NCBI GenBank assembly: GCA_024277285.1
Contig: JAJRVM010000080.1
Location: 1 to 64,000, forward strand
From: Planctomycetota bacterium
GTDB taxonomy: Bacteria > Planctomycetota > Planctomycetia > Pirellulales > Pirellulaceae
Direction: 5' to 3'
DNA length: 64,000 nucleotides
Positions 1 through 64,000 of this stretch are shown one piece after another. Position 1 is the first letter of the stretch, and the number at the start of each line of letters is the position of its first letter. The position numbers and the translations under genes are program-made. The notes under the pieces are model-generated. The model worked only from the letters and a program-made list of their open reading frames with translations, did not search any database and was not told where the DNA came from.

Positions 1-337
1 ATTGGAAACCGGCTAGCCGGTTCGCACTGCGTGCAGTGTGCGGCGGTGTGTTGGCGGGGCGGTTGGCAGTGATAAGTCGATTGAGGCGTAAGACTCGTTT
101 GCGCATGCAGTGGCACCAACATTCCGTACGTCCTCCAGTTTCAGATTCCCTAACAAAGTCACAAATCGACGCGAACACGAGAACGCCAAGTTGAGCAGTG
201 TGAAGCGGCGATCGAGCTACCATTGGAAACCGGCTAGCCGGTTCGCACTGCGTGCAGTGTGCGGCGGTGTGTTGGCGGGGCGGTTGGCAGTGATAAGTCG
301 ATTGAGGTGTAAGACTCGTTTGCGCATGCAGCGGCAC
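1..337. repeat. Direct repeat, 116 bp, two copies 221 bp apart
   Basis: Bases 1-116 recur at 222-337 with, by eye, only two substitutions and no gap. The first copy begins at the window edge, so the true left end and copy number are unknown. The copies are separated by 105 bp of unrelated DNA, so the structure may be a longer tandem array with a 221 bp period that starts outside the window. Each copy contains a GGCTAGCC palindrome near its left end. No convincing protein is encoded. Confidence 0.9.
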
Positions 338-705
338 AACCGCACACCGCGCGCCGCAGTTCTTTCAACTCTACATCCGCGTTCTGCTCTTCTATTTCCG
401 GGATCGTTGTTCGGCTTGAGGATACTTCGTACCGCTTGACACACTCTGCAAAGGCGGCACTCAATTGACGAAGCAATCGACAGGCTGGAGACCACGGTGG
501 GGCGGTACGGCTGGAACCCTGTTCAGCTACGCTTCTATGACGAACCATCGGCATGCCTTTTTCCGGACACCTGAGCCAAACCTTTCGCGGGGCATGCAGT
601 ATTGGCTCAGTGGCTGCATGGTTGGCCAAGCGTTATACTTCGGCTACGTTGCGGAAAAAGAAAAAAAAGATCTGCCCTCAAAGGGCACTCATAGGAAACC
701 AACTC
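338..705. other. Region upstream of the rhamnosidase gene, possible gene relic
   Basis: No complete gene is seen. In the + strand frame 464-574 a run of 36 codons reads like the C-terminus of a real protein (it contains RLETTVGRYGWNPVQLRFYD) and ends at a TGA. It is preceded in the same frame by a stop at about 440, and the neighbouring frame reads AKAALN just before it. This could be a decayed or frameshifted gene end. The support is weak and rests only on amino acid composition. Confidence 0.25.
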
Positions 706-3700
706 ATGTATGGCCGAATTATGTTGCGGCTGGCGATGGCGTTTTGTTTTGTCTGTTTCGCCAGCGATGCCTGTTCGGTGGCGGCGAACGAGCCGACCGA
801 TCCAGACTCAGGGCAACGGGTATTCCAATCTCCTCCCGACGATGCTCGGCCTGGTGTTTACTGGTATTTCATGGACGGCAATCTTACCCGTGAGGGCATG
901 ACTGCGGACCTGGAATCGATGCGTGATGTCGGGATCGGCAATCTGGTGTTTCTCGAGGTTAACGTGGGTGTCCCGCGCGGACCGATTGATTTCCTGAGCG
1001 AGCGCTGGCAGGAGCTGTTCACGCACGCGGTCCGGGAAACCGAGCGTTTGGGGATCGACATGACATTAGGGTCGGGCCCAGGCTGGGCCGGCAGTGGCGG
1101 TCCGTGGGTCAAGATGGAGCAGTCGATGCAGCATCTGGTTGCCAGTTCCACGACCGCGCGAGGGCCTGCCACGTTTAGCCAAGTGCTCGCGCGACCGGAT
1201 CCACGTACACCCTTTTTTGGTGAAGCGTCGGTGCCTGAAGCGTTGCGGAAAAAGCGTGAGCGGTTTTATCGAGACGTGGCGGTGTTGGCCTTCCCCACGC
1301 CGAGCAAAGAATACGAGATCGCCGATGTTGATGAGAAAGCGCTCTATTATCGCGCACCATATTCGTCGACACCGAACGTAAAGCCCTATTTGCCGGCGCT
1401 TGCCAAATACGCAGCACTGCCGGCGGATATGGTTGTCCAGCGCGAGAAGATCATTGATCTGACGCGGCGCTTGAAACCGGACGGCCGCTTGGTTTGGGAT
1501 GTGCAGCCAGGTGATTGGACGATCATGCGATTCGGACGCCGCAATACGGGTGCCACGACGCGTCCCGCTCCAGACCCCGGCTTTGGATTCGAATGCGATA
1601 AGTTTTCGGCGGCTGCCTTTGATGCTCACTTCGAACACTACATTGGTACTCTCCTGCGCAAGGTGGGCAAACGTCCGGCAGATCGCGGTTGGACGATGGT
1701 CCACATCGACAGCTGGGAGATGGGGTCGCAGAATTGGACCGAGCAGTTCCGTGACGAGTTTCAACGGCGTCGGGGCTATGATCTCCTGCCCTTCCTGCCG
1801 ACCTACACCGGCCAGGTGGTAGAAAGTCTTGAGATGAGCGAACGCTTCCTTTGGGACGTACGCCTCACCGCGCAAGAACTGGTTTTGGAAAACCACGCGA
1901 AGCATTTCAAAGAGCTTGGCAGCCGCTACGGACTTGGGCTATCGATCGAGCCCTACGACATGAACCCAACCGCCGATTTAGAATTAGGCTCCGTAGCGGA
2001 CGTGCCGATGTGCGAGTTTTGGAGTGAAGGCTACGGGTTTGATACGGCGTACAGTTGTTTCGAGGCGACGTCGATTGCCCACACCAACGGTCGGCGGATT
2101 GTGGCGGCCGAGGCGTTCACGGCCACCGACAAGGAAGGCTGGAAAATGTATCCCGGTGCAGCCAAGAACCAGGGCGATTGGGCATTCTGCATGGGAATCA
2201 ATCGGTTCGTCTACCACACGTTTGCGCATAAACCGCACGGCGACCGGCCTGGTATGACGATGGGACCCTACGGCGTGCACTGGGATCGAGGCCAGACGTG
2301 GTGGCCGATGGCCGGTCCCTATCATCGCTATATCGCGCGTTGCCAGAATATGTTGCGACAGGGATCGCCGGTGGCCGACATTTGTTATCTCACACCCGAG
2401 GGAGCGCCACAGGTCTTTCGTCCGCCCCCGTCGGCGGTCGAGGCGCACGGAACGCTGCGTGACCGACGTGGCTACAATTTTGACGGCTGTGCACCGCACA
2501 CGTTGATGACCAAAGCGCAAGTGCGATATGGGCAAGTCGTTTTTCCGGGCGGTGCGGCGTACCGGCTGCTGGTGCTGCCGGCGTTCGAGACGATGACGCC
2601 CGAACTGATCGGGAAAATCAAGGAGTTGGTCGTTGCGGGAGCCACCGTGGTGGGCTCGCCGCCGCGGAAGTCGCCGAGTTTGGTCGATTACCCCCAGTGC
2701 GATTCTCGCGTTCAAGCCTTGGCCACGTCGCTCTGGGGCGATCTGAAACCGACGCCTGAGATTCGACTCCATCGGTTTGGCAAGGGAGCCGTCGTATCGG
2801 GTGGCAGTTTGCATGTCGATCCGCCTGGCACACCGCAGAAAGGGCCGATCGTCGGCGCACAGTGGATTTGGTACCCCGAAGGTAAACCGGCGGTTGCCGC
2901 GCCACTAGCAACACGATACTTTCGACGCGAGTTCGTCATAGAGCCAACGCGCGACATCGAGTCGGCCAGGTTGGAAATCACAGCGGATAATGCTTACGAG
3001 TTGTGGATCAATGGCCAACAAGTTGGTACGGGCAGCAACTTTCATGAGATCCGCTCGTGGAATGTGACCCACCAGCTGCACGAAGGCAATAACGTGCTGG
3101 CCATCGCCGTCGACAATGGCGGCCAGACCGCTAACCCGGCTGGCCTCGTCGCCGGTTTGGAAGTGCGTTTTGCGGCCGGTGATTCGATACGGATTGTCAC
3201 GGATGCGCGATGGAAAGCGGCGCGAGCCGTCGGCAAGCCGTGGCGCAATGCGACTCGGTCCGTTGGCTCATGGAAGAACGCGCAAGAGCTTGGTTCCCTG
3301 ACAATGCTCCCCTGGCGAGTGAGTGCCCCGGTCAACACATGCCCAGAACTGTATCCCCATTACAAGGCAACGGCTCGGTTGTTGGCCGAATTGAACGTGC
3401 CGCCCGACTTTGTTTCCGATGGACCGATTCGCTATACGCATCGCCGCTCGGTGCCCAGGGATATCTACTTCGTGTCAAATCGCGAAGCGAAACGAGTTGC
3501 GGCAACCTGTACTTTTCGCATCGCCGATACTCAGCCAGAGCTTTGGGACCCGTTGACCGGCGCGATTCGCAAGTTGCCCGACTATTCCGAGCAGGCTGGC
3601 TGCACTTCGATTCCGATGCGGTTCGAGCCGCATCAGAGTTTCTTTGTTGTGTTTCCCAAGGCGGGGCACGAAACGGGCGGAATCGAAATTCCCCCTGCGA

Positions 3701-4227
3701 ATTTTGCCACTTACGAGACAGTCGACCAGATCGACGGGCCTTGGAAAGTTGCTTTCGACCCGCACATTGACGGCCCTGAACAACGTTCGTTTCCTGAGTT
3801 GGTGGATTGGTCGCGGCAAGCAGACCCGGCGGTCAAGTATTTCTCGGGGATTGCCACTTATCGACGCACGTTTGACCTGCCCGAGGAGCTGCGCGAAGAT
3901 CTGCAGGGGGACCTACGCGAGAGCGGTCAGCATGTATGGCTTGATCTTGGCACGGTCCAGAACATCGCGCGACTGCGTTTGAATGGTCACGATTTGGGCG
4001 TCGTTTGGTGTGCACCTTGGCAGGTCGATATCGCTGGCGTGGTCAAACTGACCGGCAATCGGCTGGAAATCGAAGTGGCCAATCTCTGGCCCAATCGCTT
4101 GATCGGGGACAAGAACGTTCCGCCCGACCAACGTGTGGCCAAGACGAATTTCAATTCCTACCGTGCCGACTCGCCTCTGCTGCCGTCCGGGCTATTGGGC
4201 CCCGTCACGCTGAAGACGGAGAGGTAG
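706..4227 (+). CDS. Secreted glycoside hydrolase, GH106 alpha-L-rhamnosidase type
   Basis: Predicted exported enzyme of 1173 residues that would remove terminal alpha-L-rhamnose from polysaccharides or glycosides. The ATG at 706 is chosen because AGGA lies about ten bases upstream and a hydrophobic signal peptide follows (about residues 5-27); longer in-frame starts lack both. After the signal comes the PGVYWYFMDGNLTREGM block, typical of the GH106 N-terminal region, then a large catalytic part with HIDSWEMGSQNW. A jelly-roll module of the rhamnosidase N-domain kind lies near residues 725-830 (QWIWYPEG, ELWINGQQVG). A GH2-like sugar-binding fold closes the protein (LDLGTVQNIARLRLNGHDLG). The rhamnulokinase gene 10 kb downstream fits rhamnose use. 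The family call is from motifs; substrate is inferred. Confidence 0.82.
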   Translation: MYGRIMLRLAMAFCFVCFASDACSVAANEPTDPDSGQRVFQSPPDDARPGVYWYFMDGNLTREGMTADLESMRDVGIGNLVFLEVNVGVPRGPIDFLSERWQELFTHAVRETERLGIDMTLGSGPGWAGSGGPWVKMEQSMQHLVASSTTARGPATFSQVLARPDPRTPFFGEASVPEALRKKRERFYRDVAVLAFPTPSKEYEIADVDEKALYYRAPYSSTPNVKPYLPALAKYAALPADMVVQREKIIDLTRRLKPDGRLVWDVQPGDWTIMRFGRRNTGATTRPAPDPGFGFECDKFSAAAFDAHFEHYIGTLLRKVGKRPADRGWTMVHIDSWEMGSQNWTEQFRDEFQRRRGYDLLPFLPTYTGQVVESLEMSERFLWDVRLTAQELVLENHAKHFKELGSRYGLGLSIEPYDMNPTADLELGSVADVPMCEFWSEGYGFDTAYSCFEATSIAHTNGRRIVAAEAFTATDKEGWKMYPGAAKNQGDWAFCMGINRFVYHTFAHKPHGDRPGMTMGPYGVHWDRGQTWWPMAGPYHRYIARCQNMLRQGSPVADICYLTPEGAPQVFRPPPSAVEAHGTLRDRRGYNFDGCAPHTLMTKAQVRYGQVVFPGGAAYRLLVLPAFETMTPELIGKIKELVVAGATVVGSPPRKSPSLVDYPQCDSRVQALATSLWGDLKPTPEIRLHRFGKGAVVSGGSLHVDPPGTPQKGPIVGAQWIWYPEGKPAVAAPLATRYFRREFVIEPTRDIESARLEITADNAYELWINGQQVGTGSNFHEIRSWNVTHQLHEGNNVLAIAVDNGGQTANPAGLVAGLEVRFAAGDSIRIVTDARWKAARAVGKPWRNATRSVGSWKNAQELGSLTMLPWRVSAPVNTCPELYPHYKATARLLAELNVPPDFVSDGPIRYTHRRSVPRDIYFVSNREAKRVAATCTFRIADTQPELWDPLTGAIRKLPDYSEQAGCTSIPMRFEPHQSFFVVFPKAGHETGGIEIPPANFATYETVDQIDGPWKVAFDPHIDGPEQRSFPELVDWSRQADPAVKYFSGIATYRRTFDLPEELREDLQGDLRESGQHVWLDLGTVQNIARLRLNGHDLGVVWCAPWQVDIAGVVKLTGNRLEIEVANLWPNRLIGDKNVPPDQRVAKTNFNSYRADSPLLPSGLLGPVTLKTER

Positions 4228-4816
4228 ATAATACGGTCGTCGTTTGCAGTTGGAATTGCATTGCTGCTTCGTTGTTTGCTGATCGATCCCAGCCGCCGCG
4301 TGCGGTTGGCAGAAGGAGATTGCTGGGCTAGACGCGATGCCCCCCCCCCTCTCCCCCTCTCCACTTCTCCACTTCTCCACTTCTCTCTCCCTCTCCCTCT
4401 CACGCCGCCCAAGGCGTTAGGGGAGAGTCCGAATGGGCGGTCGCGACCATGATCGACGCTATCTGGCTGCGAACGGAAAACGGTCGCGAGACCCGTGTTT
4501 CGGAATAATTCCGGCGCCGCCACGGGGCGACTTTGCCGTTTGTGTCGATTCTGCGCACAAAACCCGGTTTTTTTGTCTGCAGGGGGGCGCTGGTGCCCAA
4601 CGGTGTATTGTGGCGGCGAAATGTCTCACATTTGCACTATCCAGGCGTCATTTTCAGTTGTTTTGCGGTGTACAACCCAATTCTGTCGCCCAGCCTCGTG
4701 CGCCCGTTTCTCACCAGCTTGCCGTGAATGCCATTTGGTGACACGTCTTTTCGGAACCGGCCTTGGTCTGCATAATGGCGGGTTCATTCACGAGCAACGT
4801 GCCAGAGGAGTTTGGA
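4228..4816. other. Intergenic region with CT-rich tract and 8 bp tandem repeat
   Basis: No gene is supported between the hydrolase and the ketosynthase. It contains a run of ten C at 4340-4349 followed by a pyrimidine-rich stretch. Within that, CCACTTCT occurs three times in tandem at 4361-4384, then CTCTCC-type near-repeats continue to about 4400. The remainder shows no clear promoter or terminator. Confidence 0.6.
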
Positions 4817-6028
4817 ATGCGCAGGGCGGTTATCACCGGCTACGGGATTATTTCCAGTATCGGAAACCACAAACCAGAGGTGCTTAAATCGCTGCGCGAT
4901 GGGACGTCTGGGGTCGAGTTTGTTGACGAGTACCGTGACAAGGGGTTTCGGTCGCAAGTCGCGGGCACGGTCACTGCGGACTTTCGCAGTCAGATCGAGC
5001 GTCAGTATCTGCGTTTCATGGGCGATGGCGCGGCATTCAGCTATCTTGCCATGCGTGAGGCGTTGGAGCATGCGGGGCTCGAACAGACTGAAATATCGAA
5101 TCCACGCACGGGGCTCGTCGTCGGGACGGGGGGGGCGTCGACCAAAAACTTGCTCGAAACGGTGAAGGTCTTCGAGAGCCGAGGCGCGCGCAAAGTGAAA
5201 CCGTTCATGGTCTCAAGGACCATGAACAGCTCGATCGCGGCTTGTTTGGCAACCGCATTCAAGATCAAAGGGACCAACTATTCCATCAGTTCGGCGTGTG
5301 CGACCAGTTCGCATTGCATCGGACACGGCGCTGAGTTGGTCAAACGGGGCGAGCAAGATATCGTGTTCGCCGGCGGTGGGGAAGAGTTGTTTTGGGTATC
5401 GACTGTGATGTTCGACAGCATGGGGGCGTTGTCCAGCAAATACAACGACCAACCTCATGCCGCATCACGGCCGTACGATGTCGACCGTGATGGGTTCGTG
5501 ATTTCCGGTGGTGGCGGCTTGGTGGTTATCGAGGAATACGAGTATGCCAAAGCGCGTGGCGCCAAGATCTATGCCGAAGTGGTGGGGTACGGTGCCAATT
5601 CGGATGGCGTCGACATGGTGGTTCCTTCGGGAGAGGGAGCGGTGCGGTGCATGCGTCAGGCTCTGAAGACGGTCCCCGACAAGATCCAGTACATCAACAC
5701 GCACGGGACCAGTACGCCGGCGGGCGACATTGCCGAGCTGAATGCGATTCGCGAAGTGTTTGGTGATGACGTTCCCGATATCAGTTCGACCAAAGCCTTG
5801 ACCGGTCATGCGTTGGGTGCGGCGGGCGTGAACGAAGCGATCTATTGCCTGCTGATGTTGGAACATGGCTTCATGCCCGCTTCGGCCAACATTCGCCAAC
5901 TCGATCCGGCTGCCGAGAGTTTTCCGATTCTACGCCAACGCAAGGACGATACTGACCTGCGCACGGTGATGAGCACCAGCTTCGGTTTCGGCGGCACCAA
6001 CGCCATCCTCGTCTTGCAAAAGATGTAA
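4817..6028 (+). CDS. fabB: Beta-ketoacyl-ACP synthase, FabB type
   Basis: Condenses acyl-ACP with malonyl-ACP in cytosolic fatty acid elongation. The 403 residues match the usual length of FabB (about 406). The thiolase-fold triad is intact: Cys161 in SSACATSS, His296 in NTHGTSTPAGD and His331 in LTGHALGAAG, almost the positions known for E. coli FabB (163, 298, 333). The ATG at 4817 is preferred over an upstream in-frame ATG because AGAGGAG lies just before it and MRRAVITGYG is the normal family N-terminus. It stands alone, without acpP, fabF or fabG nearby, so it may be a FabB paralogue for a special acyl product; that is inference. Confidence 0.9.
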   Translation: MRRAVITGYGIISSIGNHKPEVLKSLRDGTSGVEFVDEYRDKGFRSQVAGTVTADFRSQIERQYLRFMGDGAAFSYLAMREALEHAGLEQTEISNPRTGLVVGTGGASTKNLLETVKVFESRGARKVKPFMVSRTMNSSIAACLATAFKIKGTNYSISSACATSSHCIGHGAELVKRGEQDIVFAGGGEELFWVSTVMFDSMGALSSKYNDQPHAASRPYDVDRDGFVISGGGGLVVIEEYEYAKARGAKIYAEVVGYGANSDGVDMVVPSGEGAVRCMRQALKTVPDKIQYINTHGTSTPAGDIAELNAIREVFGDDVPDISSTKALTGHALGAAGVNEAIYCLLMLEHGFMPASANIRQLDPAAESFPILRQRKDDTDLRTVMSTSFGFGGTNAILVLQKM

Positions 6029-6179
6029 ACGTGTTCGCTCCGTAGGGTGTGTTTAACGAGCTCGGCAGCTCCATCAACTCAAGAGGCGAGCACAGGCAGA
6101 CCAAAATCCGGTATGCCTCTTCGTACCGAGTTCTCTTGGTATTCGTCCACGGCATCGAACCGTGAGCGGATACCGGCAA

Positions 6180-7493
6180 TTAAACGTTCCAGGGGTCGCG
6201 CGCCGGGCGGTGACGCAGACGGTTGGCTTCGTCGTCGTCGACAAACGCTGCTTTCACGGGGTCGAGTGTGAGTTTGCGGTTGAGCAACCAAGCCAATGCG
6301 GCGGCGTGGCAGGCGATATGCGAGTGGCGCATCACTTCCGGGTTGGCCGCAGTCGTGCCACGCGACTTGACGCAATCGAAAAAATTGCGCGCGTGGGCTG
6401 ACACGTCAAGCCCAACCGTTTTCTTGACCGGTTGTCTGAGCTCGCTCGCGAGCGATGCCGGTTTTACCACGATACCACCGCTATCGCCCGTTTAGACCGA
6501 CCCCTCGTCACCCACGAATCGTACCGGGCAAGTCCCCAGTTCTTGCACCCAACCGGGCCGTTTGCCAAACGGCGTGGCAAGGAACTCGATCACCAGTTTG
6601 ACGCCATTTGCGTAGCGCGCGATCACGTTCTTCGCGGAAGGTTCAAACTCGATCGGCATCGTGTCATCTGCCTGGTTCGCCCATTGGCACAGATCGACGG
6701 TATGTGCGCCCCAATCGAGTAGTCGGGCACCGGAATCGAAATCGTAGTACCCTCGCCAACGGCCTTCCACGTACTTCTTGTTGTAGGGTCGCCAGGGAGC
6801 GGGCCCAAGCCAAAGGTTCCAATCGACGATTTCCTTTGGCGGTGTGGGTTCGCCGGGTAACCAGGTTGTTTCGATCGTGGGCATATAGACGGTTGCGTAG
6901 AGCGTATGGAGTTTTCCCAGTTTGCCGCTGTGTGCAAGTTGCACCGCTTGCTGGAAATTAGGAACACTGCGCCGTTGCGTTCCGGCCTGGAAGACACGCT
7001 TGGTTCGCTGTATCGTGTCAGCCAACTCTTGGCAGTAGGCGATCGTCAGCCCGCAAGGCTTTTCGCTGTACACGTCCTTTCCCGCCTCGGCTGCCATCAT
7101 TGATGCGGATGCATGCCAGCGATCGCCGGTTGCGATCAACACGGTGTCGATATCTTCGCGAGCCAGCAACTCGCGGAAATCGCGGTACAGTTTAAGGTCT
7201 TGGTTCCCATAGTGGTTGTCCACAAGCTTCTTGCCCGCGTTGCGTCGACTGGCTTGCACGTCGGCGATGGCAACACATTGCACGTCGGGCAGTTGCAACA
7301 TGGCTTTCAGGTCATACGTGCAGCGTGGACCGATGCCGATGACGCCGAGCGAGAGTTTTTCGCTTGGTGCAATGCCGTTGGCGTTCTTGCCCAGCACGTG
7401 TGCCGGGACGATCCATGGGAGTGCGACTGCGGCGGAAGCGGTCGTGACATTGCGAATGAAATCACGACGCGTCGGATGCTGGCGGTTCTTCAT
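6180..7493 (-). pseudogene. Gfo/Idh/MocA oxidoreductase interrupted by an in-frame TAA
   Basis: Would encode a 437-residue exported NAD(P)-dependent sugar or inositol-type oxidoreductase. It has a Tat signal (TRRDFIRN), a Rossmann start (GVIGIGPRC), the EKP motif (VYSEKPCGLT) and the family C-terminal fold. A TAA at 6492-6494 is codon 334. Reading continues in the same frame through TGDSGGIVVKPASLASEL to the natural TAA at 6180. Relatives as I recall them have Glu after the GDEGxV motif, so one G-to-T change (GAA to TAA) explains the break with no indel. It lies 68 bp behind the LamG/HzsA-like gene on the same strand, probably co-transcribed. Without read-through the product stops at 333 residues and loses its last 103. 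Confidence 0.8.
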
Positions 7494-7561
7494 GTTGGTC
7501 TGGCCTCGCTGGTGAAAACGGCTTGAGAAGGGTAACTACGATTATGAACAAGAACGTGGCT

Positions 7562-10500
7562 CTAATCGACCGGGCCGGGGCGGACGATGGTGGGAGCCGA
7601 TTTGATGCGTGGTCGAATCGACAGCCAGTCAATTCCTTGGAAGTCGGGGTCGTCGAGTTGTCGGACTTCCTCACTGCCACGGTATGGGCACATCGCGTCG
7701 ACCCAGGCGATCAGCTTGCGCAGCGAAATGGGATCGACGCGAACGCCATAGTGGTTGCCCGACATAGCAATGTCGACCAACGGACTCTTGTACGACAAGC
7801 AGGACATCGGTTCGGGAGTGCGGTAGGCTGCTGGGTCACGTTGATCATATCCTTCGACCATCAACATGTTGGCGATCCCGAACCCGGGGATCGGCTTGTC
7901 GGGCTTCTTGTAAGCTTTGCCCCAACTAGGTCGCCCGGTGAGCAGCAAGTAGGGTTTGTCGAAGATCAAGAACCCCGGCTGAGCTGTGAAGTCAACCACC
8001 TTGCGTGCGTCCCCGTCACCTTCGTGGCACTCGGCGCAGTACTGATCAAGCATCGGGCGGACGAAACGCGCGTAACTGACCGAATCGTCTTCCCAGGGCG
8101 GTGGCGTGATTGTACGCGGCGCACGCTCAAGGGCCAGCGTTGTTCCTTGGTACTGTGGCGCGCGACTGTGGTTTTCGTGGCAGCCGAGGCAGCCACGCTG
8201 TTCGCCCGGCATCACGCCCGTGAAGCTGCGCATGGTCTGCAGTGCTCGGTACTGGTCATCGAGCAATTGGAAGTGCAATGCCGTGCCCGAAGGGGCTTGG
8301 AACGAGACGGAGCCATCTTTTTCGATTGGCACCGTGCCGAGTATGCATTTCACACCTTCCGATTGCACGGCCGAGATAACGGGACCGGTCGACAGGTAGG
8401 GGCGTTTGTGCCAATAGGTGTAGGTCTTGGGCTCGATATTGAGCACGCGCAAATACTTGGCCTTGCCACGCATCGACTCTGCCGCGCCTTGAAACACGTC
8501 GCCGCTGAAGATGACACCCTGCTTCGGATGGCGGCGTTGGGACCGTGCCGGCCAGGCGACGCGATCGGTGATGACCGGCGGTTGCGGACGTGGTCGTACC
8601 GGCACTGCGTGGAAGATGTGATGCGTGCCTTCGTAGATCAGTTCACGGTTGCCGAAAACGTCCATCAGGTAGAGTACGAACTTGCCGGCTCGGTTGGCAG
8701 AGACCAGGAAATCCTGTTCGCTCAAGGGATAGGGCGAGTAGTATGCCTCGTATTTGCCGCTCGCGTGGTACAGAGGCGATTCGACCGGGTCGACCGGCCC
8801 GTTGCCCGACTCGGGCCAGGGCAAGTCCGCCGTGACTTTCGTTAATCCGTTGGGGAAGTTCAGCCCCAGCTGAGGGTCGATAATCCCCACCGCTCCGGAG
8901 AACCAGTTATGGTGTGCGCTGCCGGTGAACATGATGCGCCGACTGTTGGGGATTGCGCGCGCATCTTTGAGCAAGTCGGGCCACACGCTTTGATTCCCCC
9001 ACACGGTATTAACTTGCGTGCCGTCGGGGTTGACGGTCCAGAGGCCCTGAGCGCGCCACAGTGGCTTATCGGTGTACTCCCAACGGGTGTAGACAACGCG
9101 TCCATCCGCAAGCACTGAGGGGAGGTAGTCGGGTTCGTTGTTGCGTGACACGAGGTAAATGTTTTTGCCATCCGTGTCGCAGCGCGCCAGCACGAAAGCA
9201 TTCGTCGGTGGCATGCAGCGGACGTAGGTATGGCCGCGCGTCGTCGAGAACATCAAGTGCCGATCTCCAGGCAGATAGATCGGGTCCAGATCGTCATAAG
9301 GACCATCGGTCAGCTGCCGCAAACCGGTCGCGTCCAGATTGATTTCATACAGGTGAAACGATTTCTCGTTGTGTGGTTTGAAGCAGAACAGAACTCGCTG
9401 GGCATCGTACGACAGGTCGGGGCGCCAGAACGAGCCGTGCAACGGTGCCTGTGGCATCAGTTGGCGCAGGTGTCCGTTGGGTGCAAGGCCATCGAGGACG
9501 AGTAGCCGGCCACCGGGCACCGCCATATAGCCCAAGCGGTGGCGTGTTTCGTGAGGCCATTCTCTGCCGTCAGGCATCGGCATGTCGACCAATAAAACAC
9601 GGTCGAAGTCGACTGCGCGGTTCTGGAACATGATCGAGCGTTTGATTTTGCGGACGGCGAAATAGAGTTCCGGATCGAGCTTTGCCAGCTGTTGTGTTTG
9701 TGCTTGGAGCGAATCGAGTGCTCCCAGTTGGTGGGAAAAGTCTCTTGCGACGCCGGGTTGGTCGGCGATGCGTTTGGCCAGTTGGCGTGTCCAAGTGATC
9801 TCGTTCAGTATATGCGTCTTGTTGGGTTGCCCACCCACTTGATGAAGCCAGTCCTTTTGCAGCGTTTGTTGTGCCTCGGTTTCGTCCAAGTCTGTTGTTT
9901 GAGGCGTGGCTGGCGTGCGATACGGAGCTACTGCTTCGGAGATAGTCGGGCGGCGCTGCGTGCGCCGCGCCGCCGCCAGCAGCAATTCAATCCACTCGGG
10001 CGAGTTCGTTTCGACCGGGCGCTTGGTACGGAGCGTTTCGAATTGCTGGACGATGCTTGCCACTTCGTCCCAATGCCGCTGTTGTTCGACCGAGAGTCGG
10101 GCACGCTGACTGGGGGTGAGCGGGCGATACTCTTGCATCAAGTCGATGAAACGGGCCGTGAGCGACTCGAATTCTTTCGTGTCCAGGGCGGTCAAGTACT
10201 CGAGTGGGCTGGCACCCGTGGCACGCATGTAGTTGGCACAGTCGGCCGGGAAATCGACTTGCAACCGCGCCAGGAGTACTCCCGTTAGATCGAGGTCCCA
10301 GCTCAGCGGGTGTTCGGCCATGGCGGCACGAAACTGAGTCAGCGTTTGGGCAAACGTCGCCTCGCGATGGTATATCTTCGCCAGTTGCTGTTCGTACTCG
10401 ACCAATCGAGCGGCCAGTAACTCCGTCCCCTGCCGGTGTAGTGTGGCGACTTGCTGGGCGGTCAGTGCGCAGTGATAGATTCGGAGATCGTCCAAGGAGC

Positions 10501-11170
10501 CCTGGAAATGCTCGCCGGTGCCGCCGTTTGAACCAATAAAGGCAGGCGCCGTCGAGTTCGTGGCGATCGTACTCGCACGGCTCAAATGGCCGATTTCACG
10601 GCCATCGAGGAAGAGTCGCATCGCCTGTCCGTCAAAGGAAGCAGCGATGTGATGCCAGGCCCCATCGAGAAGAACGGCTGGCTGAACTGCCGCGTCGCAT
10701 TCCACGTAGCCGCCGATATTCAACCCCAGCGAGAGGATGGTACCATTGTTTTGGAACGAGAAGAGAATGCGTTCGGCGCACTCCTGGCGATAGATCTCGC
10801 GATAGCCACTTAGGGTCGCAGGCCTGACCCATGCGGAGAAGCTGATTTGCGGCAGGGAGTCGCGTGTGCTGAGGGCTGTCACCTGCAACCGGTGCGTTCC
10901 CGCGAGCCGCAATGCGTTGCCCTGGACGCCTCGCACTCGGCCGACGGAGGCATGAATCCGCAACGCGGCGGCACCCGATGCCGCGTTGATCCAAGGCCCT
11001 TCCGCTTCATCGAACGTCCAATGTGCCAGCAAGGCAGCCTGCGCTTGCAGAGCTTTCGGAACATGCTGCACTGTGTCTGGAGGGCCACCAGTGTCTGGGG
11101 GGCCACCAGCGATACCAAACGACACCAACACGGTCCAGACCGCAAACGGCCAAAATGTCCGGAAAAACAT
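7562..11170 (-). CDS. HzsA-like dihaem protein with LamG and beta-propeller domains
   Basis: Large exported protein of 1202 residues. The ATG at 11170 is chosen because AGGGAG precedes it by seven bases and a signal peptide follows at once (MFFRTFWPFAVWTVLVSFG); an in-frame ATG 27 bases upstream has neither. Order: signal; a GGPPDT duplication; a LamG/concanavalin-like domain at about 45-255 (AHWTFDE, AWHHIAASFDGQ, GSLDDLRIYH); a helical linker; a PD40/TolB-like propeller at about 540-840. Two c-type haem motifs, CLGCH (994-998) and CAECH (1045-1049), sit in the C-terminal part. This layout resembles the HzsA-related planctomycete family, named after the hydrazine synthase alpha subunit. Anammox function is not implied, since no partner subunits are present. 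Substrate unknown. Confidence 0.75.
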   Translation of the reverse strand: MFFRTFWPFAVWTVLVSFGIAGGPPDTGGPPDTVQHVPKALQAQAALLAHWTFDEAEGPWINAASGAAALRIHASVGRVRGVQGNALRLAGTHRLQVTALSTRDSLPQISFSAWVRPATLSGYREIYRQECAERILFSFQNNGTILSLGLNIGGYVECDAAVQPAVLLDGAWHHIAASFDGQAMRLFLDGREIGHLSRASTIATNSTAPAFIGSNGGTGEHFQGSLDDLRIYHCALTAQQVATLHRQGTELLAARLVEYEQQLAKIYHREATFAQTLTQFRAAMAEHPLSWDLDLTGVLLARLQVDFPADCANYMRATGASPLEYLTALDTKEFESLTARFIDLMQEYRPLTPSQRARLSVEQQRHWDEVASIVQQFETLRTKRPVETNSPEWIELLLAAARRTQRRPTISEAVAPYRTPATPQTTDLDETEAQQTLQKDWLHQVGGQPNKTHILNEITWTRQLAKRIADQPGVARDFSHQLGALDSLQAQTQQLAKLDPELYFAVRKIKRSIMFQNRAVDFDRVLLVDMPMPDGREWPHETRHRLGYMAVPGGRLLVLDGLAPNGHLRQLMPQAPLHGSFWRPDLSYDAQRVLFCFKPHNEKSFHLYEINLDATGLRQLTDGPYDDLDPIYLPGDRHLMFSTTRGHTYVRCMPPTNAFVLARCDTDGKNIYLVSRNNEPDYLPSVLADGRVVYTRWEYTDKPLWRAQGLWTVNPDGTQVNTVWGNQSVWPDLLKDARAIPNSRRIMFTGSAHHNWFSGAVGIIDPQLGLNFPNGLTKVTADLPWPESGNGPVDPVESPLYHASGKYEAYYSPYPLSEQDFLVSANRAGKFVLYLMDVFGNRELIYEGTHHIFHAVPVRPRPQPPVITDRVAWPARSQRRHPKQGVIFSGDVFQGAAESMRGKAKYLRVLNIEPKTYTYWHKRPYLSTGPVISAVQSEGVKCILGTVPIEKDGSVSFQAPSGTALHFQLLDDQYRALQTMRSFTGVMPGEQRGCLGCHENHSRAPQYQGTTLALERAPRTITPPPWEDDSVSYARFVRPMLDQYCAECHEGDGDARKVVDFTAQPGFLIFDKPYLLLTGRPSWGKAYKKPDKPIPGFGIANMLMVEGYDQRDPAAYRTPEPMSCLSYKSPLVDIAMSGNHYGVRVDPISLRKLIAWVDAMCPYRGSEEVRQLDDPDFQGIDWLSIRPRIKSAPTIVRPGPVD
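11073..11108. repeat. 18 bp tandem duplication inside a signal-peptide region
   Basis: Two adjacent 18 bp units (GTGTCTGGRGGGCCACCA) differ at one base. On the coding (-) strand they give GGPPDT twice, directly after the signal peptide of the LamG/HzsA-like protein, so the reading frame is kept. Confidence 0.9.
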
Positions 11171-11243
11171 GCTTAGACTCCCTTGTTGCTGTGCCATTGT
11201 ACCGCAGGCGTCCTTTCTATGTCACACGTTTTTGGCTAAAACC

Positions 11244-11355
11244 AGAGCTGAGAGTCGAGAGCTGAGAGTCGAGAGCTGAGAGTCGAGAGCTGAGAGTCGA
11301 GAGCTGAGAGTCGAGAGCTGAGAGTCGAGAGCTGAGAGTCGAGAGCTGAGAGTCG
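11244..11355. repeat. 14 bp tandem repeat, eight exact copies
   Basis: AGAGCTGAGAGTCG is repeated eight times without a mismatch, followed by a degraded partial ninth copy up to about 11370. It lies between the divergent LamG/HzsA-like gene and the xylanase gene and ends about a dozen bases before the xylanase ATG, so copy number would change promoter or leader spacing. There are no spacers, so it is not a CRISPR array. The 14 bp period is not a multiple of three. Confidence 0.97.
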
Positions 11356-11382
11356 AGAGCTAGAGACGAGGAACACAACACC

Positions 11383-12708
11383 ATGTCGCGCATTTTCAAC
11401 TTACCTTTCCTGATCGGCATCCTTTTGCTGGTCGTACTGATACTGCCTTCACGGGGGTCGGCCGAGGAGTCGAATGAAGCGTGGTTTCGAGGGGCTGCCG
11501 AGCGGATCGAGAAGTGTCGGAAAGCCGACGCCGTGGTGTCGGTCGTGGATCAGGCGGGCAAACCGGTACGTGATGCGCGCGTGACCATCGAGCAGACTCG
11601 CCACGCGTTTCTATTCGGCTGTAACTTTTTTCAATTCGATCGTTTGAAGGACTCGGCCGCCCAGCGGGCATATCGGACGCAGTTCGCCCAGCTATTCAAC
11701 TACGCAACTCTGCCGTTCTACTGGCCGTCCTACGAGCCGCGTCAGGGTATGCCGCGTTACGACGATACCGAGCGGGCCGCGCGTTGGTGTAAGGAACACG
11801 GCATCACGGTCAAGGGGCATCCGTTGGCGTGGAACTTTATGGAGCCCAGTTGGTTGCCTGATGATGTGACGGAGATCAAGCGACTTCAACTGGCTCGGAT
11901 CACCGACTGTGTTAGTCGCTTCCGTGCCCTTATCGATAACTGGGACGTCGTGAACGAGGCGACACATTTTGAACGTGAAGCGCTCAAGAAACGTGCCCCG
12001 AAGATGACTCGGATGTGGGAACAAGTGGGCCGCGTCGCGTTTGTCGACCAGTGCTTTCAAGCTGCTCGGCAAGCCGGTCCGGAGGCCACGTTGTTGATTA
12101 ACGACTATCGAACTGATCCGCAGTATGCGGACCTGATCGGGCAGATGGCGCGGCCCCATGGCAAATCCGAGTACGATGTGATTGGGATCCAAAGCCATAT
12201 GCACGGAGGTGTCTGGAACAACCAGAAGATCGCAGATGTCTGCCAGCGTTTTGCACGGTTTGGCGTGCCGTTGCATTTCACGGAGTTGACGATTCTCTCA
12301 GGGGAAGAGGTCTGGGAGGGCCCGCAGCCATGGAATTCGACGCCTGAAGGAGAGAAGCGGCAGGCCGAAAAGGTTCGGCGCATCTACACGATGCTCTTTT
12401 CGCAACCGGAGGTGACTGCAATCACGTGGTGGGATTTTTCCGACCACGCAGCGTGGAAAGGGGCGCCGGCCGGTTTGCTTGACAAAGAGTTCAAGCCAAA
12501 GCCGGCCTACCGAGCGTTGCACCACTTGGTCAAGAAGCAGTGGTGGACGACCATCCAGCGGGCAACCGACGCCGACGGACAGGTTCCGTTTCGCGGCTTC
12601 TTGGGCGACTACAAAGTCACAGTTTCACTCAAGGACGGCCGGGCGTTTCATGGCCATTTGTCGCTCACGGTCGGCACCAAGGATGACTTGCGCATCATGG
12701 TGCAATGA
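11383..12708 (+). CDS. Secreted endo-1,4-beta-xylanase, family GH10
   Basis: Hydrolyses internal beta-1,4 bonds of xylan outside the cell or in the periplasm. It has 441 residues: signal peptide about 1-27 (IFNLPFLIGILLLVVLILPS), a short beta-domain with VSVVDQAGKPVRDARV at 51-67 of carboxypeptidase-regulatory character, then the GH10 barrel. GH10 landmarks visible are GHPLAWNF (145-152), WDVVNEA with the acid/base Glu192, the GIQSHMH strand (268-274), and HFTELTIL with the nucleophile Glu301. TWWDFSDHAAWKG lies near the barrel end. No carbohydrate-binding module is evident. The start follows the 14 bp repeat array, which may affect its leader. Confident from catalytic motifs. Confidence 0.93.
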   Translation: MSRIFNLPFLIGILLLVVLILPSRGSAEESNEAWFRGAAERIEKCRKADAVVSVVDQAGKPVRDARVTIEQTRHAFLFGCNFFQFDRLKDSAAQRAYRTQFAQLFNYATLPFYWPSYEPRQGMPRYDDTERAARWCKEHGITVKGHPLAWNFMEPSWLPDDVTEIKRLQLARITDCVSRFRALIDNWDVVNEATHFEREALKKRAPKMTRMWEQVGRVAFVDQCFQAARQAGPEATLLINDYRTDPQYADLIGQMARPHGKSEYDVIGIQSHMHGGVWNNQKIADVCQRFARFGVPLHFTELTILSGEEVWEGPQPWNSTPEGEKRQAEKVRRIYTMLFSQPEVTAITWWDFSDHAAWKGAPAGLLDKEFKPKPAYRALHHLVKKQWWTTIQRATDADGQVPFRGFLGDYKVTVSLKDGRAFHGHLSLTVGTKDDLRIMVQ

Positions 12709-12715
12709 ACCGGAG

Positions 12716-12744
12716 CCATGAGCAGTTTCCCCATGAGCAGTTTC
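12716..12744. repeat. 15 bp tandem duplication after the xylanase gene
   Basis: CCATGAGCAGTTTCC is followed directly by CCATGAGCAGTTTC. It lies in the short gap between the convergent xylanase and oxidoreductase genes. Confidence 0.9.
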
Positions 12745-12787
12745 ATAGTCACTCGTTGCAGCGGTATTGGATTTCCAACTCGGGATG

Positions 12788-14143
12788 CTACACCTGTTTA
12801 GGTACTTCAAAAGGAGCGCGATAGACGGGATGGTTGAGCATCGTGTTGGCTTGTTCGTCGCCTAGAACGGTTTCCGTTTTGGGATCGAATTTCAGCAAGC
12901 GGCCGACCTGGTAAGAGGTGCGTGCCAGCAGGCAAACGGCCGTTGATTTGCGACCTTCGTCGATGTCCGCACGCAAGATACTCGATTTGCGATTGCGCAC
13001 TGCCTCGATCCAGTTCTGGAAATGGGGCAGGTCTTCCATGGGATGTCCTTCCGCCGCCTTGCTCGGTCCCGCTTCTCCTTTGGGCCCCATGAACGTGTAG
13101 TAGCTGCTGTAGTCGGGAAAGATCATGTACCCATCGGTGCCGAAGAAGATTGTGCCGACGGGGTAATTGGGTTGCACAAAAGGGTACTTGCTGCCGAAAC
13201 CGGCCTCGCCGTTGGTATACCACGAGCGATGCTCGTAAGTGACAATCGGATCGGCGTCTCCGAACCGATGCGTAATGGCCACGTGCGTGGGCGAAGTTCG
13301 ATCGTCTTCATGGACGAAATTGCCACCGACGGCGTGAATCTCCGTTGGCAGTGTATCGAGTCCGCGTCCCCAGCGAATGATATCGATTTCGTGAACTGCC
13401 TGGTTCGCGAAACAGCCGCTGCTGAGATCGAGCAGCCAATACCAGCGGCGATGCCAAAACGAGCTGTAGGGGCGCTCCGCAGTGGGGCCAAGCCATTTGT
13501 TCCAGTCGAGTCCCTTGGGGACGGGCTGGTTGTTAATGCGTCCGAGATTGCCACGCAATTTGTAGTCGAGTCCGCGCACCATGTAGACGTGCCCGATGAC
13601 CCCTTCCTTGAGTTTCTGGACTCCTTCCATGATGTTCGGGCTTGATCGATTTTGCGTACCGTGTTGCACCATGCGATCATACTTGCGCGCCGCTGCGACC
13701 ATCTGCCGACCTTCGAACAGGTTGTGCATCCCCGGCTTCTCGACGTAGACATCCTTATTGGCCTGGCAGGCCCAGATGGTGGACAGCGCGTGCCAACGAT
13801 CCCCAAGAGCGTTGCTGACGACATCGATGGAATCGCCGTCAAACATGCTGCGCATATCGTTGAACTTGGCCAGTTTCTTCCCCTTGAGTTCGGGGAACGA
13901 TACCTCGACCTTGTCCAATTTCGACTGATCGCAATCGCACACGGCTACGATCTCGACATTGTCCGGCTCCATTTGAGCGAGTGCACGGACATGGGCGTGC
14001 ATGCGGCCTCCCAAGCCCAAGAGGCCGACGCGGATACGGCCATTCGCACTCAGGCGGCTTGAGGCAACCGCGGGGGCGGCGATGCAAGTGCTGGCCAACG
14101 TGGCTGTTGTCTGCAGGAATCGGCGGCGATTGGTCTGGGACAT
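12788..14143 (-). CDS. Gfo/Idh/MocA family oxidoreductase, Tat-exported
   Basis: Predicted NAD(P)-dependent oxidoreductase acting on a sugar, sugar acid or related polyol. It has 451 residues. The N-terminus is a twin-arginine signal (NRRRFLQTTATLASTCIAAPAVA), so the folded enzyme is probably exported. A Rossmann motif follows (GLLGLGGRM), then VYVEKPG with the family EKP lysine, and a long C-terminal alpha/beta domain with HEIDIIRW and GSKYPFVQPNY. It is encoded convergently with the xylanase and divergently from rhamnulokinase; the substrate cannot be read from the sequence. A second member of the same export type is the broken gene at 6180-7493. Confidence 0.85.
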   Translation of the reverse strand: MSQTNRRRFLQTTATLASTCIAAPAVASSRLSANGRIRVGLLGLGGRMHAHVRALAQMEPDNVEIVAVCDCDQSKLDKVEVSFPELKGKKLAKFNDMRSMFDGDSIDVVSNALGDRWHALSTIWACQANKDVYVEKPGMHNLFEGRQMVAAARKYDRMVQHGTQNRSSPNIMEGVQKLKEGVIGHVYMVRGLDYKLRGNLGRINNQPVPKGLDWNKWLGPTAERPYSSFWHRRWYWLLDLSSGCFANQAVHEIDIIRWGRGLDTLPTEIHAVGGNFVHEDDRTSPTHVAITHRFGDADPIVTYEHRSWYTNGEAGFGSKYPFVQPNYPVGTIFFGTDGYMIFPDYSSYYTFMGPKGEAGPSKAAEGHPMEDLPHFQNWIEAVRNRKSSILRADIDEGRKSTAVCLLARTSYQVGRLLKFDPKTETVLGDEQANTMLNHPVYRAPFEVPKQV

Positions 14144-14319
14144 GAGGCACCTTCCAAGAGTTCTTCTGATAGAGCGAGGTTGGTATTTGGCAACTCGTCG
14201 GCGGGACCGCAGTCGTTCGCCCCCGTGTGGCCGAGCACTTGCTAATTGTATCTCAATTGAGTGACGGTTACAAAGCGAGCAACCTTATTGGGACGTTGGC
14301 CACGCGCTTCATTTCTTCA

Positions 14320-14584
14320 GGCTCGGAGCCGAAGATTGCTTGGTTCTGGTCTACAATCGAGAATGAAAGCGAACCAACCGTGCGTTGGGGACCATCTCTA
14401 AAAGTAACACTTTAGCCAAATGAAGCAGCTGAGAAGGTCGGTAGGCGGCGAAATCTTGGCAAATTGCAATAACGGTCAGATCGGCAAAATCGCTTTGCCA
14501 ATTCCGTTCGCGTTGCCCGCCTTCCGACCGAAAGCCCCCCTACTTCAGATGGCTCAACAGATACCTCTAAAACACGTTCCAAGG
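14320..14584 (+). repeat. Dispersed repeat element, copy A, with hairpin core
   Basis: Matches copy B at 48621-48884 in the same orientation. The core 14404-14562 aligns without gaps to 48709-48867 with three substitutions in 159 bases. The left 76 bases (14320-14395) match at roughly 82 percent, with a 4-base length difference at the junction. The core contains a stem GGCAAA-ATCGC-TTTGCC. The right edge ends in AAAACACGTTCC, a motif also seen at 31932-31944. The element sits in the divergent gap between an oxidoreductase and rhamnulokinase, about 150 bp before the latter. The rest of the gap, 14144-14319 and 14585-14732, shows nothing recognised. Confidence 0.92.
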
Positions 14585-14732
14585 TACTTGACGGTCGCAC
14601 TTCAGCGCGTCACGATCATTCCAAGCGACGGCGCGCGCGGCGGCCGATACCACCCTGTTGCGCAAGAGGTGACAAGGCCGAATTGACTGCTGGGGAAGAG
14701 CTGGCCTGAGAAAAATTCGAGGACCGAGTGTT

Positions 14733-16229
14733 ATGGCAAAAGGAACGCAAGTCTATTTGGCGGCCGACTTGGGCGCTTCGAGCGGTCGTGTCGTGGCTGG
14801 CGAGTTTTCGGGTCAGCGGTTGCGACTGGGAGAGGTAAGCCGGTTCGAGAACGGTGGCGTGTTGGCCAATAATCGGCTGTACTGGGACCTACTGGCTCAA
14901 TGGAGCCATATCAAGGAGGGGTTGCGGGCCGGGTGTGCCAAATATGGCGAACGTATCGTGTCGGTCGGGGTCGACACGTGGGGTGTCGATTTTGGACTGT
15001 TGGACGCGAACGACGAGTTGCTGGGCAACCCGGTGCATTATCGCGATCGACGTACCGAAGGGATTATGGAGGATGCTTTTGAAGTGGTGTCGCGGGCCGA
15101 GATATTCGCGCAGACCGGCTTACAGTTCATGCCGTTCAATACCCTCTTTCAATTGTTCGCCATGCAACGCCAGAGCGCGCCGATCTTGGATGCGGCAAAG
15201 TCGCTGTTGATGATGCCCGATTTGTTTCATTGGTTGCTGAGCGGACAGAAATCGAACGAATATACGGACGCGACCACGACTCAGTTTTTTGACCCGACCG
15301 AGAACGGCTGGTCGAAGAGTCTGCTTGCGCAATTCTCGCTACCAGCCGAGCTGTTATGCCCGGTATCGCCACCCGGCACTCGGCTTGGTCCCATTCAATC
15401 GTCGGTCGCCAGCGAGATCGGTGCGAGTGGAATTCAGGTGGTATTGCCAGGTTCACACGACACGGCCAGTGCGGTGATGGCGGTGCCGGCCGAGAGCGTA
15501 CCGGGCAAGAAACCGGATTGGTGTTACATTAGTAGTGGTACGTGGTCGTTGATGGGTGTCGAAGTTCCGGCGCCGGTCGTTAGCGAGCGATGTCGGGAAC
15601 TGAATTTCACCAATGAAGGTGGTGTGGGCGGCACGATCCGCTTGCTCAAGAACATCGCTGGGCTTTGGCTGGTGCAGCAGTGCCGTACCGCATGGCTGCG
15701 CGAGGGACGCGAATACAATTGGGACCAACTGACGCAGGCGGCGCGCGAGGCTCGACCGCTGGTGTCGCTGGTCAATCCGGACGACGGTCGGTTTGTGGCG
15801 CCCGAGAGCATGCCGGCGGCTTTGGCGGGTTACTGCAGCGAAACATCCCAGAGTGTGCCGGAGAGTGATGGCGCGCTGATCCGATGTGCGCTCGAGAGCC
15901 TGGCGCTGCGTTATCGAATGGTCGTCGGCTACCTGGAGCAGCTGATCGATGGTCCGCTGGAGACCATTCACGTGGTCGGTGGCGGTACGCAGAATCAACT
16001 GTTGTGCCAAATGACGGCGGATGCATGTAATCGCCGCGTCGTGACCGGCCCGATCGAGGCCACCGCGATCGGGAATATCATGATGCAAGCAGTCTCCAAC
16101 GGTGATGTCGGGTCGATCTCCGAGGCGCGCGAAGTGATTCGCAGCAGTTTTCCAATGAACGAGTATGTGCCGACGGATCCCGACCCCTGGGATGAGGCGT
16201 ATGTGCGTTTCGAGCAACTCTGCCAATAA
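14733..16229 (+). CDS. rhaB: Rhamnulokinase
   Basis: FGGY-family sugar kinase that phosphorylates L-rhamnulose to L-rhamnulose 1-phosphate in the cytosol. It has 498 residues, close to the usual 480-490. The N-terminal ATPase block AADLGASSGRVVAGEF and VGVDTWGVDFGLLD are diagnostic for RhaB among FGGY kinases. NPVHYRDRRTEG, GSHDTASAV, YISSGTWSLMGVE and the C-terminal HVVGGGTQNQLLCQMTADA phosphate loop are all present. It pairs logically with the GH106-type rhamnosidase at 706. No RhaA, RhaD or transporter is in the window. The dispersed repeat lies upstream. The following oxidoreductase starts 107 bp later on the same strand. Confidence 0.93.
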   Translation: MAKGTQVYLAADLGASSGRVVAGEFSGQRLRLGEVSRFENGGVLANNRLYWDLLAQWSHIKEGLRAGCAKYGERIVSVGVDTWGVDFGLLDANDELLGNPVHYRDRRTEGIMEDAFEVVSRAEIFAQTGLQFMPFNTLFQLFAMQRQSAPILDAAKSLLMMPDLFHWLLSGQKSNEYTDATTTQFFDPTENGWSKSLLAQFSLPAELLCPVSPPGTRLGPIQSSVASEIGASGIQVVLPGSHDTASAVMAVPAESVPGKKPDWCYISSGTWSLMGVEVPAPVVSERCRELNFTNEGGVGGTIRLLKNIAGLWLVQQCRTAWLREGREYNWDQLTQAAREARPLVSLVNPDDGRFVAPESMPAALAGYCSETSQSVPESDGALIRCALESLALRYRMVVGYLEQLIDGPLETIHVVGGGTQNQLLCQMTADACNRRVVTGPIEATAIGNIMMQAVSNGDVGSISEAREVIRSSFPMNEYVPTDPDPWDEAYVRFEQLCQ

Positions 16230-16336
16230 ACGGCTGGTTGCGTGGCGAAGCGTTCGCGAGGTAGTAACGTAGGCGAGAAAGCTTGCACCCAGGGCCCTTG
16301 TTTTGTAACCCATTCGTAGGTAGGTGAAAGATAATC

Positions 16337-17380
16337 ATGACAAGAATCGGTATTGCCGGCATCGGATTTATGGGATGGACGCACTATCAAGCATACCAGC
16401 GCGTGGCCGGCGCGCAGATTACTGCGATCTGCGAGCAGGACAAGAAGCGACTGAGTGGTGACTGGCGGGATATTAAAGGGAACTTTGGCCCTCCCGGCGA
16501 GATTGTTGACGTGTCGGGCATGAACCAATATGAGAACCTGAACGAACTGGTGGCGGACCCGACAGTCGATGTCGTCGATATCTGCTTGCCACCATCCGCG
16601 CACGCGGACGCCGCAGTGATGGCGCTGGAGGCGGGAAAGCACGTCTTCTGCGAAAAGCCCATGTCACTGACCGTGGATGCCTGTGAGCGGATGGTGCAGG
16701 CAGCTGAAAAGGCGAATCGCTTGCTCATGATTGGGCACGTTCTGCCCATGTTTCCCGAGTACGCCTATGTGCGTCAAGTTGTCGACAGTGGTGAGTACGG
16801 CAAGCTGATTGGCGGGCAGTTCAAACGCGTGATTTCCGATCCACTTTGGTTGAAGGACTTCTACAATCCGAAGGGTTGTGGTGGTCCGATGTTAGATTTG
16901 CATATCCACGATGCACACTTCATCCGTTACCTGTTCGGGATGCCGAAGTCACTCTTCAGCCAGGGGCGGATGCGCGGCGAAGTGGTCGAGTATTGGAATA
17001 CGCTCTTCGAGTTCGATGATCCTAACCTGGTCGTCAATGCGACGTCGGGCGTGATCAATCAGCAAGGCCGATCGTTTACGCATGGATTCGAGATTCACTT
17101 CGAGAAAGCCACCTTACTGTACGACCTGGCCGTCATTGGCGGAGAAGGCAAGTTGCTCATGCCGCTGACCGTGCTGGATGACAAGGGGGAAGTGATCGTT
17201 CCCGAACTTGGCGAGCACGACGAGATTTCGCCCTTTGTCGCTGAGATCGAGGAGGTGTTGCGCGCCGTTGACAGTAACGTGCCGTCGCCGATTTTGGGCG
17301 GCGACTTGGCACGCGATGCGATCGTCGTGGCGGACAAGGAGACCGAATCGGTGGCGCAGGGGTGTGCAGTGACGGTCTGA
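16337..17380 (+). CDS. Gfo/Idh/MocA family oxidoreductase, cytosolic
   Basis: NAD(P)-dependent dehydrogenase of 347 residues without an export signal. A Rossmann motif is at the very N-terminus (IGIAGIGFMGWTHYQAY), VFCEKPMSLT carries the EKP motif, and GGPMLDLHIHDAHFIRYLFG is the usual substrate-domain helix with the active-site histidine. GTAGGTGAAAG lies just before the ATG as a plausible ribosome site. Its position after rhamnulokinase suggests a role in sugar use, possibly rhamnose or a uronate, but this is inference from the neighbourhood. Confidence 0.88.
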   Translation: MTRIGIAGIGFMGWTHYQAYQRVAGAQITAICEQDKKRLSGDWRDIKGNFGPPGEIVDVSGMNQYENLNELVADPTVDVVDICLPPSAHADAAVMALEAGKHVFCEKPMSLTVDACERMVQAAEKANRLLMIGHVLPMFPEYAYVRQVVDSGEYGKLIGGQFKRVISDPLWLKDFYNPKGCGGPMLDLHIHDAHFIRYLFGMPKSLFSQGRMRGEVVEYWNTLFEFDDPNLVVNATSGVINQQGRSFTHGFEIHFEKATLLYDLAVIGGEGKLLMPLTVLDDKGEVIVPELGEHDEISPFVAEIEEVLRAVDSNVPSPILGGDLARDAIVVADKETESVAQGCAVTV

Positions 17381-17701
17381 ACGCCGTCGTTCGCGCAGGG
17401 GGCGTAAGGCCCTGGCATGGTCAATTTCTTTGCGTGGTGCATGTTGCCCTGTTGCGTCTTGGGCGGCGGGCACCGCAGGAACGGGAGCCGCCGCCGATTT
17501 GACTCTACGGGCGATCGTGCGTAATATTCACTCGACGCCCCATGGAAGCATCGGTCCACGAAGGACCACCGCGCATCAGGACGCGCGAACACGTTGGACA
17601 CGCGGCGAGCGAAATAACTGGATAAATCGCTCTAATAGGACTGCGGCTGACCGGCTTTGACGACTAGCGAAAATAAGCCGGCAATCTCCCAACTTGTTTT
17701 T

Positions 17702-17730
17702 TTGACCGCGGGCAAAACGCGTTCTATATT
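17702..17730 (+). promoter_or_regulatory. Sigma-70-like promoter before the S41 protease
   Basis: TTGACC (17702-17707) and TATATT (17725-17730) are separated by exactly 17 bases, a near-consensus housekeeping promoter. It would give a leader of roughly 170 bases before the ATG at 17906. Elsewhere in the gap 17381-17905 no gene, terminator or repeat was recognised. Confidence 0.55.
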
Positions 17731-17905
17731 CTTCTGGCCGACGCTTCGTCTCTTTTGTTCGGCCTACTAACCTGAACTGGTACGAGCTGATTGTGTGCGC
17801 AGAGGCGGCGATGGATTGCTGATCGCAGACCAACCATCGCGAGCGCGGCACAACTGCGGCATGGCTGAATCGTACCGTCCCGCCGAGCAATGATGGACCG
17901 ACATT

Positions 17906-19579
17906 ATGCGAACCGATTTCTTGTTAGTGCGCGCATGGACTCCGCTGATCCTCCTGCTGGCCGTTGCGTCGGTTCCCACGCCGACCGCTGCTCAAGTGAG
18001 CATTCCTCCAGCCGCGACGGTTGGACAGGAATCGTTGAGCGAAATGCTGCAACATGGCGGAAGGCTTGAGCAGGAGCGACGCTGGAGCGATGCGCTGAGC
18101 TATTACGAAGAGGCGTTTCGACAGCATCCCGAGCGGCGGGAGCTTGAGCAGCGGATCACGGTAGCACGTACGCACATGGATATTGCGCGGCGTTATTCGG
18201 ACAGGAGTTTTGTCAAGTCGTTGCGGCAGTTAAGCGAGCAGCAAGCGCTTGACCTGTATGCGGAAGTGCTCCTGAAAATCGACACCTACCATGTGCATGA
18301 TCCCGACTGGGGTCAGCTGGTCTACCGCGGTGTACTGAATTTGCAAGTCGCCCCGACGGAACCGGCGTTTGTGGACCGTTTCCCGCAACCGGTGTCGACG
18401 AATGTGACCCAGCAGTTTACTCAAGATGTACGGCGCGTGGTTGATTTTGAAAAGATTGAGAGTCGCCACCAAGCGCACGATGCCGTGGTGGCAATTGCCC
18501 GGATTGCCGCGCGTGACCTCAGCGTGGCTCCACACGCTGCGGTGTTGGAGTTTACCTGCGCCGCTGCCCATTCGCTCGACCCCTATTCGTCCTATCTTAC
18601 CGGCGATCAGCTGGACGAAGTCTTTTCGCAGATCGAGGGGAATTTCGTCGGGTTGGGAATTGAATTGAAGGCCGATAACGGCACGCTGTTGATCGTCAAT
18701 GTGATTCCGGGTGGCCCCGCGCAAGAGGCGGGAATTGTTGCCAACGATCGGATCGTCGAGATCGACGGTCAACCGGTTCGCGCGGGATTGACTGATGCAG
18801 CTGCGGATATGCTCAAAGGGGCCGAGCTGAGTTTTGTGAAAATCGGATTACGAGCTCCGGACGGGAAATTGCGCCATTTAAGGGTGCAGCGTCGTCGTGT
18901 TGAGGTCCCCAGCGTGCAGGACGTCAAGATACTGGATCAAGCCAACGGCGTGGGGTACCTGAAATTGACCAGTTTTCAAAAGACGACCAGCCGCGACGTC
19001 GACAACGCGCTGTGGACATTGCATCGCCAGGGAATGCGCACGTTGATCGTAGACGTACGTGGCAACCCCGGTGGATTGCTGAACGCGTCGGTCGAGGTCG
19101 CTGACAAGTTTCTGACGGCCGGAAAGATCGTATCGACTCGCGGCCGAAGCTCGCGTGAAGACTTCGACTATGTGGCCCACAACGTGGGGACATGGCGAGT
19201 GCCGCTGATTGTGCTCATTGATGGTGATTCGGCCAGTGCCAGCGAGATATTCGCGGGCGCGATGCACGATCATCGCCGCGGGACGGTGATCGGTCAACGG
19301 AGTTACGGCAAGGGTAGCGTCCAGGGAATCTTCCCGCTGAGTCGCTATAAGTCGGGGATTCGTCTGACCACTGCCAAATTCTATTCACCCAGTGGCCAGC
19401 AGATCAGCCACCGCGGCGTTACTCCCGATATCGTGGTACGCACCGATTCACGCCATGTCGTCGCCCGCCCCACCCATCACGGTGACGTGCCGGCAAGCGT
19501 CGCCGCTGACACGACGCTCGCGGCCGCTCTGAATGTCGCCCGCCAATCGATGAACTACCAGGTTCGTCGAGCTCGGTAG
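17906..19579 (+). CDS. S41 C-terminal processing peptidase with PDZ domain
   Basis: Periplasmic serine protease of the CtpA/Prc type, 557 residues. Signal peptide about 1-29 (LILLLAVASVPTPTAAQ). Residues 40-110 are helical, TPR-like (EQERRWSDALSYYEEAF). The PDZ domain is about 245-325 (GLGIELKADNGTLLIVNVIPGG, EIDGQPV). The S41 core follows: GYLKLTSFQ, VDVRGNPGGLL, then DSASASEIFAGAMHDHRRG with Ser444 and GQRSYGKGSVQ with Lys469. The spacing of 25 between Ser and Lys, and Asp455 in between, match E. coli Prc (S430, D441, K455). So it should be active, trimming C-termini of exported proteins. A good promoter lies upstream. Confidence 0.92.
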   Translation: MRTDFLLVRAWTPLILLLAVASVPTPTAAQVSIPPAATVGQESLSEMLQHGGRLEQERRWSDALSYYEEAFRQHPERRELEQRITVARTHMDIARRYSDRSFVKSLRQLSEQQALDLYAEVLLKIDTYHVHDPDWGQLVYRGVLNLQVAPTEPAFVDRFPQPVSTNVTQQFTQDVRRVVDFEKIESRHQAHDAVVAIARIAARDLSVAPHAAVLEFTCAAAHSLDPYSSYLTGDQLDEVFSQIEGNFVGLGIELKADNGTLLIVNVIPGGPAQEAGIVANDRIVEIDGQPVRAGLTDAAADMLKGAELSFVKIGLRAPDGKLRHLRVQRRRVEVPSVQDVKILDQANGVGYLKLTSFQKTTSRDVDNALWTLHRQGMRTLIVDVRGNPGGLLNASVEVADKFLTAGKIVSTRGRSSREDFDYVAHNVGTWRVPLIVLIDGDSASASEIFAGAMHDHRRGTVIGQRSYGKGSVQGIFPLSRYKSGIRLTTAKFYSPSGQQISHRGVTPDIVVRTDSRHVVARPTHHGDVPASVAADTTLAAALNVARQSMNYQVRRAR

Positions 19580-19839
19580 AGCCGCTACCCATGCAAGTCC
19601 AAGATAGTGGCCGACTTGGAGGCCAAGCTCCCAAGTGGTAGAGTCTTAGGGTCACACTTTGGCGGGTGATCGCGTAAACGCAACGTCGTTTTGCTGCCGC
19701 TGTCGACCAGCGGGTGCCCTTTCAGCGATACCCCGCGCGCCGCCACCTTTGAGATTGGCGGCGTGTGAGACGTCGTTCGCCTCGTCTTGAGGCGTTGAAC
19801 TATCGCGATATCTTTCAGCAGGTCGGTACGGTCAGGACC

Positions 19840-22614
19840 ATGTTTGCTCGCCTGGCGCACTTCGTGACACGCCATTGGATGCTGGTCGTGGTGATCTGGT
19901 TGGTCGCCGTGGTCGCGGTGCGCGTTGCCGCGCCGCCGTGGCAGAGCATCACACATGATGGCGATTTCGCCTATTTGCCCGCTAGAATGCCAAGTGTGGT
20001 TGGCGAGCAATGGATGACTCGCGCCTTCCCACGTCAACGTGGGCGCAGTCAGGTGGTGGTGGCGATAGCACGGCCGAAACACGCACTGAGCAAGGAAGAC
20101 ATCTTTGTTGCCTATGATGTGGCGCGCCGCTTGAAGAACCTCTTCGCTGCTTCACGTTTGGCCGAATCGCAACGTCTGGCGAAGCTCGAACTCGAACTGC
20201 GACGCGATCATCAGGATGCCAATGTGGCAGATGCCCATGCCCAGTTCCTGCGCGCGACAAAACAGGCCGACGAAGCACTCGAGGACGCGTTGCTGCTGGA
20301 CGAGCGATTGGCGGACTATTGGGGTGAACGCGTTGCGAGTGATCCCACAACGGCCGCGATCCAACCGCCACGATTAGCGGCTATCTACCACAATCGCGCC
20401 TTGCTCGATGAGTTGCTCGGGGAACAAGAAGCGGCTCGGAAGCATCGCGCGCTGGCCGTGCAGCTTGATGAGACGCTGGCGGACGCCGGCGATCAAGTGA
20501 TGCCCGAAGGAGCTGGGACACTCCCCGTGGTCGATGCGTGGACATGGCGAGAAAGCTATTTTGGCGACAAGCTGGCAAGCCGTGATCAATGTGTCCGGTT
20601 GGTTGTGTTGCAGTTAACCAACGAGTTCATGGCGGTCGACAACATTCACGTCTTGAAACAAATCGAGGCGGAATTGGCACCGGTCCGCGCGCATATTGAC
20701 GATTGGACGACCGGCGGTCTGGAGGTATTGCAGTCGGGGTCAGCCGCGGTAGGAGCGGATCTGTTGCGCTCGGCGGCCAGCAGCATCAAGAATACAGAAT
20801 TATTTACCGTCGTGCTGGTCGTCATCATCTTGGCACTGGTCTATCGAGCGCCGCTGTTCGTCGCACTTCCCGTCGTGACGATTCTGGCTTCGCTGCTGGT
20901 GGCAACCGGTGTCGTTGCGTTGTTGACGATGCTGTCCGACGTGCCTGGTTTCGGGTGGTGGACGCTGAAAGTTTTTTCGACGACCAAAATCTTTATTGTC
21001 GTCATTTTGTTTGGTGCCGGGACGGACTACTGTCTGTTCTTAATAGCGCGATACAAAGAAGAGCTGCAGGCGGGTTTGCCGCATCAAGAGGCGGTCGCCG
21101 CGGCGCTGACCCATGTGGGAGATGCGTTGGCCGCCAGCGCTTTGACAACCGTTCTTGGGTTGGGCATGATGTTTTTTGCTGAATTCGGCAAGTTCTGCTA
21201 TAGCGGTCCCGTCATCGGACTTTGTCTGGCAATTACCCTGCTGACCTGCATGACCTTGACGCCAGCGATCATGAGCGGGTTGGGGCCACTGCTTTTTTGG
21301 CCGCTGGGCGTTGATGACGGGGGCGTTGATGACGGGGCAAAGGCCGGGCAACGAAATGTGCGGTCTGCAGCGCGCGCCAGTGTCGCAGCCAGCGTGTGGC
21401 ATTTTATCGCGCATCATATTGTCGCCAGGCCAGGGACCATACTGGTCGTCTCCGTGTTGACGCTCACGCCTTTGGCCGCCTACGGAATCGCACATAGGAA
21501 CGATGTCACTTATGACTTTTTGAGCGGTCTTCCGAACAAGTGCCCGAGCAAACGGGGGGCTGAAGAACTGCGCGCGCATTTTCCCGTTGGAGAGAGCGGA
21601 CCCGTCACGGTATTGGTGCAACAGAATAATGCTGAGTTCGAGACGGCGCAGGGGCGTGAGCTGATTCGCAGTTTGTCGGATCAGCTTCATTTGCCGGGGG
21701 TTCGGACCGTACGTAGCGCCGAAGACCCATTGGGGGACTACGCACCTGGCGAGAAACCGGGCATTCTCAGTGAACGGGGCAGGATGCTTCACGTCTTACG
21801 TGCACACCCACGTACCAAAGCGATCTTTGTTGCACAGACGCCTGAATTGGCAGGGAATGTCGCTCGATTTGAACTGGTTTTGGAGCATGACCCGTTTTCG
21901 ATCGAGGCGATTGGGGTCGTTGACCAAGTTGAAGCCCTATTGCAGGAGTTGATTGCTCAAGCTGATTCGTCTTGGTCCGGTGCACAATACGCTTTGACCG
22001 GAACCACCGCCGCGATCCGCGATCTGCGTTCGGTCACACGACGCGACAATATTCGTATTCAGGTCTTGGTTGTTTTGGCCGTGCTGGTCGTGTTGCAAAT
22101 CGTTCTTAAACGACCCGCCGTCTGCCTGTTCATGATGTTGACTGTGCTGTTCAGCTATTACATTACCATCGGCGTGACGACACTGTTCTTTTCGGTCGCG
22201 TACGGTGATTCGTATCAAGGGCTCGATTGGAAAGTGCCGTTGTTTCTGTTCGTGATTCTGGTGGCGGTCGGGCAGGACTACAATGTCTATCTCGTCACTC
22301 GCGTGTTTGAAGAACAGGCTCGTATCGGTCCCTTTGCCGGGCTACGGCGCGCGGTGGTCTGCACCGGTGGGATTATCACCAGTTGTGGTGTGATCATGGC
22401 CGGTACCTTTATCTCGATGACCAGTGGCACTTGGAGCGACTGGTTGCCGTTTATTCCACAGGTCGTTTCCAGTACCTATGGCGTATTGCAGAGCATTGTG
22501 CAGATGGGGTTCGCGCTGGCATTGGGAGTGCTGTTGGATACCTTCATCGTGCGGCCCATTCTCGTTCCGGCATTTCTGGCGCTCATATGTCGTTGGCGTC
22601 ACCGAAGCCGTTAG
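19840..22614 (+). CDS. MMPL/RND family transporter
   Basis: Inner-membrane exporter of the RND superfamily, 924 residues, built as two similar halves. Each half has one N-terminal helix (residues about 12-33; HIIVARPGTILVVSVLTLTPL), a large periplasmic domain and a bundle of five helices. MMPL hallmarks are visible: FGAGTDYCLFLIARYKEEL in half one and AVGQDYNVYLVTRVFEEQA in half two, each carrying the Asp-Tyr proton-relay motif. Likely substrates are lipids or hopanoid-type molecules; this is not readable here. The ATG at 19840 has CAGGA just upstream, while an in-frame GTG at 19765 would add 25 residues before the first helix. A duplicated GVDDG lies in the central cytoplasmic loop. Confidence 0.88.
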   Translation: MFARLAHFVTRHWMLVVVIWLVAVVAVRVAAPPWQSITHDGDFAYLPARMPSVVGEQWMTRAFPRQRGRSQVVVAIARPKHALSKEDIFVAYDVARRLKNLFAASRLAESQRLAKLELELRRDHQDANVADAHAQFLRATKQADEALEDALLLDERLADYWGERVASDPTTAAIQPPRLAAIYHNRALLDELLGEQEAARKHRALAVQLDETLADAGDQVMPEGAGTLPVVDAWTWRESYFGDKLASRDQCVRLVVLQLTNEFMAVDNIHVLKQIEAELAPVRAHIDDWTTGGLEVLQSGSAAVGADLLRSAASSIKNTELFTVVLVVIILALVYRAPLFVALPVVTILASLLVATGVVALLTMLSDVPGFGWWTLKVFSTTKIFIVVILFGAGTDYCLFLIARYKEELQAGLPHQEAVAAALTHVGDALAASALTTVLGLGMMFFAEFGKFCYSGPVIGLCLAITLLTCMTLTPAIMSGLGPLLFWPLGVDDGGVDDGAKAGQRNVRSAARASVAASVWHFIAHHIVARPGTILVVSVLTLTPLAAYGIAHRNDVTYDFLSGLPNKCPSKRGAEELRAHFPVGESGPVTVLVQQNNAEFETAQGRELIRSLSDQLHLPGVRTVRSAEDPLGDYAPGEKPGILSERGRMLHVLRAHPRTKAIFVAQTPELAGNVARFELVLEHDPFSIEAIGVVDQVEALLQELIAQADSSWSGAQYALTGTTAAIRDLRSVTRRDNIRIQVLVVLAVLVVLQIVLKRPAVCLFMMLTVLFSYYITIGVTTLFFSVAYGDSYQGLDWKVPLFLFVILVAVGQDYNVYLVTRVFEEQARIGPFAGLRRAVVCTGGIITSCGVIMAGTFISMTSGTWSDWLPFIPQVVSSTYGVLQSIVQMGFALALGVLLDTFIVRPILVPAFLALICRWRHRSR
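21306..21335. repeat. 15 bp in-frame tandem duplication in the MMPL gene
   Basis: GGGCGTTGATGACGG occurs twice in a row, giving GVDDG-GVDDG in the cytoplasmic linker between the two transporter halves. The length is a multiple of three. Confidence 0.92.
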
Positions 22615-23122
22615 TTGCTCAGAAACTAGCCACTGAGTGCGCGCAGAGTAGGCAGTCGAATGCAGGCTGGCGTGTGGTGTGAAATGGCCATAATTAGCGT
22701 AAGTCGTTTTAGCATAGTAAGTAATGAGCCGTGTCGGCCATGTGTGCGGGCACTTTGGCGCTTCGATTGCAGTAGCAAGGCGGCAAGAAACAAGGACCAC
22801 GCCACGGCGGCGGTCCAGATCGCGATTTCACTACGAAGAGAGAGCCTACGGGGAAGCGCTGGCGGTAGACGTACCACGCAGTCATGTACCCCATGGACAC
22901 GTACCAAGCAAAACAGAGACATTGGTCGGGCTACCGCACGGGGGGCAGGAGGGCCGACCGCAGTTTCTGTTAGCCATGGTTCCATTTGCGACTGTGGATT
23001 CTGTGGGTTCTCGGCCAAATCGCAACGTGCAATGAGCGTTGGCGGTGCATCGGCAGGCGTCGTAGATAGCCGATGCGTTCTTATTCCTTCTGGTTTGTGT
23101 AGTTCTCGAAAGGGGAGACGAA
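22615..23122. other. Non-coding leader region before glnA
   Basis: About 500 bases with no supported gene. Open frames here have the composition of random reading and no plausible start sites. No sigma-54 GG-N10-GC site or riboswitch was recognised; a long glnA leader is possible. A ribosome site, GGGGAGACGAA, lies directly before the glnA GTG. Confidence 0.5.
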
Positions 23123-24535
23123 GTGACTCCAAAAGAAGTACTGGCTCTGTGTCGTGAAAAGGATGTCAAGGCGGTCGACTTGCGGTTTATGGACTTCCCG
23201 GGATTGTGGCAACACTTCACGATCCCGGTCAGCAAGTTGGACGAAGACGTTTTTGAAGACGGTCTCGGTTTTGACGGTTCGAGTCTCCGCGGATGGCAAG
23301 GAATTCACGAGAGTGACATGTTGGTTGTGCCGCAGCCCGACACAGCCTTCCTTGACCCGTTCACCGAACTGGCGACTCTGGTGATGGTCTGCAATATTCA
23401 AGATCCCATCACGCGTGAAGATTATTCGCGCGACCCGCGCAATGTCGCGCGGAAGGCGGTCAACCACTTGAAGAGCACGGGGATTGCTGACACAGCCTAT
23501 TTCGGCCCGGAAGCGGAGTTCTTCGTCTTTGACGACATCCGTTACGAGCAGAACGAGCATGAAGCGTTCTATCACATCGACAGCGTCGAAGGACAGTGGA
23601 ATCGAGGTCGCGTCGAGAATCCGAACTTGGGTTACAAGCTGCGGCACAAGGAAGGATACTTCCCGGTACCGCCCGCCGACCAGATGATGGATCTGCGCAA
23701 CGAGATGATGCAGACCATGATCGACTGTGGCCTGGACGTCGAGTGCCAGCACCACGAAGTCGGCACGGCCGGCCAGGCTGAGATCGACCTGAAGTACAAC
23801 AAGTTGGTGAAGATGGCGGATCACTTGTTGATGTATAAGTACATCATCAAGAACGTCGCCACTCGGCACAACAAGTCGGTTACCTTCATGCCGAAGCCGA
23901 TTTTCGGCGACAATGGGTCCGGCATGCACACGCATATTTCCCTGTGGAAGGAAGGCGAGCCGCTGTTTGCAGGCAGTTCGTATGCTGGGATGAGCGAAAT
24001 GGCGATGCATGCCATTGGCGGCATTCTGAGGCACGCCGATGCTATCCTTGCGTTTACCAACCCGACCACCAATAGCTACAAACGCTTGGTGCCCGGTTTT
24101 GAAGCGCCCGTGAACTTGGCCTACTCGCAACGGAACCGATCGGCAGCGATCCGGATTCCGATGTACAGCCCGAGCCCCAAGGCGAAGCGAATTGAATTCC
24201 GCTGCCCCGATCCCAGCTGCAACCCGTATCTGGCGTTCTCGGCGCTGCTCATGGCCGTGATCGACGGTATTCAGAACAAGATTAGCCCGGGCGAGCCGCT
24301 TGACCGGGACATTTACGATCTGCCGCCGGAAGAGGCTGCCGCCGTTCCCAAGACGCCGGCTTCGCTCGACGCGGCGCTCGATGCGTTGGAAGCGGATCAC
24401 CAGTTCTTGCTCAAGGGTGACGTCTTCACCGAAGACGTGATCTCGACTTGGATCTCGTACAAACGTGAAAACGAAGTCGATGCCATGCGGTTGCGACCGC
24501 ATCCGTATGAATTCTGCATCTATTACGATGTTTGA
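23123..24535 (+). CDS. glnA: Glutamine synthetase, type I
   Basis: Makes glutamine from glutamate, ammonia and ATP; cytosolic dodecamer. It has 470 residues, typical of type I-beta. Landmarks: [26 protein letters not shown], the metal and ammonia site block [41 protein letters not shown] and [20 protein letters not shown]. The adenylylation loop IYDLPPEE is present with Tyr398, matching Tyr397 of enterobacterial GlnA, so control by an adenylyltransferase is likely. The start is GTG at 23123, set by GGGGAGACGAA upstream. An excellent intrinsic terminator follows 24 bases after the stop, so the gene is probably monocistronic. Confidence 0.97.
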
Positions 24536-24558
24536 GCGACACTCAGTTTGACCTCTGA

Positions 24559-24595
24559 GCCGAGTTGGCAGTGATCTGCCAGCTCGGCTTTTTTT
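24559..24595 (+). terminator. Intrinsic terminator of glnA
   Basis: A 13 bp stem (GCCGAGTTGGCAG against CTGCCAGCTCGGC, one wobble) with a TGAT loop is followed by seven T. It ends glnA transcription and protects the convergent mtnA end. Confidence 0.93.
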
Positions 24596-24688
24596 CGTCG
24601 CCGAGGTTTGTGCTTGGGAATTCTTCGCCTGCACGTTCCGCGTTATCCCTTACGCCGGGTAACGGAAGCCGCCAGGATGCGGGAACGT

Positions 24689-25774
24689 CTATCGCGCTTC
24701 GTTGGCCAACAGCTTGCGAACCTGTTCGCGATTGACCGGTTTGATGATCCCTTTTTCGGTAATCAGGGCGGCGATGAGTTCGGCGGGCGTGACATCAAAG
24801 GCGGGGTTGTAGACCTGCACGCCGTCGGGAGCCGTCTGCTTGCCCAGGCCGCAAGTGATCTCGTTGGCCGATCGCTGTTCAATGGGAATGAGATCGCCAT
24901 GGTCGAGGTTCAGATCAAACGTCGAGCTTGGGGCGGCTACATAGAATGGGATATCGTGGGCGCGCGCCAACAGGGCAACGCCGTAGGTCCCGATCTTGTT
25001 CGCGACATCCCCATTGGCGGCGATTCGATCGGCGCCGGTGATCACCGCGTCGATGCGCCCTTCACGCATCACTTGAGCGGCCATGGAATCGCAAATCAGA
25101 GTCGTTTCGACGCCACGTTGCATGAGCTCCCAGGTCGTCAGCCGTGCACCTTGAAGCAGTGGCCGTGTTTCGTCGGCGTAGACATGCAGCTGCTTGCCTT
25201 CATCCTGAGCGGCATAGATCACGGCCAACGCCGTGCCGTATTCCGAAGTTGCCAGCCAACCGGCATTGCAGTGTGTCAATACTCCCATGCCGTCGCGCAA
25301 GAGCGTAGCGCCGTGTCGGCCGATCGCGTGGCACATGACGCGATCTTCGTCGTGTAACGTTTTCGCCTCGCGTAACAACGCGGCGTGCACCTCGGCTGAC
25401 GCCAGCTCGCCCTCCAGTGCTCGAGCTCGGTCCGCCATGCGCTGCAGGGCCCAGAAGAGATTAACGGCCGTTGGCCGACTCGATCCAAGGTACTCCACAA
25501 TCCGATCAACTTCTTGAGCAAAGGACTTGGCGTCGCCATCGGGCGCTTGCTGCAATCCGATCACCACGCCATAGGCGGCGGCAATGCCAATGGCCGGTGC
25601 CCCACGCACTTGAAGACGCTTGATCGCTTCCCAAACATCGCTCAGGCTAGTGCAGCGGCACTCGCGCACCTCCAACGGCAACAACGTCTGATCGATCAGG
25701 ACGAGCTGCCCGTCTGTGCCCCCTTCCCACCGCAGCGTTTCCCAATTGCTGGTTTCCCAGTTGCTACTTGGCAT
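24689..25774 (-). CDS. mtnA: S-methyl-5-thioribose-1-phosphate isomerase
   Basis: Converts methylthioribose 1-phosphate to methylthioribulose 1-phosphate in the methionine salvage pathway. It has 361 residues from the ATG at 25774. That start overlaps the last 11 bases of purE (ATGCCAAGTAG), which indicates translational coupling; longer in-frame extensions only read through purE in a wrong frame. Catalytic Cys169 lies in GVLTHCNAGWLATSEYG and Asp249 in ITGADRIAANGDVANKIGTY, agreeing with the known Cys160/Asp240 pair of the Bacillus enzyme. VRGAPAIGIAAAYG is the N-terminal signature. The N-terminus holds an [10 protein letters not shown] duplication. Other salvage genes are not adjacent. Confidence 0.93.
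   Translation of the reverse strand: MPSSNWETSNWETLRWEGGTDGQLVLIDQTLLPLEVRECRCTSLSDVWEAIKRLQVRGAPAIGIAAAYGVVIGLQQAPDGDAKSFAQEVDRIVEYLGSSRPTAVNLFWALQRMADRARALEGELASAEVHAALLREAKTLHDEDRVMCHAIGRHGATLLRDGMGVLTHCNAGWLATSEYGTALAVIYAAQDEGKQLHVYADETRPLLQGARLTTWELMQRGVETTLICDSMAAQVMREGRIDAVITGADRIAANGDVANKIGTYGVALLARAHDIPFYVAAPSSTFDLNLDHGDLIPIEQRSANEITCGLGKQTAPDGVQVYNPAFDVTPAELIAALITEKGIIKPVNREQVRKLLANEAR
25737..25766. repeat. 15 bp in-frame duplication at the mtnA N-terminus
   Basis: GTTTCCCARTTGCTR occurs twice in tandem with two differing bases. On the coding strand it makes SNWET twice at residues 4-13 of MtnA, beside the purE-mtnA overlap. The repeat is outside the conserved fold. Confidence 0.85.
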
Positions 25775-26288
25775 CGGACTTGATTGTCTCCTGAAGACGC
25801 GCATTCTTGGCCGCGATTTTCTGTTCCAGTCGCTCTTTGAAGTCGGCGAATTTTGCGGCGAGCGTTTCGTCTGCCGTGGCCAGAATCTGGACGGCAAACA
25901 GCCCTGCGTTGCGCGGGCCTCCCATGCCGACTGCCATGGTTGCCACCGGCACGTCGCCTGGCATCTGCACGGTGGAGAGGAGTGAATCGAGTCCGCCGAG
26001 TTCTGCGGTGGGGACCGGCAGGCCAATCACCGGCAGCGTCGTATGGGCCGCGACAACGCCAGCCAGGTGAGCGGCACCGCCAGCGGCGGCGATGATCACG
26101 CGCAGTCCGCGTTGCCGCGCATCGGTGGCGAACTTCTGCACCGCCGCCGGAGTGCGGTGGGCACTCATGACATGCACTTCGCAGTCGACTCCAAACTCGT
26201 CCAATGCTGCTTTGACACCCTTAATCTTGGGCCAATCACTGTCGCTGCCCATTACGATTCCGACCTGGGGTTGAGGTACGTCGCTCAC
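25764..26288 (-). CDS. purE: N5-carboxyaminoimidazole ribonucleotide mutase
   Basis: Step of de novo purine synthesis that moves the carboxyl group from N5 to C4 of the imidazole ring. It has 174 residues; the class I signature [14 protein letters not shown] is at 10-23 and [13 protein letters not shown] follows with the catalytic His. [22 protein letters not shown] is the binding loop. The start is GTG at 26288 with AGGAG ten bases upstream. It sits between ald and mtnA on the same strand. No purK is adjacent, although one would be expected for this class of PurE. Confidence 0.94.
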
Positions 26289-26358
26289 GTTTTACTGCTC
26301 CTGATCTGTTTCTTGACTACTTGCTACGAACGCCTGTTCTGTGCAAAGGCACGTCACC

Positions 26359-27465
26359 CTAGCAGGGCAAGGGCGAGTAAGGAAAATCGAATGTCTTGGC
26401 CACCGCTTCGTTGGTAATGACGCCACGGTGAATGTTCACGGCCGAGGCGATGGGGCAGTATTCTTGCGAAGCCTGCTCGATGCCGAGGTTCGCAATCCGC
26501 AATGCCCACGGCAGTGTGACATTGCAGAGTGCAAAAGTGCTTGTCCTACCGACCGCGCCTGGCATGTTGGCGACACAATAGTGCACGACATCCTCGACAA
26601 TGAATGTCGGATCGCTGTGCGTGGTTGGACGACTGGTCTCGACACTGCCTCCTTGATCGATGGCGACGTCGATGATTACGCTGCCAGGCTTCATGATTTT
26701 CAGTTCTTCACGGCCCACAAGGCAAGGGGCTTTGGCGCCTGGGATCAAAACGGATCCCACGACCAGATCGGCCAGTTTTAACTCTTCACGAATCACGTGC
26801 CGGTCGCTGAACAACACGTTGACGTTGGCGGGCATGATATCGTCCAGGTACCGTAACCGATCGAGGTTCACATCCAGGATCGTAACATCGGCCTGAAATC
26901 CGGCGGCGATTTTCGCCGCGTTGGCACCCACGACTCCGCCGCCCAAGATCGTTATGTGCGCCGGGGCCACGCCCGGCACGCCCCCAAGCAGGATTCCACG
27001 CCCCATTTGAGGGCGTTCCAGGTACTTCGCGCCTTCCTGGATGCTCATCCGCCCGGCAACCTCACTCATCGGCGTCAGCAGTGGCAGACGCCCGTTTACG
27101 TCTCGTAATGTCTCGTAGGCGACGCAGGTTACCTCCGCGTCCACCATCGCGCTGGTCAGGTTGCGGCTCGCCGCAAAGTGGAAATAGGTAAACAGCACCT
27201 GGCCTTCGCGTAGCATTTTCCATTCAGCTTCTTGAGGCTCTTTGACTTTGACGATCAGATCCGCTCGGGCAAAAATGTCGGCCGCCGATGCGACAAGCTC
27301 GGCACCGGCACGGAGGTAGTCATGGTCCGGCAGGCCAGATCCGAGTCCCGCGCCAGCTTCAACGACTACCGTGTGCCCAGCATTGACCATCTCCTCGGCC
27401 CCTACGGGTAACATGGCCACTCGATATTCGTCACGCTTGATCTCTTTCGGAATGCCAACGATCAC
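26359..27465 (-). CDS. ald: Alanine dehydrogenase
   Basis: NAD-dependent reversible deamination of L-alanine to pyruvate and ammonia; cytosolic. It has 368 residues, the family standard. The N-terminus MIVGIPKEIKRDEYRVAMLP, the lysine-bearing VKVKEPQ block, TYFHFAA, the Rossmann GGGVVGANAAKIAAGF and the C-terminal NMPGAVGRTSTFALCN are all typical. The start is GTG at 27465. The purE start lies 70 bp beyond its stop, so ald-purE-mtnA may form one transcript, although the three belong to different pathways. Confidence 0.95.
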   Translation of the reverse strand: MIVGIPKEIKRDEYRVAMLPVGAEEMVNAGHTVVVEAGAGLGSGLPDHDYLRAGAELVASAADIFARADLIVKVKEPQEAEWKMLREGQVLFTYFHFAASRNLTSAMVDAEVTCVAYETLRDVNGRLPLLTPMSEVAGRMSIQEGAKYLERPQMGRGILLGGVPGVAPAHITILGGGVVGANAAKIAAGFQADVTILDVNLDRLRYLDDIMPANVNVLFSDRHVIREELKLADLVVGSVLIPGAKAPCLVGREELKIMKPGSVIIDVAIDQGGSVETSRPTTHSDPTFIVEDVVHYCVANMPGAVGRTSTFALCNVTLPWALRIANLGIEQASQEYCPIASAVNIHRGVITNEAVAKTFDFPYSPLPC

Positions 27466-27672
27466 GATACGTATCTCTTTTATGTTAGAGCCTACTGGTG
27501 CACCGGCACGCAGCTATCGCGAGCGGCCGATGAAAGCGGACGATCACGGGGCACATACCGCACGAGGCTTGCGGTACACCCTCGCGAGGGGCCTTTGCGG
27601 CCGCGTCGTCGATCCGAGCGGCTTTGCCGCAAGCCACAAGAAGAACCGACGCACAAAACAAGTTGCTGCATT

Positions 27673-28083
27673 TCAACAAAGGGTGCCGAGGGATGCAAGT
27701 ACCGGACGCCAAGAGTCTGAAAAAACGTTCCCTTGGCGCCGCACAAGGAAGGGGGGGGGATTCCGCCAGGAATTGACTCCAGGGCGGTCGTGCCGCGTCG
27801 TTGTGGAGCACCCGCGCGCATCGCCCTGGCCCGGCGTCACTTCGGGGGCTACAAATTCGTAGTCGATCATGGCGAAACGGGGTTTTCGCTGCTTCCATTG
27901 GGCGGGCGAATGAAGCGTCACTTTTCCTTTGCGCCCGAGTGTGATGCGAATGTGGCTTTCCGTCGCGCTGTCACCCCCCTTCTCGGACTCTCCCGGTTGG
28001 TCGGACTGCTGGGATAGAGCGGCGTGCGCCGATATGGCGGTTAGCAGACAAACAGACGCGAGAATCCGCAACATCTTCTTCAT
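27673..28083 (-). CDS. Truncated or frameshifted secreted planctomycete protein
   Basis: Small exported protein of 136 residues. Signal peptide MKKMLRILASVCLLTAISAHAALS is clear. Residues 45-90 (LGRKGKVTLHSPAQWKQRKPRFAMIDYEF, then VAPEVTPGQGDAR) resemble the start of a secreted planctomycete family that, as I recall it, continues with a conserved IMGAGGS-type domain and runs to about 200 residues. Here the sequence after GDAR becomes low-quality (CSTTTRHDRPG...) and ends early. A run of nine G at 27751-27759 lies in this tail, but neither alternative frame restores the expected domain. It is either a degraded gene or a truncated allele. Confidence 0.5.
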   Translation of the reverse strand: MKKMLRILASVCLLTAISAHAALSQQSDQPGESEKGGDSATESHIRITLGRKGKVTLHSPAQWKQRKPRFAMIDYEFVAPEVTPGQGDARGCSTTTRHDRPGVNSWRNPPPFLVRRQGNVFSDSWRPVLASLGTLC

Positions 28084-28131
28084 CGAGCTTGAATCCATTC
28101 GATGCGTGGGCAAACTTCAGACAATCGGCCG

Positions 28132-28929
28132 TTACCCGTGGTTCTTCAACACAAGAAGCAGGGCAACGAGCAGGCCAACACAAACCACCGATAGTGTCAC
28201 GACGATGGCGATGTTGCGCGCTCTCGATTTGCGTTTCTTTGCAGGACGCGGCCCGGCGGCACTATCGCCAAAAGCGAACTCATCTTGCGGAACACCCTCG
28301 AGTGAGGTGCTCGACAGCCCATCGCTGGCCGCCGGAGACGCAATTGGAGCGGGAGCAGCGCGCAGTGAAGGGAATATGGTGTCGCCCATTTTCCAGTCGT
28401 CCCACCCTTCTCGCCAAACGAGCGAATCGGCGCTCACACGGCCTTCGTCTAACCAGCGGCGCATGGTGGCGCCATCCGCCGGCCCATACTGGCCACCGGT
28501 CGGCGGGCGGACGTACCAGACCGCTTCCGGTGCTTCCGTAATCGGATCCGCAGCTTGCGGGCCGGTCGGTGAGTCGCCTTTGTCAACACGATCACTGGCA
28601 ACATCATCCTTGATCGCAGCGCTGCGGGTGGTGCCAGGGGCGTTGGATGGCAAAACTGATTCGCGTTCGGGAGTCGCGATCGCAGAAGAGCTCGACGCCA
28701 TGGGTGCCGTTGATGTCTTCTTGGCGGCTTGGGTTTTCTTCGTCGCAACGGCCTTGTTCTGCCGTTGCTCCTGCTTCCCAGTGACGGCACCGCTTGTTTC
28801 CGGTTCCTCACTAGCAAGCGGAATGCGGATCTTGGCTCCGCACTGTGGGCACACGCCACGTTTGCCAGCCAGAAACGTCTTGACGTGCAACTTCTTGTTA
28901 CAGCCTTGACAGCGAAACTTGATTCCCAT
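28132..28929 (-). CDS. Zinc-ribbon and GYF_2 domain membrane protein
   Basis: Unknown function; 265 residues. The N-terminus is a four-cysteine zinc ribbon (RCQGCNKKL and VCPQCGAKIRIP). A long Ala/Thr/Ser-rich linker follows (about 45-125). Then comes a GYF_2/DUF4339 domain (VWYVRPPTGGQYGPADG, RRWLDEGRVSADSLVWREGW, at about 135-190), which binds proline-rich peptides in related proteins. One C-terminal transmembrane helix (IAIVVTLSVVCVGLLVALLLVL) anchors it with the domains on the cytoplasmic side. This architecture is common in planctomycetes. The ATG at 28929 opens directly on the zinc ribbon; upstream codons add only six residues. Confidence 0.8.
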   Translation of the reverse strand: MGIKFRCQGCNKKLHVKTFLAGKRGVCPQCGAKIRIPLASEEPETSGAVTGKQEQRQNKAVATKKTQAAKKTSTAPMASSSSAIATPERESVLPSNAPGTTRSAAIKDDVASDRVDKGDSPTGPQAADPITEAPEAVWYVRPPTGGQYGPADGATMRRWLDEGRVSADSLVWREGWDDWKMGDTIFPSLRAAPAPIASPAASDGLSSTSLEGVPQDEFAFGDSAAGPRPAKKRKSRARNIAIVVTLSVVCVGLLVALLLVLKNHG

Positions 28930-29647
28930 AACAAGATCCATGCACATTATGTCAGTACTGCAGCGCGCCCGTTCTGCAGCGACTCAGTGCTGCAGTGGCT
29001 GCCACGACTCGTCACATGACGACACATCAATTCTGTTCGTTCCGTACCGCTGACACGACACTCGTGTTGCAACGCTTCGGGAGCATCACCACCATGCGCG
29101 CGGCCAGCGGGCAATGTGGAACCGGTCCCCATGGTGCCAGTCAACGCGGTGCCAGTCAACGCGGTGCCAGTCAACGCGGCAACTACTGCGCCGCTGGCTC
29201 TTGCCGCTCTACGTGCGATCTTAGTTCGCGGAACTCGAGTACATTCCTGCCCTGGCCCCACTCCTCGTGCCGATCGCGATCTGCGTGCGTCAAGACTCGG
29301 TAACTCCAATTATACAAGCGATTTGCCGCGTGGGAAGATTCTACTTGCGGGGATGCTCCCCGCGTGCGTTGATTTCAGCGTCAAGATCGGGACCGGATAT
29401 ATCGATTGTACCGGTCGTCGCTCTTCCGACTGCCTGGCCGTCCCGATTCTATGCTGGCAATTTGCCCGTTTCGTGGTTGCTTCGATTCGCCGGGGTCGCT
29501 ATACCAAGCTATCGAGGAATCGGTATCGGAGCGGTGGAAGCTCGTTTGGATCTTCTTCGTTTGCCGAGAAGCAAGTAATCGAGGTCACGGGCCTCGCGTA
29601 TTTTTCATTTCGCGTTCGGGCATTGTGACAGATTCGAGCCATATACC
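28930..29647. other. Intergenic region between the GYF and ClpP-like genes
   Basis: No gene is supported. The region holds a three-copy 15 bp tandem repeat at 29133-29177. Open frames between 29116 and 29628 have a poor start context and disagree with each other in frame, so I do not call them. Nothing else is recognised. Confidence 0.5.
29133..29177. repeat. 15 bp tandem repeat, three exact copies
   Basis: GGTGCCAGTCAACGC is repeated three times with no mismatch in non-coding DNA between divergent genes. GCCAGTC also occurs in the duplications between groES and groEL. Confidence 0.96.
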
Positions 29648-30211
29648 ATGAACGATAGAACAAACGTCGAAAAAGACGGTGACGAAGATGATGGTCCGTT
29701 AGAGCTGGCGTTGGTCGGCGACCTGACGGAGAGCGAGGCGGACCTGTTCGAGAAAATCCTCAGTGTGCCACCTGGTTCTGAATGCAATTTGTATTTCAAT
29801 TCGCCTGGTGGGAGTGCCTACAGCGCGATCTCGTTGATGAACTTGATACGCTTGCGGCGTCTGAAGGCAACGGGAGTTGTTACCGGCGAGTGTTCTTCCG
29901 CTGCCCTTTGGCCGTTCGCAGCGTGCATGCGACGGTATGTGACTCGCTACAGCGTGCTGCTGTTCCATCCCATGAAATGGCAAAGTGAAGAGCACGTGCA
30001 GTTGGGCGAAGCGGCCGAGTGGGCTCGTCATTTTGGCGATTTGGAACGATCGATGGATCAGCTTCTGGCAGAATTGTTCGGCGTGACGTACGAAGTACTG
30101 CAGGACTGGATTCGGCCAGGCCGTTATGTCTCCGGGCCGCAATTGGTTGAAGCGGGTTTGGCGGAACTGGTCGAATTGGATGCGTCTTTGCCTGACGCTT
30201 CGCGCGGCTAG
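29648..30211 (+). CDS. ClpP-like serine protease fold protein
   Basis: 187 residues of the ClpP/crotonase fold. LELALVGDLTESEADLFEKIL, YFNSPGGSAYSAISLMNLIR and TGECSSAALWPFAACMRRYV follow the ClpP order. A Ser in GECSSAA would be the nucleophile and His in LLFHPMKW the base. The third residue is less certain, because the ClpP ERDTERD segment reads LQDWIRPGR here. It is shorter at the N-terminus than standard ClpP and lacks the usual axial loop sequence, so it may be a diverged paralogue rather than the main ClpP. No clpX is nearby. Confidence 0.72.
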   Translation: MNDRTNVEKDGDEDDGPLELALVGDLTESEADLFEKILSVPPGSECNLYFNSPGGSAYSAISLMNLIRLRRLKATGVVTGECSSAALWPFAACMRRYVTRYSVLLFHPMKWQSEEHVQLGEAAEWARHFGDLERSMDQLLAELFGVTYEVLQDWIRPGRYVSGPQLVEAGLAELVELDASLPDASRG

Positions 30212-30336
30212 TTTTCTCAACGCGAACGACCGGCAAAGCACACTGTGGAGGAAGCTTGCGGCCTGGTACGGCAGCTCACTTGCACAATGGCATGAATCGT
30301 GCGATTGGTTAACTCGCATGGACGGAAAGTTCCACG

Positions 30337-31650
30337 ATGACTCGAAGGACACGGTCGATCAACGCAGTGGCTGTTCTCGTCTTGATGGGGATGGTGACTG
30401 CATGCGAACGCGACAAGGTCGAACCGGTTGAGCTTGCCACTCTGCCATACCTCAGCGCGACGCACGATCCCGAGTTGCGTGCCGAGCTAGCGCGGTTAGT
30501 GGCTGAACGAGCCACGCCGCAGATGCTTGATAAAGACCGCGGCAAAGAGGGCATGTCCGCCACCGCGAATGCCGCGCGTATCGCGGCGGAAATGAACGAT
30601 ATATACCCACTGCGTAGTGTGCGCATTACATGGCAGCGCGTGGAACGATTCTATCCAACGAACGAGTTTCAGTTCGACCCGATTCAACTTGAAAAGGCGC
30701 GCTCCGTTTGCAAGGATTTTGCGCCGCGACTGGAGCGGTATCGAAAGCTGTTCCGCCGCAAGGGCTTTCGCTGCGATGTCTCCATTCAGGACGGATTACT
30801 TGCGGACTTGAGCCTGTTGGACCACGTCCAATTGGTGCATAGGATCGAGGCACTCGCCGCAGCTGACGAGTTGTCTGGTGGGCACCCCAATGGCGCGTTG
30901 TTACCGTTGCGAAATATGCTGCGTATGGATGCCTGCCTTGCCACGGTCCCCAATGTGTCGGCCAGGCTTGCCGCTGCGCGACTGCGTAGCGAAGCGTTGA
31001 AGGTTATTGCGGCACTGGTCCGCCATCCACGTTGCACTCAGGCCATTCAAAATGAGATAGTGCGGATCATTGATAACCAGATTGGGCACTGGACGCCCGA
31101 CTCCGTGGCGTGGAGCGGGGATCGCGCGTTGGGACTTCATGCATACGAAATGGTGCATGACGGTCAACTGATGAATATCCTGACGGCTGACGAGATTGCC
31201 GGAATGAAAAAGGCGGGTGATCTGAACGATTTTGACAAGGCCGTGCAGCGCGGAGTCGATAACGATGAACTGTTTTACCTTACGCAGATGCGACACCTGA
31301 TCGATGCGTGCGACAAACCGTTCTTTGCACGGGCCGCAACATTTCAGCGAATGCAACAGCGTTTGGACGAACTGGTGAATACAGCCCGATTCCCTCTATT
31401 CGCTGCCGATATCTTGTTGCCAGATCTGGTGTCATTGCAGCGAGCGCAGGCACTCGATCGTGCTCGTTGCGAAGCTTGGGCAATCGGCTTGCGGGCGGCG
31501 TTAGGGGAGAGCGTCGAGTTGGCCGGCCCCAACCCGGTTACGGGCAAGCCGTACGATCTTACACGCGAAGATGACGGGATCGTCATCAGCGGAATCGGTG
31601 CTCGCGAGGACGCGGAACCGGCGTTGATAATTCCGGTCGCGCCGAAGTAA
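30337..31650 (+). CDS. Predicted lipoprotein of unknown function
   Basis: 437 residues. The N-terminus MTRRTRSINAVAVLVLMGMVTACERD is a lipoprotein signal with lipobox VTAC, cysteine 23. The rest is mostly helical and soluble with no motif I recognise. Features include YPLRSVRITWQRVERFYPTNEFQFDP, ARSVCKDFAPRLERYRKLFRRKGF and a conserved-looking C-terminal NPVTGKPYDLTREDDGIVISG, a pattern seen at the end of several planctomycete secreted proteins. It begins 125 bp after the ClpP-like gene on the same strand. A MITE-like element lies 36 bp after its stop. Function is unknown. Confidence 0.8.
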   Translation: MTRRTRSINAVAVLVLMGMVTACERDKVEPVELATLPYLSATHDPELRAELARLVAERATPQMLDKDRGKEGMSATANAARIAAEMNDIYPLRSVRITWQRVERFYPTNEFQFDPIQLEKARSVCKDFAPRLERYRKLFRRKGFRCDVSIQDGLLADLSLLDHVQLVHRIEALAAADELSGGHPNGALLPLRNMLRMDACLATVPNVSARLAAARLRSEALKVIAALVRHPRCTQAIQNEIVRIIDNQIGHWTPDSVAWSGDRALGLHAYEMVHDGQLMNILTADEIAGMKKAGDLNDFDKAVQRGVDNDELFYLTQMRHLIDACDKPFFARAATFQRMQQRLDELVNTARFPLFAADILLPDLVSLQRAQALDRARCEAWAIGLRAALGESVELAGPNPVTGKPYDLTREDDGIVISGIGAREDAEPALIIPVAPK

Positions 31651-31686
31651 CAGCATCGAGCGAAGTATGCCGACACGCGACCAGCC

Positions 31687-31791
31687 CTAGGCTTCGTCTC
31701 AAAACTCGTATTTACCACCTTGCGTTTCGCGTAATCTGCTGAAAATGGCATGGCTTTGCCGCGCGAAAAGACGTTTTGAGACAAAGCCTAG
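31687..31791. mobile_element. MITE-like element, 105 bp, with 20 bp inverted ends
   Basis: The left end CTAGGCTTCGTCTCAAAAC and the right end, read on the opposite strand, CTAGGCTTTGTCTCAAAAC match except for one base. CTAG at the outer edges could be part of the inverted repeat or a 4-base target duplication. The interior has no gene. This looks like a non-autonomous relic of an insertion sequence. It sits just behind a stop codon, where its hairpin could also end transcription. Confidence 0.75.
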
Positions 31792-31940
31792 TTCGACAGC
31801 GCCACGTTGCGATACCGCGTTCACGCTCCGCCAGGTTTGCCCCGGTCGGGCGCACGGCGGGTCAGCTACCGACATACGCCCTTCGCCTTTCGTCGGTCGA
31901 ACGTGACGTTTTCCGTTGCGGCCCGTTTCCAAAACACGTT

Positions 31941-32921
31941 CTAACGATAATTGTCGTGGCAGTCGACGCACGATCGACTGATGCTAGACATCGCTTTGCG
32001 CGCGGCCTCTTCGTCTTTCGCTTTCGCCGCTTTGGCCAGTTGGGTGCCACCTTGGATTAGCAATTCGGCAAACGGTCGGTACTCGTCGTCGTCGGCATCG
32101 TCCATGCCCTCGCGCAGCAACACGTCACCGATCAACGCCGTAAGCTCCGCCTCGTGCACGATGTCGTCCACATGGGAACGCAGTTCGGTGCCGCTGTTGG
32201 TCCAGCTCTTCAAGTGGGCTTCGAGACGCGACTCGAGCAATTGCATCAATGGCGATCGATCGGCGACGTCACTCCACTGCATATCATCGCTGCTGGTGCC
32301 TTGCAGACGCGAGCCTCGCACCAGATCATCCAGGTCTTGTTTGCGTTTTGTGGATTCGTTGTAGACTTGAATGGAACCACCCGCCTTGAGGTTCGCGGCG
32401 GTGCGGGCAAACGCATCGCGCGCCAACGCGGCACTCGCTTGCCAACGTACGTCGCCGTCATACTGGTCGATGACGGCGAATAATACTGCCAGGAGCGAAA
32501 AGTCCTGGCGGGCAACTTTGTACCCGCGTCCGGCAAAACTACTGGGTGTTGTGACGGTCTTGTCGACGTTCAATTTCAACGCTTTGATTTCATCTTCGAG
32601 CGTTGCGACGCTGACTCGTCGAGACCAGCCTTTGGCACTCGTACTACCGCTCGGATGAGCAGCGGAATCGGGACCAGTCGGCTGGCCGGATGGTTTTGTG
32701 GCGACAGATGAAGCGGCAGTGGTTCGGGGTTTGGTGCGCGGTCGTTCGCCAACAAGACGCGTAAACAGATCGTCGAAGAAGACGCGAGAAACATCGCTCG
32801 AGTCGAATTTGGGCGGGCGTGCGCGAACCCGATGTTGTGGTGCGGTTTGCTGTGCCTGGGAAAACGCCGTGATGACGCTGGCGAAGAGGAGGCAGGTGGT
32901 TATTAGCCGGATAGTTTTCAT
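31941..32921 (-). CDS. Exported protein with C-terminal haem-binding motif
   Basis: 326 residues. The signal peptide MKTIRLITTCLLFASVITAFSQA sets the ATG at 32921; a longer in-frame form lacks a signal. A Thr/Ser/Pro-rich linker covers about 55-105, then a helical domain to the end (GYKVARQDFSLLAVLFAVIDQYDGDVRWQ). The last residues, SCVDCHDNYR, are a CxxCH haem c motif at the extreme C-terminus. That is the position found in class II cytochrome c (c-prime type) four-helix proteins. Likely a periplasmic monohaem cytochrome; the partner is unknown. A short AAAACACGTTCTAA motif, shared with the dispersed repeat, overlaps its stop codon. Confidence 0.75.
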   Translation of the reverse strand: MKTIRLITTCLLFASVITAFSQAQQTAPQHRVRARPPKFDSSDVSRVFFDDLFTRLVGERPRTKPRTTAASSVATKPSGQPTGPDSAAHPSGSTSAKGWSRRVSVATLEDEIKALKLNVDKTVTTPSSFAGRGYKVARQDFSLLAVLFAVIDQYDGDVRWQASAALARDAFARTAANLKAGGSIQVYNESTKRKQDLDDLVRGSRLQGTSSDDMQWSDVADRSPLMQLLESRLEAHLKSWTNSGTELRSHVDDIVHEAELTALIGDVLLREGMDDADDDEYRPFAELLIQGGTQLAKAAKAKDEEAARKAMSSISRSCVDCHDNYR

Positions 32922-33396
32922 AAGAGTCCGAATCGCGTTGTGTGTGAACAACGTAGGGAGTGTTGCACCGTTGCACGACGTTTGCGGTCGACCGACCGGC
33001 ACCATGCCGCGCACCAATCGCCCAACACCTGGGAACGCTCGGAGAGTGCGTTCCAGAGTATCCGATTGGCGGCTCGCAAATAGCACGCTACTATTATCGG
33101 CGAATGCCACGCGCAAGGCAAGTTCACTCGGCGCGTAGCTTTCCGCTGCTGGCGCGGTGTCCCTATACGAAGGCCCCTATACGAAGGCCCGTGCGCCAGA
33201 GTCGTCCAGCTTAGACACGGAAGCGTGTGGACGTCAGGATTCACTGTGTCCGACCTGCTCTGCTGCTCTTGCCTCCGTGATGCGATTGTGCCGGCGGCGA
33301 TAGGCACTGGCCAACGTATTGGGATTCGGAGTACGATAAAGACTGCGAACAGTCACGGACAGGTACAGAAGATCAACGTTGTGTGATGAGTCGGTT
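32922..33396. other. Divergent intergenic region before apbE
   Basis: No gene is supported between the haem protein and apbE. At 33162-33189 the 14-base unit CCTATACGAAGGCC occurs twice in exact tandem. No clear promoter was recognised. Confidence 0.6.
33162..33189. repeat. 14 bp tandem duplication
   Basis: CCTATACGAAGGCC occurs twice, exact and adjacent, in the divergent gap before apbE. Confidence 0.92.
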
Positions 33397-34515
33397 ATGG
33401 ATTCCAGGCGAAAGACGAGTCGAAGGCAATTCCTCAAGGGTACGGCAGCGCTCGACGCCCTGCAGGATTTGCAATGGGAAAGCGCCGACGCCAAAGTGCG
33501 GTTCGCGAGCCCAGGTAGTGCATCACTCAGTGGCCGGCATGCGGATCCCTTGGTGCAGGTCGGGCGTCGCGCCATGGCCTGTGAGTTCCAGATCCTGTGC
33601 CACCCTGGGCGGTATCCAGGCGCGATCGAGGCGGCGAACGACGCGTTGGATTTGATTGATGAACTTGAAGATCAGTTGTCCGTTTTTCGTGAGCATAGTG
33701 AGGTTATGCGCATTAACCAAAGCGCGCAATGTGAACCGTGCGGCGTCGAGTCCGAACTGTTTGCGTTGTTAAGTCGGTGTGTTGAATGGAGTCGCGCGAC
33801 CGAGGGTGCCTTTGATATTACCGCCGGACCGCTGTGTAAGTTGTGGGGATTCCATAATCGCCAGGGTCGCTTTCCGGCCGTGGACGAGATCAAGCGTGTC
33901 AAGGAGTACGTTGGTAGTCAGTACGTCGAACTCGATCAAGACCGTAAGACCGTTCGATTCATGCGGCGTGGCGTAGAACTGAATTTGGGCAGTGTCGGCA
34001 AGGGGTATGCCATTGATCGTGCTGCTGACCTGCTCGACGCAGCAGGCGTGTGTGACTTTATGTTGCACGGTGGACAAAGCAGCATTCTGGCCCGCGGCGT
34101 GTGTGAGGAGAAAGACGAGACACGCGAGTGCGTTCCGTGGAGCGTAGCACTGCGACATCCACTGCGGCCGGAACGACGGTTGGCTCAGTTGGTCGTGCGG
34201 GACTGTGCGATCGGTACTTCAGGATCGGGCCAACAGTTCTTCTATCATCGCGGACGTCGCTATGGCCACGTGCTCGATCCGCGCACGGGGGCACCTGCCG
34301 AAGGCGTTCTGTCGGCAACCGTGTTGGCACCAAGGGCCGCTCGAGCGGACGCGCTGGCAACGACCTTCTTCGTGTTGGGCGTAGATGCCACGCGTACGTA
34401 CTGCGAACAACATCAAGACCTGTCAGTTGTCTTTGTGCTGCCGGGTGCCCGACAAGGCACGGTCGCGATCGAGACGATTCGAACCAGCGGCGTATTGCAG
34501 TTGCTCGAGCCGTGA
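33397..34515 (+). CDS. apbE: FAD:protein FMN transferase
   Basis: Attaches FMN covalently to a threonine of partner flavoproteins such as NqrB/NqrC or RnfG, outside the cytoplasm. It has 372 residues. The N-terminus has a twin-arginine signal (SRRQFLKGTAA), unusual but fitting export of a flavin enzyme. ApbE blocks visible are GRRAMACEFQI, DELEDQLSVFREHSEVMRIN, GAFDITAGPLCKLWGF, VELNLGSVGKGYAIDRAADLL, GGQSSILARG, IGTSGSGQQFF, HVLDPRTGAPAEGVLSATVLAP and ADALATTFFVLG, which holds the metal-binding Asp and Thr. The ATG at 33397 gives the shortest Tat signal. No flavoprotein partner is adjacent. Confidence 0.92.
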   Translation: MDSRRKTSRRQFLKGTAALDALQDLQWESADAKVRFASPGSASLSGRHADPLVQVGRRAMACEFQILCHPGRYPGAIEAANDALDLIDELEDQLSVFREHSEVMRINQSAQCEPCGVESELFALLSRCVEWSRATEGAFDITAGPLCKLWGFHNRQGRFPAVDEIKRVKEYVGSQYVELDQDRKTVRFMRRGVELNLGSVGKGYAIDRAADLLDAAGVCDFMLHGGQSSILARGVCEEKDETRECVPWSVALRHPLRPERRLAQLVVRDCAIGTSGSGQQFFYHRGRRYGHVLDPRTGAPAEGVLSATVLAPRAARADALATTFFVLGVDATRTYCEQHQDLSVVFVLPGARQGTVAIETIRTSGVLQLLEP

Positions 34516-35078
34516 AGCGTAACGGTGCGGTTCGGTGCCGTGTCAGCGAGCTCATTCGCAGTGGCGATACCGGCGCTGCGGAGCCGGGGCAGTTTCGGCT
34601 GACCCTCTTGTTATGTCGGATATGCTTCCACAAACCCCGCGGCAGTGGCGTATATTCTTGCGAAGCGGCCAAGAAAACGGAAGAAAAAGGACGAAATCGA
34701 CCGGTTTGGCCGGAAATCAGCCTGCGAGGCGAGTCGACTTTCCGATAACATATGCAGACTTTGGTGGCGAAGCCAGTTGGTTTGGCTGGGCCGCCAAGCA
34801 ATGCTGCGGTCGAGACGGCGCGCTGTTCGCGTCGCACGTCGGTCGGGCTTTGGTTGGCACGCTCAGATCGCCTGTGAAGGGACTGGGTTTGGCCGGCAGA
34901 ACGTAGTGCCAGGCTTATGTCGTGGCTTTGCCATTGACGCTTCCGACCATTCGGAGCACGAACCGCAACAGGAAATGGCGTGTCATGAAGGGGTTTTCGT
35001 GACGCGGCACGGTGCGGAGCGAACCGCCGCTGGCGGTTTCCTCATGTTGTGGTTCCCAGCCATGGCAGGGGTGAAGCG
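34516..35078. other. Intergenic region, no gene seen
   Basis: Between apbE and the secreted protein at 35079 the open frames are rich in Arg and have no start context or recognisable domain. No repeat or terminator stands out. Confidence 0.45.
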
Positions 35079-36032
35079 ATGTGGCGACGGACCGCCTTGA
35101 TCGTTGTGATTGGATTGTCACTTACGGCGCGCAGTAAGTTGAACGGACAGGAGAAAAAGGGGCGGAAGCAACCCTGCCCTGATCTTCTCTTTTCCGACCT
35201 TGGCTGGGTCCGTTTTGACGTCGTCATGGGGCAACTGGTCGCGGCCACGAACCGTACCAAACAGGATCGACAGCGAGCCGAACGCACGCTCCCTTGTGGC
35301 GGCACGGAAACACTGGTTGTTTCGATTGACCGCGGCCTCACATCGCTGCAGTATCAATTGGAGAGCGATGCCCAGAAGCTAAGCTTACAAGTGATACGTC
35401 GTGAAAATGTTTGCATACGCTGGGAATCGTTGCCTCCGGGCGGCGTACGCACGACCATGCTCTACCAGCAGACGCCGGGCAAAGGAGTGGGGCTAACGAT
35501 CCGCGTTGGCACCGAAGCGGAGCGGACCTATCAAGCTGCCAGTCTGTGGCATCTCTTGGTTGCCGAACCGGAGCTCCGCGAATCGCATATCTGCGACATA
35601 CTCGAATCGCTTCGCCCCGATTGGCACCTGCGAGAGGAAGTCAACACGATTCGCACGGCGTTGGTGAATACCGCACCTTGGAGCGTGCCTACCTCAATGG
35701 CGGAAGTCGAGGTTCTGGTGCGGCAGATGAAGCACGGTGATTTTTGCGTGCGCCAAGCTGCCGATCGTGAATTGCGATCGCGTGGGCGTGCGGTTCTCTG
35801 CTTGTTGGACAGACTCGATCCGCAGCGACTGGACTGCGAGCAACGGCTGCGTATCCACGAGATTCGCCGTCACTTGACAGGTAGCGGTATCGATACGCCA
35901 CAGCGTGTCACCGCTTGGCTTATCAACAACAAACAGGTCTGGACGGCACTCGATAACCACGACCTCGATAAGCACGATGCGGCAACCGGTCATGTTGCCG
36001 CACGAGCGCATCTGACGCGGATCATCAAATAA
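35079..36032 (+). CDS. Secreted protein of unknown function with HEAT-like segment
   Basis: 317 residues. The ATG at 35079 is followed by a signal sequence (MWRRTALIVVIGLSLTARSKLNGQ), with GGGGTGAAG upstream as a ribosome site. The middle is beta-rich and unrecognised. Residues about 210-265 (AEVEVLVRQMKHGDFCVRQAADRELRSRGRAVLCLLDRL) match the HEAT-like block often found in planctomycete secreted proteins. The gene converges with the DUF1598 gene, 71 bp apart. Function is unknown. Confidence 0.75.
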   Translation: MWRRTALIVVIGLSLTARSKLNGQEKKGRKQPCPDLLFSDLGWVRFDVVMGQLVAATNRTKQDRQRAERTLPCGGTETLVVSIDRGLTSLQYQLESDAQKLSLQVIRRENVCIRWESLPPGGVRTTMLYQQTPGKGVGLTIRVGTEAERTYQAASLWHLLVAEPELRESHICDILESLRPDWHLREEVNTIRTALVNTAPWSVPTSMAEVEVLVRQMKHGDFCVRQAADRELRSRGRAVLCLLDRLDPQRLDCEQRLRIHEIRRHLTGSGIDTPQRVTAWLINNKQVWTALDNHDLDKHDAATGHVAARAHLTRIIK

Positions 36033-36103
36033 TACCGGAGCATGACTCGCGCGGCTGGATTCGCACAAATCCGACGCGGCGCGATCTCAGAACGAAACGA
36101 ACT

Positions 36104-37885
36104 CTAGTCCCACCACCAAGCATCTCGTGGCAGCTTCGCCAGATCGGGTGCGGCCGCGTGATGTTGGGCATCCATGCGACCGTAAGTATCCGTCTTGACC
36201 GATTGGGCAGACACGAGTTGAGCGGTGTCGACCGAGACGCCGCCACTGACGCCAACCACAAACCGTTTCTTGCTGACATCAACGGCATTGATGATACTCT
36301 CCACCGCCCGTGGTGCCGGTCCCAGCGAAACTTGATAGGCATTTGCGTCGCCGAAGTGAGTCATATGCCAATTGACTTGAGTAGGCAGGTCTTCCGATCG
36401 CATGATGCCGCAGACCAACGCCAGATCAAAGACATTGCGCAGCTCAGCATAGACTGGATATTTCTTGGCCAGCGTGTCGAAGTGCTTCGTGAAACTATGG
36501 GCAAATTCGGCATTGAGCAAGTCGGATTTACCGGTATGGATACGTTCGCCCTTTTGCGTCAACATCTCATTTTCGCTCAACACGCGTACGCCTGGTCCGT
36601 CGAATTGATACGCGTCGCGATCCGTGGTAGTGCGGACACCTTCGTAATTGAGCGTGACCCACCAACGCAGGACGCTCATCGGCAAGTCCCGATCGCCGGC
36701 GGTCTGTTTCAAGGTGTCCAAATAGCTGACGACGCCAAGCGTTCCTTCCTCAACGCCGATGCCAATGAGTTTCATGTGGAAGTCAGCCTCGACGAGGATG
36801 CGTGCCGCGTGGGTGCGCGAATCGATTCCCCAGACATCGATATCCTGCTTGCCCAACGCGTCGCGCAGTTCGGCGATCCAGCGATCGCGACGGTTGGGGC
36901 GAACGGCCTTGCCGCTCCAGGAATCAATAAACGCCTTAGCGGCGGCCAAGTTTTCCTGGCGTGGTTTGATGGCGCAGCCTAACCGGCCATGTTGATCGTA
37001 TGCATTACGTAGCAGCGTGACTAAATCGTCCAATTGCAATACGGGTGTTCCCGTTTCCACGTTGACGATGCGGCCTTGGGAATCGGTTCGCCAATCGCCA
37101 GCCGGGCCGGCCACAACGATGTCGCCCGTTTCCGGGTAGACGAGCAAGTACTTGACGCGATAGATGCCACCCAAAACACGCATCGCTTCGTCTGGCGATT
37201 TGCCAAACGCTTTGAGTAGTTGGAGTTGCCGTTCCAGACGGACCAGTGAAACTTTGCGCATGGCAGAAGTGCGACGAACCACGCGGTTGCCTGAGTCGGC
37301 CATACCCTTTGCTCGCGCGCTGCCTAATAATTCGCTGTGACGCGGCGGAGCCAACCGTTTCATGACTCCCGACGTGTCAACGTACACGCCTGTTGGAAAC
37401 GATTCGATCGCACCCGCCCCCCCCACTTCGTCCCAGGAATCCGGAGCAATCGTTGAGGTGATCAACTCGATTAGCGTGTCGAAGTCGGCCATCGCCGCAC
37501 CGCCGTGGGCACCGATCGGGCGCGCTCCCATTTCGCCGGTGATGCGACTGCGGGCCAAGTCGCTCTTCACGCCCAACAGCGTTGCGAGTGATGCCTCGCG
37601 AGCACCCATGTCGGCCTGCGCCGTTGCAATTTGGCCAAGGAACCGGTCACGCTGTTCCGTATCTGTGATGCCATGTGTCAATTGAAGGGCCGGCCCAAAT
37701 TCGCCCGCCGCAACAGACGACGCAATGTCACGGTTCGTGGCCGTGTCGGCGGAGTTTGGAGCAGGCGGGTCAGTCGCCGCGGCACTTGCCAGGGGCACGA
37801 CCAGCAGCGACGTGAAAACGAGCAGAACCAAGCAACGATTTGTCCAACCTGCGTTCCAGAAAAGTACGTTCCAGAAAAGTACCAC
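36104..37885 (-). CDS. Exported DUF1598 domain protein
   Basis: 593 residues of a planctomycete-type family without known function. The GTG at 37885 is chosen because GAGGAGGA precedes it by seven bases and a signal peptide follows (WTNRCLVLLVFTSLLVVPLASA). Longer readings run back through palindromic intergenic repeats and are not credible. The DUF1598 part is recognisable near the C-terminus: GIDSRTHAARILVEADFHMK, WWVTLNYEGVRTTTDRDAYQ and LNAEFAHSFTKHFDTLAKKY. The N-terminus carries a duplicated VLFWN from a 15 bp repeat, which puts an extra hydrophobic pentapeptide in the signal. Function is unknown. Confidence 0.8.
   Translation of the reverse strand: MVLFWNVLFWNAGWTNRCLVLLVFTSLLVVPLASAAATDPPAPNSADTATNRDIASSVAAGEFGPALQLTHGITDTEQRDRFLGQIATAQADMGAREASLATLLGVKSDLARSRITGEMGARPIGAHGGAAMADFDTLIELITSTIAPDSWDEVGGAGAIESFPTGVYVDTSGVMKRLAPPRHSELLGSARAKGMADSGNRVVRRTSAMRKVSLVRLERQLQLLKAFGKSPDEAMRVLGGIYRVKYLLVYPETGDIVVAGPAGDWRTDSQGRIVNVETGTPVLQLDDLVTLLRNAYDQHGRLGCAIKPRQENLAAAKAFIDSWSGKAVRPNRRDRWIAELRDALGKQDIDVWGIDSRTHAARILVEADFHMKLIGIGVEEGTLGVVSYLDTLKQTAGDRDLPMSVLRWWVTLNYEGVRTTTDRDAYQFDGPGVRVLSENEMLTQKGERIHTGKSDLLNAEFAHSFTKHFDTLAKKYPVYAELRNVFDLALVCGIMRSEDLPTQVNWHMTHFGDANAYQVSLGPAPRAVESIINAVDVSKKRFVVGVSGGVSVDTAQLVSAQSVKTDTYGRMDAQHHAAAPDLAKLPRDAWWWD
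37852..37881. repeat. 15 bp in-frame duplication in the DUF1598 signal peptide
   Basis: CGTTCCAGAAAAGTA occurs twice exactly. On the coding strand it makes VLFWN-VLFWN two codons into the protein, lengthening the signal peptide by five residues without a frameshift. Confidence 0.93.
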
Positions 37886-37935
37886 GTCCAGTTCCTCCTC
37901 GGATTGCTGCTCACGCCAACAGCCTTGCCCAGTAG

Positions 37936-37986
37936 CCCAGATCGCCCGGTGTCCCAGATCGCCCGGTGTCCCAGATCGCCCGGTGT
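37936..37986. repeat. 17 bp tandem repeat, three exact copies
   Basis: CCCAGATCGCCCGGTGT is repeated three times, then CCCAGATG begins a broken fourth. It lies about 50 bases upstream of the DUF1598 start, in the leader or promoter region. Confidence 0.95.
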
Positions 37987-38100
37987 CCCAGATGTGTCCG
38001 GTAGCGCTAAGCGACGCTCTCCTGCAATCAGCCCCTGTAATCCCTTCAGCATGCCACAAACCCGAGGGGGGTGTCAAGCAACATTCCGATGATCCCAGAT

Positions 38101-38564
38101 GATCCCAGACAGTCTGATTTGTGCTTGGCCCCTCCGGGGCTTTTCTTGGGGGGGTGGTGTCAGGTTCCGGGGTCTGACGACCCCGGCAAAGGCTGTGTTG
38201 GCCCCTCCGGGCCAATGCTAGAAGCGTGTCACAATGAAAAAAAGCGTGAAGTGAATTCGGCCCGGCAGGGCCGGTACAGCCTCTGCCGGTGCCGTAAGGC
38301 ACCGGTGTGGTTCAAACTAGAAGTGGCAAGCCCCGGATGGGGCGACACAGGAATTGTGATCGGTGCAGCCTGTATCGCCCCATCCGGGGCTCTTGTGGGG
38401 TTCGAGTTGCCAGGTTCCGGGGTCTGACGACCCCGGCAAAGGCTGTGTTGGCCCTCCGGGCCAGAGCCGCCGTGGCACCAAGAGAAATGGCAAGTCGACT
38501 CCGCTGCTTCAATCCCATGCTCCCGCTGGGGATCCCAGGATCCCAGACAGTCTGATTTGTGCTT
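38101..38564. repeat. REP-like palindrome cluster bounded by 26 bp direct repeats
   Basis: The 26 bases 38101-38126 recur exactly at 38539-38564 and enclose a dense set of palindromes. A 54-base unit (38161-38214) recurs at 38411-38463 with one base missing; it holds the stem CCGGGGTC-TGAC-GACCCCGG and a GGCCC-CTCC-GGGCC arm. A 23-base inverted repeat with one mismatch joins 38329-38351 to 38370-38392. CCGGTGCC-GTAA-GGCACCGG forms another hairpin near 38285-38304. A 10 bp duplication GATCCCAGAY precedes the cluster at 38091. The 1 kb gap 37886-38889 otherwise holds no gene. These resemble dispersed bacterial REP/BIME-type elements. Confidence 0.88.
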
Positions 38565-38889
38565 GTAGCTTGGGATGCGACTCAATCACGGCAGAGTCTC
38601 CTCGTGCCTGCGCGGTCGATTGCCACGAGCGTGGCGGTAACTGTCAAAATGGCAGTCGCGCGGAGGCATTGTGCGTCGGCTCAAGTTGCGAGTATCGCAG
38701 CCGAGACCCGAAAACGGAGTGGAAAAAGGCGGAATGGGGATTTCGCGAGTGATTTGGCGCGAAAATTGCCCAAAAGGAGGCCCGAGTAGGTCTCTGTTGA
38801 CCAATTTGGCAGCTGCGTCCAGACGGCTGATCGCTTGGGGACGCGGAATTTGGCGGATATGCGAATCAACAATTGGAGGTGTAGAGCAC

Positions 38890-39216
38890 ATGTCGACTGC
38901 GACAAAGAAGAAGTCCTCGAACAAGATCAAGCTCCAGCCGCTTGGCGACCGTGTGGTCGTTGAGCGTGAAGCATCCGAGGAAAAGACGGCTGGCGGGATC
39001 GTTCTGCCCAATGCGGCCCAAGACAAACCGGCTCGGGGAACGGTTCTCAGCGTCGGCGACGGCAAGCTGCTTGATGACGGGCGCCGTAATGAACTGCAAG
39101 TGAAAGTCGGCGACCGAGTGATCTTCAGCAGCTACGCTGGTGAGACCTTCAAGGTCAACGACGAGGAATTGTTGTTAATGCGTGAAGATGACATTTTGGC
39201 CATCATCGAGGGCTGA
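38890..39216 (+). CDS. groES: Co-chaperonin GroES
   Basis: Lid of the GroEL chaperonin. It has 108 residues, slightly longer than usual because of a charged N-terminal tail (MSTATKKKSSNK). The fold follows with KLQPLGDRVVVEREASEEKTAGGIVLP, the mobile loop, and YAGETFKVNDEELLLMREDDILAII. The ATG at 38890 has TTGGAGGT upstream. A CIRCE element was looked for upstream and not found, so control by HrcA is not supported here. groEL follows after a 282 bp gap that carries two further tandem duplications, longer than in most groESL operons. Confidence 0.96.
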   Translation: MSTATKKKSSNKIKLQPLGDRVVVEREASEEKTAGGIVLPNAAQDKPARGTVLSVGDGKLLDDGRRNELQVKVGDRVIFSSYAGETFKVNDEELLLMREDDILAIIEG

Positions 39217-39354
39217 GGAACATTGAGGGTTGGATCGGTTTGGCAACCCCGGTGGGGGGCGCGGTTCAGCAAGACCCCTGGAAATTGATCGGGCGTATAT
39301 GTTTTCGCCCGTAGCCACGGCACTCGTCGGTTACAGGCGTCCGATTGTGGCAGC

Positions 39355-39414
39355 CAGCGTGCTTGATGTCAGCGTGCTTGATGCCAGGGGGCCAGTCGGC
39401 CAGGTGCCAGTCGG
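39355..39414. repeat. Two 15 bp duplications between groES and groEL
   Basis: CAGCGTGCTTGATGY occurs twice at 39355-39384. Immediately after, GCCAGTCGG occurs at 39391 and again 15 bases later at 39406 within a partly degraded unit. Both lie in the unusually long groES-groEL spacer. Confidence 0.88.
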
Positions 39415-39492
39415 TTCGACCAAGACAGATCAATCGCAAACGCAGTTGTGGCAAGAGTGACCACGCTTATCAAGAAAAATCAAGGGAGATAA

Positions 39493-41121
<1,629 letters not shown>

Positions 41122-41148
41122 ACCAGCGTCGCTGTTTCCATAGCCGGA

Positions 41149-41190
41149 AGACCCCACTCAACACACTAATTGAGTGGGGTCTTTCTTTTT
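41149..41190 (+). terminator. Intrinsic terminator of groESL
   Basis: A perfect 13 bp stem (AGACCCCACTCAA with TTGAGTGGGGTCT) and an 8-base loop are followed by TTCTTTTT. Confidence 0.94.
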
Positions 41191-41580
41191 CTTGCTGCTC
41201 ACGCTGGATGTGGATAGGGCACCACCGCCGAGCGGCGCATTTTGACGAAGTAAAGCGACGGGCCATGACTCTCGCAGTTGGCTGGCGGCCCTGCGGCCCT
41301 GCTCGTCGGGGTTCCCAGCACCGGCCCGTTTAGTCCGAGCGGTCGGAGGAATCGAGATAATCGGCACGAAGCGGGGCTGGGGCTTGGTCACCGGGCCCGT
41401 TTGTTTGCCACCCTATGCCATTGAGTAATATACTGGAGCGTAGGTTCGGACGTGTCGCACGGGCAGATTGCGCGGCGCGCATTACGGCAATAGGCGCGCG
41501 GCACCCGAACCAGGTCCCAGCGTGCACCAGGTCCCAGCGTAGACCGTGGCGCTAGCCCCAGGTTGTCAGGAAACCTCCTC
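41191..41580. other. Intergenic region with 17 bp duplication
   Basis: No gene is supported. CCAGGTCCCAGCGT occurs at 41510-41523 and again at 41527-41540, a period of 17. It ends about 40 bases before the next ATG, in the leader of the HEAT protein gene. Confidence 0.7.
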
Positions 41581-42792
41581 ATGAGCGCTCGTTATCTTGC
41601 CACCTTGATTCTGCTCTTCGGTGCCTTCCCGATCGTCGAGTTGCGCGCCGAGGTCTTCGTGTTGGCCAATGGCGGCCGCATCGAGGGAGAGTGGCTTAAC
41701 CGCAATGCCGAACCATTGGTCATGTATGACATCGCGACCACCGGCGGTGGTCGCATGACATTGTCAGCCGACCAGGTGGAACACGTGATTATCAAGTCGG
41801 AGGCATTGCTGCGTTACGAAGCCGAGTTGCCTAAGGTTCCCGATACGGTTGAGGCGCATTGGGAGATGGCCGAGCGTTGCCGCAAAGCGGGGCTGACGCC
41901 CCAGCGCGAGATCCACTTGCGCCGCATCTTAGAGTTGGCTCCCGACCATCAGGACGCGCGACACGCATTAGGATTCAGCCGGGTCAACGACAAGTGGATC
42001 AAGCCGGACGAGTGGCTTGCGAAGCAAGGCTATGTACGACACAAAGGAGCTTGGCGACTGCCGCAAGAGGTGGAGCTCGCGGCCCAACGAGAGCGGCGCG
42101 AATTGGAAGAAAAAGAGTGGCGCAAGCGACTGCGACGCTGGCGCACGGCGATTTTCCGCGGTCGTCGGGATAGCGGACAGGCATTGGCCCAACTGCGTGC
42201 GGTCGACAGCGCCTTCGCAATTACCGGGTTGGCGGAGATGCTCAAAGACAAAGATGCAACGAAGGCCCTGAAGCTACTCTACATCGATATCCTGGGACAA
42301 TTCCGCAACACCAACGCCGCTGCGGCACTCTTGGAACGGGTAATGACCGACCCTGACATGGAGATTCGCGAACGAAGCATTACCGCCTTACAGAGGAACG
42401 GTCGCCAGCAGGCACTCACCTTCCTCACCCGCAGCCTGCGAGACAAGAACAATCAAGTCGTCAATGAAGCCGCGTGGGCGTTGGGCAAGCTGGATGACCC
42501 TGACGCGATCCCCGCGCTGATCGATGCCGTGGTCACCAAGCATAAGTTCAAAATCTACCCGGGCGGGGCTCCGGGAGGCATCAACGCCGGAATGGGGAGC
42601 AACGGTGGCGGGCTGCAGATGGGCGGGCGTCCGAAAATCATCGAACGCGAAATGCAGAATCGGCATGTTCTCAGCGCACTGACCTCACTTGTCTCCGAAG
42701 GCGTGAATTTCGCTTTCAACCAGCAAGCCTGGAAAGATTGGTGGGCTCAACAACAGGTGTCCGCCGGTGTAAACTTGCGCCGTGATCTGTGA
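41581..42792 (+). CDS. Secreted HEAT-repeat protein
   Basis: 403 residues. Signal peptide MSARYLATLILLFGAFPIVELRA. Residues 20-65 form a small beta domain (EVFVLANGGRIEGEWLNRN, SADQVEHVIIKSEALLRYEAELP), then a TPR-like helical pair with a GFSRVNDKWIKPDEWLAKQGYV linker typical of planctomycete proteins. A charged coiled segment (ELEEKEWRKRLRRWRTAIF) precedes HEAT repeats at about 245-325 (MEIRERSITALQRNG, VNEAAWALGKLDDPDAIPALIDAV). The C-terminus has a Gly-rich stretch and WKDWWAQQQ. Probably a scaffold; the partner is unknown. It converges with the transglutaminase-like gene, 29 bp apart. Confidence 0.82.
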   Translation: MSARYLATLILLFGAFPIVELRAEVFVLANGGRIEGEWLNRNAEPLVMYDIATTGGGRMTLSADQVEHVIIKSEALLRYEAELPKVPDTVEAHWEMAERCRKAGLTPQREIHLRRILELAPDHQDARHALGFSRVNDKWIKPDEWLAKQGYVRHKGAWRLPQEVELAAQRERRELEEKEWRKRLRRWRTAIFRGRRDSGQALAQLRAVDSAFAITGLAEMLKDKDATKALKLLYIDILGQFRNTNAAAALLERVMTDPDMEIRERSITALQRNGRQQALTFLTRSLRDKNNQVVNEAAWALGKLDDPDAIPALIDAVVTKHKFKIYPGGAPGGINAGMGSNGGGLQMGGRPKIIEREMQNRHVLSALTSLVSEGVNFAFNQQAWKDWWAQQQVSAGVNLRRDL

Positions 42793-42821
42793 CGCAGTTG
42801 CCAACGCGCCGACCGATTTAA

Positions 42822-43826
42822 CTACTCCAGTTTCGTGCGGATAAACGTCACCTCCGGCGGTGCTGCGGCGTTCTTTGCGGCGAGAGTCTCCTGCACGTAG
42901 CGCTGCGGCTTGCGACTACCGGGGACTCGAAAATTGTCCCCTTTCTGGAGAATGGGGCGAGCTTCGGGCATGGCGCCGAAGAAGCGACTGCCGGCAGCTT
43001 GGCAGGGATACCAGTGCCCGACTCCTTGTTCATCTTCTAAGTAAAACTCAGGATAGCAGTGGCCCGGTATCCAGACTGCTCGAGCTGGGATCCCGACCGC
43101 ACGGCACATGGCAATGAACAAGGAGGTCATTTCTTCGCAATCACCGTAACCGTCGTCCAACGCCTTGCGCGCACTCTTGATTTTGCGGTCAAAGCGATAC
43201 TCGATTTTGTCACGTACCCAGTCGTAAATTGCTTCCGCTTGCTCCCAACCACGCTCCTTGCCTGCGATCGCTTGTTCCGCCGAGCGCACGATCACCGGAT
43301 CCTTGCTATCGATATACGGGCTTGGTTTTAGGTACTTGACCAGGTCGCGGCGTGGTTTCCGAGGTAGGGTCAGCTGATCGGTACTGACCGGCGCCACAAT
43401 ATCGCGTTTCGTGATTTCCATCGTGATCAGCGCCTGCGCTTCTTCGCCTGCCGCGAGCCGCGGGATGCTAATACTCATTTGCTGGACGCTCTTATCCAAT
43501 TCACGGAAGCGCACCGAGCGGACTTGACGAGATTGTTGCCGAGCCACAATCTTCACGTCTTGCTCGGGCCATGACATAGGGACGGGAAGCGTCGCAACGA
43601 TTCCGGTCATCGTACCATGGGCCCGTACGGTCACGCCCAACTGCCAACGCTCGGTCCGCACATTCGACATGCCGACCGCCGCGTTCGCGGGGGATGGGGT
43701 CTGCGATTGAGCTGCGGATTGGGCCGCCGCGACGCCGCTCGACGGCCCGCCGAGGGTTACCGCACACAACGTGGCGAGTAGCATGGAGTTCATTGCCATG
43801 GGGCGGCTTAAGTGTGCTTTCGACAT
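42822..43826 (-). CDS. Exported transglutaminase-like protein, catalytic pair present
   Basis: 334 residues with signal (MNSMLLATLCAVTLGG). The start is uncertain: ATG 43826, or an ATG nine codons later. Residues 55-165 are a beta domain (VRAHGTMTGIVATLPVPMSWPEQDVKIV). The transglutaminase-like core begins near 195: AEAIYDWVRDKIEY, GYGDCEEMTSLFIAMCRAVGIPARAVWIPGHCYPEFYLE. Cys230 in GDC and His256 in GHCYPEF occupy the Cys-His positions of the fold, so an active protease or transglutaminase is possible. The usual Asp position near HWYPCQ is unclear. Its closest relative is the adjacent upstream gene, from which it probably arose by duplication, or the reverse. Confidence 0.8.
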   Translation of the reverse strand: MSKAHLSRPMAMNSMLLATLCAVTLGGPSSGVAAAQSAAQSQTPSPANAAVGMSNVRTERWQLGVTVRAHGTMTGIVATLPVPMSWPEQDVKIVARQQSRQVRSVRFRELDKSVQQMSISIPRLAAGEEAQALITMEITKRDIVAPVSTDQLTLPRKPRRDLVKYLKPSPYIDSKDPVIVRSAEQAIAGKERGWEQAEAIYDWVRDKIEYRFDRKIKSARKALDDGYGDCEEMTSLFIAMCRAVGIPARAVWIPGHCYPEFYLEDEQGVGHWYPCQAAGSRFFGAMPEARPILQKGDNFRVPGSRKPQRYVQETLAAKNAAAPPEVTFIRTKLE

Positions 43827-43898
43827 GGATTCTACCGTCTCAAATAGGAAGAGCCAACGAGCGGGAACATGGGATCGCATGGTCGTAACGGTTGGGGC

Positions 43899-43929
43899 TA
43901 ATTGGTCGACGTAACTGGTCGATGTAATT
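43899..43929. repeat. 13 bp imperfect tandem repeat
   Basis: TAATTGGTCGACG, TAACTGGTCGATG and a partial TAATTGG follow each other upstream of the transglutaminase-like start. Copies differ at two or three bases, so this is an older duplication than the others. Confidence 0.75.
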
Positions 43930-44003
43930 GGGGCATCGAGGCTGCACACTCGCCGATACCATTGAGCTCCTGCCACGAAGAGCCACGCTGGATCAGGCTC
44001 CAG

Positions 44004-44969
44004 CTATTTGATCCCCAGTGTCTTTCGTACCGTGGTCACGGCTGGCCTGCTGCCGGGTGCGGCCTTGACAAATTCCGGCACGAAACGCATGCGCTCTTTT
44101 GCTTCAGGAACTTGCACGTTATCTCCTTTCTGGAGAATCATGTAAGGTTGTGACACCGTGGCGAATTCGGTCTTTTCCTTGAACTCGCATGGAAACCATT
44201 CGCCCTTCTTGTCTTCCCCTTCGAGGTAGAACTCGGCATAGCAATAGTTGGGCACCCACACGGTACGAGCTGGGATCTTACTGGCGCGGCAAAGCGCGAT
44301 GAACAGATTTGCCAAGTCTTCATGGCCGCCGGTTTTCTGGTCGAACGTCTTAACGGCCCCTTGGAGTGGGCTGTTGGTGTGCTTTACATTTTCCTTGATC
44401 CAATCGTAGATCGCTTCGGCCTTTTCCCAAGCCGTCTCTTTGTCGGCGGTCAGGTCTTTGGATTTCATGCGGATCTTTGTATTGCGAACATCGATCATTG
44501 GACTGTTTGCCAGGCACTTGCGAACGGCGCGCGGCATCGTTTTGGGGAGGTGGTAGACCGCGGTGTCGAGTGGAATCGGCTTGGTCCGGCGCGTAATCTC
44601 GAACGTCACGGTGACCTCCGCAGTCTCGCCAAAATTCAGACGAGGAACGAGGAACACCATCCGCCGAACCCCTTCGTCGAGATTGCGATATGCCGTTTGG
44701 CGAACCGTGTCCGAAATATTCTCCTCGACGACCTTCACGTCTTGTTCTGGCCAATCGATTGGCACGGAGAACGTGCCACGCACCTTGCTGCAAGGGCCGG
44801 TGGCCGCAGCTATTTTGATGCCAACTTTCCAGCGTTGCGTTCGCTCGCGCTCGACGTCGGTGCTTCCTTGCTTTTTCTGGAATTGCAACGGTGTACCAAA
44901 TTGTGCCCATGCCGAAGCGGCCGGCAGAGTTGCACCGATCAAGAGGAAAACAAGCCACTGGTTTCTCAC
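44004..44969 (-). CDS. Exported transglutaminase-like paralogue lacking catalytic residues
   Basis: 321 residues. The GTG at 44969 is preferred because GGGAG lies upstream and a signal peptide follows (NQWLVFLLIGATLPAASAWA). It aligns along its whole length with the next gene downstream: IDWPEQDVKVVEENISDTVRQ, LNFGETAEVTVTFEITRR, AEAIYDWIKENVKH and ALCRASKIPARTVWVPNYCYAEFYLE. At the catalytic positions it has GGHEDLANLF where the paralogue has GDCEEMTSLF (Cys to His216), and NYCYAEF where the paralogue has GHCYPEF (His to Tyr242). It is therefore probably a non-catalytic binding protein. It is the upstream gene of the pair; the gap to the next start is 177 bp. Confidence 0.8.
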   Translation of the reverse strand: MRNQWLVFLLIGATLPAASAWAQFGTPLQFQKKQGSTDVERERTQRWKVGIKIAAATGPCSKVRGTFSVPIDWPEQDVKVVEENISDTVRQTAYRNLDEGVRRMVFLVPRLNFGETAEVTVTFEITRRTKPIPLDTAVYHLPKTMPRAVRKCLANSPMIDVRNTKIRMKSKDLTADKETAWEKAEAIYDWIKENVKHTNSPLQGAVKTFDQKTGGHEDLANLFIALCRASKIPARTVWVPNYCYAEFYLEGEDKKGEWFPCEFKEKTEFATVSQPYMILQKGDNVQVPEAKERMRFVPEFVKAAPGSRPAVTTVRKTLGIK

Positions 44970-45768
44970 GATTTCACGCTCCCGATCTCGTTCATCACGT
45001 CCCAATCACTCCGAGCCGGGCGTTGCCACCGCGACTTGCGATCCTTGTGCAGCGTAGAGGTCTTGCAACAGCAAATCCGCAGTGGCGAATCCGCAACAAG
45101 GGCGGGGCCGCGATGAGCCGAAAAAGTATCGACCGTCGGATGCCGCACAATGCTCCTCAGCCGGTTATCCACCTATCCTATTGTAACTCGCCAGGCTCGA
45201 CATTTCCGCCACGATCCATAGTTGACTATTCAGGGCAACCGTCGCAATCGTGACAATTGACGGGAGCGACCGTGGCTTGACAAGAGCCCGGCTCAGGGGA
45301 AGTGGCACGATCCATCCCGTTCTTGTTCCGCGCGTGCTGGTCCGATGCAGCAACGTGGGTAATCGCTTGGCGAAAAGGGAGGAATCGTGCGGACAGAGCG
45401 AATGTGGAGGTCACACTCCCTTTTCCTTGCCCCTCACGGCACGAGCTGCGGGAACGTCTGTACACCGCGCCCCCAGAGGATTGCTGATGGCCGAGTGGCT
45501 AAGGAATTGAACCATGCCTCGGCGGGATACTCGCGCAAAAAAAAGCCGCCGCGAGACGACGCTTCAGGATAGCACGTCGTCCCGTCGGCGAGCTTGCATT
45601 GCCGGGAGGGCAAGGCGGGGCGGGAAGGGGATTTGTTGTCACTCGCAGGTTCTTCCGTTAGGAACCTGCCGATCGTTCGGCTGCTTAAGAGAGCGGCCAC
45701 GGATGTTCTCATTTACCCTGTTCGTTCATTGCCAGACTTTTCGACACGCGTCGTTCGATCGCAGCTCC
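44970..45768. other. Long intergenic region, no gene supported
   Basis: About 800 bases upstream of the transglutaminase-like pair and downstream of the small lipoprotein. Open frames on both strands are short and Arg/Ser-rich. A stretch starting ATGGCCGAGTGGCTAAGG near 45487 looks like a tRNA-Ser 5' part, but no anticodon arm, T-loop or acceptor match follows. An A-rich loop with GC arms lies at about 45528-45560. Nothing is called. Confidence 0.5.
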
Positions 45769-46011
45769 TTAGCTGCCGGGGATCATCGTGGGCGGACCGC
45801 CGGGCAACGGCATCGTTGTCCCTTCCATCATGGGAACGCCGCCGCCACTTGTCTCGCCGCAGCACGGCTCATACGACGGCGCACAGGGAGGTGCACAAGG
45901 ATCGCAAGAATCGCCACGGTTTCTCAGGCAAAGCCTTGATGCGGATTCACATCCGGTCAGCGAGAACGCCGTTACCATCATTACGACCGTCAAGAATACT
46001 AGCCTCTTCAT
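45769..46011 (-). CDS. Small Cys-rich lipoprotein
   Basis: 80 residues. MKRLVFLTVVMMVTAFSLTGCES is a clear lipoprotein signal with lipobox LTGC. The mature part is short, with five to six cysteines (RLCLRNRGDSCDPCAPPCAPSY, then EPCC) and a Gly/Pro/Met-rich tail (GGGVPMMEGTTMPLPGGPPT). Small Cys/Pro-rich lipoproteins of this look are frequent in planctomycetes and have no known role. The ATG at 46011 is set by the signal and by GCGGAG upstream. The 331 bp between it and the divergent aminotransferase gene show no other feature. Confidence 0.75.
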   Translation of the reverse strand: MKRLVFLTVVMMVTAFSLTGCESASRLCLRNRGDSCDPCAPPCAPSYEPCCGETSGGGVPMMEGTTMPLPGGPPTMIPGS

Positions 46012-46342
46012 CACAAAATACTCCGCACAGGCAACATGCATCAATCACGGGGACTTTAGGCTGCACAACTCTACACCACATCGAATGATGTGCAAATGAA
46101 ACAGTGGTTTTTTTTCCACATTCGTCATTTCTCAAGTCAACGTGCCATGTGGGAAAAGTGCTACATCCTCACATCGCCGCGGTTCTGACCGTGGCCTCGT
46201 CCTTCGCCACATCGCCTGCCATGGCCGATTTCACCCTGCAACGCTACGATAACGCTGTGTGAGTCACGACAAGATAGGCTCCGCGTGGCATCTCCGTTTC
46301 TTGAATCGTAGTCATTGGAATCGTCGTCAGGCGATCTGCCCC

Positions 46343-47242
46343 ATGAACCAGCCGGTTGCATTTCTCAATGGTCAGTTTTGTCCCGCTTCGGAGTTGGCTT
46401 TATCGGTCAACGACCTGGGCGTGCTGCAAGGGATTGCGGTTAGCGAGCGAATGCGGACTTTTTCAGGCGAGTTATTCCGTTTGGACGACCATCTCGACCG
46501 GTTAGACCGTTCCCTGGAGATTATTGACGTACGGCTCGCCTATTCGGCGCAACGCATTGGCGAGATTGCGCATGAGTTGCTGGCGCGCAACCGCGATATC
46601 CTGCACGATGGCGAGGATTTCGGGCTGTCACTTTTTGTCACGCCGGGCAATCCGCCGGGGAAAGCACCGACCTTTTGCATCGAGTGTTATCGTTTGCCTT
46701 TCGAGCAATGGGCTTCCTATTACACGGCGGGACAGGCGTTGCTCGAAACCGGCATTCGGCAAGTGCCGGAGTCTTGCTGGCCGCCGGCACTGAAATGCCG
46801 CAGCCGGATGCACTATTTCCTGGCCGACAAGCGCGCTCATCAAACCGATCCCGGCGCGCGTGCCGTGCTGTTGGACCTGGATGATTGGGTAACGGAAGCG
46901 TCGACGGCCAATATCGTTTTCTTTCGCGCCGACGTGGGGCTCGTGTCTCCACCGCTACAACGCATACTGCCAGGTGTCAGTTTGGCGGTATTGGAAGAAC
47001 TGGCCAGCGCACTGAAGATTCCATGGCGTTACGAAGACGTGCGGTTGGACGACTTGACGACGGCCGACGAGATCCTGCTCTGCAGCACGTCGCCGTGCGT
47101 CTGGCCGGTCACGCGACTGAACCGCCAGAGGGTTGGCAGTGGGAGCGGCGGGCCAGTATTCCGTCGTTTGCTCGACGCGTGGAGCAACCTGGTGGGGCTG
47201 GACATTGCCGCCCAGGCTCGGCAATGCGCCAAAAGTCCGTAG
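46343..47242 (+). CDS. PLP-dependent class IV aminotransferase
   Basis: 299 residues of the fold shared by branched-chain aminotransferase (IlvE), D-amino acid aminotransferase and aminodeoxychorismate lyase (PabC). FLNGQFCPASELALSVNDLGVLQGIAVSERMRTF and LFRLDDHLDRLDRSLEII are the N-terminal domain. The PLP lysine is probably in ALKCRSRMHYFLADKRA, and VTEASTANIVFF carries the phosphate-side Glu-Ala-Ser. The Lys context differs from IlvE (KTNNYL-type), which makes a PabC or specialised role possible; substrate is not decided. The ATG at 46343 matches the normal N-terminus of the family. Confidence 0.85.
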   Translation: MNQPVAFLNGQFCPASELALSVNDLGVLQGIAVSERMRTFSGELFRLDDHLDRLDRSLEIIDVRLAYSAQRIGEIAHELLARNRDILHDGEDFGLSLFVTPGNPPGKAPTFCIECYRLPFEQWASYYTAGQALLETGIRQVPESCWPPALKCRSRMHYFLADKRAHQTDPGARAVLLDLDDWVTEASTANIVFFRADVGLVSPPLQRILPGVSLAVLEELASALKIPWRYEDVRLDDLTTADEILLCSTSPCVWPVTRLNRQRVGSGSGGPVFRRLLDAWSNLVGLDIAAQARQCAKSP

Positions 47243-47336
47243 CTTGCGCGACAACGGGGCGCGCAGGTGGCGAAGTTCCCGCCTGTGGTGGCACGCTTTG
47301 TACCGTGGTCGTACAGCACCGTTTTGGCGTTGCATC

Positions 47337-48359
47337 TTACCCATTCTCGATAAACTCGAAGGCGTCGTTGATCGGCTTCATATAGAGGTTCATGAAGAGG
47401 TAGAAAATCATGAAGACCAAGATCGCGCCGATCATCCCCCAGATGATCATGGACATGATTACCGCCAGGGCCGTTGACGCCGATTCGGCCTGCGATTGAT
47501 ACTGTTGGGACATTCGCGCAAGCGATTCGCTCTCCGTCCCCGAGAGTTCCGCGTTTTGTAAAGCGGTCAAAAAATCATGCGGAAAGATCCCGGTCATTTC
47601 CAACGCTTCATGAAACTGCCCACCGCGTTGAATCACCGCATCGATCTCATCAAGATGGCTTGTGAAATAGTGATTCTGAGTACTTTGCAACGCCAAACGT
47701 ATCGACCGCCCGGCGTCGACACCTGATTCGAGCGCCATGGAGAGGGTCCAGGCGAGCCGCGCAAGCGACATCGTTTTAATCGCCTTGCCAATCCCAGGGA
47801 TATACATGACCAGCCGTCCCGGCAACGGTCCGAACCAACCACGCGTTAAGCCCAACACGACGAATGCCACGGCAGCGAGAATCAGCGCCACGATGCCAAA
47901 ATAGATGGCGGCCCCACGCCCCCCCGATAGCCCGAAGACGGTGACCGGAGTGCCCAGCGCTCCGAGCAGAAAGATCAGACCGCCAATGATGAAGATTGCG
48001 GCAAACAACTGCAGGCCGGGCCAGAGAATCCCCAATAGCAGAACGCGGCGCAGTTTAATGAGATGCTGATAGTGGTCAGCCAAGCGAAGCAACACGGATT
48101 CGAGCCGACCGGCCTCTTCGCCGACACCCACGAGCTCGCACATGAGCGGGGGGAAGTAACCCCCGCAGCCTTGCATTGCTTCGGTCAATGTTGAGCCGCG
48201 GCCGACCTTTTCCGCGACACGGCCCATGTTGTCCTGAAAGCGGTGGCGGCCATGCTGGCTCTCGCGCTGCAAAACATCCATAATGTCGACACCGGCGTTG
48301 AGTGATGTACCGAGCCGGTGGCACATTTTCGACGATTGTCCAATGCTAATGTGAGCCAT
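47337..48359 (-). CDS. Type II secretion system F family protein
   Basis: Inner-membrane platform protein of type II secretion or type IV pilus systems, 340 residues. Two T2SS-F modules are visible: one N-terminal (CHRLGTSLNAGVDIMDVLQRE and PPLMCELVGVGEEAGRLESVLLRLADHY) and one C-terminal (LARLAWTLSMALESGVDAGRSIRLAL and FLTALQNAELSGTESESLARMSQQY). Three hydrophobic helices are at about 105-135, 150-170 and 305-328. It is shorter than GspF (about 400) because the N-terminal cytoplasmic extension is missing. No gspE or gspD is adjacent, so it may serve the genome's prepilin-like DUF1559 proteins. Confidence 0.88.
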   Translation of the reverse strand: MAHISIGQSSKMCHRLGTSLNAGVDIMDVLQRESQHGRHRFQDNMGRVAEKVGRGSTLTEAMQGCGGYFPPLMCELVGVGEEAGRLESVLLRLADHYQHLIKLRRVLLLGILWPGLQLFAAIFIIGGLIFLLGALGTPVTVFGLSGGRGAAIYFGIVALILAAVAFVVLGLTRGWFGPLPGRLVMYIPGIGKAIKTMSLARLAWTLSMALESGVDAGRSIRLALQSTQNHYFTSHLDEIDAVIQRGGQFHEALEMTGIFPHDFLTALQNAELSGTESESLARMSQQYQSQAESASTALAVIMSMIIWGMIGAILVFMIFYLFMNLYMKPINDAFEFIENG

Positions 48360-48620
48360 AGCCTGCAGTTCGTAAAGGAGGCGAGTTTCTTGCCATTGCC
48401 GGGCACGATCGCAATCGTGCCGTGATCTCTCGTAGCATATATTCTCGCAGCCAGCATGGGTAGCAACCTATCCGTGTGTGCCCCGGGGGCAACAAGGTGC
48501 GAATCTGTTACAATCGCGGCTTCACGTTGGCTGACATATCGACTGGGGTGTGGCGACTTCACCATCAGGGGTGTGGTAAAGCCGAGGCTAAGAACACGTT
48601 ATTATGATTCGCCGTGAAGC

Positions 48621-48884
48621 GGCTAGGAGCCGAAGTTCGCTTGGTTCTACTTCACGATCGAGGTTGAAATCGAACCGGCTGTGCGTTGGGGACCATTTTT
48701 ATAATACGGTAACACTTTAGCCAAATGAAGCAGCTGAGAAGGTCGGTAGGCGGCGAAATCTTGGCAAATTGCAATAACGGTCAGATTGGCAAAATCGCTT
48801 TGCCAATCCCGTTCGCGTTGCCCGCCTTCCGACCGAAAGCCCCCCTACTTCAGATGGCTGAACAGATGCAAAATACGTTCTGAG
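48621..48884 (+). repeat. Dispersed repeat element, copy B, with perfect hairpin
   Basis: Second copy of the element at 14320-14584, same orientation. In this copy the core hairpin is a perfect 9 bp stem, ATTGGCAAA (48785-48793) with TTTGCCAAT (48799-48807), around an ATCGC loop. In copy A one base pair is broken. It sits in the divergent gap between the T2SS-F gene and tyrA, about 255 bp before tyrA. The remaining parts of the gap 48360-49138 show no gene. Confidence 0.92.
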
Positions 48885-49138
48885 GGCGGACAGGCCTGAT
48901 TTCGCGTATCGGCGCGCATGTCACGCCGTCCTTGGGGCTTGGGCCCACCCGCGATTGGTGATCAGCTGCCGCGCTGAGCAGCATATCCAATCATCCAAGA
49001 CCGAATAGAATAAGCTCGTATTGCGGGCGGCCGACGTGCCGCCGGCAAGGAACAGCATCGAAAAAACCGAGCGCTGCGATCGAGCGTCACGTACGGAAGC
49101 GCAAGGTTCGCCTCCCTCTGGAATCGAAGTTCAGCTCC

Positions 49139-49999
49139 ATGAACAAGTGGGATACCGTAGCCATCGTTGGTGTGGGCCTCTTGGGAGGGTCTATTGGGCT
49201 CGCGTTACAGCGGCGCGAACTGGCTCGACACGTGATCGGTATTGGCCGCCGCGTGACGAGCCTCGATAAAGCGTTGCAATACGGCACGGTGACCGCGACC
49301 ACGACTGATTTGGCTAGTGGCGTGAGCGATGCCGAATTGATTGTCGTCTGTACGCCGGTTGGGGACATCGTCGACCATGTGTGTCAGGTTGCAGCGAGTT
49401 GTCCGCGGGGAGCGTTGATAACGGACGTTGGCAGCACGAAGAGGCAAATCGTGCGGCAGCTCGAACAGCGGCTCGACGCGGATGTGTCGTTTGTGGGCAG
49501 TCACCCGATGGCGGGCAGCGAGAAGGCGGGCCCGGAGCACGCGACGGCAAACCTGTTTGAGAACAAAGTAACGGTCGTAACGCCCGCCGCGCCAGCGCAA
49601 CACGCTCTCGCTCGAAAAACATCGGTTGACCAGATCGAGGCGTTCTGGCAGTCACTAGGCGCTCGTGTTCTGCGCATGTCGCCCGAATCGCACGACGAAG
49701 CGGTTGCCATGACCAGTCACACTGCGCACGTCGTTGCGGCGGCGCTAGCCGCAGCCACGCCGCTTGGCGAGCTGCCGCTGACAGCGAGTGGGTGGCGTGA
49801 TACGACCCGTATCGCGGCAGGCGACCCACGTCTTTGGCAGCAGATTCTGAGCTCTAATCGTGACCAGGTCTTGCAGTCACTGGATAAGTTTGGGAAAGTG
49901 CTCTCGCAGTTTCGCGCCGCTTTGGAGAGCGGCGACGAGGAGAGTGTCAGGCAACTCTTGGATGCAGGGAAGAAAACTCGTGACTCTGTGGGAAGTTGA
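49139..49999 (+). CDS. tyrA: Prephenate dehydrogenase
   Basis: Oxidative decarboxylation of prephenate in tyrosine synthesis; cytosolic. It has 286 residues. NAD site [20 protein letters not shown] at the N-terminus, [29 protein letters not shown] and the conserved [18 protein letters not shown] block, with the active-site His, then [28 protein letters not shown] and [16 protein letters not shown]. No chorismate mutase or ACT domain is fused. Its last 20 bases overlap the purL start, so the two are probably translationally coupled, although the pathways differ. Confidence 0.94.
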
Positions 50000-52931
50000 C
50001 ATTTACCCTGCCCCTGGTCAGCCTGACGTCGCGGCAAGTGCCATCGTCGCCAGCGCTACCAACCTGGGCATGTCCAGTGAAATGACCGTCCGTACTGCCC
50101 GCGGCTATCTGCTCGAGGGCGATCTGGGCCGCGCGGACGTGGAACGTCTGGCGCGGGAACTGCTGGCCGACGACGTGGTCGAACGGACGGTGATCGGCAA
50201 GATCGGGGACGAATCGTTGCGTGTGGCGCCGCAAGGCTGTGTCCAAGTCGTTCACGTATTACCCAAGCCAGGAGTGATGGACCCGGTCGCGCAAAGCGCG
50301 CTCAAGGCGATCGCCGATTTTGAGATTGCGGTCCAAGCGGTGCGAACGCTCAAGAAAATCTGGCTCACGGAACTCCCAGAACCGCAGCTGACCGCATTGC
50401 TAGCCAAGGTACTGGCCAACGATTCCATGGAACAAGTGATCGTCGGGCCACTTGAGCTGGCACGTTTGGACATGGGGCAGCCGTACGAGTTTCAACGGGT
50501 TCTGGTACCGATGCGTACTTTGGACGACGAGGGCCTGTTGAAACTGAGTCGTGATGGCCAGCTTTATTTGACCCTGGTCGAAATGCAGACGATTCAACAA
50601 TACTACGCTGACTTGGGACGTGATCCGACCGACGTCGAATTGGAGACACTGGCACAGACATGGAGCGAGCACTGCAGCCACAAGACATTGGCAGGTCGAA
50701 TTGCCTATCGAGACGAAAAGGGCGAACGGCATTTCGAGAACATGCTGAAAGAGACCATTTTTGCCGCCACGCAGTTATTGCGGAAGAAGATGGGAGACGA
50801 AGACTGGTGCGTCAGCGTCTTCGAGGACAACGCTGGTGTCGTTCGGTTTGACGATCAGTTCGATGTCGTATTCAAGGTTGAAACGCATAATCACCCGTCG
50901 GCGCTCGAACCGTACGGCGGCGCAAACACCGGAATTGGCGGAGTCATCCGCGACCCGATGGGGACCGGGCTTGGAGCCAAGCCGGTTTGCAATACGGACG
51001 TCTTCTGTTTTGCTCCGCCCGACACGCCATTTGATCGCCTGCCTCCCGGGGTCCTCCATCCACGACGCGTGATGCAGGGAGTGGTGTCCGGCGTGCGCGA
51101 CTACGGCAACCGCATGGGAATTCCCACCGTCAACGGAGCGATCTACTTTGACGAGCGGTACCTGGGAAACCCGCTGGTCTATTGTGGCACCGTCGGCATG
51201 CTGCCGCGCGATAAGTCGAGTAAGCAGCCGCGTGTGGGTGATCACATCGTGGCGATCGGCGGGCGGACCGGACGTGATGGTATCCATGGTGCCACGTTCA
51301 GTTCCGCCGAATTGACCAGTGAAAGCGAGACGCTTTCGGGTGGCGCTGTGCAGATCGGTAACGCGATTACCGAAAAGATGCTGCTCGACGTTCTTCTCGT
51401 CGCACGAGATCGCGGCCTCTACAGTGCCATCACGGACTGTGGGGCGGGTGGGTTTTCGAGCGCCGTGGGCGAGATGGGTGAGAAGCTAGGCGCGGAAGTC
51501 TGGCTCGATGCGGCGCCGCTGAAATACGAAGGTCTGTCGTACACCGAAATTTGGATCTCGGAAGCTCAGGAACGCATGGTCCTGTCGGTTCCGCCGCAAC
51601 ACTGGGACGTATTCAAGGCACTTTGCGAAAGCGAAGGCGTTGAAGCGACTATTATCGGTTCGTTCGTCGACACGGGCCGTTTGCAATTGAAATACCACGA
51701 TGTAGAAGTTGCCGACCTCGATATGCGGTTCCTCCATGACGGCCGGCCTCCCATCATTCGAGATGCTTGCTACACACCACAACCGATTGAGTCTCTCGAC
51801 GTACCAGCCCAGGCCGAGACGAAAACCGACCTGCTCGGCATTCTCGGCATGCTGAATGTAGCCAGCAAGGAATGGGTCGTACGCCAATACGATCATGAAG
51901 TGCAAGGTGGCAGCGTCATCAAGCCTTTGGTCGGTGTCGACAATGACGGGCCAGGCGATGCGGCCGTGTTGCGCCCAAGGCTTGACTCGCAGCGTGGCTT
52001 GGTCATTGCTTGCGGCATGAATCCCTGCTACGGCGATCTGGACCCCTATGATATGGCGGCCAGCGCCATTGATGAAGCGGTCCGCAATTGCGTGGCGGTC
52101 GGTGCCGATCCCCACCGAATTGCCATCCTCGACAACTTCTGTTGGGGCTATACGGATCGCCCGGAGACGCTTGGCTCGCTCGTGCGTGCCGCGTTGGCGT
52201 GCCACGACATTGCCATTGCCTATGGGACGCCGTTTGTCAGCGGCAAGGACAGCTTGAACAACGAATTCAGCTATGAGGATCTGCAAGGCGTCAAGCAGAC
52301 CATCGCGATCCCTTCGTCGCTGCTGATAAGTGCGTTGGGACAAGTCGGCAACGTACGCAAATGCGTCACCATGGACCTGAAGCGATCGGGGAGTGTGCTG
52401 TATCAGATCGGCACGACCTACGACGAGCTGGGCGGCTCGCATTTCGCCCGGCTGCACCAACTGACCGGTGGACAGGTCCCACAGGTGCGGCCGCAGACTG
52501 CTTGTGCACTCTTTGCCACGCTCCACCAGGCGATTGACCGTGGCTTAGTGCTGAGCTGTCATGACATGAGTGAGGGTGGCCTGGCTGTCGCGTTAGCTGA
52601 AATGGCGTTTGCCGGCGGGTTCGGTCTGCAAGCTGATATCACAAAGTGCCCGCACGAACTGCACGACGTTGCGGCGGACGCACGTTTGACCGCCCTGTTG
52701 TTCGCTGAGTCGAATTCGCGGTTTGTCTGCGAAGTGAGTCCGGAAAAGCAGCGTGAATTTGAATCGCTTTTGAGAGAACAGCAAGTCGCATTTGCCGCGA
52801 TCGGTAATGTTCTGCCCTCCGAGATGGTTGTCTTGAATGACGCAAGTGAACCGGGGCACTCCCGGCAATTGGCGGAGCTCTCGATTGCTCAGCTGAAAGA
52901 GGCTTGGCAAACTCCATTGCGCTGGCAATAG
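49980..52931 (+). CDS. purL: Phosphoribosylformylglycinamidine synthase with duplicated PurS part
   Basis: ATP-dependent amidation of FGAR in purine synthesis, together with PurQ. It has 983 residues, longer than small PurL (about 740). The GTG at 49980 follows CAGGGAAG and overlaps the tyrA end. Residues 1-80 ([40 protein letters not shown]) and about 83-165 ([40 protein letters not shown]) both look like PurS modules. The PurL catalytic domain follows: [28 protein letters not shown] with His303, [35 protein letters not shown] and [19 protein letters not shown]. PurQ is encoded next, so this is a PurS-PurL fusion, not full-length PurL-Q. Confidence 0.93.
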
Positions 52932-53036
52932 TCGGCGCTGTTGATTGTTTCGGCGATCTTGGCCGACCCAGAGAAATCGATCAGTCGTTTATGAACACCA
53001 CAAGCTGATTTTGCCTAAGTTGAAAGCCTAGCAGTC

Positions 53037-53867
53037 ATGCCTACTCCCCGTGCCCTGATTCTACGTGCTCCAGGTACAAACTGTGATCACGAAACGGCCT
53101 ACGCTTTTGAGCAGGCGGGGGGCCGACCGGAACTGGTCCATATCAACCGTTTGCTTGATTCGCCATCGATCATTGCCGACTACCAAGTGCTCTGTCTGCC
53201 GGGCGGCTTCAGCTATGGTGACGATATTGCCGCAGGACGCATTTTGGCCAATCAGATTCGGCATCACTTGCACGAGGCCATCCGCGAATTCAAAGAAGCC
53301 GGTAAGCTGGTCTTGGGGATTTGCAACGGCTTTCAGATCCTGATCAAGTCGGGAATCCTGCTCGCTCGTGATGGCAGCAACGTCGCCGCTGATGGAGATT
53401 CACCTGCGGCCGGTAGTGCCGGGGTTGGAGATCCGGCCACGCTCACGTGGAACGACTCGGGGCATTTTGAAGACCGCTGGGTCAACTTGGTCGTCCCGCC
53501 GGGGGATTGTGTTTTTCTGCAAGGAATTCAACAGATGTATCTGCCGATCGCCCATGCGGAAGGCAAGTTCGTCGCGCGCAGCCAAGAAGTGCTCGATCGG
53601 CTAACCGAGCAAGGTCAGTTGACGCTGCGTTACTGCGACAAGGAAGGTGCTGTTTGCGACCAGGCTTTGTCGTTTCCGATCAATCCCAATGGCTCCGCAG
53701 CCAATGTTGCAGGGATCTGCGACGAATCGGGGCGAGTTTTTGGCCTGATGCCCCATCCCGAACGGTATATCGAATTGACGCACCATCCACGCTGGACGCG
53801 CGGCGAGGGGCAGGCAACCGGCGACGGACTTGCCGTTTTTCAGAACGCCATACGATACTTTGCCTAG
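53037..53867 (+). CDS. purQ: Phosphoribosylformylglycinamidine synthase subunit I
   Basis: Glutaminase subunit that feeds ammonia to PurL. It has 276 residues. The class I glutamine amidotransferase triad is present: Cys96 in LGICNGFQIL, His240 and Glu242 in GLMPHPERYIE. The N-terminus ALILRAPGTNCDHETAYAF and LPGGFSYGDDIAAGRILANQI are the PurQ signature. It is longer than Bacillus PurQ (227) through an internal insertion around 110-170. It lies 105 bp after purL. Confidence 0.95.
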   Translation: MPTPRALILRAPGTNCDHETAYAFEQAGGRPELVHINRLLDSPSIIADYQVLCLPGGFSYGDDIAAGRILANQIRHHLHEAIREFKEAGKLVLGICNGFQILIKSGILLARDGSNVAADGDSPAAGSAGVGDPATLTWNDSGHFEDRWVNLVVPPGDCVFLQGIQQMYLPIAHAEGKFVARSQEVLDRLTEQGQLTLRYCDKEGAVCDQALSFPINPNGSAANVAGICDESGRVFGLMPHPERYIELTHHPRWTRGEGQATGDGLAVFQNAIRYFA

Positions 53868-54083
53868 TCCGTGATTCGCTCCGAAGCCGAGGGAGGGGCG
53901 TGGATGCGAGCGTCGTGTCTAGAAAGGGGACCGCTAATCAACGCTGACAGACGCTAATAGAAACGGGCCGTCCGCCGTGCTCGTACCGGTCGAGGCGCGG
54001 CACGCCGACAGATTGAGTTGTCGGTCGCATCTCCAAGCTGACCCCCGCCGCAGCACTTCCCTTGCCTGGGATGGCATCTCAGG

Positions 54084-54395
54084 CTACACCGCTTGCTTCC
54101 AGACTGGCGCCGGATCGCGGATGTCAAGGATGAAATCAATGCGACGATACGCTGCCTGCAGGGCGGTCGCGTAACTCGAAAACCCATCGAGGCGTTCATC
54201 GCGTGCTGCGGTGTTATCGGTGATAATCGCGTTGTAACGGTCGCGCCGCAGCGTCACGCCGGTCACACTGTGCTCGATCGTGATCTCCCATTGGCGGTGT
54301 TCCGCTCGCTGAACGATCGTCAGGCCGGTATGCCGAGTATGGGCACCGTCGAAACGGCGCAACGCGCCACCCGAGGAAGTGCGGCGTCGAAACAT
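54084..54395 (-). CDS. Small protein of unknown function
   Basis: 103 residues. The ATG at 54395 has TTGGAG five bases upstream. The sequence has protein-like alternation (VQRAEHRQWEITIEHSVTGV, ITDNTAARDERLDGFSSYATALQ, AAYRRIDFILDIRDP), suggesting a small beta-sheet followed by helices. No family is recognised and it has no signal or membrane segment. The 216 bp between it and purQ show nothing. A weak open frame at 54452-54778 upstream may also be real but is not called. Confidence 0.5.
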   Translation of the reverse strand: MFRRRTSSGGALRRFDGAHTRHTGLTIVQRAEHRQWEITIEHSVTGVTLRRDRYNAIITDNTAARDERLDGFSSYATALQAAYRRIDFILDIRDPAPVWKQAV

Positions 54396-54805
54396 TGCAA
54401 CTCCAATACTTTCTTGTGGCACGATAACACCATGCAGCCGCTGCACGGTTGTTACTGATATCGGCTAAACGAATTGCCGTCAACAGCGAGTTTTACATGG
54501 TTGGTCAACTCGCTCAAAAAACGGTCAAACAGTTCCGATTTCGTGTCGAACCGTGCGCAGGAATTGCCGGCTGACGAAGTATCTAACGGCGAAAGAAGGG
54601 CCCCAGTTGCGAGTGACGAACGGGCTGATCCTGTCGGCGGTTGCGGGCACGTGTCATGCCGATCTGGAGATGCGATCGTCGTTGCGTCCAAGAGCGTTTG
54701 AGTGAACCGAGAGTCGGAAGAGGAGGACTTCCATTCAAGTCCACGTTTTCCAGTGGCCACTCCCGCTTTCACTCCCATGCGGTTTGCGAACGATTACCCG
54801 GTGAG

Positions 54806-55297
54806 TTACTTAAGGTGTACGTCGCAGGCACCACCGTCGCAGGCATCACTGTCATTGGCAACACTGTCGCAGGCAACACTGTCATTGGCATCACTGTCAT
54901 TGGCATCGAGTCGGCCAAGACGATACCGTCGTTTGGCGACGAGGTTGTAGAACCACTGCCAGAGGGGTAACGACCCGGGGATATGCAGCAAGGGGGCCAG
55001 AATCCATAACCACGGCATGTGACGGCTAAGATAGCGGATGGCACTGGCACCGCCGAACCGTTTGCCGGTTGAAGTGACCAAGTACAGCTGTTGCATCATC
55101 TGATCGTGCGTCAAATCCGCACACAATTCAGCGGCACGCCTGTCGTGCAGCGACAGAAAGGCGAGTCGCTGGGTCTGATCCCATTTGGCAAGTCGCTGGA
55201 CCTGCCCGGTACAGAATCGGCAATGCCCATCGTAGATCACAATGTCGGCAGCCGGACGCTCGCGTGGATCAGCCAAGTGACGTTTTTTCGCCTGCAT
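54806..55297 (-). CDS. DCC family thiol-disulfide oxidoreductase-like protein (DUF393)
   Basis: 163 residues. The family motif is near the start: IVIYDGHCRFCTGQVQRL with Cys26 and Cys29, then LAFLSLHD, a KRFGGASAIRYLSRHMP helix and a hydrophobic WILAPLLHIPGSLPLWQWFYNLVAKRRYRLGR. Relatives end with a short Cys-containing tail after RYRLGR. Here the tail is stretched by a five-residue repeat, DANDS-DANDS-VACDS-VANDS-DACDG, before the normal-looking GACDVHLK ending. The expansion comes from six 15 bp units at 54821-54910. The ATG at 55297 is used because the upstream extension has no family match. Confidence 0.82.
   Translation of the reverse strand: MQAKKRHLADPRERPAADIVIYDGHCRFCTGQVQRLAKWDQTQRLAFLSLHDRRAAELCADLTHDQMMQQLYLVTSTGKRFGGASAIRYLSRHMPWLWILAPLLHIPGSLPLWQWFYNLVAKRRYRLGRLDANDSDANDSVACDSVANDSDACDGGACDVHLK
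54821..54910. repeat. 15 bp tandem repeat, six copies, in a coding tail
   Basis: Six adjacent 15-base units of the type GTCRYWGGCAWCACT (for example GTCGCAGGCACCACC and GTCATTGGCATCACT), with a few substitutions. They encode pentapeptides rich in Asp, Asn, Ser, Ala and Cys at the end of the DCC protein, all in frame. Unit variation shows both duplication and later change. Confidence 0.95.
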
Positions 55298-55572
55298 GTC
55301 TATTTTACCCAACCTTATCGAATGCCTGTTACCGCAATCGTAGCCGGTTTTCTGGGTCTGCCTAGCTGAGTTTCGCACATCGGACCGTGGTCCGAGCCTC
55401 GCCCCATTGGTGATTTGCGGGCAATTGCGTGCGTCATGTTGGCAGCGTGTGCTCCGGGCCGAGCGTGTACTTAAGCGGGATTAACACTCGGTTTGTTTCC
55501 CGATTTTCCGGTATCTCGCCCGGGGAAACCGCCTATAATGACGGGCACTTGGTCGAAAACCGTTGCGTGCAT

Positions 55573-55660
55573 CCTAAGAACCTGTCACGCAGCTACCGGC
55601 AGCGACGCCCCATATCGAAAACCCCTGCACGTTAACCAGGTTTTGGGACAGGTTCTAAGG
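55573..55660. mobile_element. MITE-like element, 88 bp, with 16 bp inverted ends
   Basis: The left end CCTAAGAACCTGTCAC and the right end, read on the opposite strand, CCTTAGAACCTGTCCC agree at 14 of 16 bases. The interior (55589-55644) has no gene. It sits 35 bp before the GTG of the coiled-coil protein, so it lies in that gene's promoter or leader. The ends differ from those of the 105 bp element at 31687. The rest of 55298-55695 shows nothing recognised. Confidence 0.68.
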
Positions 55661-55695
55661 AGCCGTTGCGTTCGTTCAAAGGAGAATGACCCACC

Positions 55696-57381
55696 GTGGA
55701 ACAGATTCGACACCAGATCCAGCGTGCCCATCGGCGACTCTTGCTCAATCGCGTGATCGAGTCCGTTACTTGGGCTACTTTCGCGGCGTTTCTCGTGGCA
55801 CTTGTCGCGATCGTGCTACCGAAGATTTGGCCACTCGGATTGCCTGACGGCACGACGTGGGCGGTGGCTTGGTGTGCCGGCGCGCTGGTGTTTGGGATAT
55901 TGTCGGGCATCACATGGGCCGTACTGCGTCAGCGTGGCGAGTTGGACGCCGCCATTGAGATCGATTTGCGTTACGGCTTGAAAGAGCGTGTTTCGAGTGC
56001 CATGGCATTGACGGACGCGGAGCTTGAAACGGAGGCGGGGCAGGCCCTGCTTGAGGACGCTGAGCGTCGCGTGGCGCGGATCGATGTGACCGAACGTTTT
56101 CGCCCGCAAGTCAGTTGGCATCCCCTGTTGCCGCTCTTGATGGCCACCTGCGTGTTCTTAATCGCGTTTCTGATCCAAGATGCTTCCCACGACGCGACTG
56201 CGGCGCGTCAGATCGATCAATCCGAACAGATTCGCAAATCGGTGGCGGAGCTGAAGAAGCGTCTTGCACAGAAGAAAAAGAAGGCTGCGGCCAACGGACT
56301 TAAGGAGGCCGACACGGTTATCACCAAGATCGAGCGCGCGGTCGACGAACTCTCAAAAAAGAGTGCCAGTCGAAAGAAGGTGCTGGTGAAGCTGAACACC
56401 CTCTCGAAAGAGCTGAAAGAACGCCGCGCAGACCTCGCTGGTAGCAAGAGAACCAGGGAGATGCTCAAGCAGCTACAAAGCGCTCAACGTGGCCCCGCCG
56501 AACGTGTTACCGATGCGCTCAAAAAGGGGGACATGGACAAGGCGATGAAGGAACTGAAGAAACTGAGCGATAAATTGCGCGGTGACAAATTGACGCCCGA
56601 GGAAAAAAAACAGCTGGCAAAACAGCTTGAAGAGCTGCGCAAGGAACTGGACAAAATGCTTGGCGCACGGCAGGAGCTGACGCAAAAACAAAGAGAGCTC
56701 CAAAAGCAAATCGATCAGCTGAAGAAGCAAGGCAAGCATGCGGAAGCTGGCCAGTTGCAACAAAAGATGGACCAATTGCAGAAGCAAATGGATGAGTTGG
56801 ATCGCCAGAGTCCACAAATGCAAAAGTTGCAGGAGTTGGCCAACAAGCTTGGCCAATGTGCAAAATGTGTCAAGGAAGGAGACGCGCAACAGGCCGCCGA
56901 CCAACTGGACAAGCTGGCCAACGATCTGCAACAGATGCAGGAGCAGTTAGACAGCCTGCAGACGCTTGACGAGATGATGAACGAGATCGCCGATGCAAAG
57001 AATGCGATGAATTGCGATCAGTGTGGGGGGGAAGGGTGCGCGGCATGTCAGGGCCAGGGGATGGGGATGGGAGGCGACCAATTCAGCGAGAAACCGGGAG
57101 CCGGATTGGGTGCTGGACGCGGGTTCGGGGATCGGCCGGAAGAGGAAACCGAGACCGGAGGTTATCGTGCGCGTGTGGCCGCTGACCCTCGCAAGGGCGA
57201 CGCAATTCGCGTCGGTGATGCGAACGGCCCGAACGTGGCTGGCCGCTCGCGTCAGCAAGTGAAAGAAGAGATTGCCAGTTCCTTCAGTGAGGATCCGGCC
57301 CCGTTGACTCATCAAAAGCTACCACGACGCGAACGCGAGCAGACACGCGAGTACTTCGAGTTGCTTCGCAAGGGAGAATAA
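55696..57381 (+). CDS. Membrane-anchored coiled-coil protein with DnaJ-like cysteine motifs
   Basis: 561 residues of unknown function. The GTG at 55696 follows AAAGGAGAATGACCCACC. Residues 25-75 contain two transmembrane helices (WATFAAFLVALVAIVLP and WAVAWCAGALVFGILSGITWAV), and a third lies at about 140-155 (LLPLLMATCVFLIAFLI). From about 175 to 425 there is a long Lys/Gln/Leu-rich coiled coil (LRKELDKML, KQIDQLKKQGKHAEAGQLQQK). CDQCGGEGCAACQGQGMGMGG resembles half of a DnaJ zinc finger. The tail is Gly-rich, then charged and helical, ending HQKLPRREREQTREYFELLRKGE. Probably an envelope structural protein. Confidence 0.8.
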   Translation: MEQIRHQIQRAHRRLLLNRVIESVTWATFAAFLVALVAIVLPKIWPLGLPDGTTWAVAWCAGALVFGILSGITWAVLRQRGELDAAIEIDLRYGLKERVSSAMALTDAELETEAGQALLEDAERRVARIDVTERFRPQVSWHPLLPLLMATCVFLIAFLIQDASHDATAARQIDQSEQIRKSVAELKKRLAQKKKKAAANGLKEADTVITKIERAVDELSKKSASRKKVLVKLNTLSKELKERRADLAGSKRTREMLKQLQSAQRGPAERVTDALKKGDMDKAMKELKKLSDKLRGDKLTPEEKKQLAKQLEELRKELDKMLGARQELTQKQRELQKQIDQLKKQGKHAEAGQLQQKMDQLQKQMDELDRQSPQMQKLQELANKLGQCAKCVKEGDAQQAADQLDKLANDLQQMQEQLDSLQTLDEMMNEIADAKNAMNCDQCGGEGCAACQGQGMGMGGDQFSEKPGAGLGAGRGFGDRPEEETETGGYRARVAADPRKGDAIRVGDANGPNVAGRSRQQVKEEIASSFSEDPAPLTHQKLPRREREQTREYFELLRKGE

Positions 57382-57420
57382 AGCACGAACCACCGTATCA
57401 CGTCGCAGCGTTTTCCCACG

Positions 57421-57468
57421 CCCTCACTTCCGTCCCCGCTGCCCCGGCGGCGGAGACGGAAGTGAGGG
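57421..57468. terminator. Strong hairpin between convergent genes
   Basis: CCCTCACTTCCGTC (57421-57434) pairs perfectly with GACGGAAGTGAGGG (57455-57468) around a GC-rich loop. There is no T-run on either strand right after it, so it is a weak intrinsic terminator or a transcript-stabilising stem for both convergent genes. Confidence 0.5.
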
Positions 57469-57507
57469 GAATAGCTGGCATCGCGGGTAGCTCAACAGTC
57501 TTATTCA

Positions 57508-57553
57508 CCCATGGAACGAGCCCATGGAACGAGCCCATGGAACGAGCCCATGG
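57508..57553. repeat. 13 bp tandem repeat, three and a half copies
   Basis: CCCATGGAACGAG is repeated three times exactly, followed by CCCATGG. It lies in the convergent intergenic region after the hairpin, about 40 bases from the end of the membrane protein gene. Confidence 0.96.
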
Positions 57554-57593
57554 GAGTCTTTCCAACGCGACGTAGCTGCAGTTGCCTAAACTG

Positions 57594-59360
57594 TTACGAA
57601 TCTGGTAGTTTCCAAACCTCAATGTCGGCCTTCAAGTCGTTAACGACTTGGGTCATCTGCAGAGCTTCGAGTGTCGATCGGTCTGGTGCCCGTCCAATCC
57701 GCCGATCAAACAGAACGTGAGTAACGCCCGTCTCGCGAAGCGCGTGAACTCCGCGCATATCGGGGAAACCTTCGAGCTGTCCATGCAGCCGGCGAATCGC
57801 TGCCGGCACGAAGGTTGAATACCCATTGACCATGGGGCGGGTGTGAAAAGTCTGGTAGTACATCCATTCGGCGGTTGGCTGCGACCCCGCCGCGCTGCGA
57901 TCTTGCGGAAGCGGAAAGCACGCCAGGCAGACCTCCGCTTGTCGCTGGTCGCGTAGCCAAGAAATCCATGCGTCATCGCTCGACACGGCGGGCAGACGAT
58001 ACATGGTGGGAGGTTGAGGCCAAGCCTCGCAGGCTAACGTCAGGCCAACCAGCAACGTGGCGGCAAGCAAAGTCCGCGTTTCTTTGCCAGGTCGCGCGCG
58101 TCGATGCAAGCGAACGTAAACTTCGTGGAGCCCAACGGCCGCCAGAAACGCGATGCCAAGCTGGGCGAAGAAAGCAAATCGAAAGAGGTTGCGTGCGTGC
58201 CCAAAGCCCGGGTAGACGTCGGCAAGAATCGCGTGGAGCGACACCGCTCCCCAACTTAATCGAGGACCCATCGAAAGCAATATCGCGACGGCAACCATCC
58301 CGCCAAGCATCAGCACGATACGGCGGCGGCGAAACGACACGATACTCAATCCCAAGCCGATGCAGGCCATGCCCATCTTGAGCGTTCCGGGGGACAACGG
58401 CCAACGATAATGAGCATTGCTAGTGTGAATATCAGGCAGTGTGACGAGTTGTGCACTCGGGGTGCGCAAATAGTCTGTTGGCGCGGCAGATAGGTCGGAA
58501 AACCACTTCGCTGGATACTGAAACGAGTGCTCATTGGCATAGTCTATTTGGGCAACGAGAATGGGTGACAGTAGCGTGAACGCAACAACAACGGCCACCG
58601 CACCCCACCCCCATGTTCTCTTATGGCTGAGTGCGCGTCCCAGCAAGAGCGGCGCACAAGCGAGCAACAAGATACTCAAGAATAGCCCGTAGTAGCAGCA
58701 GAGTGAGTAAGTGACGGCGAAGGCCACTCCCAACTCCAGAGCTTGACGCGGTCCGGCGTGGCGTTGCAATAGGAGCAACGCGCGCAATGTCCAGATGACT
58801 CCCCACAACGAGACCAACTGAAAAACTCCCAGTTGCCAGTGGACCAATGGCAACAGTGTGATCATGGCGCCACCGCAGATGGTCGCGGGCCACGCCAACC
58901 GTAGTCGTCGCAGAAACTGAGCCGCAGACCACCCGTTGAGTGTGAGGAAAACGAGGATCAACAGGTTATACACGTGCACTGAGGATGGTAGCGTTTTCCA
59001 GAGCGGCCACGCCAGCCAACCAACGATGGTTTGCGGTTCCGAACTCGCAAAGATGCCCGGGACACCGTGATAGATCGGCGCATTCCAATAGTCTGGATAG
59101 GCGTGGTCAATGCGGTCGATGTTCCACCAAAGCGTCCACAGATTCAACAGCGGTACGGTGGTGGGGCGATGCCCCACCTGCGGCAAATGTGTTCCAGCCT
59201 GTGCCAGGAGGGGGTACGTCGAAGCAATCGCCAAGGTGCCAAATAGCAACCACTCGGCGATCGAACGCGTGATGCGGCGGCCTGTCGGGAGGGCATTGCC
59301 TCGCACGGTGATGCTCTTTTCTCGGAATTGAGTGCCGAATACCGTCGTGGTTCGCGCCAT
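57594..59360 (-). CDS. Polytopic membrane protein of unknown function
   Basis: 588 residues with about ten to twelve hydrophobic helices, for example LLFGTLAIASTYPLLAQAG, VYNLLILVFLTLNGWSAAQFL, LYGLFL-type and VLMLGGMVAVAILLSMGPRL. A periplasmic loop follows the first helix (NLWTLWWNIDRIDHAYPDYWNAPI), a layout like GT-C glycosyltransferases or YfhO-type proteins. The C-terminal 130 residues are soluble, with DDAWISWLRDQRQAEVCLACFPLP and VTHVLFDRRIGRAPD, as in YfhO-like relatives. The gene lies 17 bp behind the ASPIC/UnbV gene on the same strand, so the two are almost certainly co-transcribed. The substrate is unknown. Confidence 0.75.
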   Translation of the reverse strand: MARTTTVFGTQFREKSITVRGNALPTGRRITRSIAEWLLFGTLAIASTYPLLAQAGTHLPQVGHRPTTVPLLNLWTLWWNIDRIDHAYPDYWNAPIYHGVPGIFASSEPQTIVGWLAWPLWKTLPSSVHVYNLLILVFLTLNGWSAAQFLRRLRLAWPATICGGAMITLLPLVHWQLGVFQLVSLWGVIWTLRALLLLQRHAGPRQALELGVAFAVTYSLCCYYGLFLSILLLACAPLLLGRALSHKRTWGWGAVAVVVAFTLLSPILVAQIDYANEHSFQYPAKWFSDLSAAPTDYLRTPSAQLVTLPDIHTSNAHYRWPLSPGTLKMGMACIGLGLSIVSFRRRRIVLMLGGMVAVAILLSMGPRLSWGAVSLHAILADVYPGFGHARNLFRFAFFAQLGIAFLAAVGLHEVYVRLHRRARPGKETRTLLAATLLVGLTLACEAWPQPPTMYRLPAVSSDDAWISWLRDQRQAEVCLACFPLPQDRSAAGSQPTAEWMYYQTFHTRPMVNGYSTFVPAAIRRLHGQLEGFPDMRGVHALRETGVTHVLFDRRIGRAPDRSTLEALQMTQVVNDLKADIEVWKLPDS

Positions 59361-59377
59361 GAACGGTCACGCGATGC

Positions 59378-62300
59378 CTACTCGTCATCCCCCGGATAAT
59401 CAACCAGCTGCTTGGAACCTTCCACGAGAAACAACTCATGGTCGACGGCAACGTTCTCGAACGTCTGCAGAACGCCGCTGGGCCATTGCACCACCAGCTT
59501 GTCGATTTGCGTGGCACGGTCGACACCGAAATGGACCACCTTCTGGTTGGTGCATTGAAAGCCGTTGCCCGCCATCAATTGGCGTACCAAGGTTCGCGAT
59601 CCGATATGTGCGGTCACCGTCGTGCCGATGGCATCTCGCTCCGACTCCACACCACGCAAGTGCATTTGCAGGAAATGCCCCGGTTGCTGAGAGCGGTTGG
59701 CCAAGAAGGAAGATGGACCGTAAAGGTGCAACATCGCCAGGTCTTGGCGACCATCTCGATCCCAGTCGATCAAAGCCAGGCTGCGACCAAGGTACTTGTT
59801 GGCAAAAAACTCACCAATTGACTCCGGGTTCAACAACTCGAACCGCTTGTTGTTGCGGTTAGCATATGCTTGCGGCTTCATCATGAAAGGTTCACCCACT
59901 AAACGATAGTCCTCGATATGTCCACAGGCGAGCACGAGATCGAGTCGTCCGTCATTTTCAAAGTCAATGAACTGGGTACCGAACGCCAGCACCGGTAAAC
60001 TGGGTTCGCGCAATCCTAATTCCTGCGTACTGTCTTCAAAAAAGTCGGGCGAGATCTGGCGATAGTAGGTGTTGGACTGGTTGTAGAAATGGGTCAAGAA
60101 CAAATCGATCAATCCGTCACCATCACCGTCTCCGGCAGCAATCCCCATCGACGCTTGTGCATCACCATCAGGCCCGTAGGCAACTCCGATCAAGAGCGCC
60201 CGGTCAGTGAACTGCAACGGATCGCCCCGTGCTGCCGCTTCGTTCACGAAAAAGAAGTTCGGAGACATATCGTTGGATACATAGACGCTGAGCAGTCCTT
60301 GGCCATGGAAGTCGGCGACGACAACTCCCAACCCTCGTCCATCGCTGTCGGCAATTCCGCAATCTTGTGTCGCGTCGACGAATTGCCCATTCCCTTGGTT
60401 CAGATACAGCCGGTCAATCTCGCCAGGAAACTCACCAGGCGGGCACGCCCGCGGCTCGCCCGCCTTGTAGCAATCGGTGGTCAGAGCCTTCCTGCCAGCT
60501 AAGTAGTTGGAAATGTAGAGGTCTGGCAGACGATCTCCGTTGAGGTCCGCGATGGCACCGCTTGTCGACCACCGCTCGCCCCGGATCCCGGCGTGCTGCG
60601 TCACGTTGCGAAAAGTGCCATCACCTTGGTTGTGGTAGAGTTGATTGGCACCCAGATTTGCCACAAAAATATCGGGCCAGCCATCGTTGTCGAAATCACC
60701 GATAGCAGCCCCATGGCTGTAGAGGTTGTCCCCCAAGTTCGCCTGCTCGGTAACGTCCATGAACTTGCCGTTTCCGAGGTTTCGATACAGCCGGTCGCGA
60801 TATTCGGTTTGTGTCGGATCGGCAGGCCACGGCCCTCCCTGAGCGGCATAGATATCGGGCCAGCCGTCCAAGTCGTAGTCGATGACGGCCATGGCGCCTC
60901 CCAATTCTTGGCAGAGCTTGAGACCGGGGACATCGGGGTCGTCACCGTTGTTGTAGGCGAAGTCGAGCCCAACTTCTTGCGCGATGTCGGCCATGCGTGC
61001 TCGACTCCACTGCTGCGAATCGGATTGCGTGTCTGCCTGAGCAATGGCAACACGTTTGGGCAACGGCAGTGCCGAAAGATCGATCCTTGCTGTTGGCATC
61101 GCGTCCGGAACGACTTGCGGCGGGTTGCTGGAAGTTAACGCCTGTAGCCGCTGGCCTTCCTTGTTGACCTCCGCATTCTCCGGGTCAATCCTCTTGACCA
61201 GGTTGTACCATGCCCAAGCTTCCCAGTAGCGGCCGAGCTGAGAACAGAGCCGGGCAACGCGGAGCATGCGTTTGGGGTCTGGGTATTTCTCGCGATCACC
61301 ATACAACGGGTACATCTCCGTCAGCAATTTCTCCAATAAATCGGCGCGCGTACCAAACGGCTCCGCATCACTTTCTCGCCCCAGTGATTTCAGCACACGC
61401 GAGAGCCGGTAGTTGGCATTCTGGTGGTTAGGGTTGATCTTGGCAGCTTCCCAAAAACAACGTGCAGCTCCTTCAAAGTCACCATGGTCCTGCGCCCATA
61501 TGCCCCGTACGGTCCAAATCATGGGGTGGTCGTCAGCGCCCGGTGGTAAGGAATCGAGCCATGCAAAGTATTCGGTCGGGGACACTCGCCGGCGCTGAAC
61601 AAGCAGCTTGCCCAGTAGTGCGTGCGCTTCCACTAAATCACTGTGGTGCGCGAGAATTTCTCGGACCAGCTTCTCAGCCTCTTCGTTTTCTTCCGAAAAG
61701 AATTTACGCAAAGCGACGCCAAGCATGGGTACCCAATAGTCGGGTTCGGTCCGCCGTGCCAGATTTGTCAGTTCGTCAGCATCCGCACTGCGGTGATCGA
61801 CGGTTGCCATCAGCATCAAAGGCTCCATCGCGATCGAGCCTTGTCGGATCGGCTCCAATAAGAATGGCACCGACTCCCAACGCCGGCCTTCGATCCCCAA
61901 GATGAACCCCAATCCATGATTTGCCGTGACGTTGACTGAGTCGATTCGCAGAGCATCGCGGAACAACTGTTCCGCTTCGCGCAACTTCCCCTGGTAAATG
62001 CAGATGTTCGCCGCCGACCAAAGACCGATTACGTACTCGCCCTTGGCTGTTTCAGGGATCGAGCGATAGGTTTCCAATGCGTCATCCACGTTGCCCAGCT
62101 TCATCGCCACTTCACCCGCCACCAGCAACGCTTTCGCGTTGCTCGGTTCCTTCCGCAAGACTTGCTTGGCCAACGCGTTGGCTAACCCGAAATCCTGTGC
62201 GCTTAACGCTGCCTTAGCGTCCTCCAGCGTGGCGGAATTGATCACGCGCAACTCTTGAGGAGTCGGCTCTGAATTGAATAGCGGCTCGGCGATGTAGTAG

Positions 62301-62389
62301 CCGATCGCCCCCAACACGATGATCGAAGCAAGGATGGCAATCCAAGAGAGCCCAGGTTTCTTGTCTGCATTTTTTTCCGTTGCACTCAC
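59378..62389 (-). CDS. CRTAC1-like TPR, FG-GAP and ASPIC/UnbV protein
   Basis: 1003 residues. The GTG at 62389 has GGGGAGAG upstream; a TTG a few codons earlier is the alternative. One transmembrane helix (SWIAILASIIVLGAIGYYIAEPLF, about 17-40) anchors it. TPR-like repeats fill about 55-420 (AKALLVAGEVAMKLGNVDDALETYRSI, NYRLSRVLKSLGRESDAEPFG). FG-GAP/VCBS calcium-binding repeats follow at about 480-840 (VIDYDLDGWPDIYAAQGG, AIGDFDNDGWPDIFVANLG, GDGDGDGLIDLFLTHF). The ASPIC/UnbV domain is at about 900-985 (RDAIGTTVTAHIGSRTLVRQ, HFGVDRATQIDKLVVQWPSG). This is a widespread planctomycete envelope family; role unknown. First gene of a pair with the membrane protein. Confidence 0.87.
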   Translation of the reverse strand: MSATEKNADKKPGLSWIAILASIIVLGAIGYYIAEPLFNSEPTPQELRVINSATLEDAKAALSAQDFGLANALAKQVLRKEPSNAKALLVAGEVAMKLGNVDDALETYRSIPETAKGEYVIGLWSAANICIYQGKLREAEQLFRDALRIDSVNVTANHGLGFILGIEGRRWESVPFLLEPIRQGSIAMEPLMLMATVDHRSADADELTNLARRTEPDYWVPMLGVALRKFFSEENEEAEKLVREILAHHSDLVEAHALLGKLLVQRRRVSPTEYFAWLDSLPPGADDHPMIWTVRGIWAQDHGDFEGAARCFWEAAKINPNHQNANYRLSRVLKSLGRESDAEPFGTRADLLEKLLTEMYPLYGDREKYPDPKRMLRVARLCSQLGRYWEAWAWYNLVKRIDPENAEVNKEGQRLQALTSSNPPQVVPDAMPTARIDLSALPLPKRVAIAQADTQSDSQQWSRARMADIAQEVGLDFAYNNGDDPDVPGLKLCQELGGAMAVIDYDLDGWPDIYAAQGGPWPADPTQTEYRDRLYRNLGNGKFMDVTEQANLGDNLYSHGAAIGDFDNDGWPDIFVANLGANQLYHNQGDGTFRNVTQHAGIRGERWSTSGAIADLNGDRLPDLYISNYLAGRKALTTDCYKAGEPRACPPGEFPGEIDRLYLNQGNGQFVDATQDCGIADSDGRGLGVVVADFHGQGLLSVYVSNDMSPNFFFVNEAAARGDPLQFTDRALLIGVAYGPDGDAQASMGIAAGDGDGDGLIDLFLTHFYNQSNTYYRQISPDFFEDSTQELGLREPSLPVLAFGTQFIDFENDGRLDLVLACGHIEDYRLVGEPFMMKPQAYANRNNKRFELLNPESIGEFFANKYLGRSLALIDWDRDGRQDLAMLHLYGPSSFLANRSQQPGHFLQMHLRGVESERDAIGTTVTAHIGSRTLVRQLMAGNGFQCTNQKVVHFGVDRATQIDKLVVQWPSGVLQTFENVAVDHELFLVEGSKQLVDYPGDDE

Positions 62390-62617
62390 AGTCAAGTCTC
62401 TCCCCAAACTCGATCAACGTATCTCTACCGCAGGTGGTTTCTCCCGCCCGCCATACCACTCGATTCACACGAGTGGATCTGCGGAGCTGGCAAGACGCCG
62501 CCTACCAGGCGGGCTTGTCACAGGGTCACCATCGCCCATACCGTCATCTTACTCTCACCTCCCGGCCAGCGGCCATAGCCCAACAGGCATGAGCAAGAAA
62601 GTCTTGGTGCCGACATT

Positions 62618-62656
62618 GAAAAACGCGAGGCAGCGAATTGCTTCGCTACCTCGCGT
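62618..62656 (-). terminator. Intrinsic terminator of the DUF1559 gene
   Basis: Read on the minus strand, ACGCGAGG-AGCGAA pairs across a short loop with TTCGCT-CCTCGCGT (one bulged base per side), followed by TTTTT. It lies 30 bases after the DUF1559 stop. The 278 bp gap up to the ASPIC gene otherwise shows nothing. Confidence 0.88.
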
Positions 62657-62685
62657 AAGAACATTCAATGTGAAGAACTCGGTTC

Positions 62686-63726
62686 TTAGAACTCACCAAG
62701 GGTTTCGCCCTGAGCACGAGTTCCAAGTCCCCACCAAGTACGCAGATCAACGCTGTTGCCAATCTGACGAACCGAACCGTCTGCCAACAGGACGTTGACG
62801 ATCGTCGGGTGACGACTGCTGGCGGCAAAGACGCCGTCTTGCCAGTCACCACGGGCGATCATGCAGGAAGGACCGTTCGGAGGAAGAACCGTATTGAAGC
62901 CCGCAAAGTAGGGGCGACCATCTGGCCAACGTTCACCAGGACGTGTGCCCGTGAAGATCTGGTTCCACGAGTCATTATAGCGGCGACCGTTGTACTGGTT
63001 GCCAGTCAACCAGCAAGCGTCATACCACTCTTGCGTGATCGTTGATTGGGCGTCTACGGAGATTCCGAACGCCACGTTGGCAACGTCCCAAAGGATGTCG
63101 CGATCGCCAATGCGGCGTTCGCTCATCGCAACCGTATTGCTCGTTCCATCGCGAATGTCGCGGAAACGATACGGACGTTTGCGAGTGCGAGGGTCGCCAA
63201 TGATGTTGTAGCAACCGTTGGGCTCGGGGCCCCACACATCATGATTGCGGTAAGGGTTGGTACCTAGGCAAAACTTGTAGCTGTTGTTGCCGATACCGTT
63301 GCCGCCGACACGTTCGGTGTCCGAAGGGCACAGCAATGTCGGGATCCGCACCGTCCAAGTACCGTAGTTTGTCTGCCACGGAACGGGGGCGAAGTTGCGG
63401 GTCTTGGCATAATCATAAATCTGTTGCTGTTCAAAGAACGGCAGCAAGCTGACTACACCACTCATGCTGTACTGATTCGAAGTCGTGTTGTCGCCGTCAC
63501 GTCGCGTACCGCAACGCATGGCGGGGAACGACTTGTACACGTCGTGATAGTTGTGGTTAGCCAACCCCAACTGCTTCAAACGATTCGTGCACTGCATTCG
63601 TCGCGCGGCTCCACGCGCCGCTTGGACTGCAGGTAGCAATAATGCTACCAAAATCCCGATGATGGCAATCACCACCAGGAGTTCGACCAGGGTAAACCCA
63701 GGCCTCTTCTGAAAACGTACTCTCAT
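62686..63726 (-). CDS. DUF1559 protein with prepilin-type N-terminus
   Basis: 346 residues. The N-terminus RPGFTLVELLVVIAIIGILVALLLPAVQAAR is a type IV prepilin signal with cleavage before Phe and the conserved Glu at position 5 of the mature protein. After RRMQCTNRLKQLGLANHNYHDVYKSFPAM comes the DUF1559 beta domain. The C-terminus HPTIVNVLLADGSVRQIGNSVDLRTWWGLGTRAQGE carries the family H-x9-DG motif. This family is hugely expanded in planctomycetes and probably forms envelope or pseudopilus structures. GGAGGT precedes the ATG by six bases. It has its own promoter and terminator, so it is a single-gene unit. Confidence 0.95.
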   Translation of the reverse strand: MRVRFQKRPGFTLVELLVVIAIIGILVALLLPAVQAARGAARRMQCTNRLKQLGLANHNYHDVYKSFPAMRCGTRRDGDNTTSNQYSMSGVVSLLPFFEQQQIYDYAKTRNFAPVPWQTNYGTWTVRIPTLLCPSDTERVGGNGIGNNSYKFCLGTNPYRNHDVWGPEPNGCYNIIGDPRTRKRPYRFRDIRDGTSNTVAMSERRIGDRDILWDVANVAFGISVDAQSTITQEWYDACWLTGNQYNGRRYNDSWNQIFTGTRPGERWPDGRPYFAGFNTVLPPNGPSCMIARGDWQDGVFAASSRHPTIVNVLLADGSVRQIGNSVDLRTWWGLGTRAQGETLGEF

Positions 63727-63765
63727 GGTAAACCTCCAGGGAAAACAGGAAAAAAAAGACAGAAA

Positions 63766-63793
63766 ATATTACAGGGCCATAGGTTGAAGCCAA
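63766..63793 (-). promoter_or_regulatory. Promoter of the DUF1559 gene
   Basis: On the minus strand TTGGCT (63793-63788) and TAATAT (63771-63766) are 16 bases apart, about 35 bases before the ATG. An eight-T stretch and the ribosome site GGAGGT follow. Bases 63794-64000 show no gene. Confidence 0.5.
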
Positions 63794-64000
63794 ACGCCGA
63801 GGGAAGGACTCTTCAGCGCCTTAAACTCGCAACTACCCATACCAGCAATGATAGCCTGCGAGCAGAATTGGAGCAAGCAACAAGAGCTTCTTGGCCTACT
63901 GTTGGGTGGGGCGTTGGCTGTCTGGGGAGGGTGTTTGCGGTGTTGTTGCCGCTTCCGGAAAGGCTAGTCCGCCGGGGACCGGCCGCGCCTGGTCAAAAAG

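What the first reader, a model, noticed from the sequence alone, without database searches (positions are those of the whole stretch)
4361..57553. Window-wide excess of short exact tandem duplications, most often 15 bp
At least fifteen loci carry adjacent copies of an 8-18 bp unit: 4361 (8x3), 11073 (18x2), 11244 (14x8), 12716 (15x2), 21306 (15x2), 25737 (15x2), 29133 (15x3), 33162 (14x2), 37852 (15x2), 37936 (17x3), 38091 (10x2), 39355 (15x2), 39391 (15x2), 41510 (17x2), 54821 (15x6) and 57508 (13x3). Units differ in sequence, so this is a process and not one dispersed element. All coding cases are multiples of three and fall in signal peptides, linkers or tails; non-coding ones are free of that rule. 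Many units contain CCAG or its complement. Most copies are exact, meaning recent. A mutation process making about 15 bp duplications, perhaps slippage or a repair pathway, would steadily diversify leaders and protein termini. I do not know a description of this in planctomycetes.
Basis: partly seen in the sequence, partly recalled or inferred. Interest (0 to 1): 0.72.

Follow-up and report, generated by a model that had tools for sequence, protein, structure and literature searches.

The report
Size-ruled short tandem duplications in planctomycetes
This planctomycete and some of its relatives keep copying stretches of about 14 bases (12 to 18) next to themselves all over the chromosome, far more often than the other bacteria sampled and with a definite length preference, which points to an unrecognised DNA repair or replication error rather than ordinary slippage.

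Summary
Exact tandem duplications with units of 11-40 bp: 7 loci in the 64-kb window, 138 in 1.46 Mb of five related genomes, 13 in 680 kb of 21 other planctomycetes, 0 in 500 kb of non-planctomycete controls. In noncoding DNA the lengths form one hump (11-19 bp, mode 14) with little at 9-11 bp. For 56 of 86 two-copy loci, end homology is no more than chance gives. Between two congeners about 10% diverged, 47 of 61 mappable duplications have no exact same-period array in the other. Ku was not found in four relatives tested, three of them densely sampled, Cas1 not in three; PolA's flap-nuclease domain is in 20 of 20. Best reading: a size-ruled, homology-independent local duplication process, most likely fill-in of staggered nick pairs; the enzyme is unknown. 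Corrections: some arrays are dispersed families, gene ends are not favoured, and the enriched core is CAG/CTG.

The parts
4345..4401 (.). C/T-rich low-complexity 8/16-bp repeat, intergenic (exact 8-bp x3.5 at 4358-4385); marginal member
11073..11109 (.). 18-bp x2 duplication with one mismatch, near the N-terminus (aa 30-42) of the 7562-11197 minus-strand gene
11244..11370 (.). 14-bp unit array, 8.4 exact copies (9.1 with mismatches), in the intergenic gap between divergent genes 7562-11197(-) and 11383-12708(+)
12716..12744 (.). 15-bp unit, 1.9 copies, exact, intergenic
21306..21337 (.). 15-bp x2.1 exact duplication, in frame inside the MMPL-family gene (aa 504-515 of 940)
25737..25765 (.). 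15-bp x1.9 duplication with one mismatch, at the N-terminus (aa 4-13) of the 24689-25774(-) gene call
29133..29179 (.). 15-bp x3.1 exact array, noncoding in my gene calls (inside an unconfirmed 170-aa ORF without Pfam match)
33161..33190 (.). 14-bp x2.1 exact duplication, intergenic
37852..37882 (.). 15-bp x2.1 exact duplication, intergenic in my gene calls
37936..37993 (.). 17-bp x3.4 exact array, intergenic in my gene calls
38088..38109 (.). 10-bp x2.2 exact duplication, beside a 27-bp block repeated at 38539-38565
39353..39387 (.). 15-bp x2.3 duplication with one mismatch, intergenic upstream of the cpn60-like gene
41510..41543 (.). 17-bp near-duplication (15 of 17 positions), intergenic
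54821..54907 (.). 15-bp unit array encoding the C-terminal tail of a DCC1-like protein; 20 aa (4 units) longer than in the closest homolog P0002
57508..57553 (.). 13-bp x3.5 exact array, intergenic between convergent genes

Best explanation
In this planctomycete and several relatives (G003, G002, G219, G077, G005) an ongoing mutation process copies a stretch of about 14 bp (11-19) immediately next to itself at almost any site, without needing homology at its ends. Most likely two nicks on opposite strands about 14 nt apart, or an equivalent staggered break, are filled in by a polymerase and rejoined, so that the overhang sequence appears twice. Arrays then grow or shrink by slippage between the copies and are lost quickly; in genes only multiples of three survive. 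Shown: excess, length law, frame filter, no end homology beyond chance at about two thirds of two-copy loci, fast turnover, uneven spread among genomes. Inferred: the nick-pair fill-in step. Unknown: which enzyme sets the spacing. Ku and Cas1 are not general causes.
For: Density: 145 loci in 1.524 Mb (window plus five genomes) against 13 in 680 kb of 21 other planctomycetes and 0 in 500 kb of E. coli chromosome and four plasmid replicons. Noncoding loci per period 11-19: 4, 8, 10, 12, 11, 7, 5, 4, 4 after removal of related-unit clusters and merging; before removal, periods 9-11 show 4, 3, 3 against 1.4, 0.4, 0.0 expected. Coding 66 of 68 multiples of 3. End homology: among 56 two-copy loci with 0-3 extra bases, 22/21/10/3 against 30.3/16.1/6.8/2.7 from virtual duplications nearby, p=0.15. 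Adjacency: copies with a gap of 1-5 nt are fewer than adjacent ones in each of the six sets, although they span five offsets. Single-copy state in the congener at G219 loci L241:827, L241:9160, L247:4403, L248:13313, and at L149:19627 (there a 13-nt single copy against a 14-bp unit). Length differs by lineage: median 12 in G077 (n=20), 15 in G002/G219/G003 (n=85), p=0.0002. Ku not found in G001, G002, G003, G005; Cas1 not found in G001, G002, G003.
Against: No junction motif or enzyme was found. 30 of 86 two-copy loci carry 4 or more extra bases (2.7 expected); they may be decayed third copies or homology-mediated events. A smaller excess at 7-8 bp in noncoding DNA (46 and 25 against 17 and 5) is not explained by a 14-bp ruler. 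Rejoining without Ku has no identified machinery; in mouse cells without Ku80 or Lig4 the remaining single duplications almost all show microhomology (PMC5730883, passage), unlike here. CAG/CTG enrichment in the units is not predicted by random nicking. In the congener comparison only 15 of 45 unshared cases with good flanks differ by an exact multiple of the unit; in 8 of the 15 the difference is one unit as expected, in 7 it is larger than the whole copies minus one (G002 7004, 125554; G219 99627, 133993, 203597, 353175, 376788). The 2.93-copy array at 99627 fits a gain of two; the other six need loss in the congener or reflect poor alignment. In raw alignment gaps between the congeners only 3 of 137 indels of 11-18 bp scored as duplications, a test weakened by gap placement at 10% divergence. 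All 'recent' inferences rest on one genome per species; no polymorphism within a species was seen.
Confidence: 0.45

Rival explanations
1. Replication slippage or flap ligation at pre-existing short direct repeats (ABA to ABABA, as in yeast lacking the FEN1 flap nuclease), with the observed lengths set by Okazaki-flap length.
For: 30 of 86 two-copy loci have 4 or more extra bases; the G219 locus L152:10456 (8 extra bases) may have had a partial end repeat before duplication, judging by the congener; CAG/CTG, the E. coli primase start trinucleotide (recalled, not tested for this phylum), is the most enriched 3-mer in the units. [quoted passage not shown]
Against: 56 of 86 loci show no more end homology than chance; slippage should fall with unit length, but periods 9-11 are nearly empty while 13-16 peak; the flap-nuclease domain PF02739 is present in 20 of 20 genomes, high and low.
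Confidence: 0.25
2. The duplications are remnants of mobile elements: target-site duplications left after an element was excised, or small dispersed minisatellite elements that move.
For: In G219/G002, 20 exact-period segments at some eight loci fall into two linked unit clusters (one member has a different unit), and three segments in G002 into another; REP-like palindromes and Y1 transposases are present.
Against: 117 loci remain after removal of related-unit clusters; lengths spread over 11-19 rather than one fixed value; Cas1 (casposon-type integrases leave 14-15 bp, recalled) was not found in G001, G002 and G003; Y1 transposases and reverse transcriptases occur in 20 of 20 genomes of each search, high or low. 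I did not search for resident elements flanked by 11-19 bp repeats.
Confidence: 0.15
3. No special process: the usual rare duplications persist because these large genomes have relaxed selection or contain functional repeat arrays.
For: Duplications lie mostly outside genes, and in-frame ones survive; G002 and G219 have genomes of about 11 Mb.
Against: Relaxed selection does not give a length hump or a difference between lineages; G077 (5.5 Mb) has the highest density and G127 (9.6 Mb) a low one; there is no bias to a type of intergenic gap (31/13/19 against 33.2/10.1/19.8).
Confidence: 0.1
4. Assembly artefact.
For: Several relatives are draft or metagenome contigs; the window's own source is not known to me.
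Against: G002, G003 and G219 stretches come from contigs of 10.8, 7.1 and 11.0 Mb and show the same density; artefacts would not respect the reading frame (66 of 68).
Confidence: 0.03

Closest known systems
Small tandem duplications of eukaryotes from staggered breaks (Ku80-dependent end joining; PMC5730883, PMC8355091, passages read)
   Same: Adjacent, short; explained there by opposite-strand nicks, fill-in and rejoining
   Different: Those need Ku80, and without Ku80 the rest almost all show microhomology; here Ku was not found in four relatives tested and most loci show no end homology beyond chance. A hump near 14 bp was not shown in what I read
FEN1/rad27-type duplications in yeast (PMC5677150, passages)
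   Same: Short insertions giving tandem copies, including 16-bp units
   Different: Those are bounded by short direct repeats (ABA to ABABA); here most loci have none beyond chance, and the flap-nuclease domain is present
Prokaryotic satellites or minisatellites (PMC6749651, abstract and passages)
   Same: Tandem units over 10 bp, coding ones in multiples of three; Rhodopirellula baltica is listed there with 29 satellites (4.06 per Mb)
   Different: That survey needs 4 or more copies and describes arrays, not two-copy duplications; no 14-bp length law was seen in the passages read
Short tandemly repeated repetitive (STRR) sequences of cyanobacteria (recalled)
   Same: Short dispersed tandem units in intergenic DNA, like the CCCCATCRTTYTGCC family in G219
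   Different: STRRs are mostly 7-mers of a few families (recalled); most units here are unrelated to each other

Membership tests
Ku-dependent end-joining duplications | Ku protein present | tested here: not met
   PF02735 in 2 of 20 genomes; none in G001, G002, G003, G005; G219, G077 and the window's genome not tested; G001 is known to be dense only from one 21.6-kb locus
Ku-dependent end-joining duplications | Adjacent copies without required microhomology | tested here: met
   56 of 86 loci with 0-3 extra bases fit chance, p=0.15; 30 of 86 do not
FEN1-loss (rad27-type) duplications | Short direct repeats at both ends of the duplicated stretch | tested here: not met
   Not beyond chance for 56 of 86 loci; possible for 30 of 86
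FEN1-loss (rad27-type) duplications | Loss of the flap nuclease | tested here: not met
   PF02739 in 20 of 20 genomes, high and low
Replication slippage at simple repeats | Rate falls with unit length | tested here: not met
   Noncoding excess small at 9-11 bp, peak at 13-16 bp
Cas1/casposon target-site duplication | Cas1 integrase present | tested here: not met
   PF01867 not found in G001, G002, G003; present in G219, G077, G005, G217
Dispersed satellite family | The same unit at many unlinked loci | tested here: inconclusive
   Met for CCCCATCRTTYTGCC-type units in six sampled stretches of G219 and two of G002, and for a 17-bp unit in two stretches of G002; 117 loci remain after related-unit clusters are removed. 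Not testable for the window's own genome, which is not held

The most novel reading that the evidence does not exclude
Some Pirellulaceae carry an enzyme system with a built-in, lineage-tuned ruler (about 12 bp in G077, about 15 bp in G002/G219/G003) that duplicates DNA in place without Ku: a bacterial mutation generator that I found nowhere described, constantly supplying in-frame 4-, 5- and 6-residue insertions and new intergenic arrays.
Probability: 0.2. Interest if true: 0.82.

Novelty: new variant of a known kind. Interest (0 to 1): 0.6.

Why it matters
A length-selected, homology-independent duplication process in bacteria without Ku would be a mutation class with its own machinery. It would explain how these genomes gain repeats and short in-frame insertions so quickly, give a bacterial parallel to the small tandem duplications of plants and animals, and make the origin of such duplications testable in a simple cell.

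Tried and rejected
Classification of all alignment gaps between G002 and G219 as duplication or not was uninformative: at 10% divergence the gap placement splits the repeats, and only 3 of 137 gaps of 11-18 bp (of 1418 indels in all) scored as duplications, so I mapped flanks instead. Junction sequence logos (53 events) show no column that survives correction for 32 columns (largest chi-square 11.0, correction worked out by hand). CAG position inside the unit shows no clear offset. The two halves of 14/16-bp units are not clearly alike (0.29 against 0.25, n=38), so 14 is not a doubled 7. An 'exact 12-mer elsewhere' test does not separate units from controls (104 of 152 against 97 of 152); only the hit counts exposed the dispersed families. 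PolX (PF14792) occurs in 20 of 20 genomes, high and low, and reverse transcriptases likewise: neither explains the difference between genomes. Preference for gene ends or for gap type: none. Conservation of the window's own loci in relatives could not be tested at DNA level, because the nearest relative is about 81% identical in a conserved gene and most flanks do not align. A looser count (units from 9 bp, 12 or more matching bases) gives 1 hit in the 500-kb controls, where the strict count gives 0. The high/low grouping was made after seeing densities: G001, G002 and G003 first stood out, while G219, G077 and G005 were chosen for kinship or synteny. G003's 400 kb do not overlap its locus, G002's do; G001 was not sampled further. 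G078 (3 loci in 108 kb) and G217+G226 (3 in 40 kb) were left out of both groups. The 16 low-group genomes read by a single 20-kb stretch are too thinly sampled to be called low one by one (2 of 16 hold two such duplications, 3 hold one, 11 none). G219 is given as 59 duplications (periods to 60 bp) and 58 (to 40 bp). Genes were called with my own simple ORF/codon-usage script, not a standard gene finder.
Full report
What is in the window. TRF and an exact scan confirm most of the listed loci. Eight exact duplications have units of 11 bp or more (13, 14, 14, 15, 15, 15, 15, 17 bp); none with a unit of 11-39 bp arises from an order-4 Markov model in 20 simulations. 39391 is not a real 15-bp duplication, several others have mismatches or fall short of two copies, and 4361 is low-complexity sequence. 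The gene content (DUF1598, DUF1559) and the cpn60 relatives place the window among Pirellulaceae-like planctomycetes. No genome is held for it. The best cpn60 hits among one-per-species genomes are 87% identical in protein, and the nearest in DNA is G077 at 81%.

How unusual it is. Counting exact duplications with units of 11-40 bp, merged within 150 bp, gives window 7 loci in 64 kb, G003 34 in 400 kb, G002 32 in 400 kb, G219 43 in 400 kb, G077 20 in 160 kb and G005 9 in 100 kb. That compares with 13 in 680 kb of 21 other planctomycetes (20 from G003's family, plus Lacipirellula limnantheis, G009) and 0 in 500 kb of controls: E. coli 150 kb, pSymB 200 kb, and 50 kb each of p42f, pRHL1 and a Deinococcus plasmid. 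G078 (3 in 108 kb) is low; G217+G226 (3 in 40 kb) are intermediate. The controls hold only one chromosome, so 'other bacteria' is thinly sampled. By record title, G002 is TBK1r, G003 SV_7m_r and G005 Roseimaritima sediminicola. The 80 cpn60 loci from many planctomycetes also carry such repeats unevenly (52 with units of 10-40 bp in 1.23 Mb), again most often 15 bp (13 of 52).

The length law. In my gene calls, 66 of 68 coding duplications have units divisible by three (15 bp: 35, 12 bp: 19), against 32 of 110 outside genes or at their edges. Noncoding counts per period, against an order-3 model, are 4 / 3 / 3 at 9 / 10 / 11 bp (expected 1.4 / 0.4 / 0.0) and 7 / 17 / 21 / 15 / 12 / 6 / 4 / 4 at 12-19 bp (expected at most 0.1); there is a smaller unexplained excess at 7 and 8 bp (46 and 25 against 17 and 5). 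After removing related-unit clusters and merging neighbours, 117 loci remain: 44 coding and 73 noncoding (7 of these at a gene edge), the latter with periods 11-19 of 4, 8, 10, 12, 11, 7, 5, 4, 4 and eight longer ones. The dominant '15 bp' in genes is thus this hump passed through the reading frame. G077 has median 12 (n=20) against 15 (n=85) in G002/G219/G003, p=0.0002, and the same in noncoding loci alone, 12 (n=13) against 15 (n=53), p=0.001.

End homology. For 86 two-copy loci the number of extra matching bases (the homology available to slippage) was compared with virtual duplications of equal length 80-400 bp away. With 0-3 bases the counts are 22, 21, 10, 3 against 30.3, 16.1, 6.8, 2.7 (p=0.15). 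The remaining 30 have 4 or more, where 2.7 are expected. In the class with 4 or more, sequence beyond the first mismatch still matches the neighbouring copy at 0.51 (right) and 0.42 (left) against 0.35-0.36 for the others (before family removal), so part of them are decayed third copies; some may be true homology-mediated events.

Turnover. G002 and G219 align over 316 kb with 10.1% mismatches. Of 96 duplications in both, 61 could be mapped by flanks and 35 could not; 14 of the 61 have an exact array of the same period (plus or minus 1) in the other, 47 do not. Some of the 47 are decayed rather than absent (for example G002 117858, one mismatch). Single-copy counterparts exist at L149:19627 (13 nt against a 14-bp unit), L241:827, L241:9160, L247:4403 and L248:13313. 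Of 45 unshared cases with flank identity of 0.8 or more, 15 differ by an exact multiple of the unit: 8 by one unit, as one duplication predicts, and 7 by more units than the whole copies minus one, of which only the 2.93-copy array at L149:19627 fits a simple gain. The other 30 show no exact multiple; further indels or poor alignment probably intervene. Exact copies outnumber one-mismatch copies 217 to 93 in the high set (7 and 7 in the model), but 12 to 14 in the low set and 0 to 8 in the controls (counts per neighbourhood, so long arrays count more than once). In the window, the DCC1-like protein ends in a tail that is 20 residues longer than in P0002, which has the conserved ending in one copy; the other eight homologs that I read also lack the array (9 of 231 hits read).

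Sequence preferences. CAG/CTG is the most enriched trinucleotide in the units: 77 of 117 loci against 54.4, and 50 of 73 noncoding loci against 33.3, neither reached in 400 resamples; in coding loci alone it is weak (27 of 44 against 21.2, reached by 19 of 400). CAGC reaches 44 against 22.9 and CCAG 32 against 20.4. No junction motif stands out. Coding duplications do not favour gene ends (12 of 43, 25.9% expected, p=0.73), and noncoding ones do not favour a type of intergenic gap.

Dispersed families. Two linked clusters of 13 and 7 exact-period segments, in G219 and G002, carry CCCCATCRTTYTGCC-type units (one member has a different unit); they lie in six sampled stretches of G219 and two of G002, with up to 185 12-mer matches in the sampled DNA of one genome. 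Three segments in two stretches of G002 carry TCCAAAATCTTCCTACC-type units with up to 114 such matches.

Candidate machinery. Ku is found in 2 of 20 genomes and in none of G001, G002, G003, G005 (G219 and G077 not tested). The PolA flap-nuclease domain is in 20 of 20. Cas1 is in 11 of 20, but not in G001, G002, G003. PolX is in 20 of 20 (over the cut-off in none of 14 control genomes), reverse transcriptases in 20 of 20, Y1 transposases in 20 of 20. None of those tested separates high from low genomes. PolX is a plausible gap filler, no more.

Interpretation. Length ruling, independence from end homology at most loci and strict adjacency resemble the eukaryotic small tandem duplications explained by opposite-strand nicks, fill-in and rejoining (PMC8355091 and PMC5730883, passages), which need Ku80 and, without it, almost always show microhomology. 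They do not resemble the repeat-bounded insertions of FEN1-deficient yeast (PMC5677150, passages). I therefore favour a Ku-independent break-and-fill process, with the enzyme unknown, at 0.45; that some size-ruled local duplication process exists is much surer (about 0.9). The CAG/CTG signal leaves room for a link to priming of the lagging strand (primase preference recalled).

What is in print. Searches for planctomycetes with tandem duplication (all 11 rows listed), Stieleria with repeats (none; that TBK1r and SV_7m_r belong to Stieleria is recalled) and planctomycetes with tandem repeats and minisatellite (one) brought no description of this process. Related searches on short or close repeats, nicks and flap duplications showed none in the rows listed, which are the first 2-15 of up to 369. 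A paper on planctomycetes of Porphyra tabulates tandem repeat content and discusses duplicated genes, not this process, in the passages seen (PMC4807772). A satellite survey lists Rhodopirellula baltica with 29 arrays (PMC6749651, passages), and a survey of close direct repeats across prokaryotes reports general trends (PMC4060949, passages). The library holds open-licence papers only.

Noticed in passing
window 38128-38213, 38259-38307, 38410-38463: Strong palindromes (38250-38480 folds as DNA with z-score -9.3) that recur as dispersed copies, 82-90% identical in G078 and G019 and 72-76% in G005; one weaker hit in G002 (C1:2532070-2532262, 68%) lies beside a Y1 transposase at 2531508-2531849, as in REP elements with their RAYT gene (comparison recalled).
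   Followed up: partly
window 38101-38127 and 38539-38565: A 27-bp block (GATCCCAGACAGTCTGATTTGTGCTTG) occurs twice, 438 bp apart, on either side of the palindromes.
   Followed up: no
L146:7150-7384, L152:11498-11616, L244:6012 onward, L245:15193 onward, L246:1178, L248:9632 (G219): A dispersed minisatellite with unit CCCCATCRTTYTGCC (13-16 bp) at intergenic sites of G219, also in G002 (L140:10990, L238:3219).
   Followed up: partly
L139:16748-16847 and L235:14149 (G002): A second dispersed 17-bp unit, TCCAAAATCTTCCTACC, with up to 114 12-mer matches in the sampled 400 kb.
   Followed up: no
G003, ten places listed: Ten reverse transcriptase genes with the same 543-aa open frame length and nearly the same score, perhaps a group II intron expansion.
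   Followed up: no
G025, places listed: Six extra 5'-3' exonuclease (flap nuclease) domains in short open frames (258-358 aa) beside PolA, unlike the other 19 genomes searched.
   Followed up: no
noncoding DNA of the six high-density sets: A smaller excess of 7- and 8-bp exact duplications (46 and 25 against 17 and 5 expected), separate from the 14-bp hump.
   Followed up: partly
window 7562-11197: Large protein with a laminin G-like domain and a domain like the hydrazine synthase alpha middle domain; a name by domain only, not evidence of anammox.
   Followed up: no
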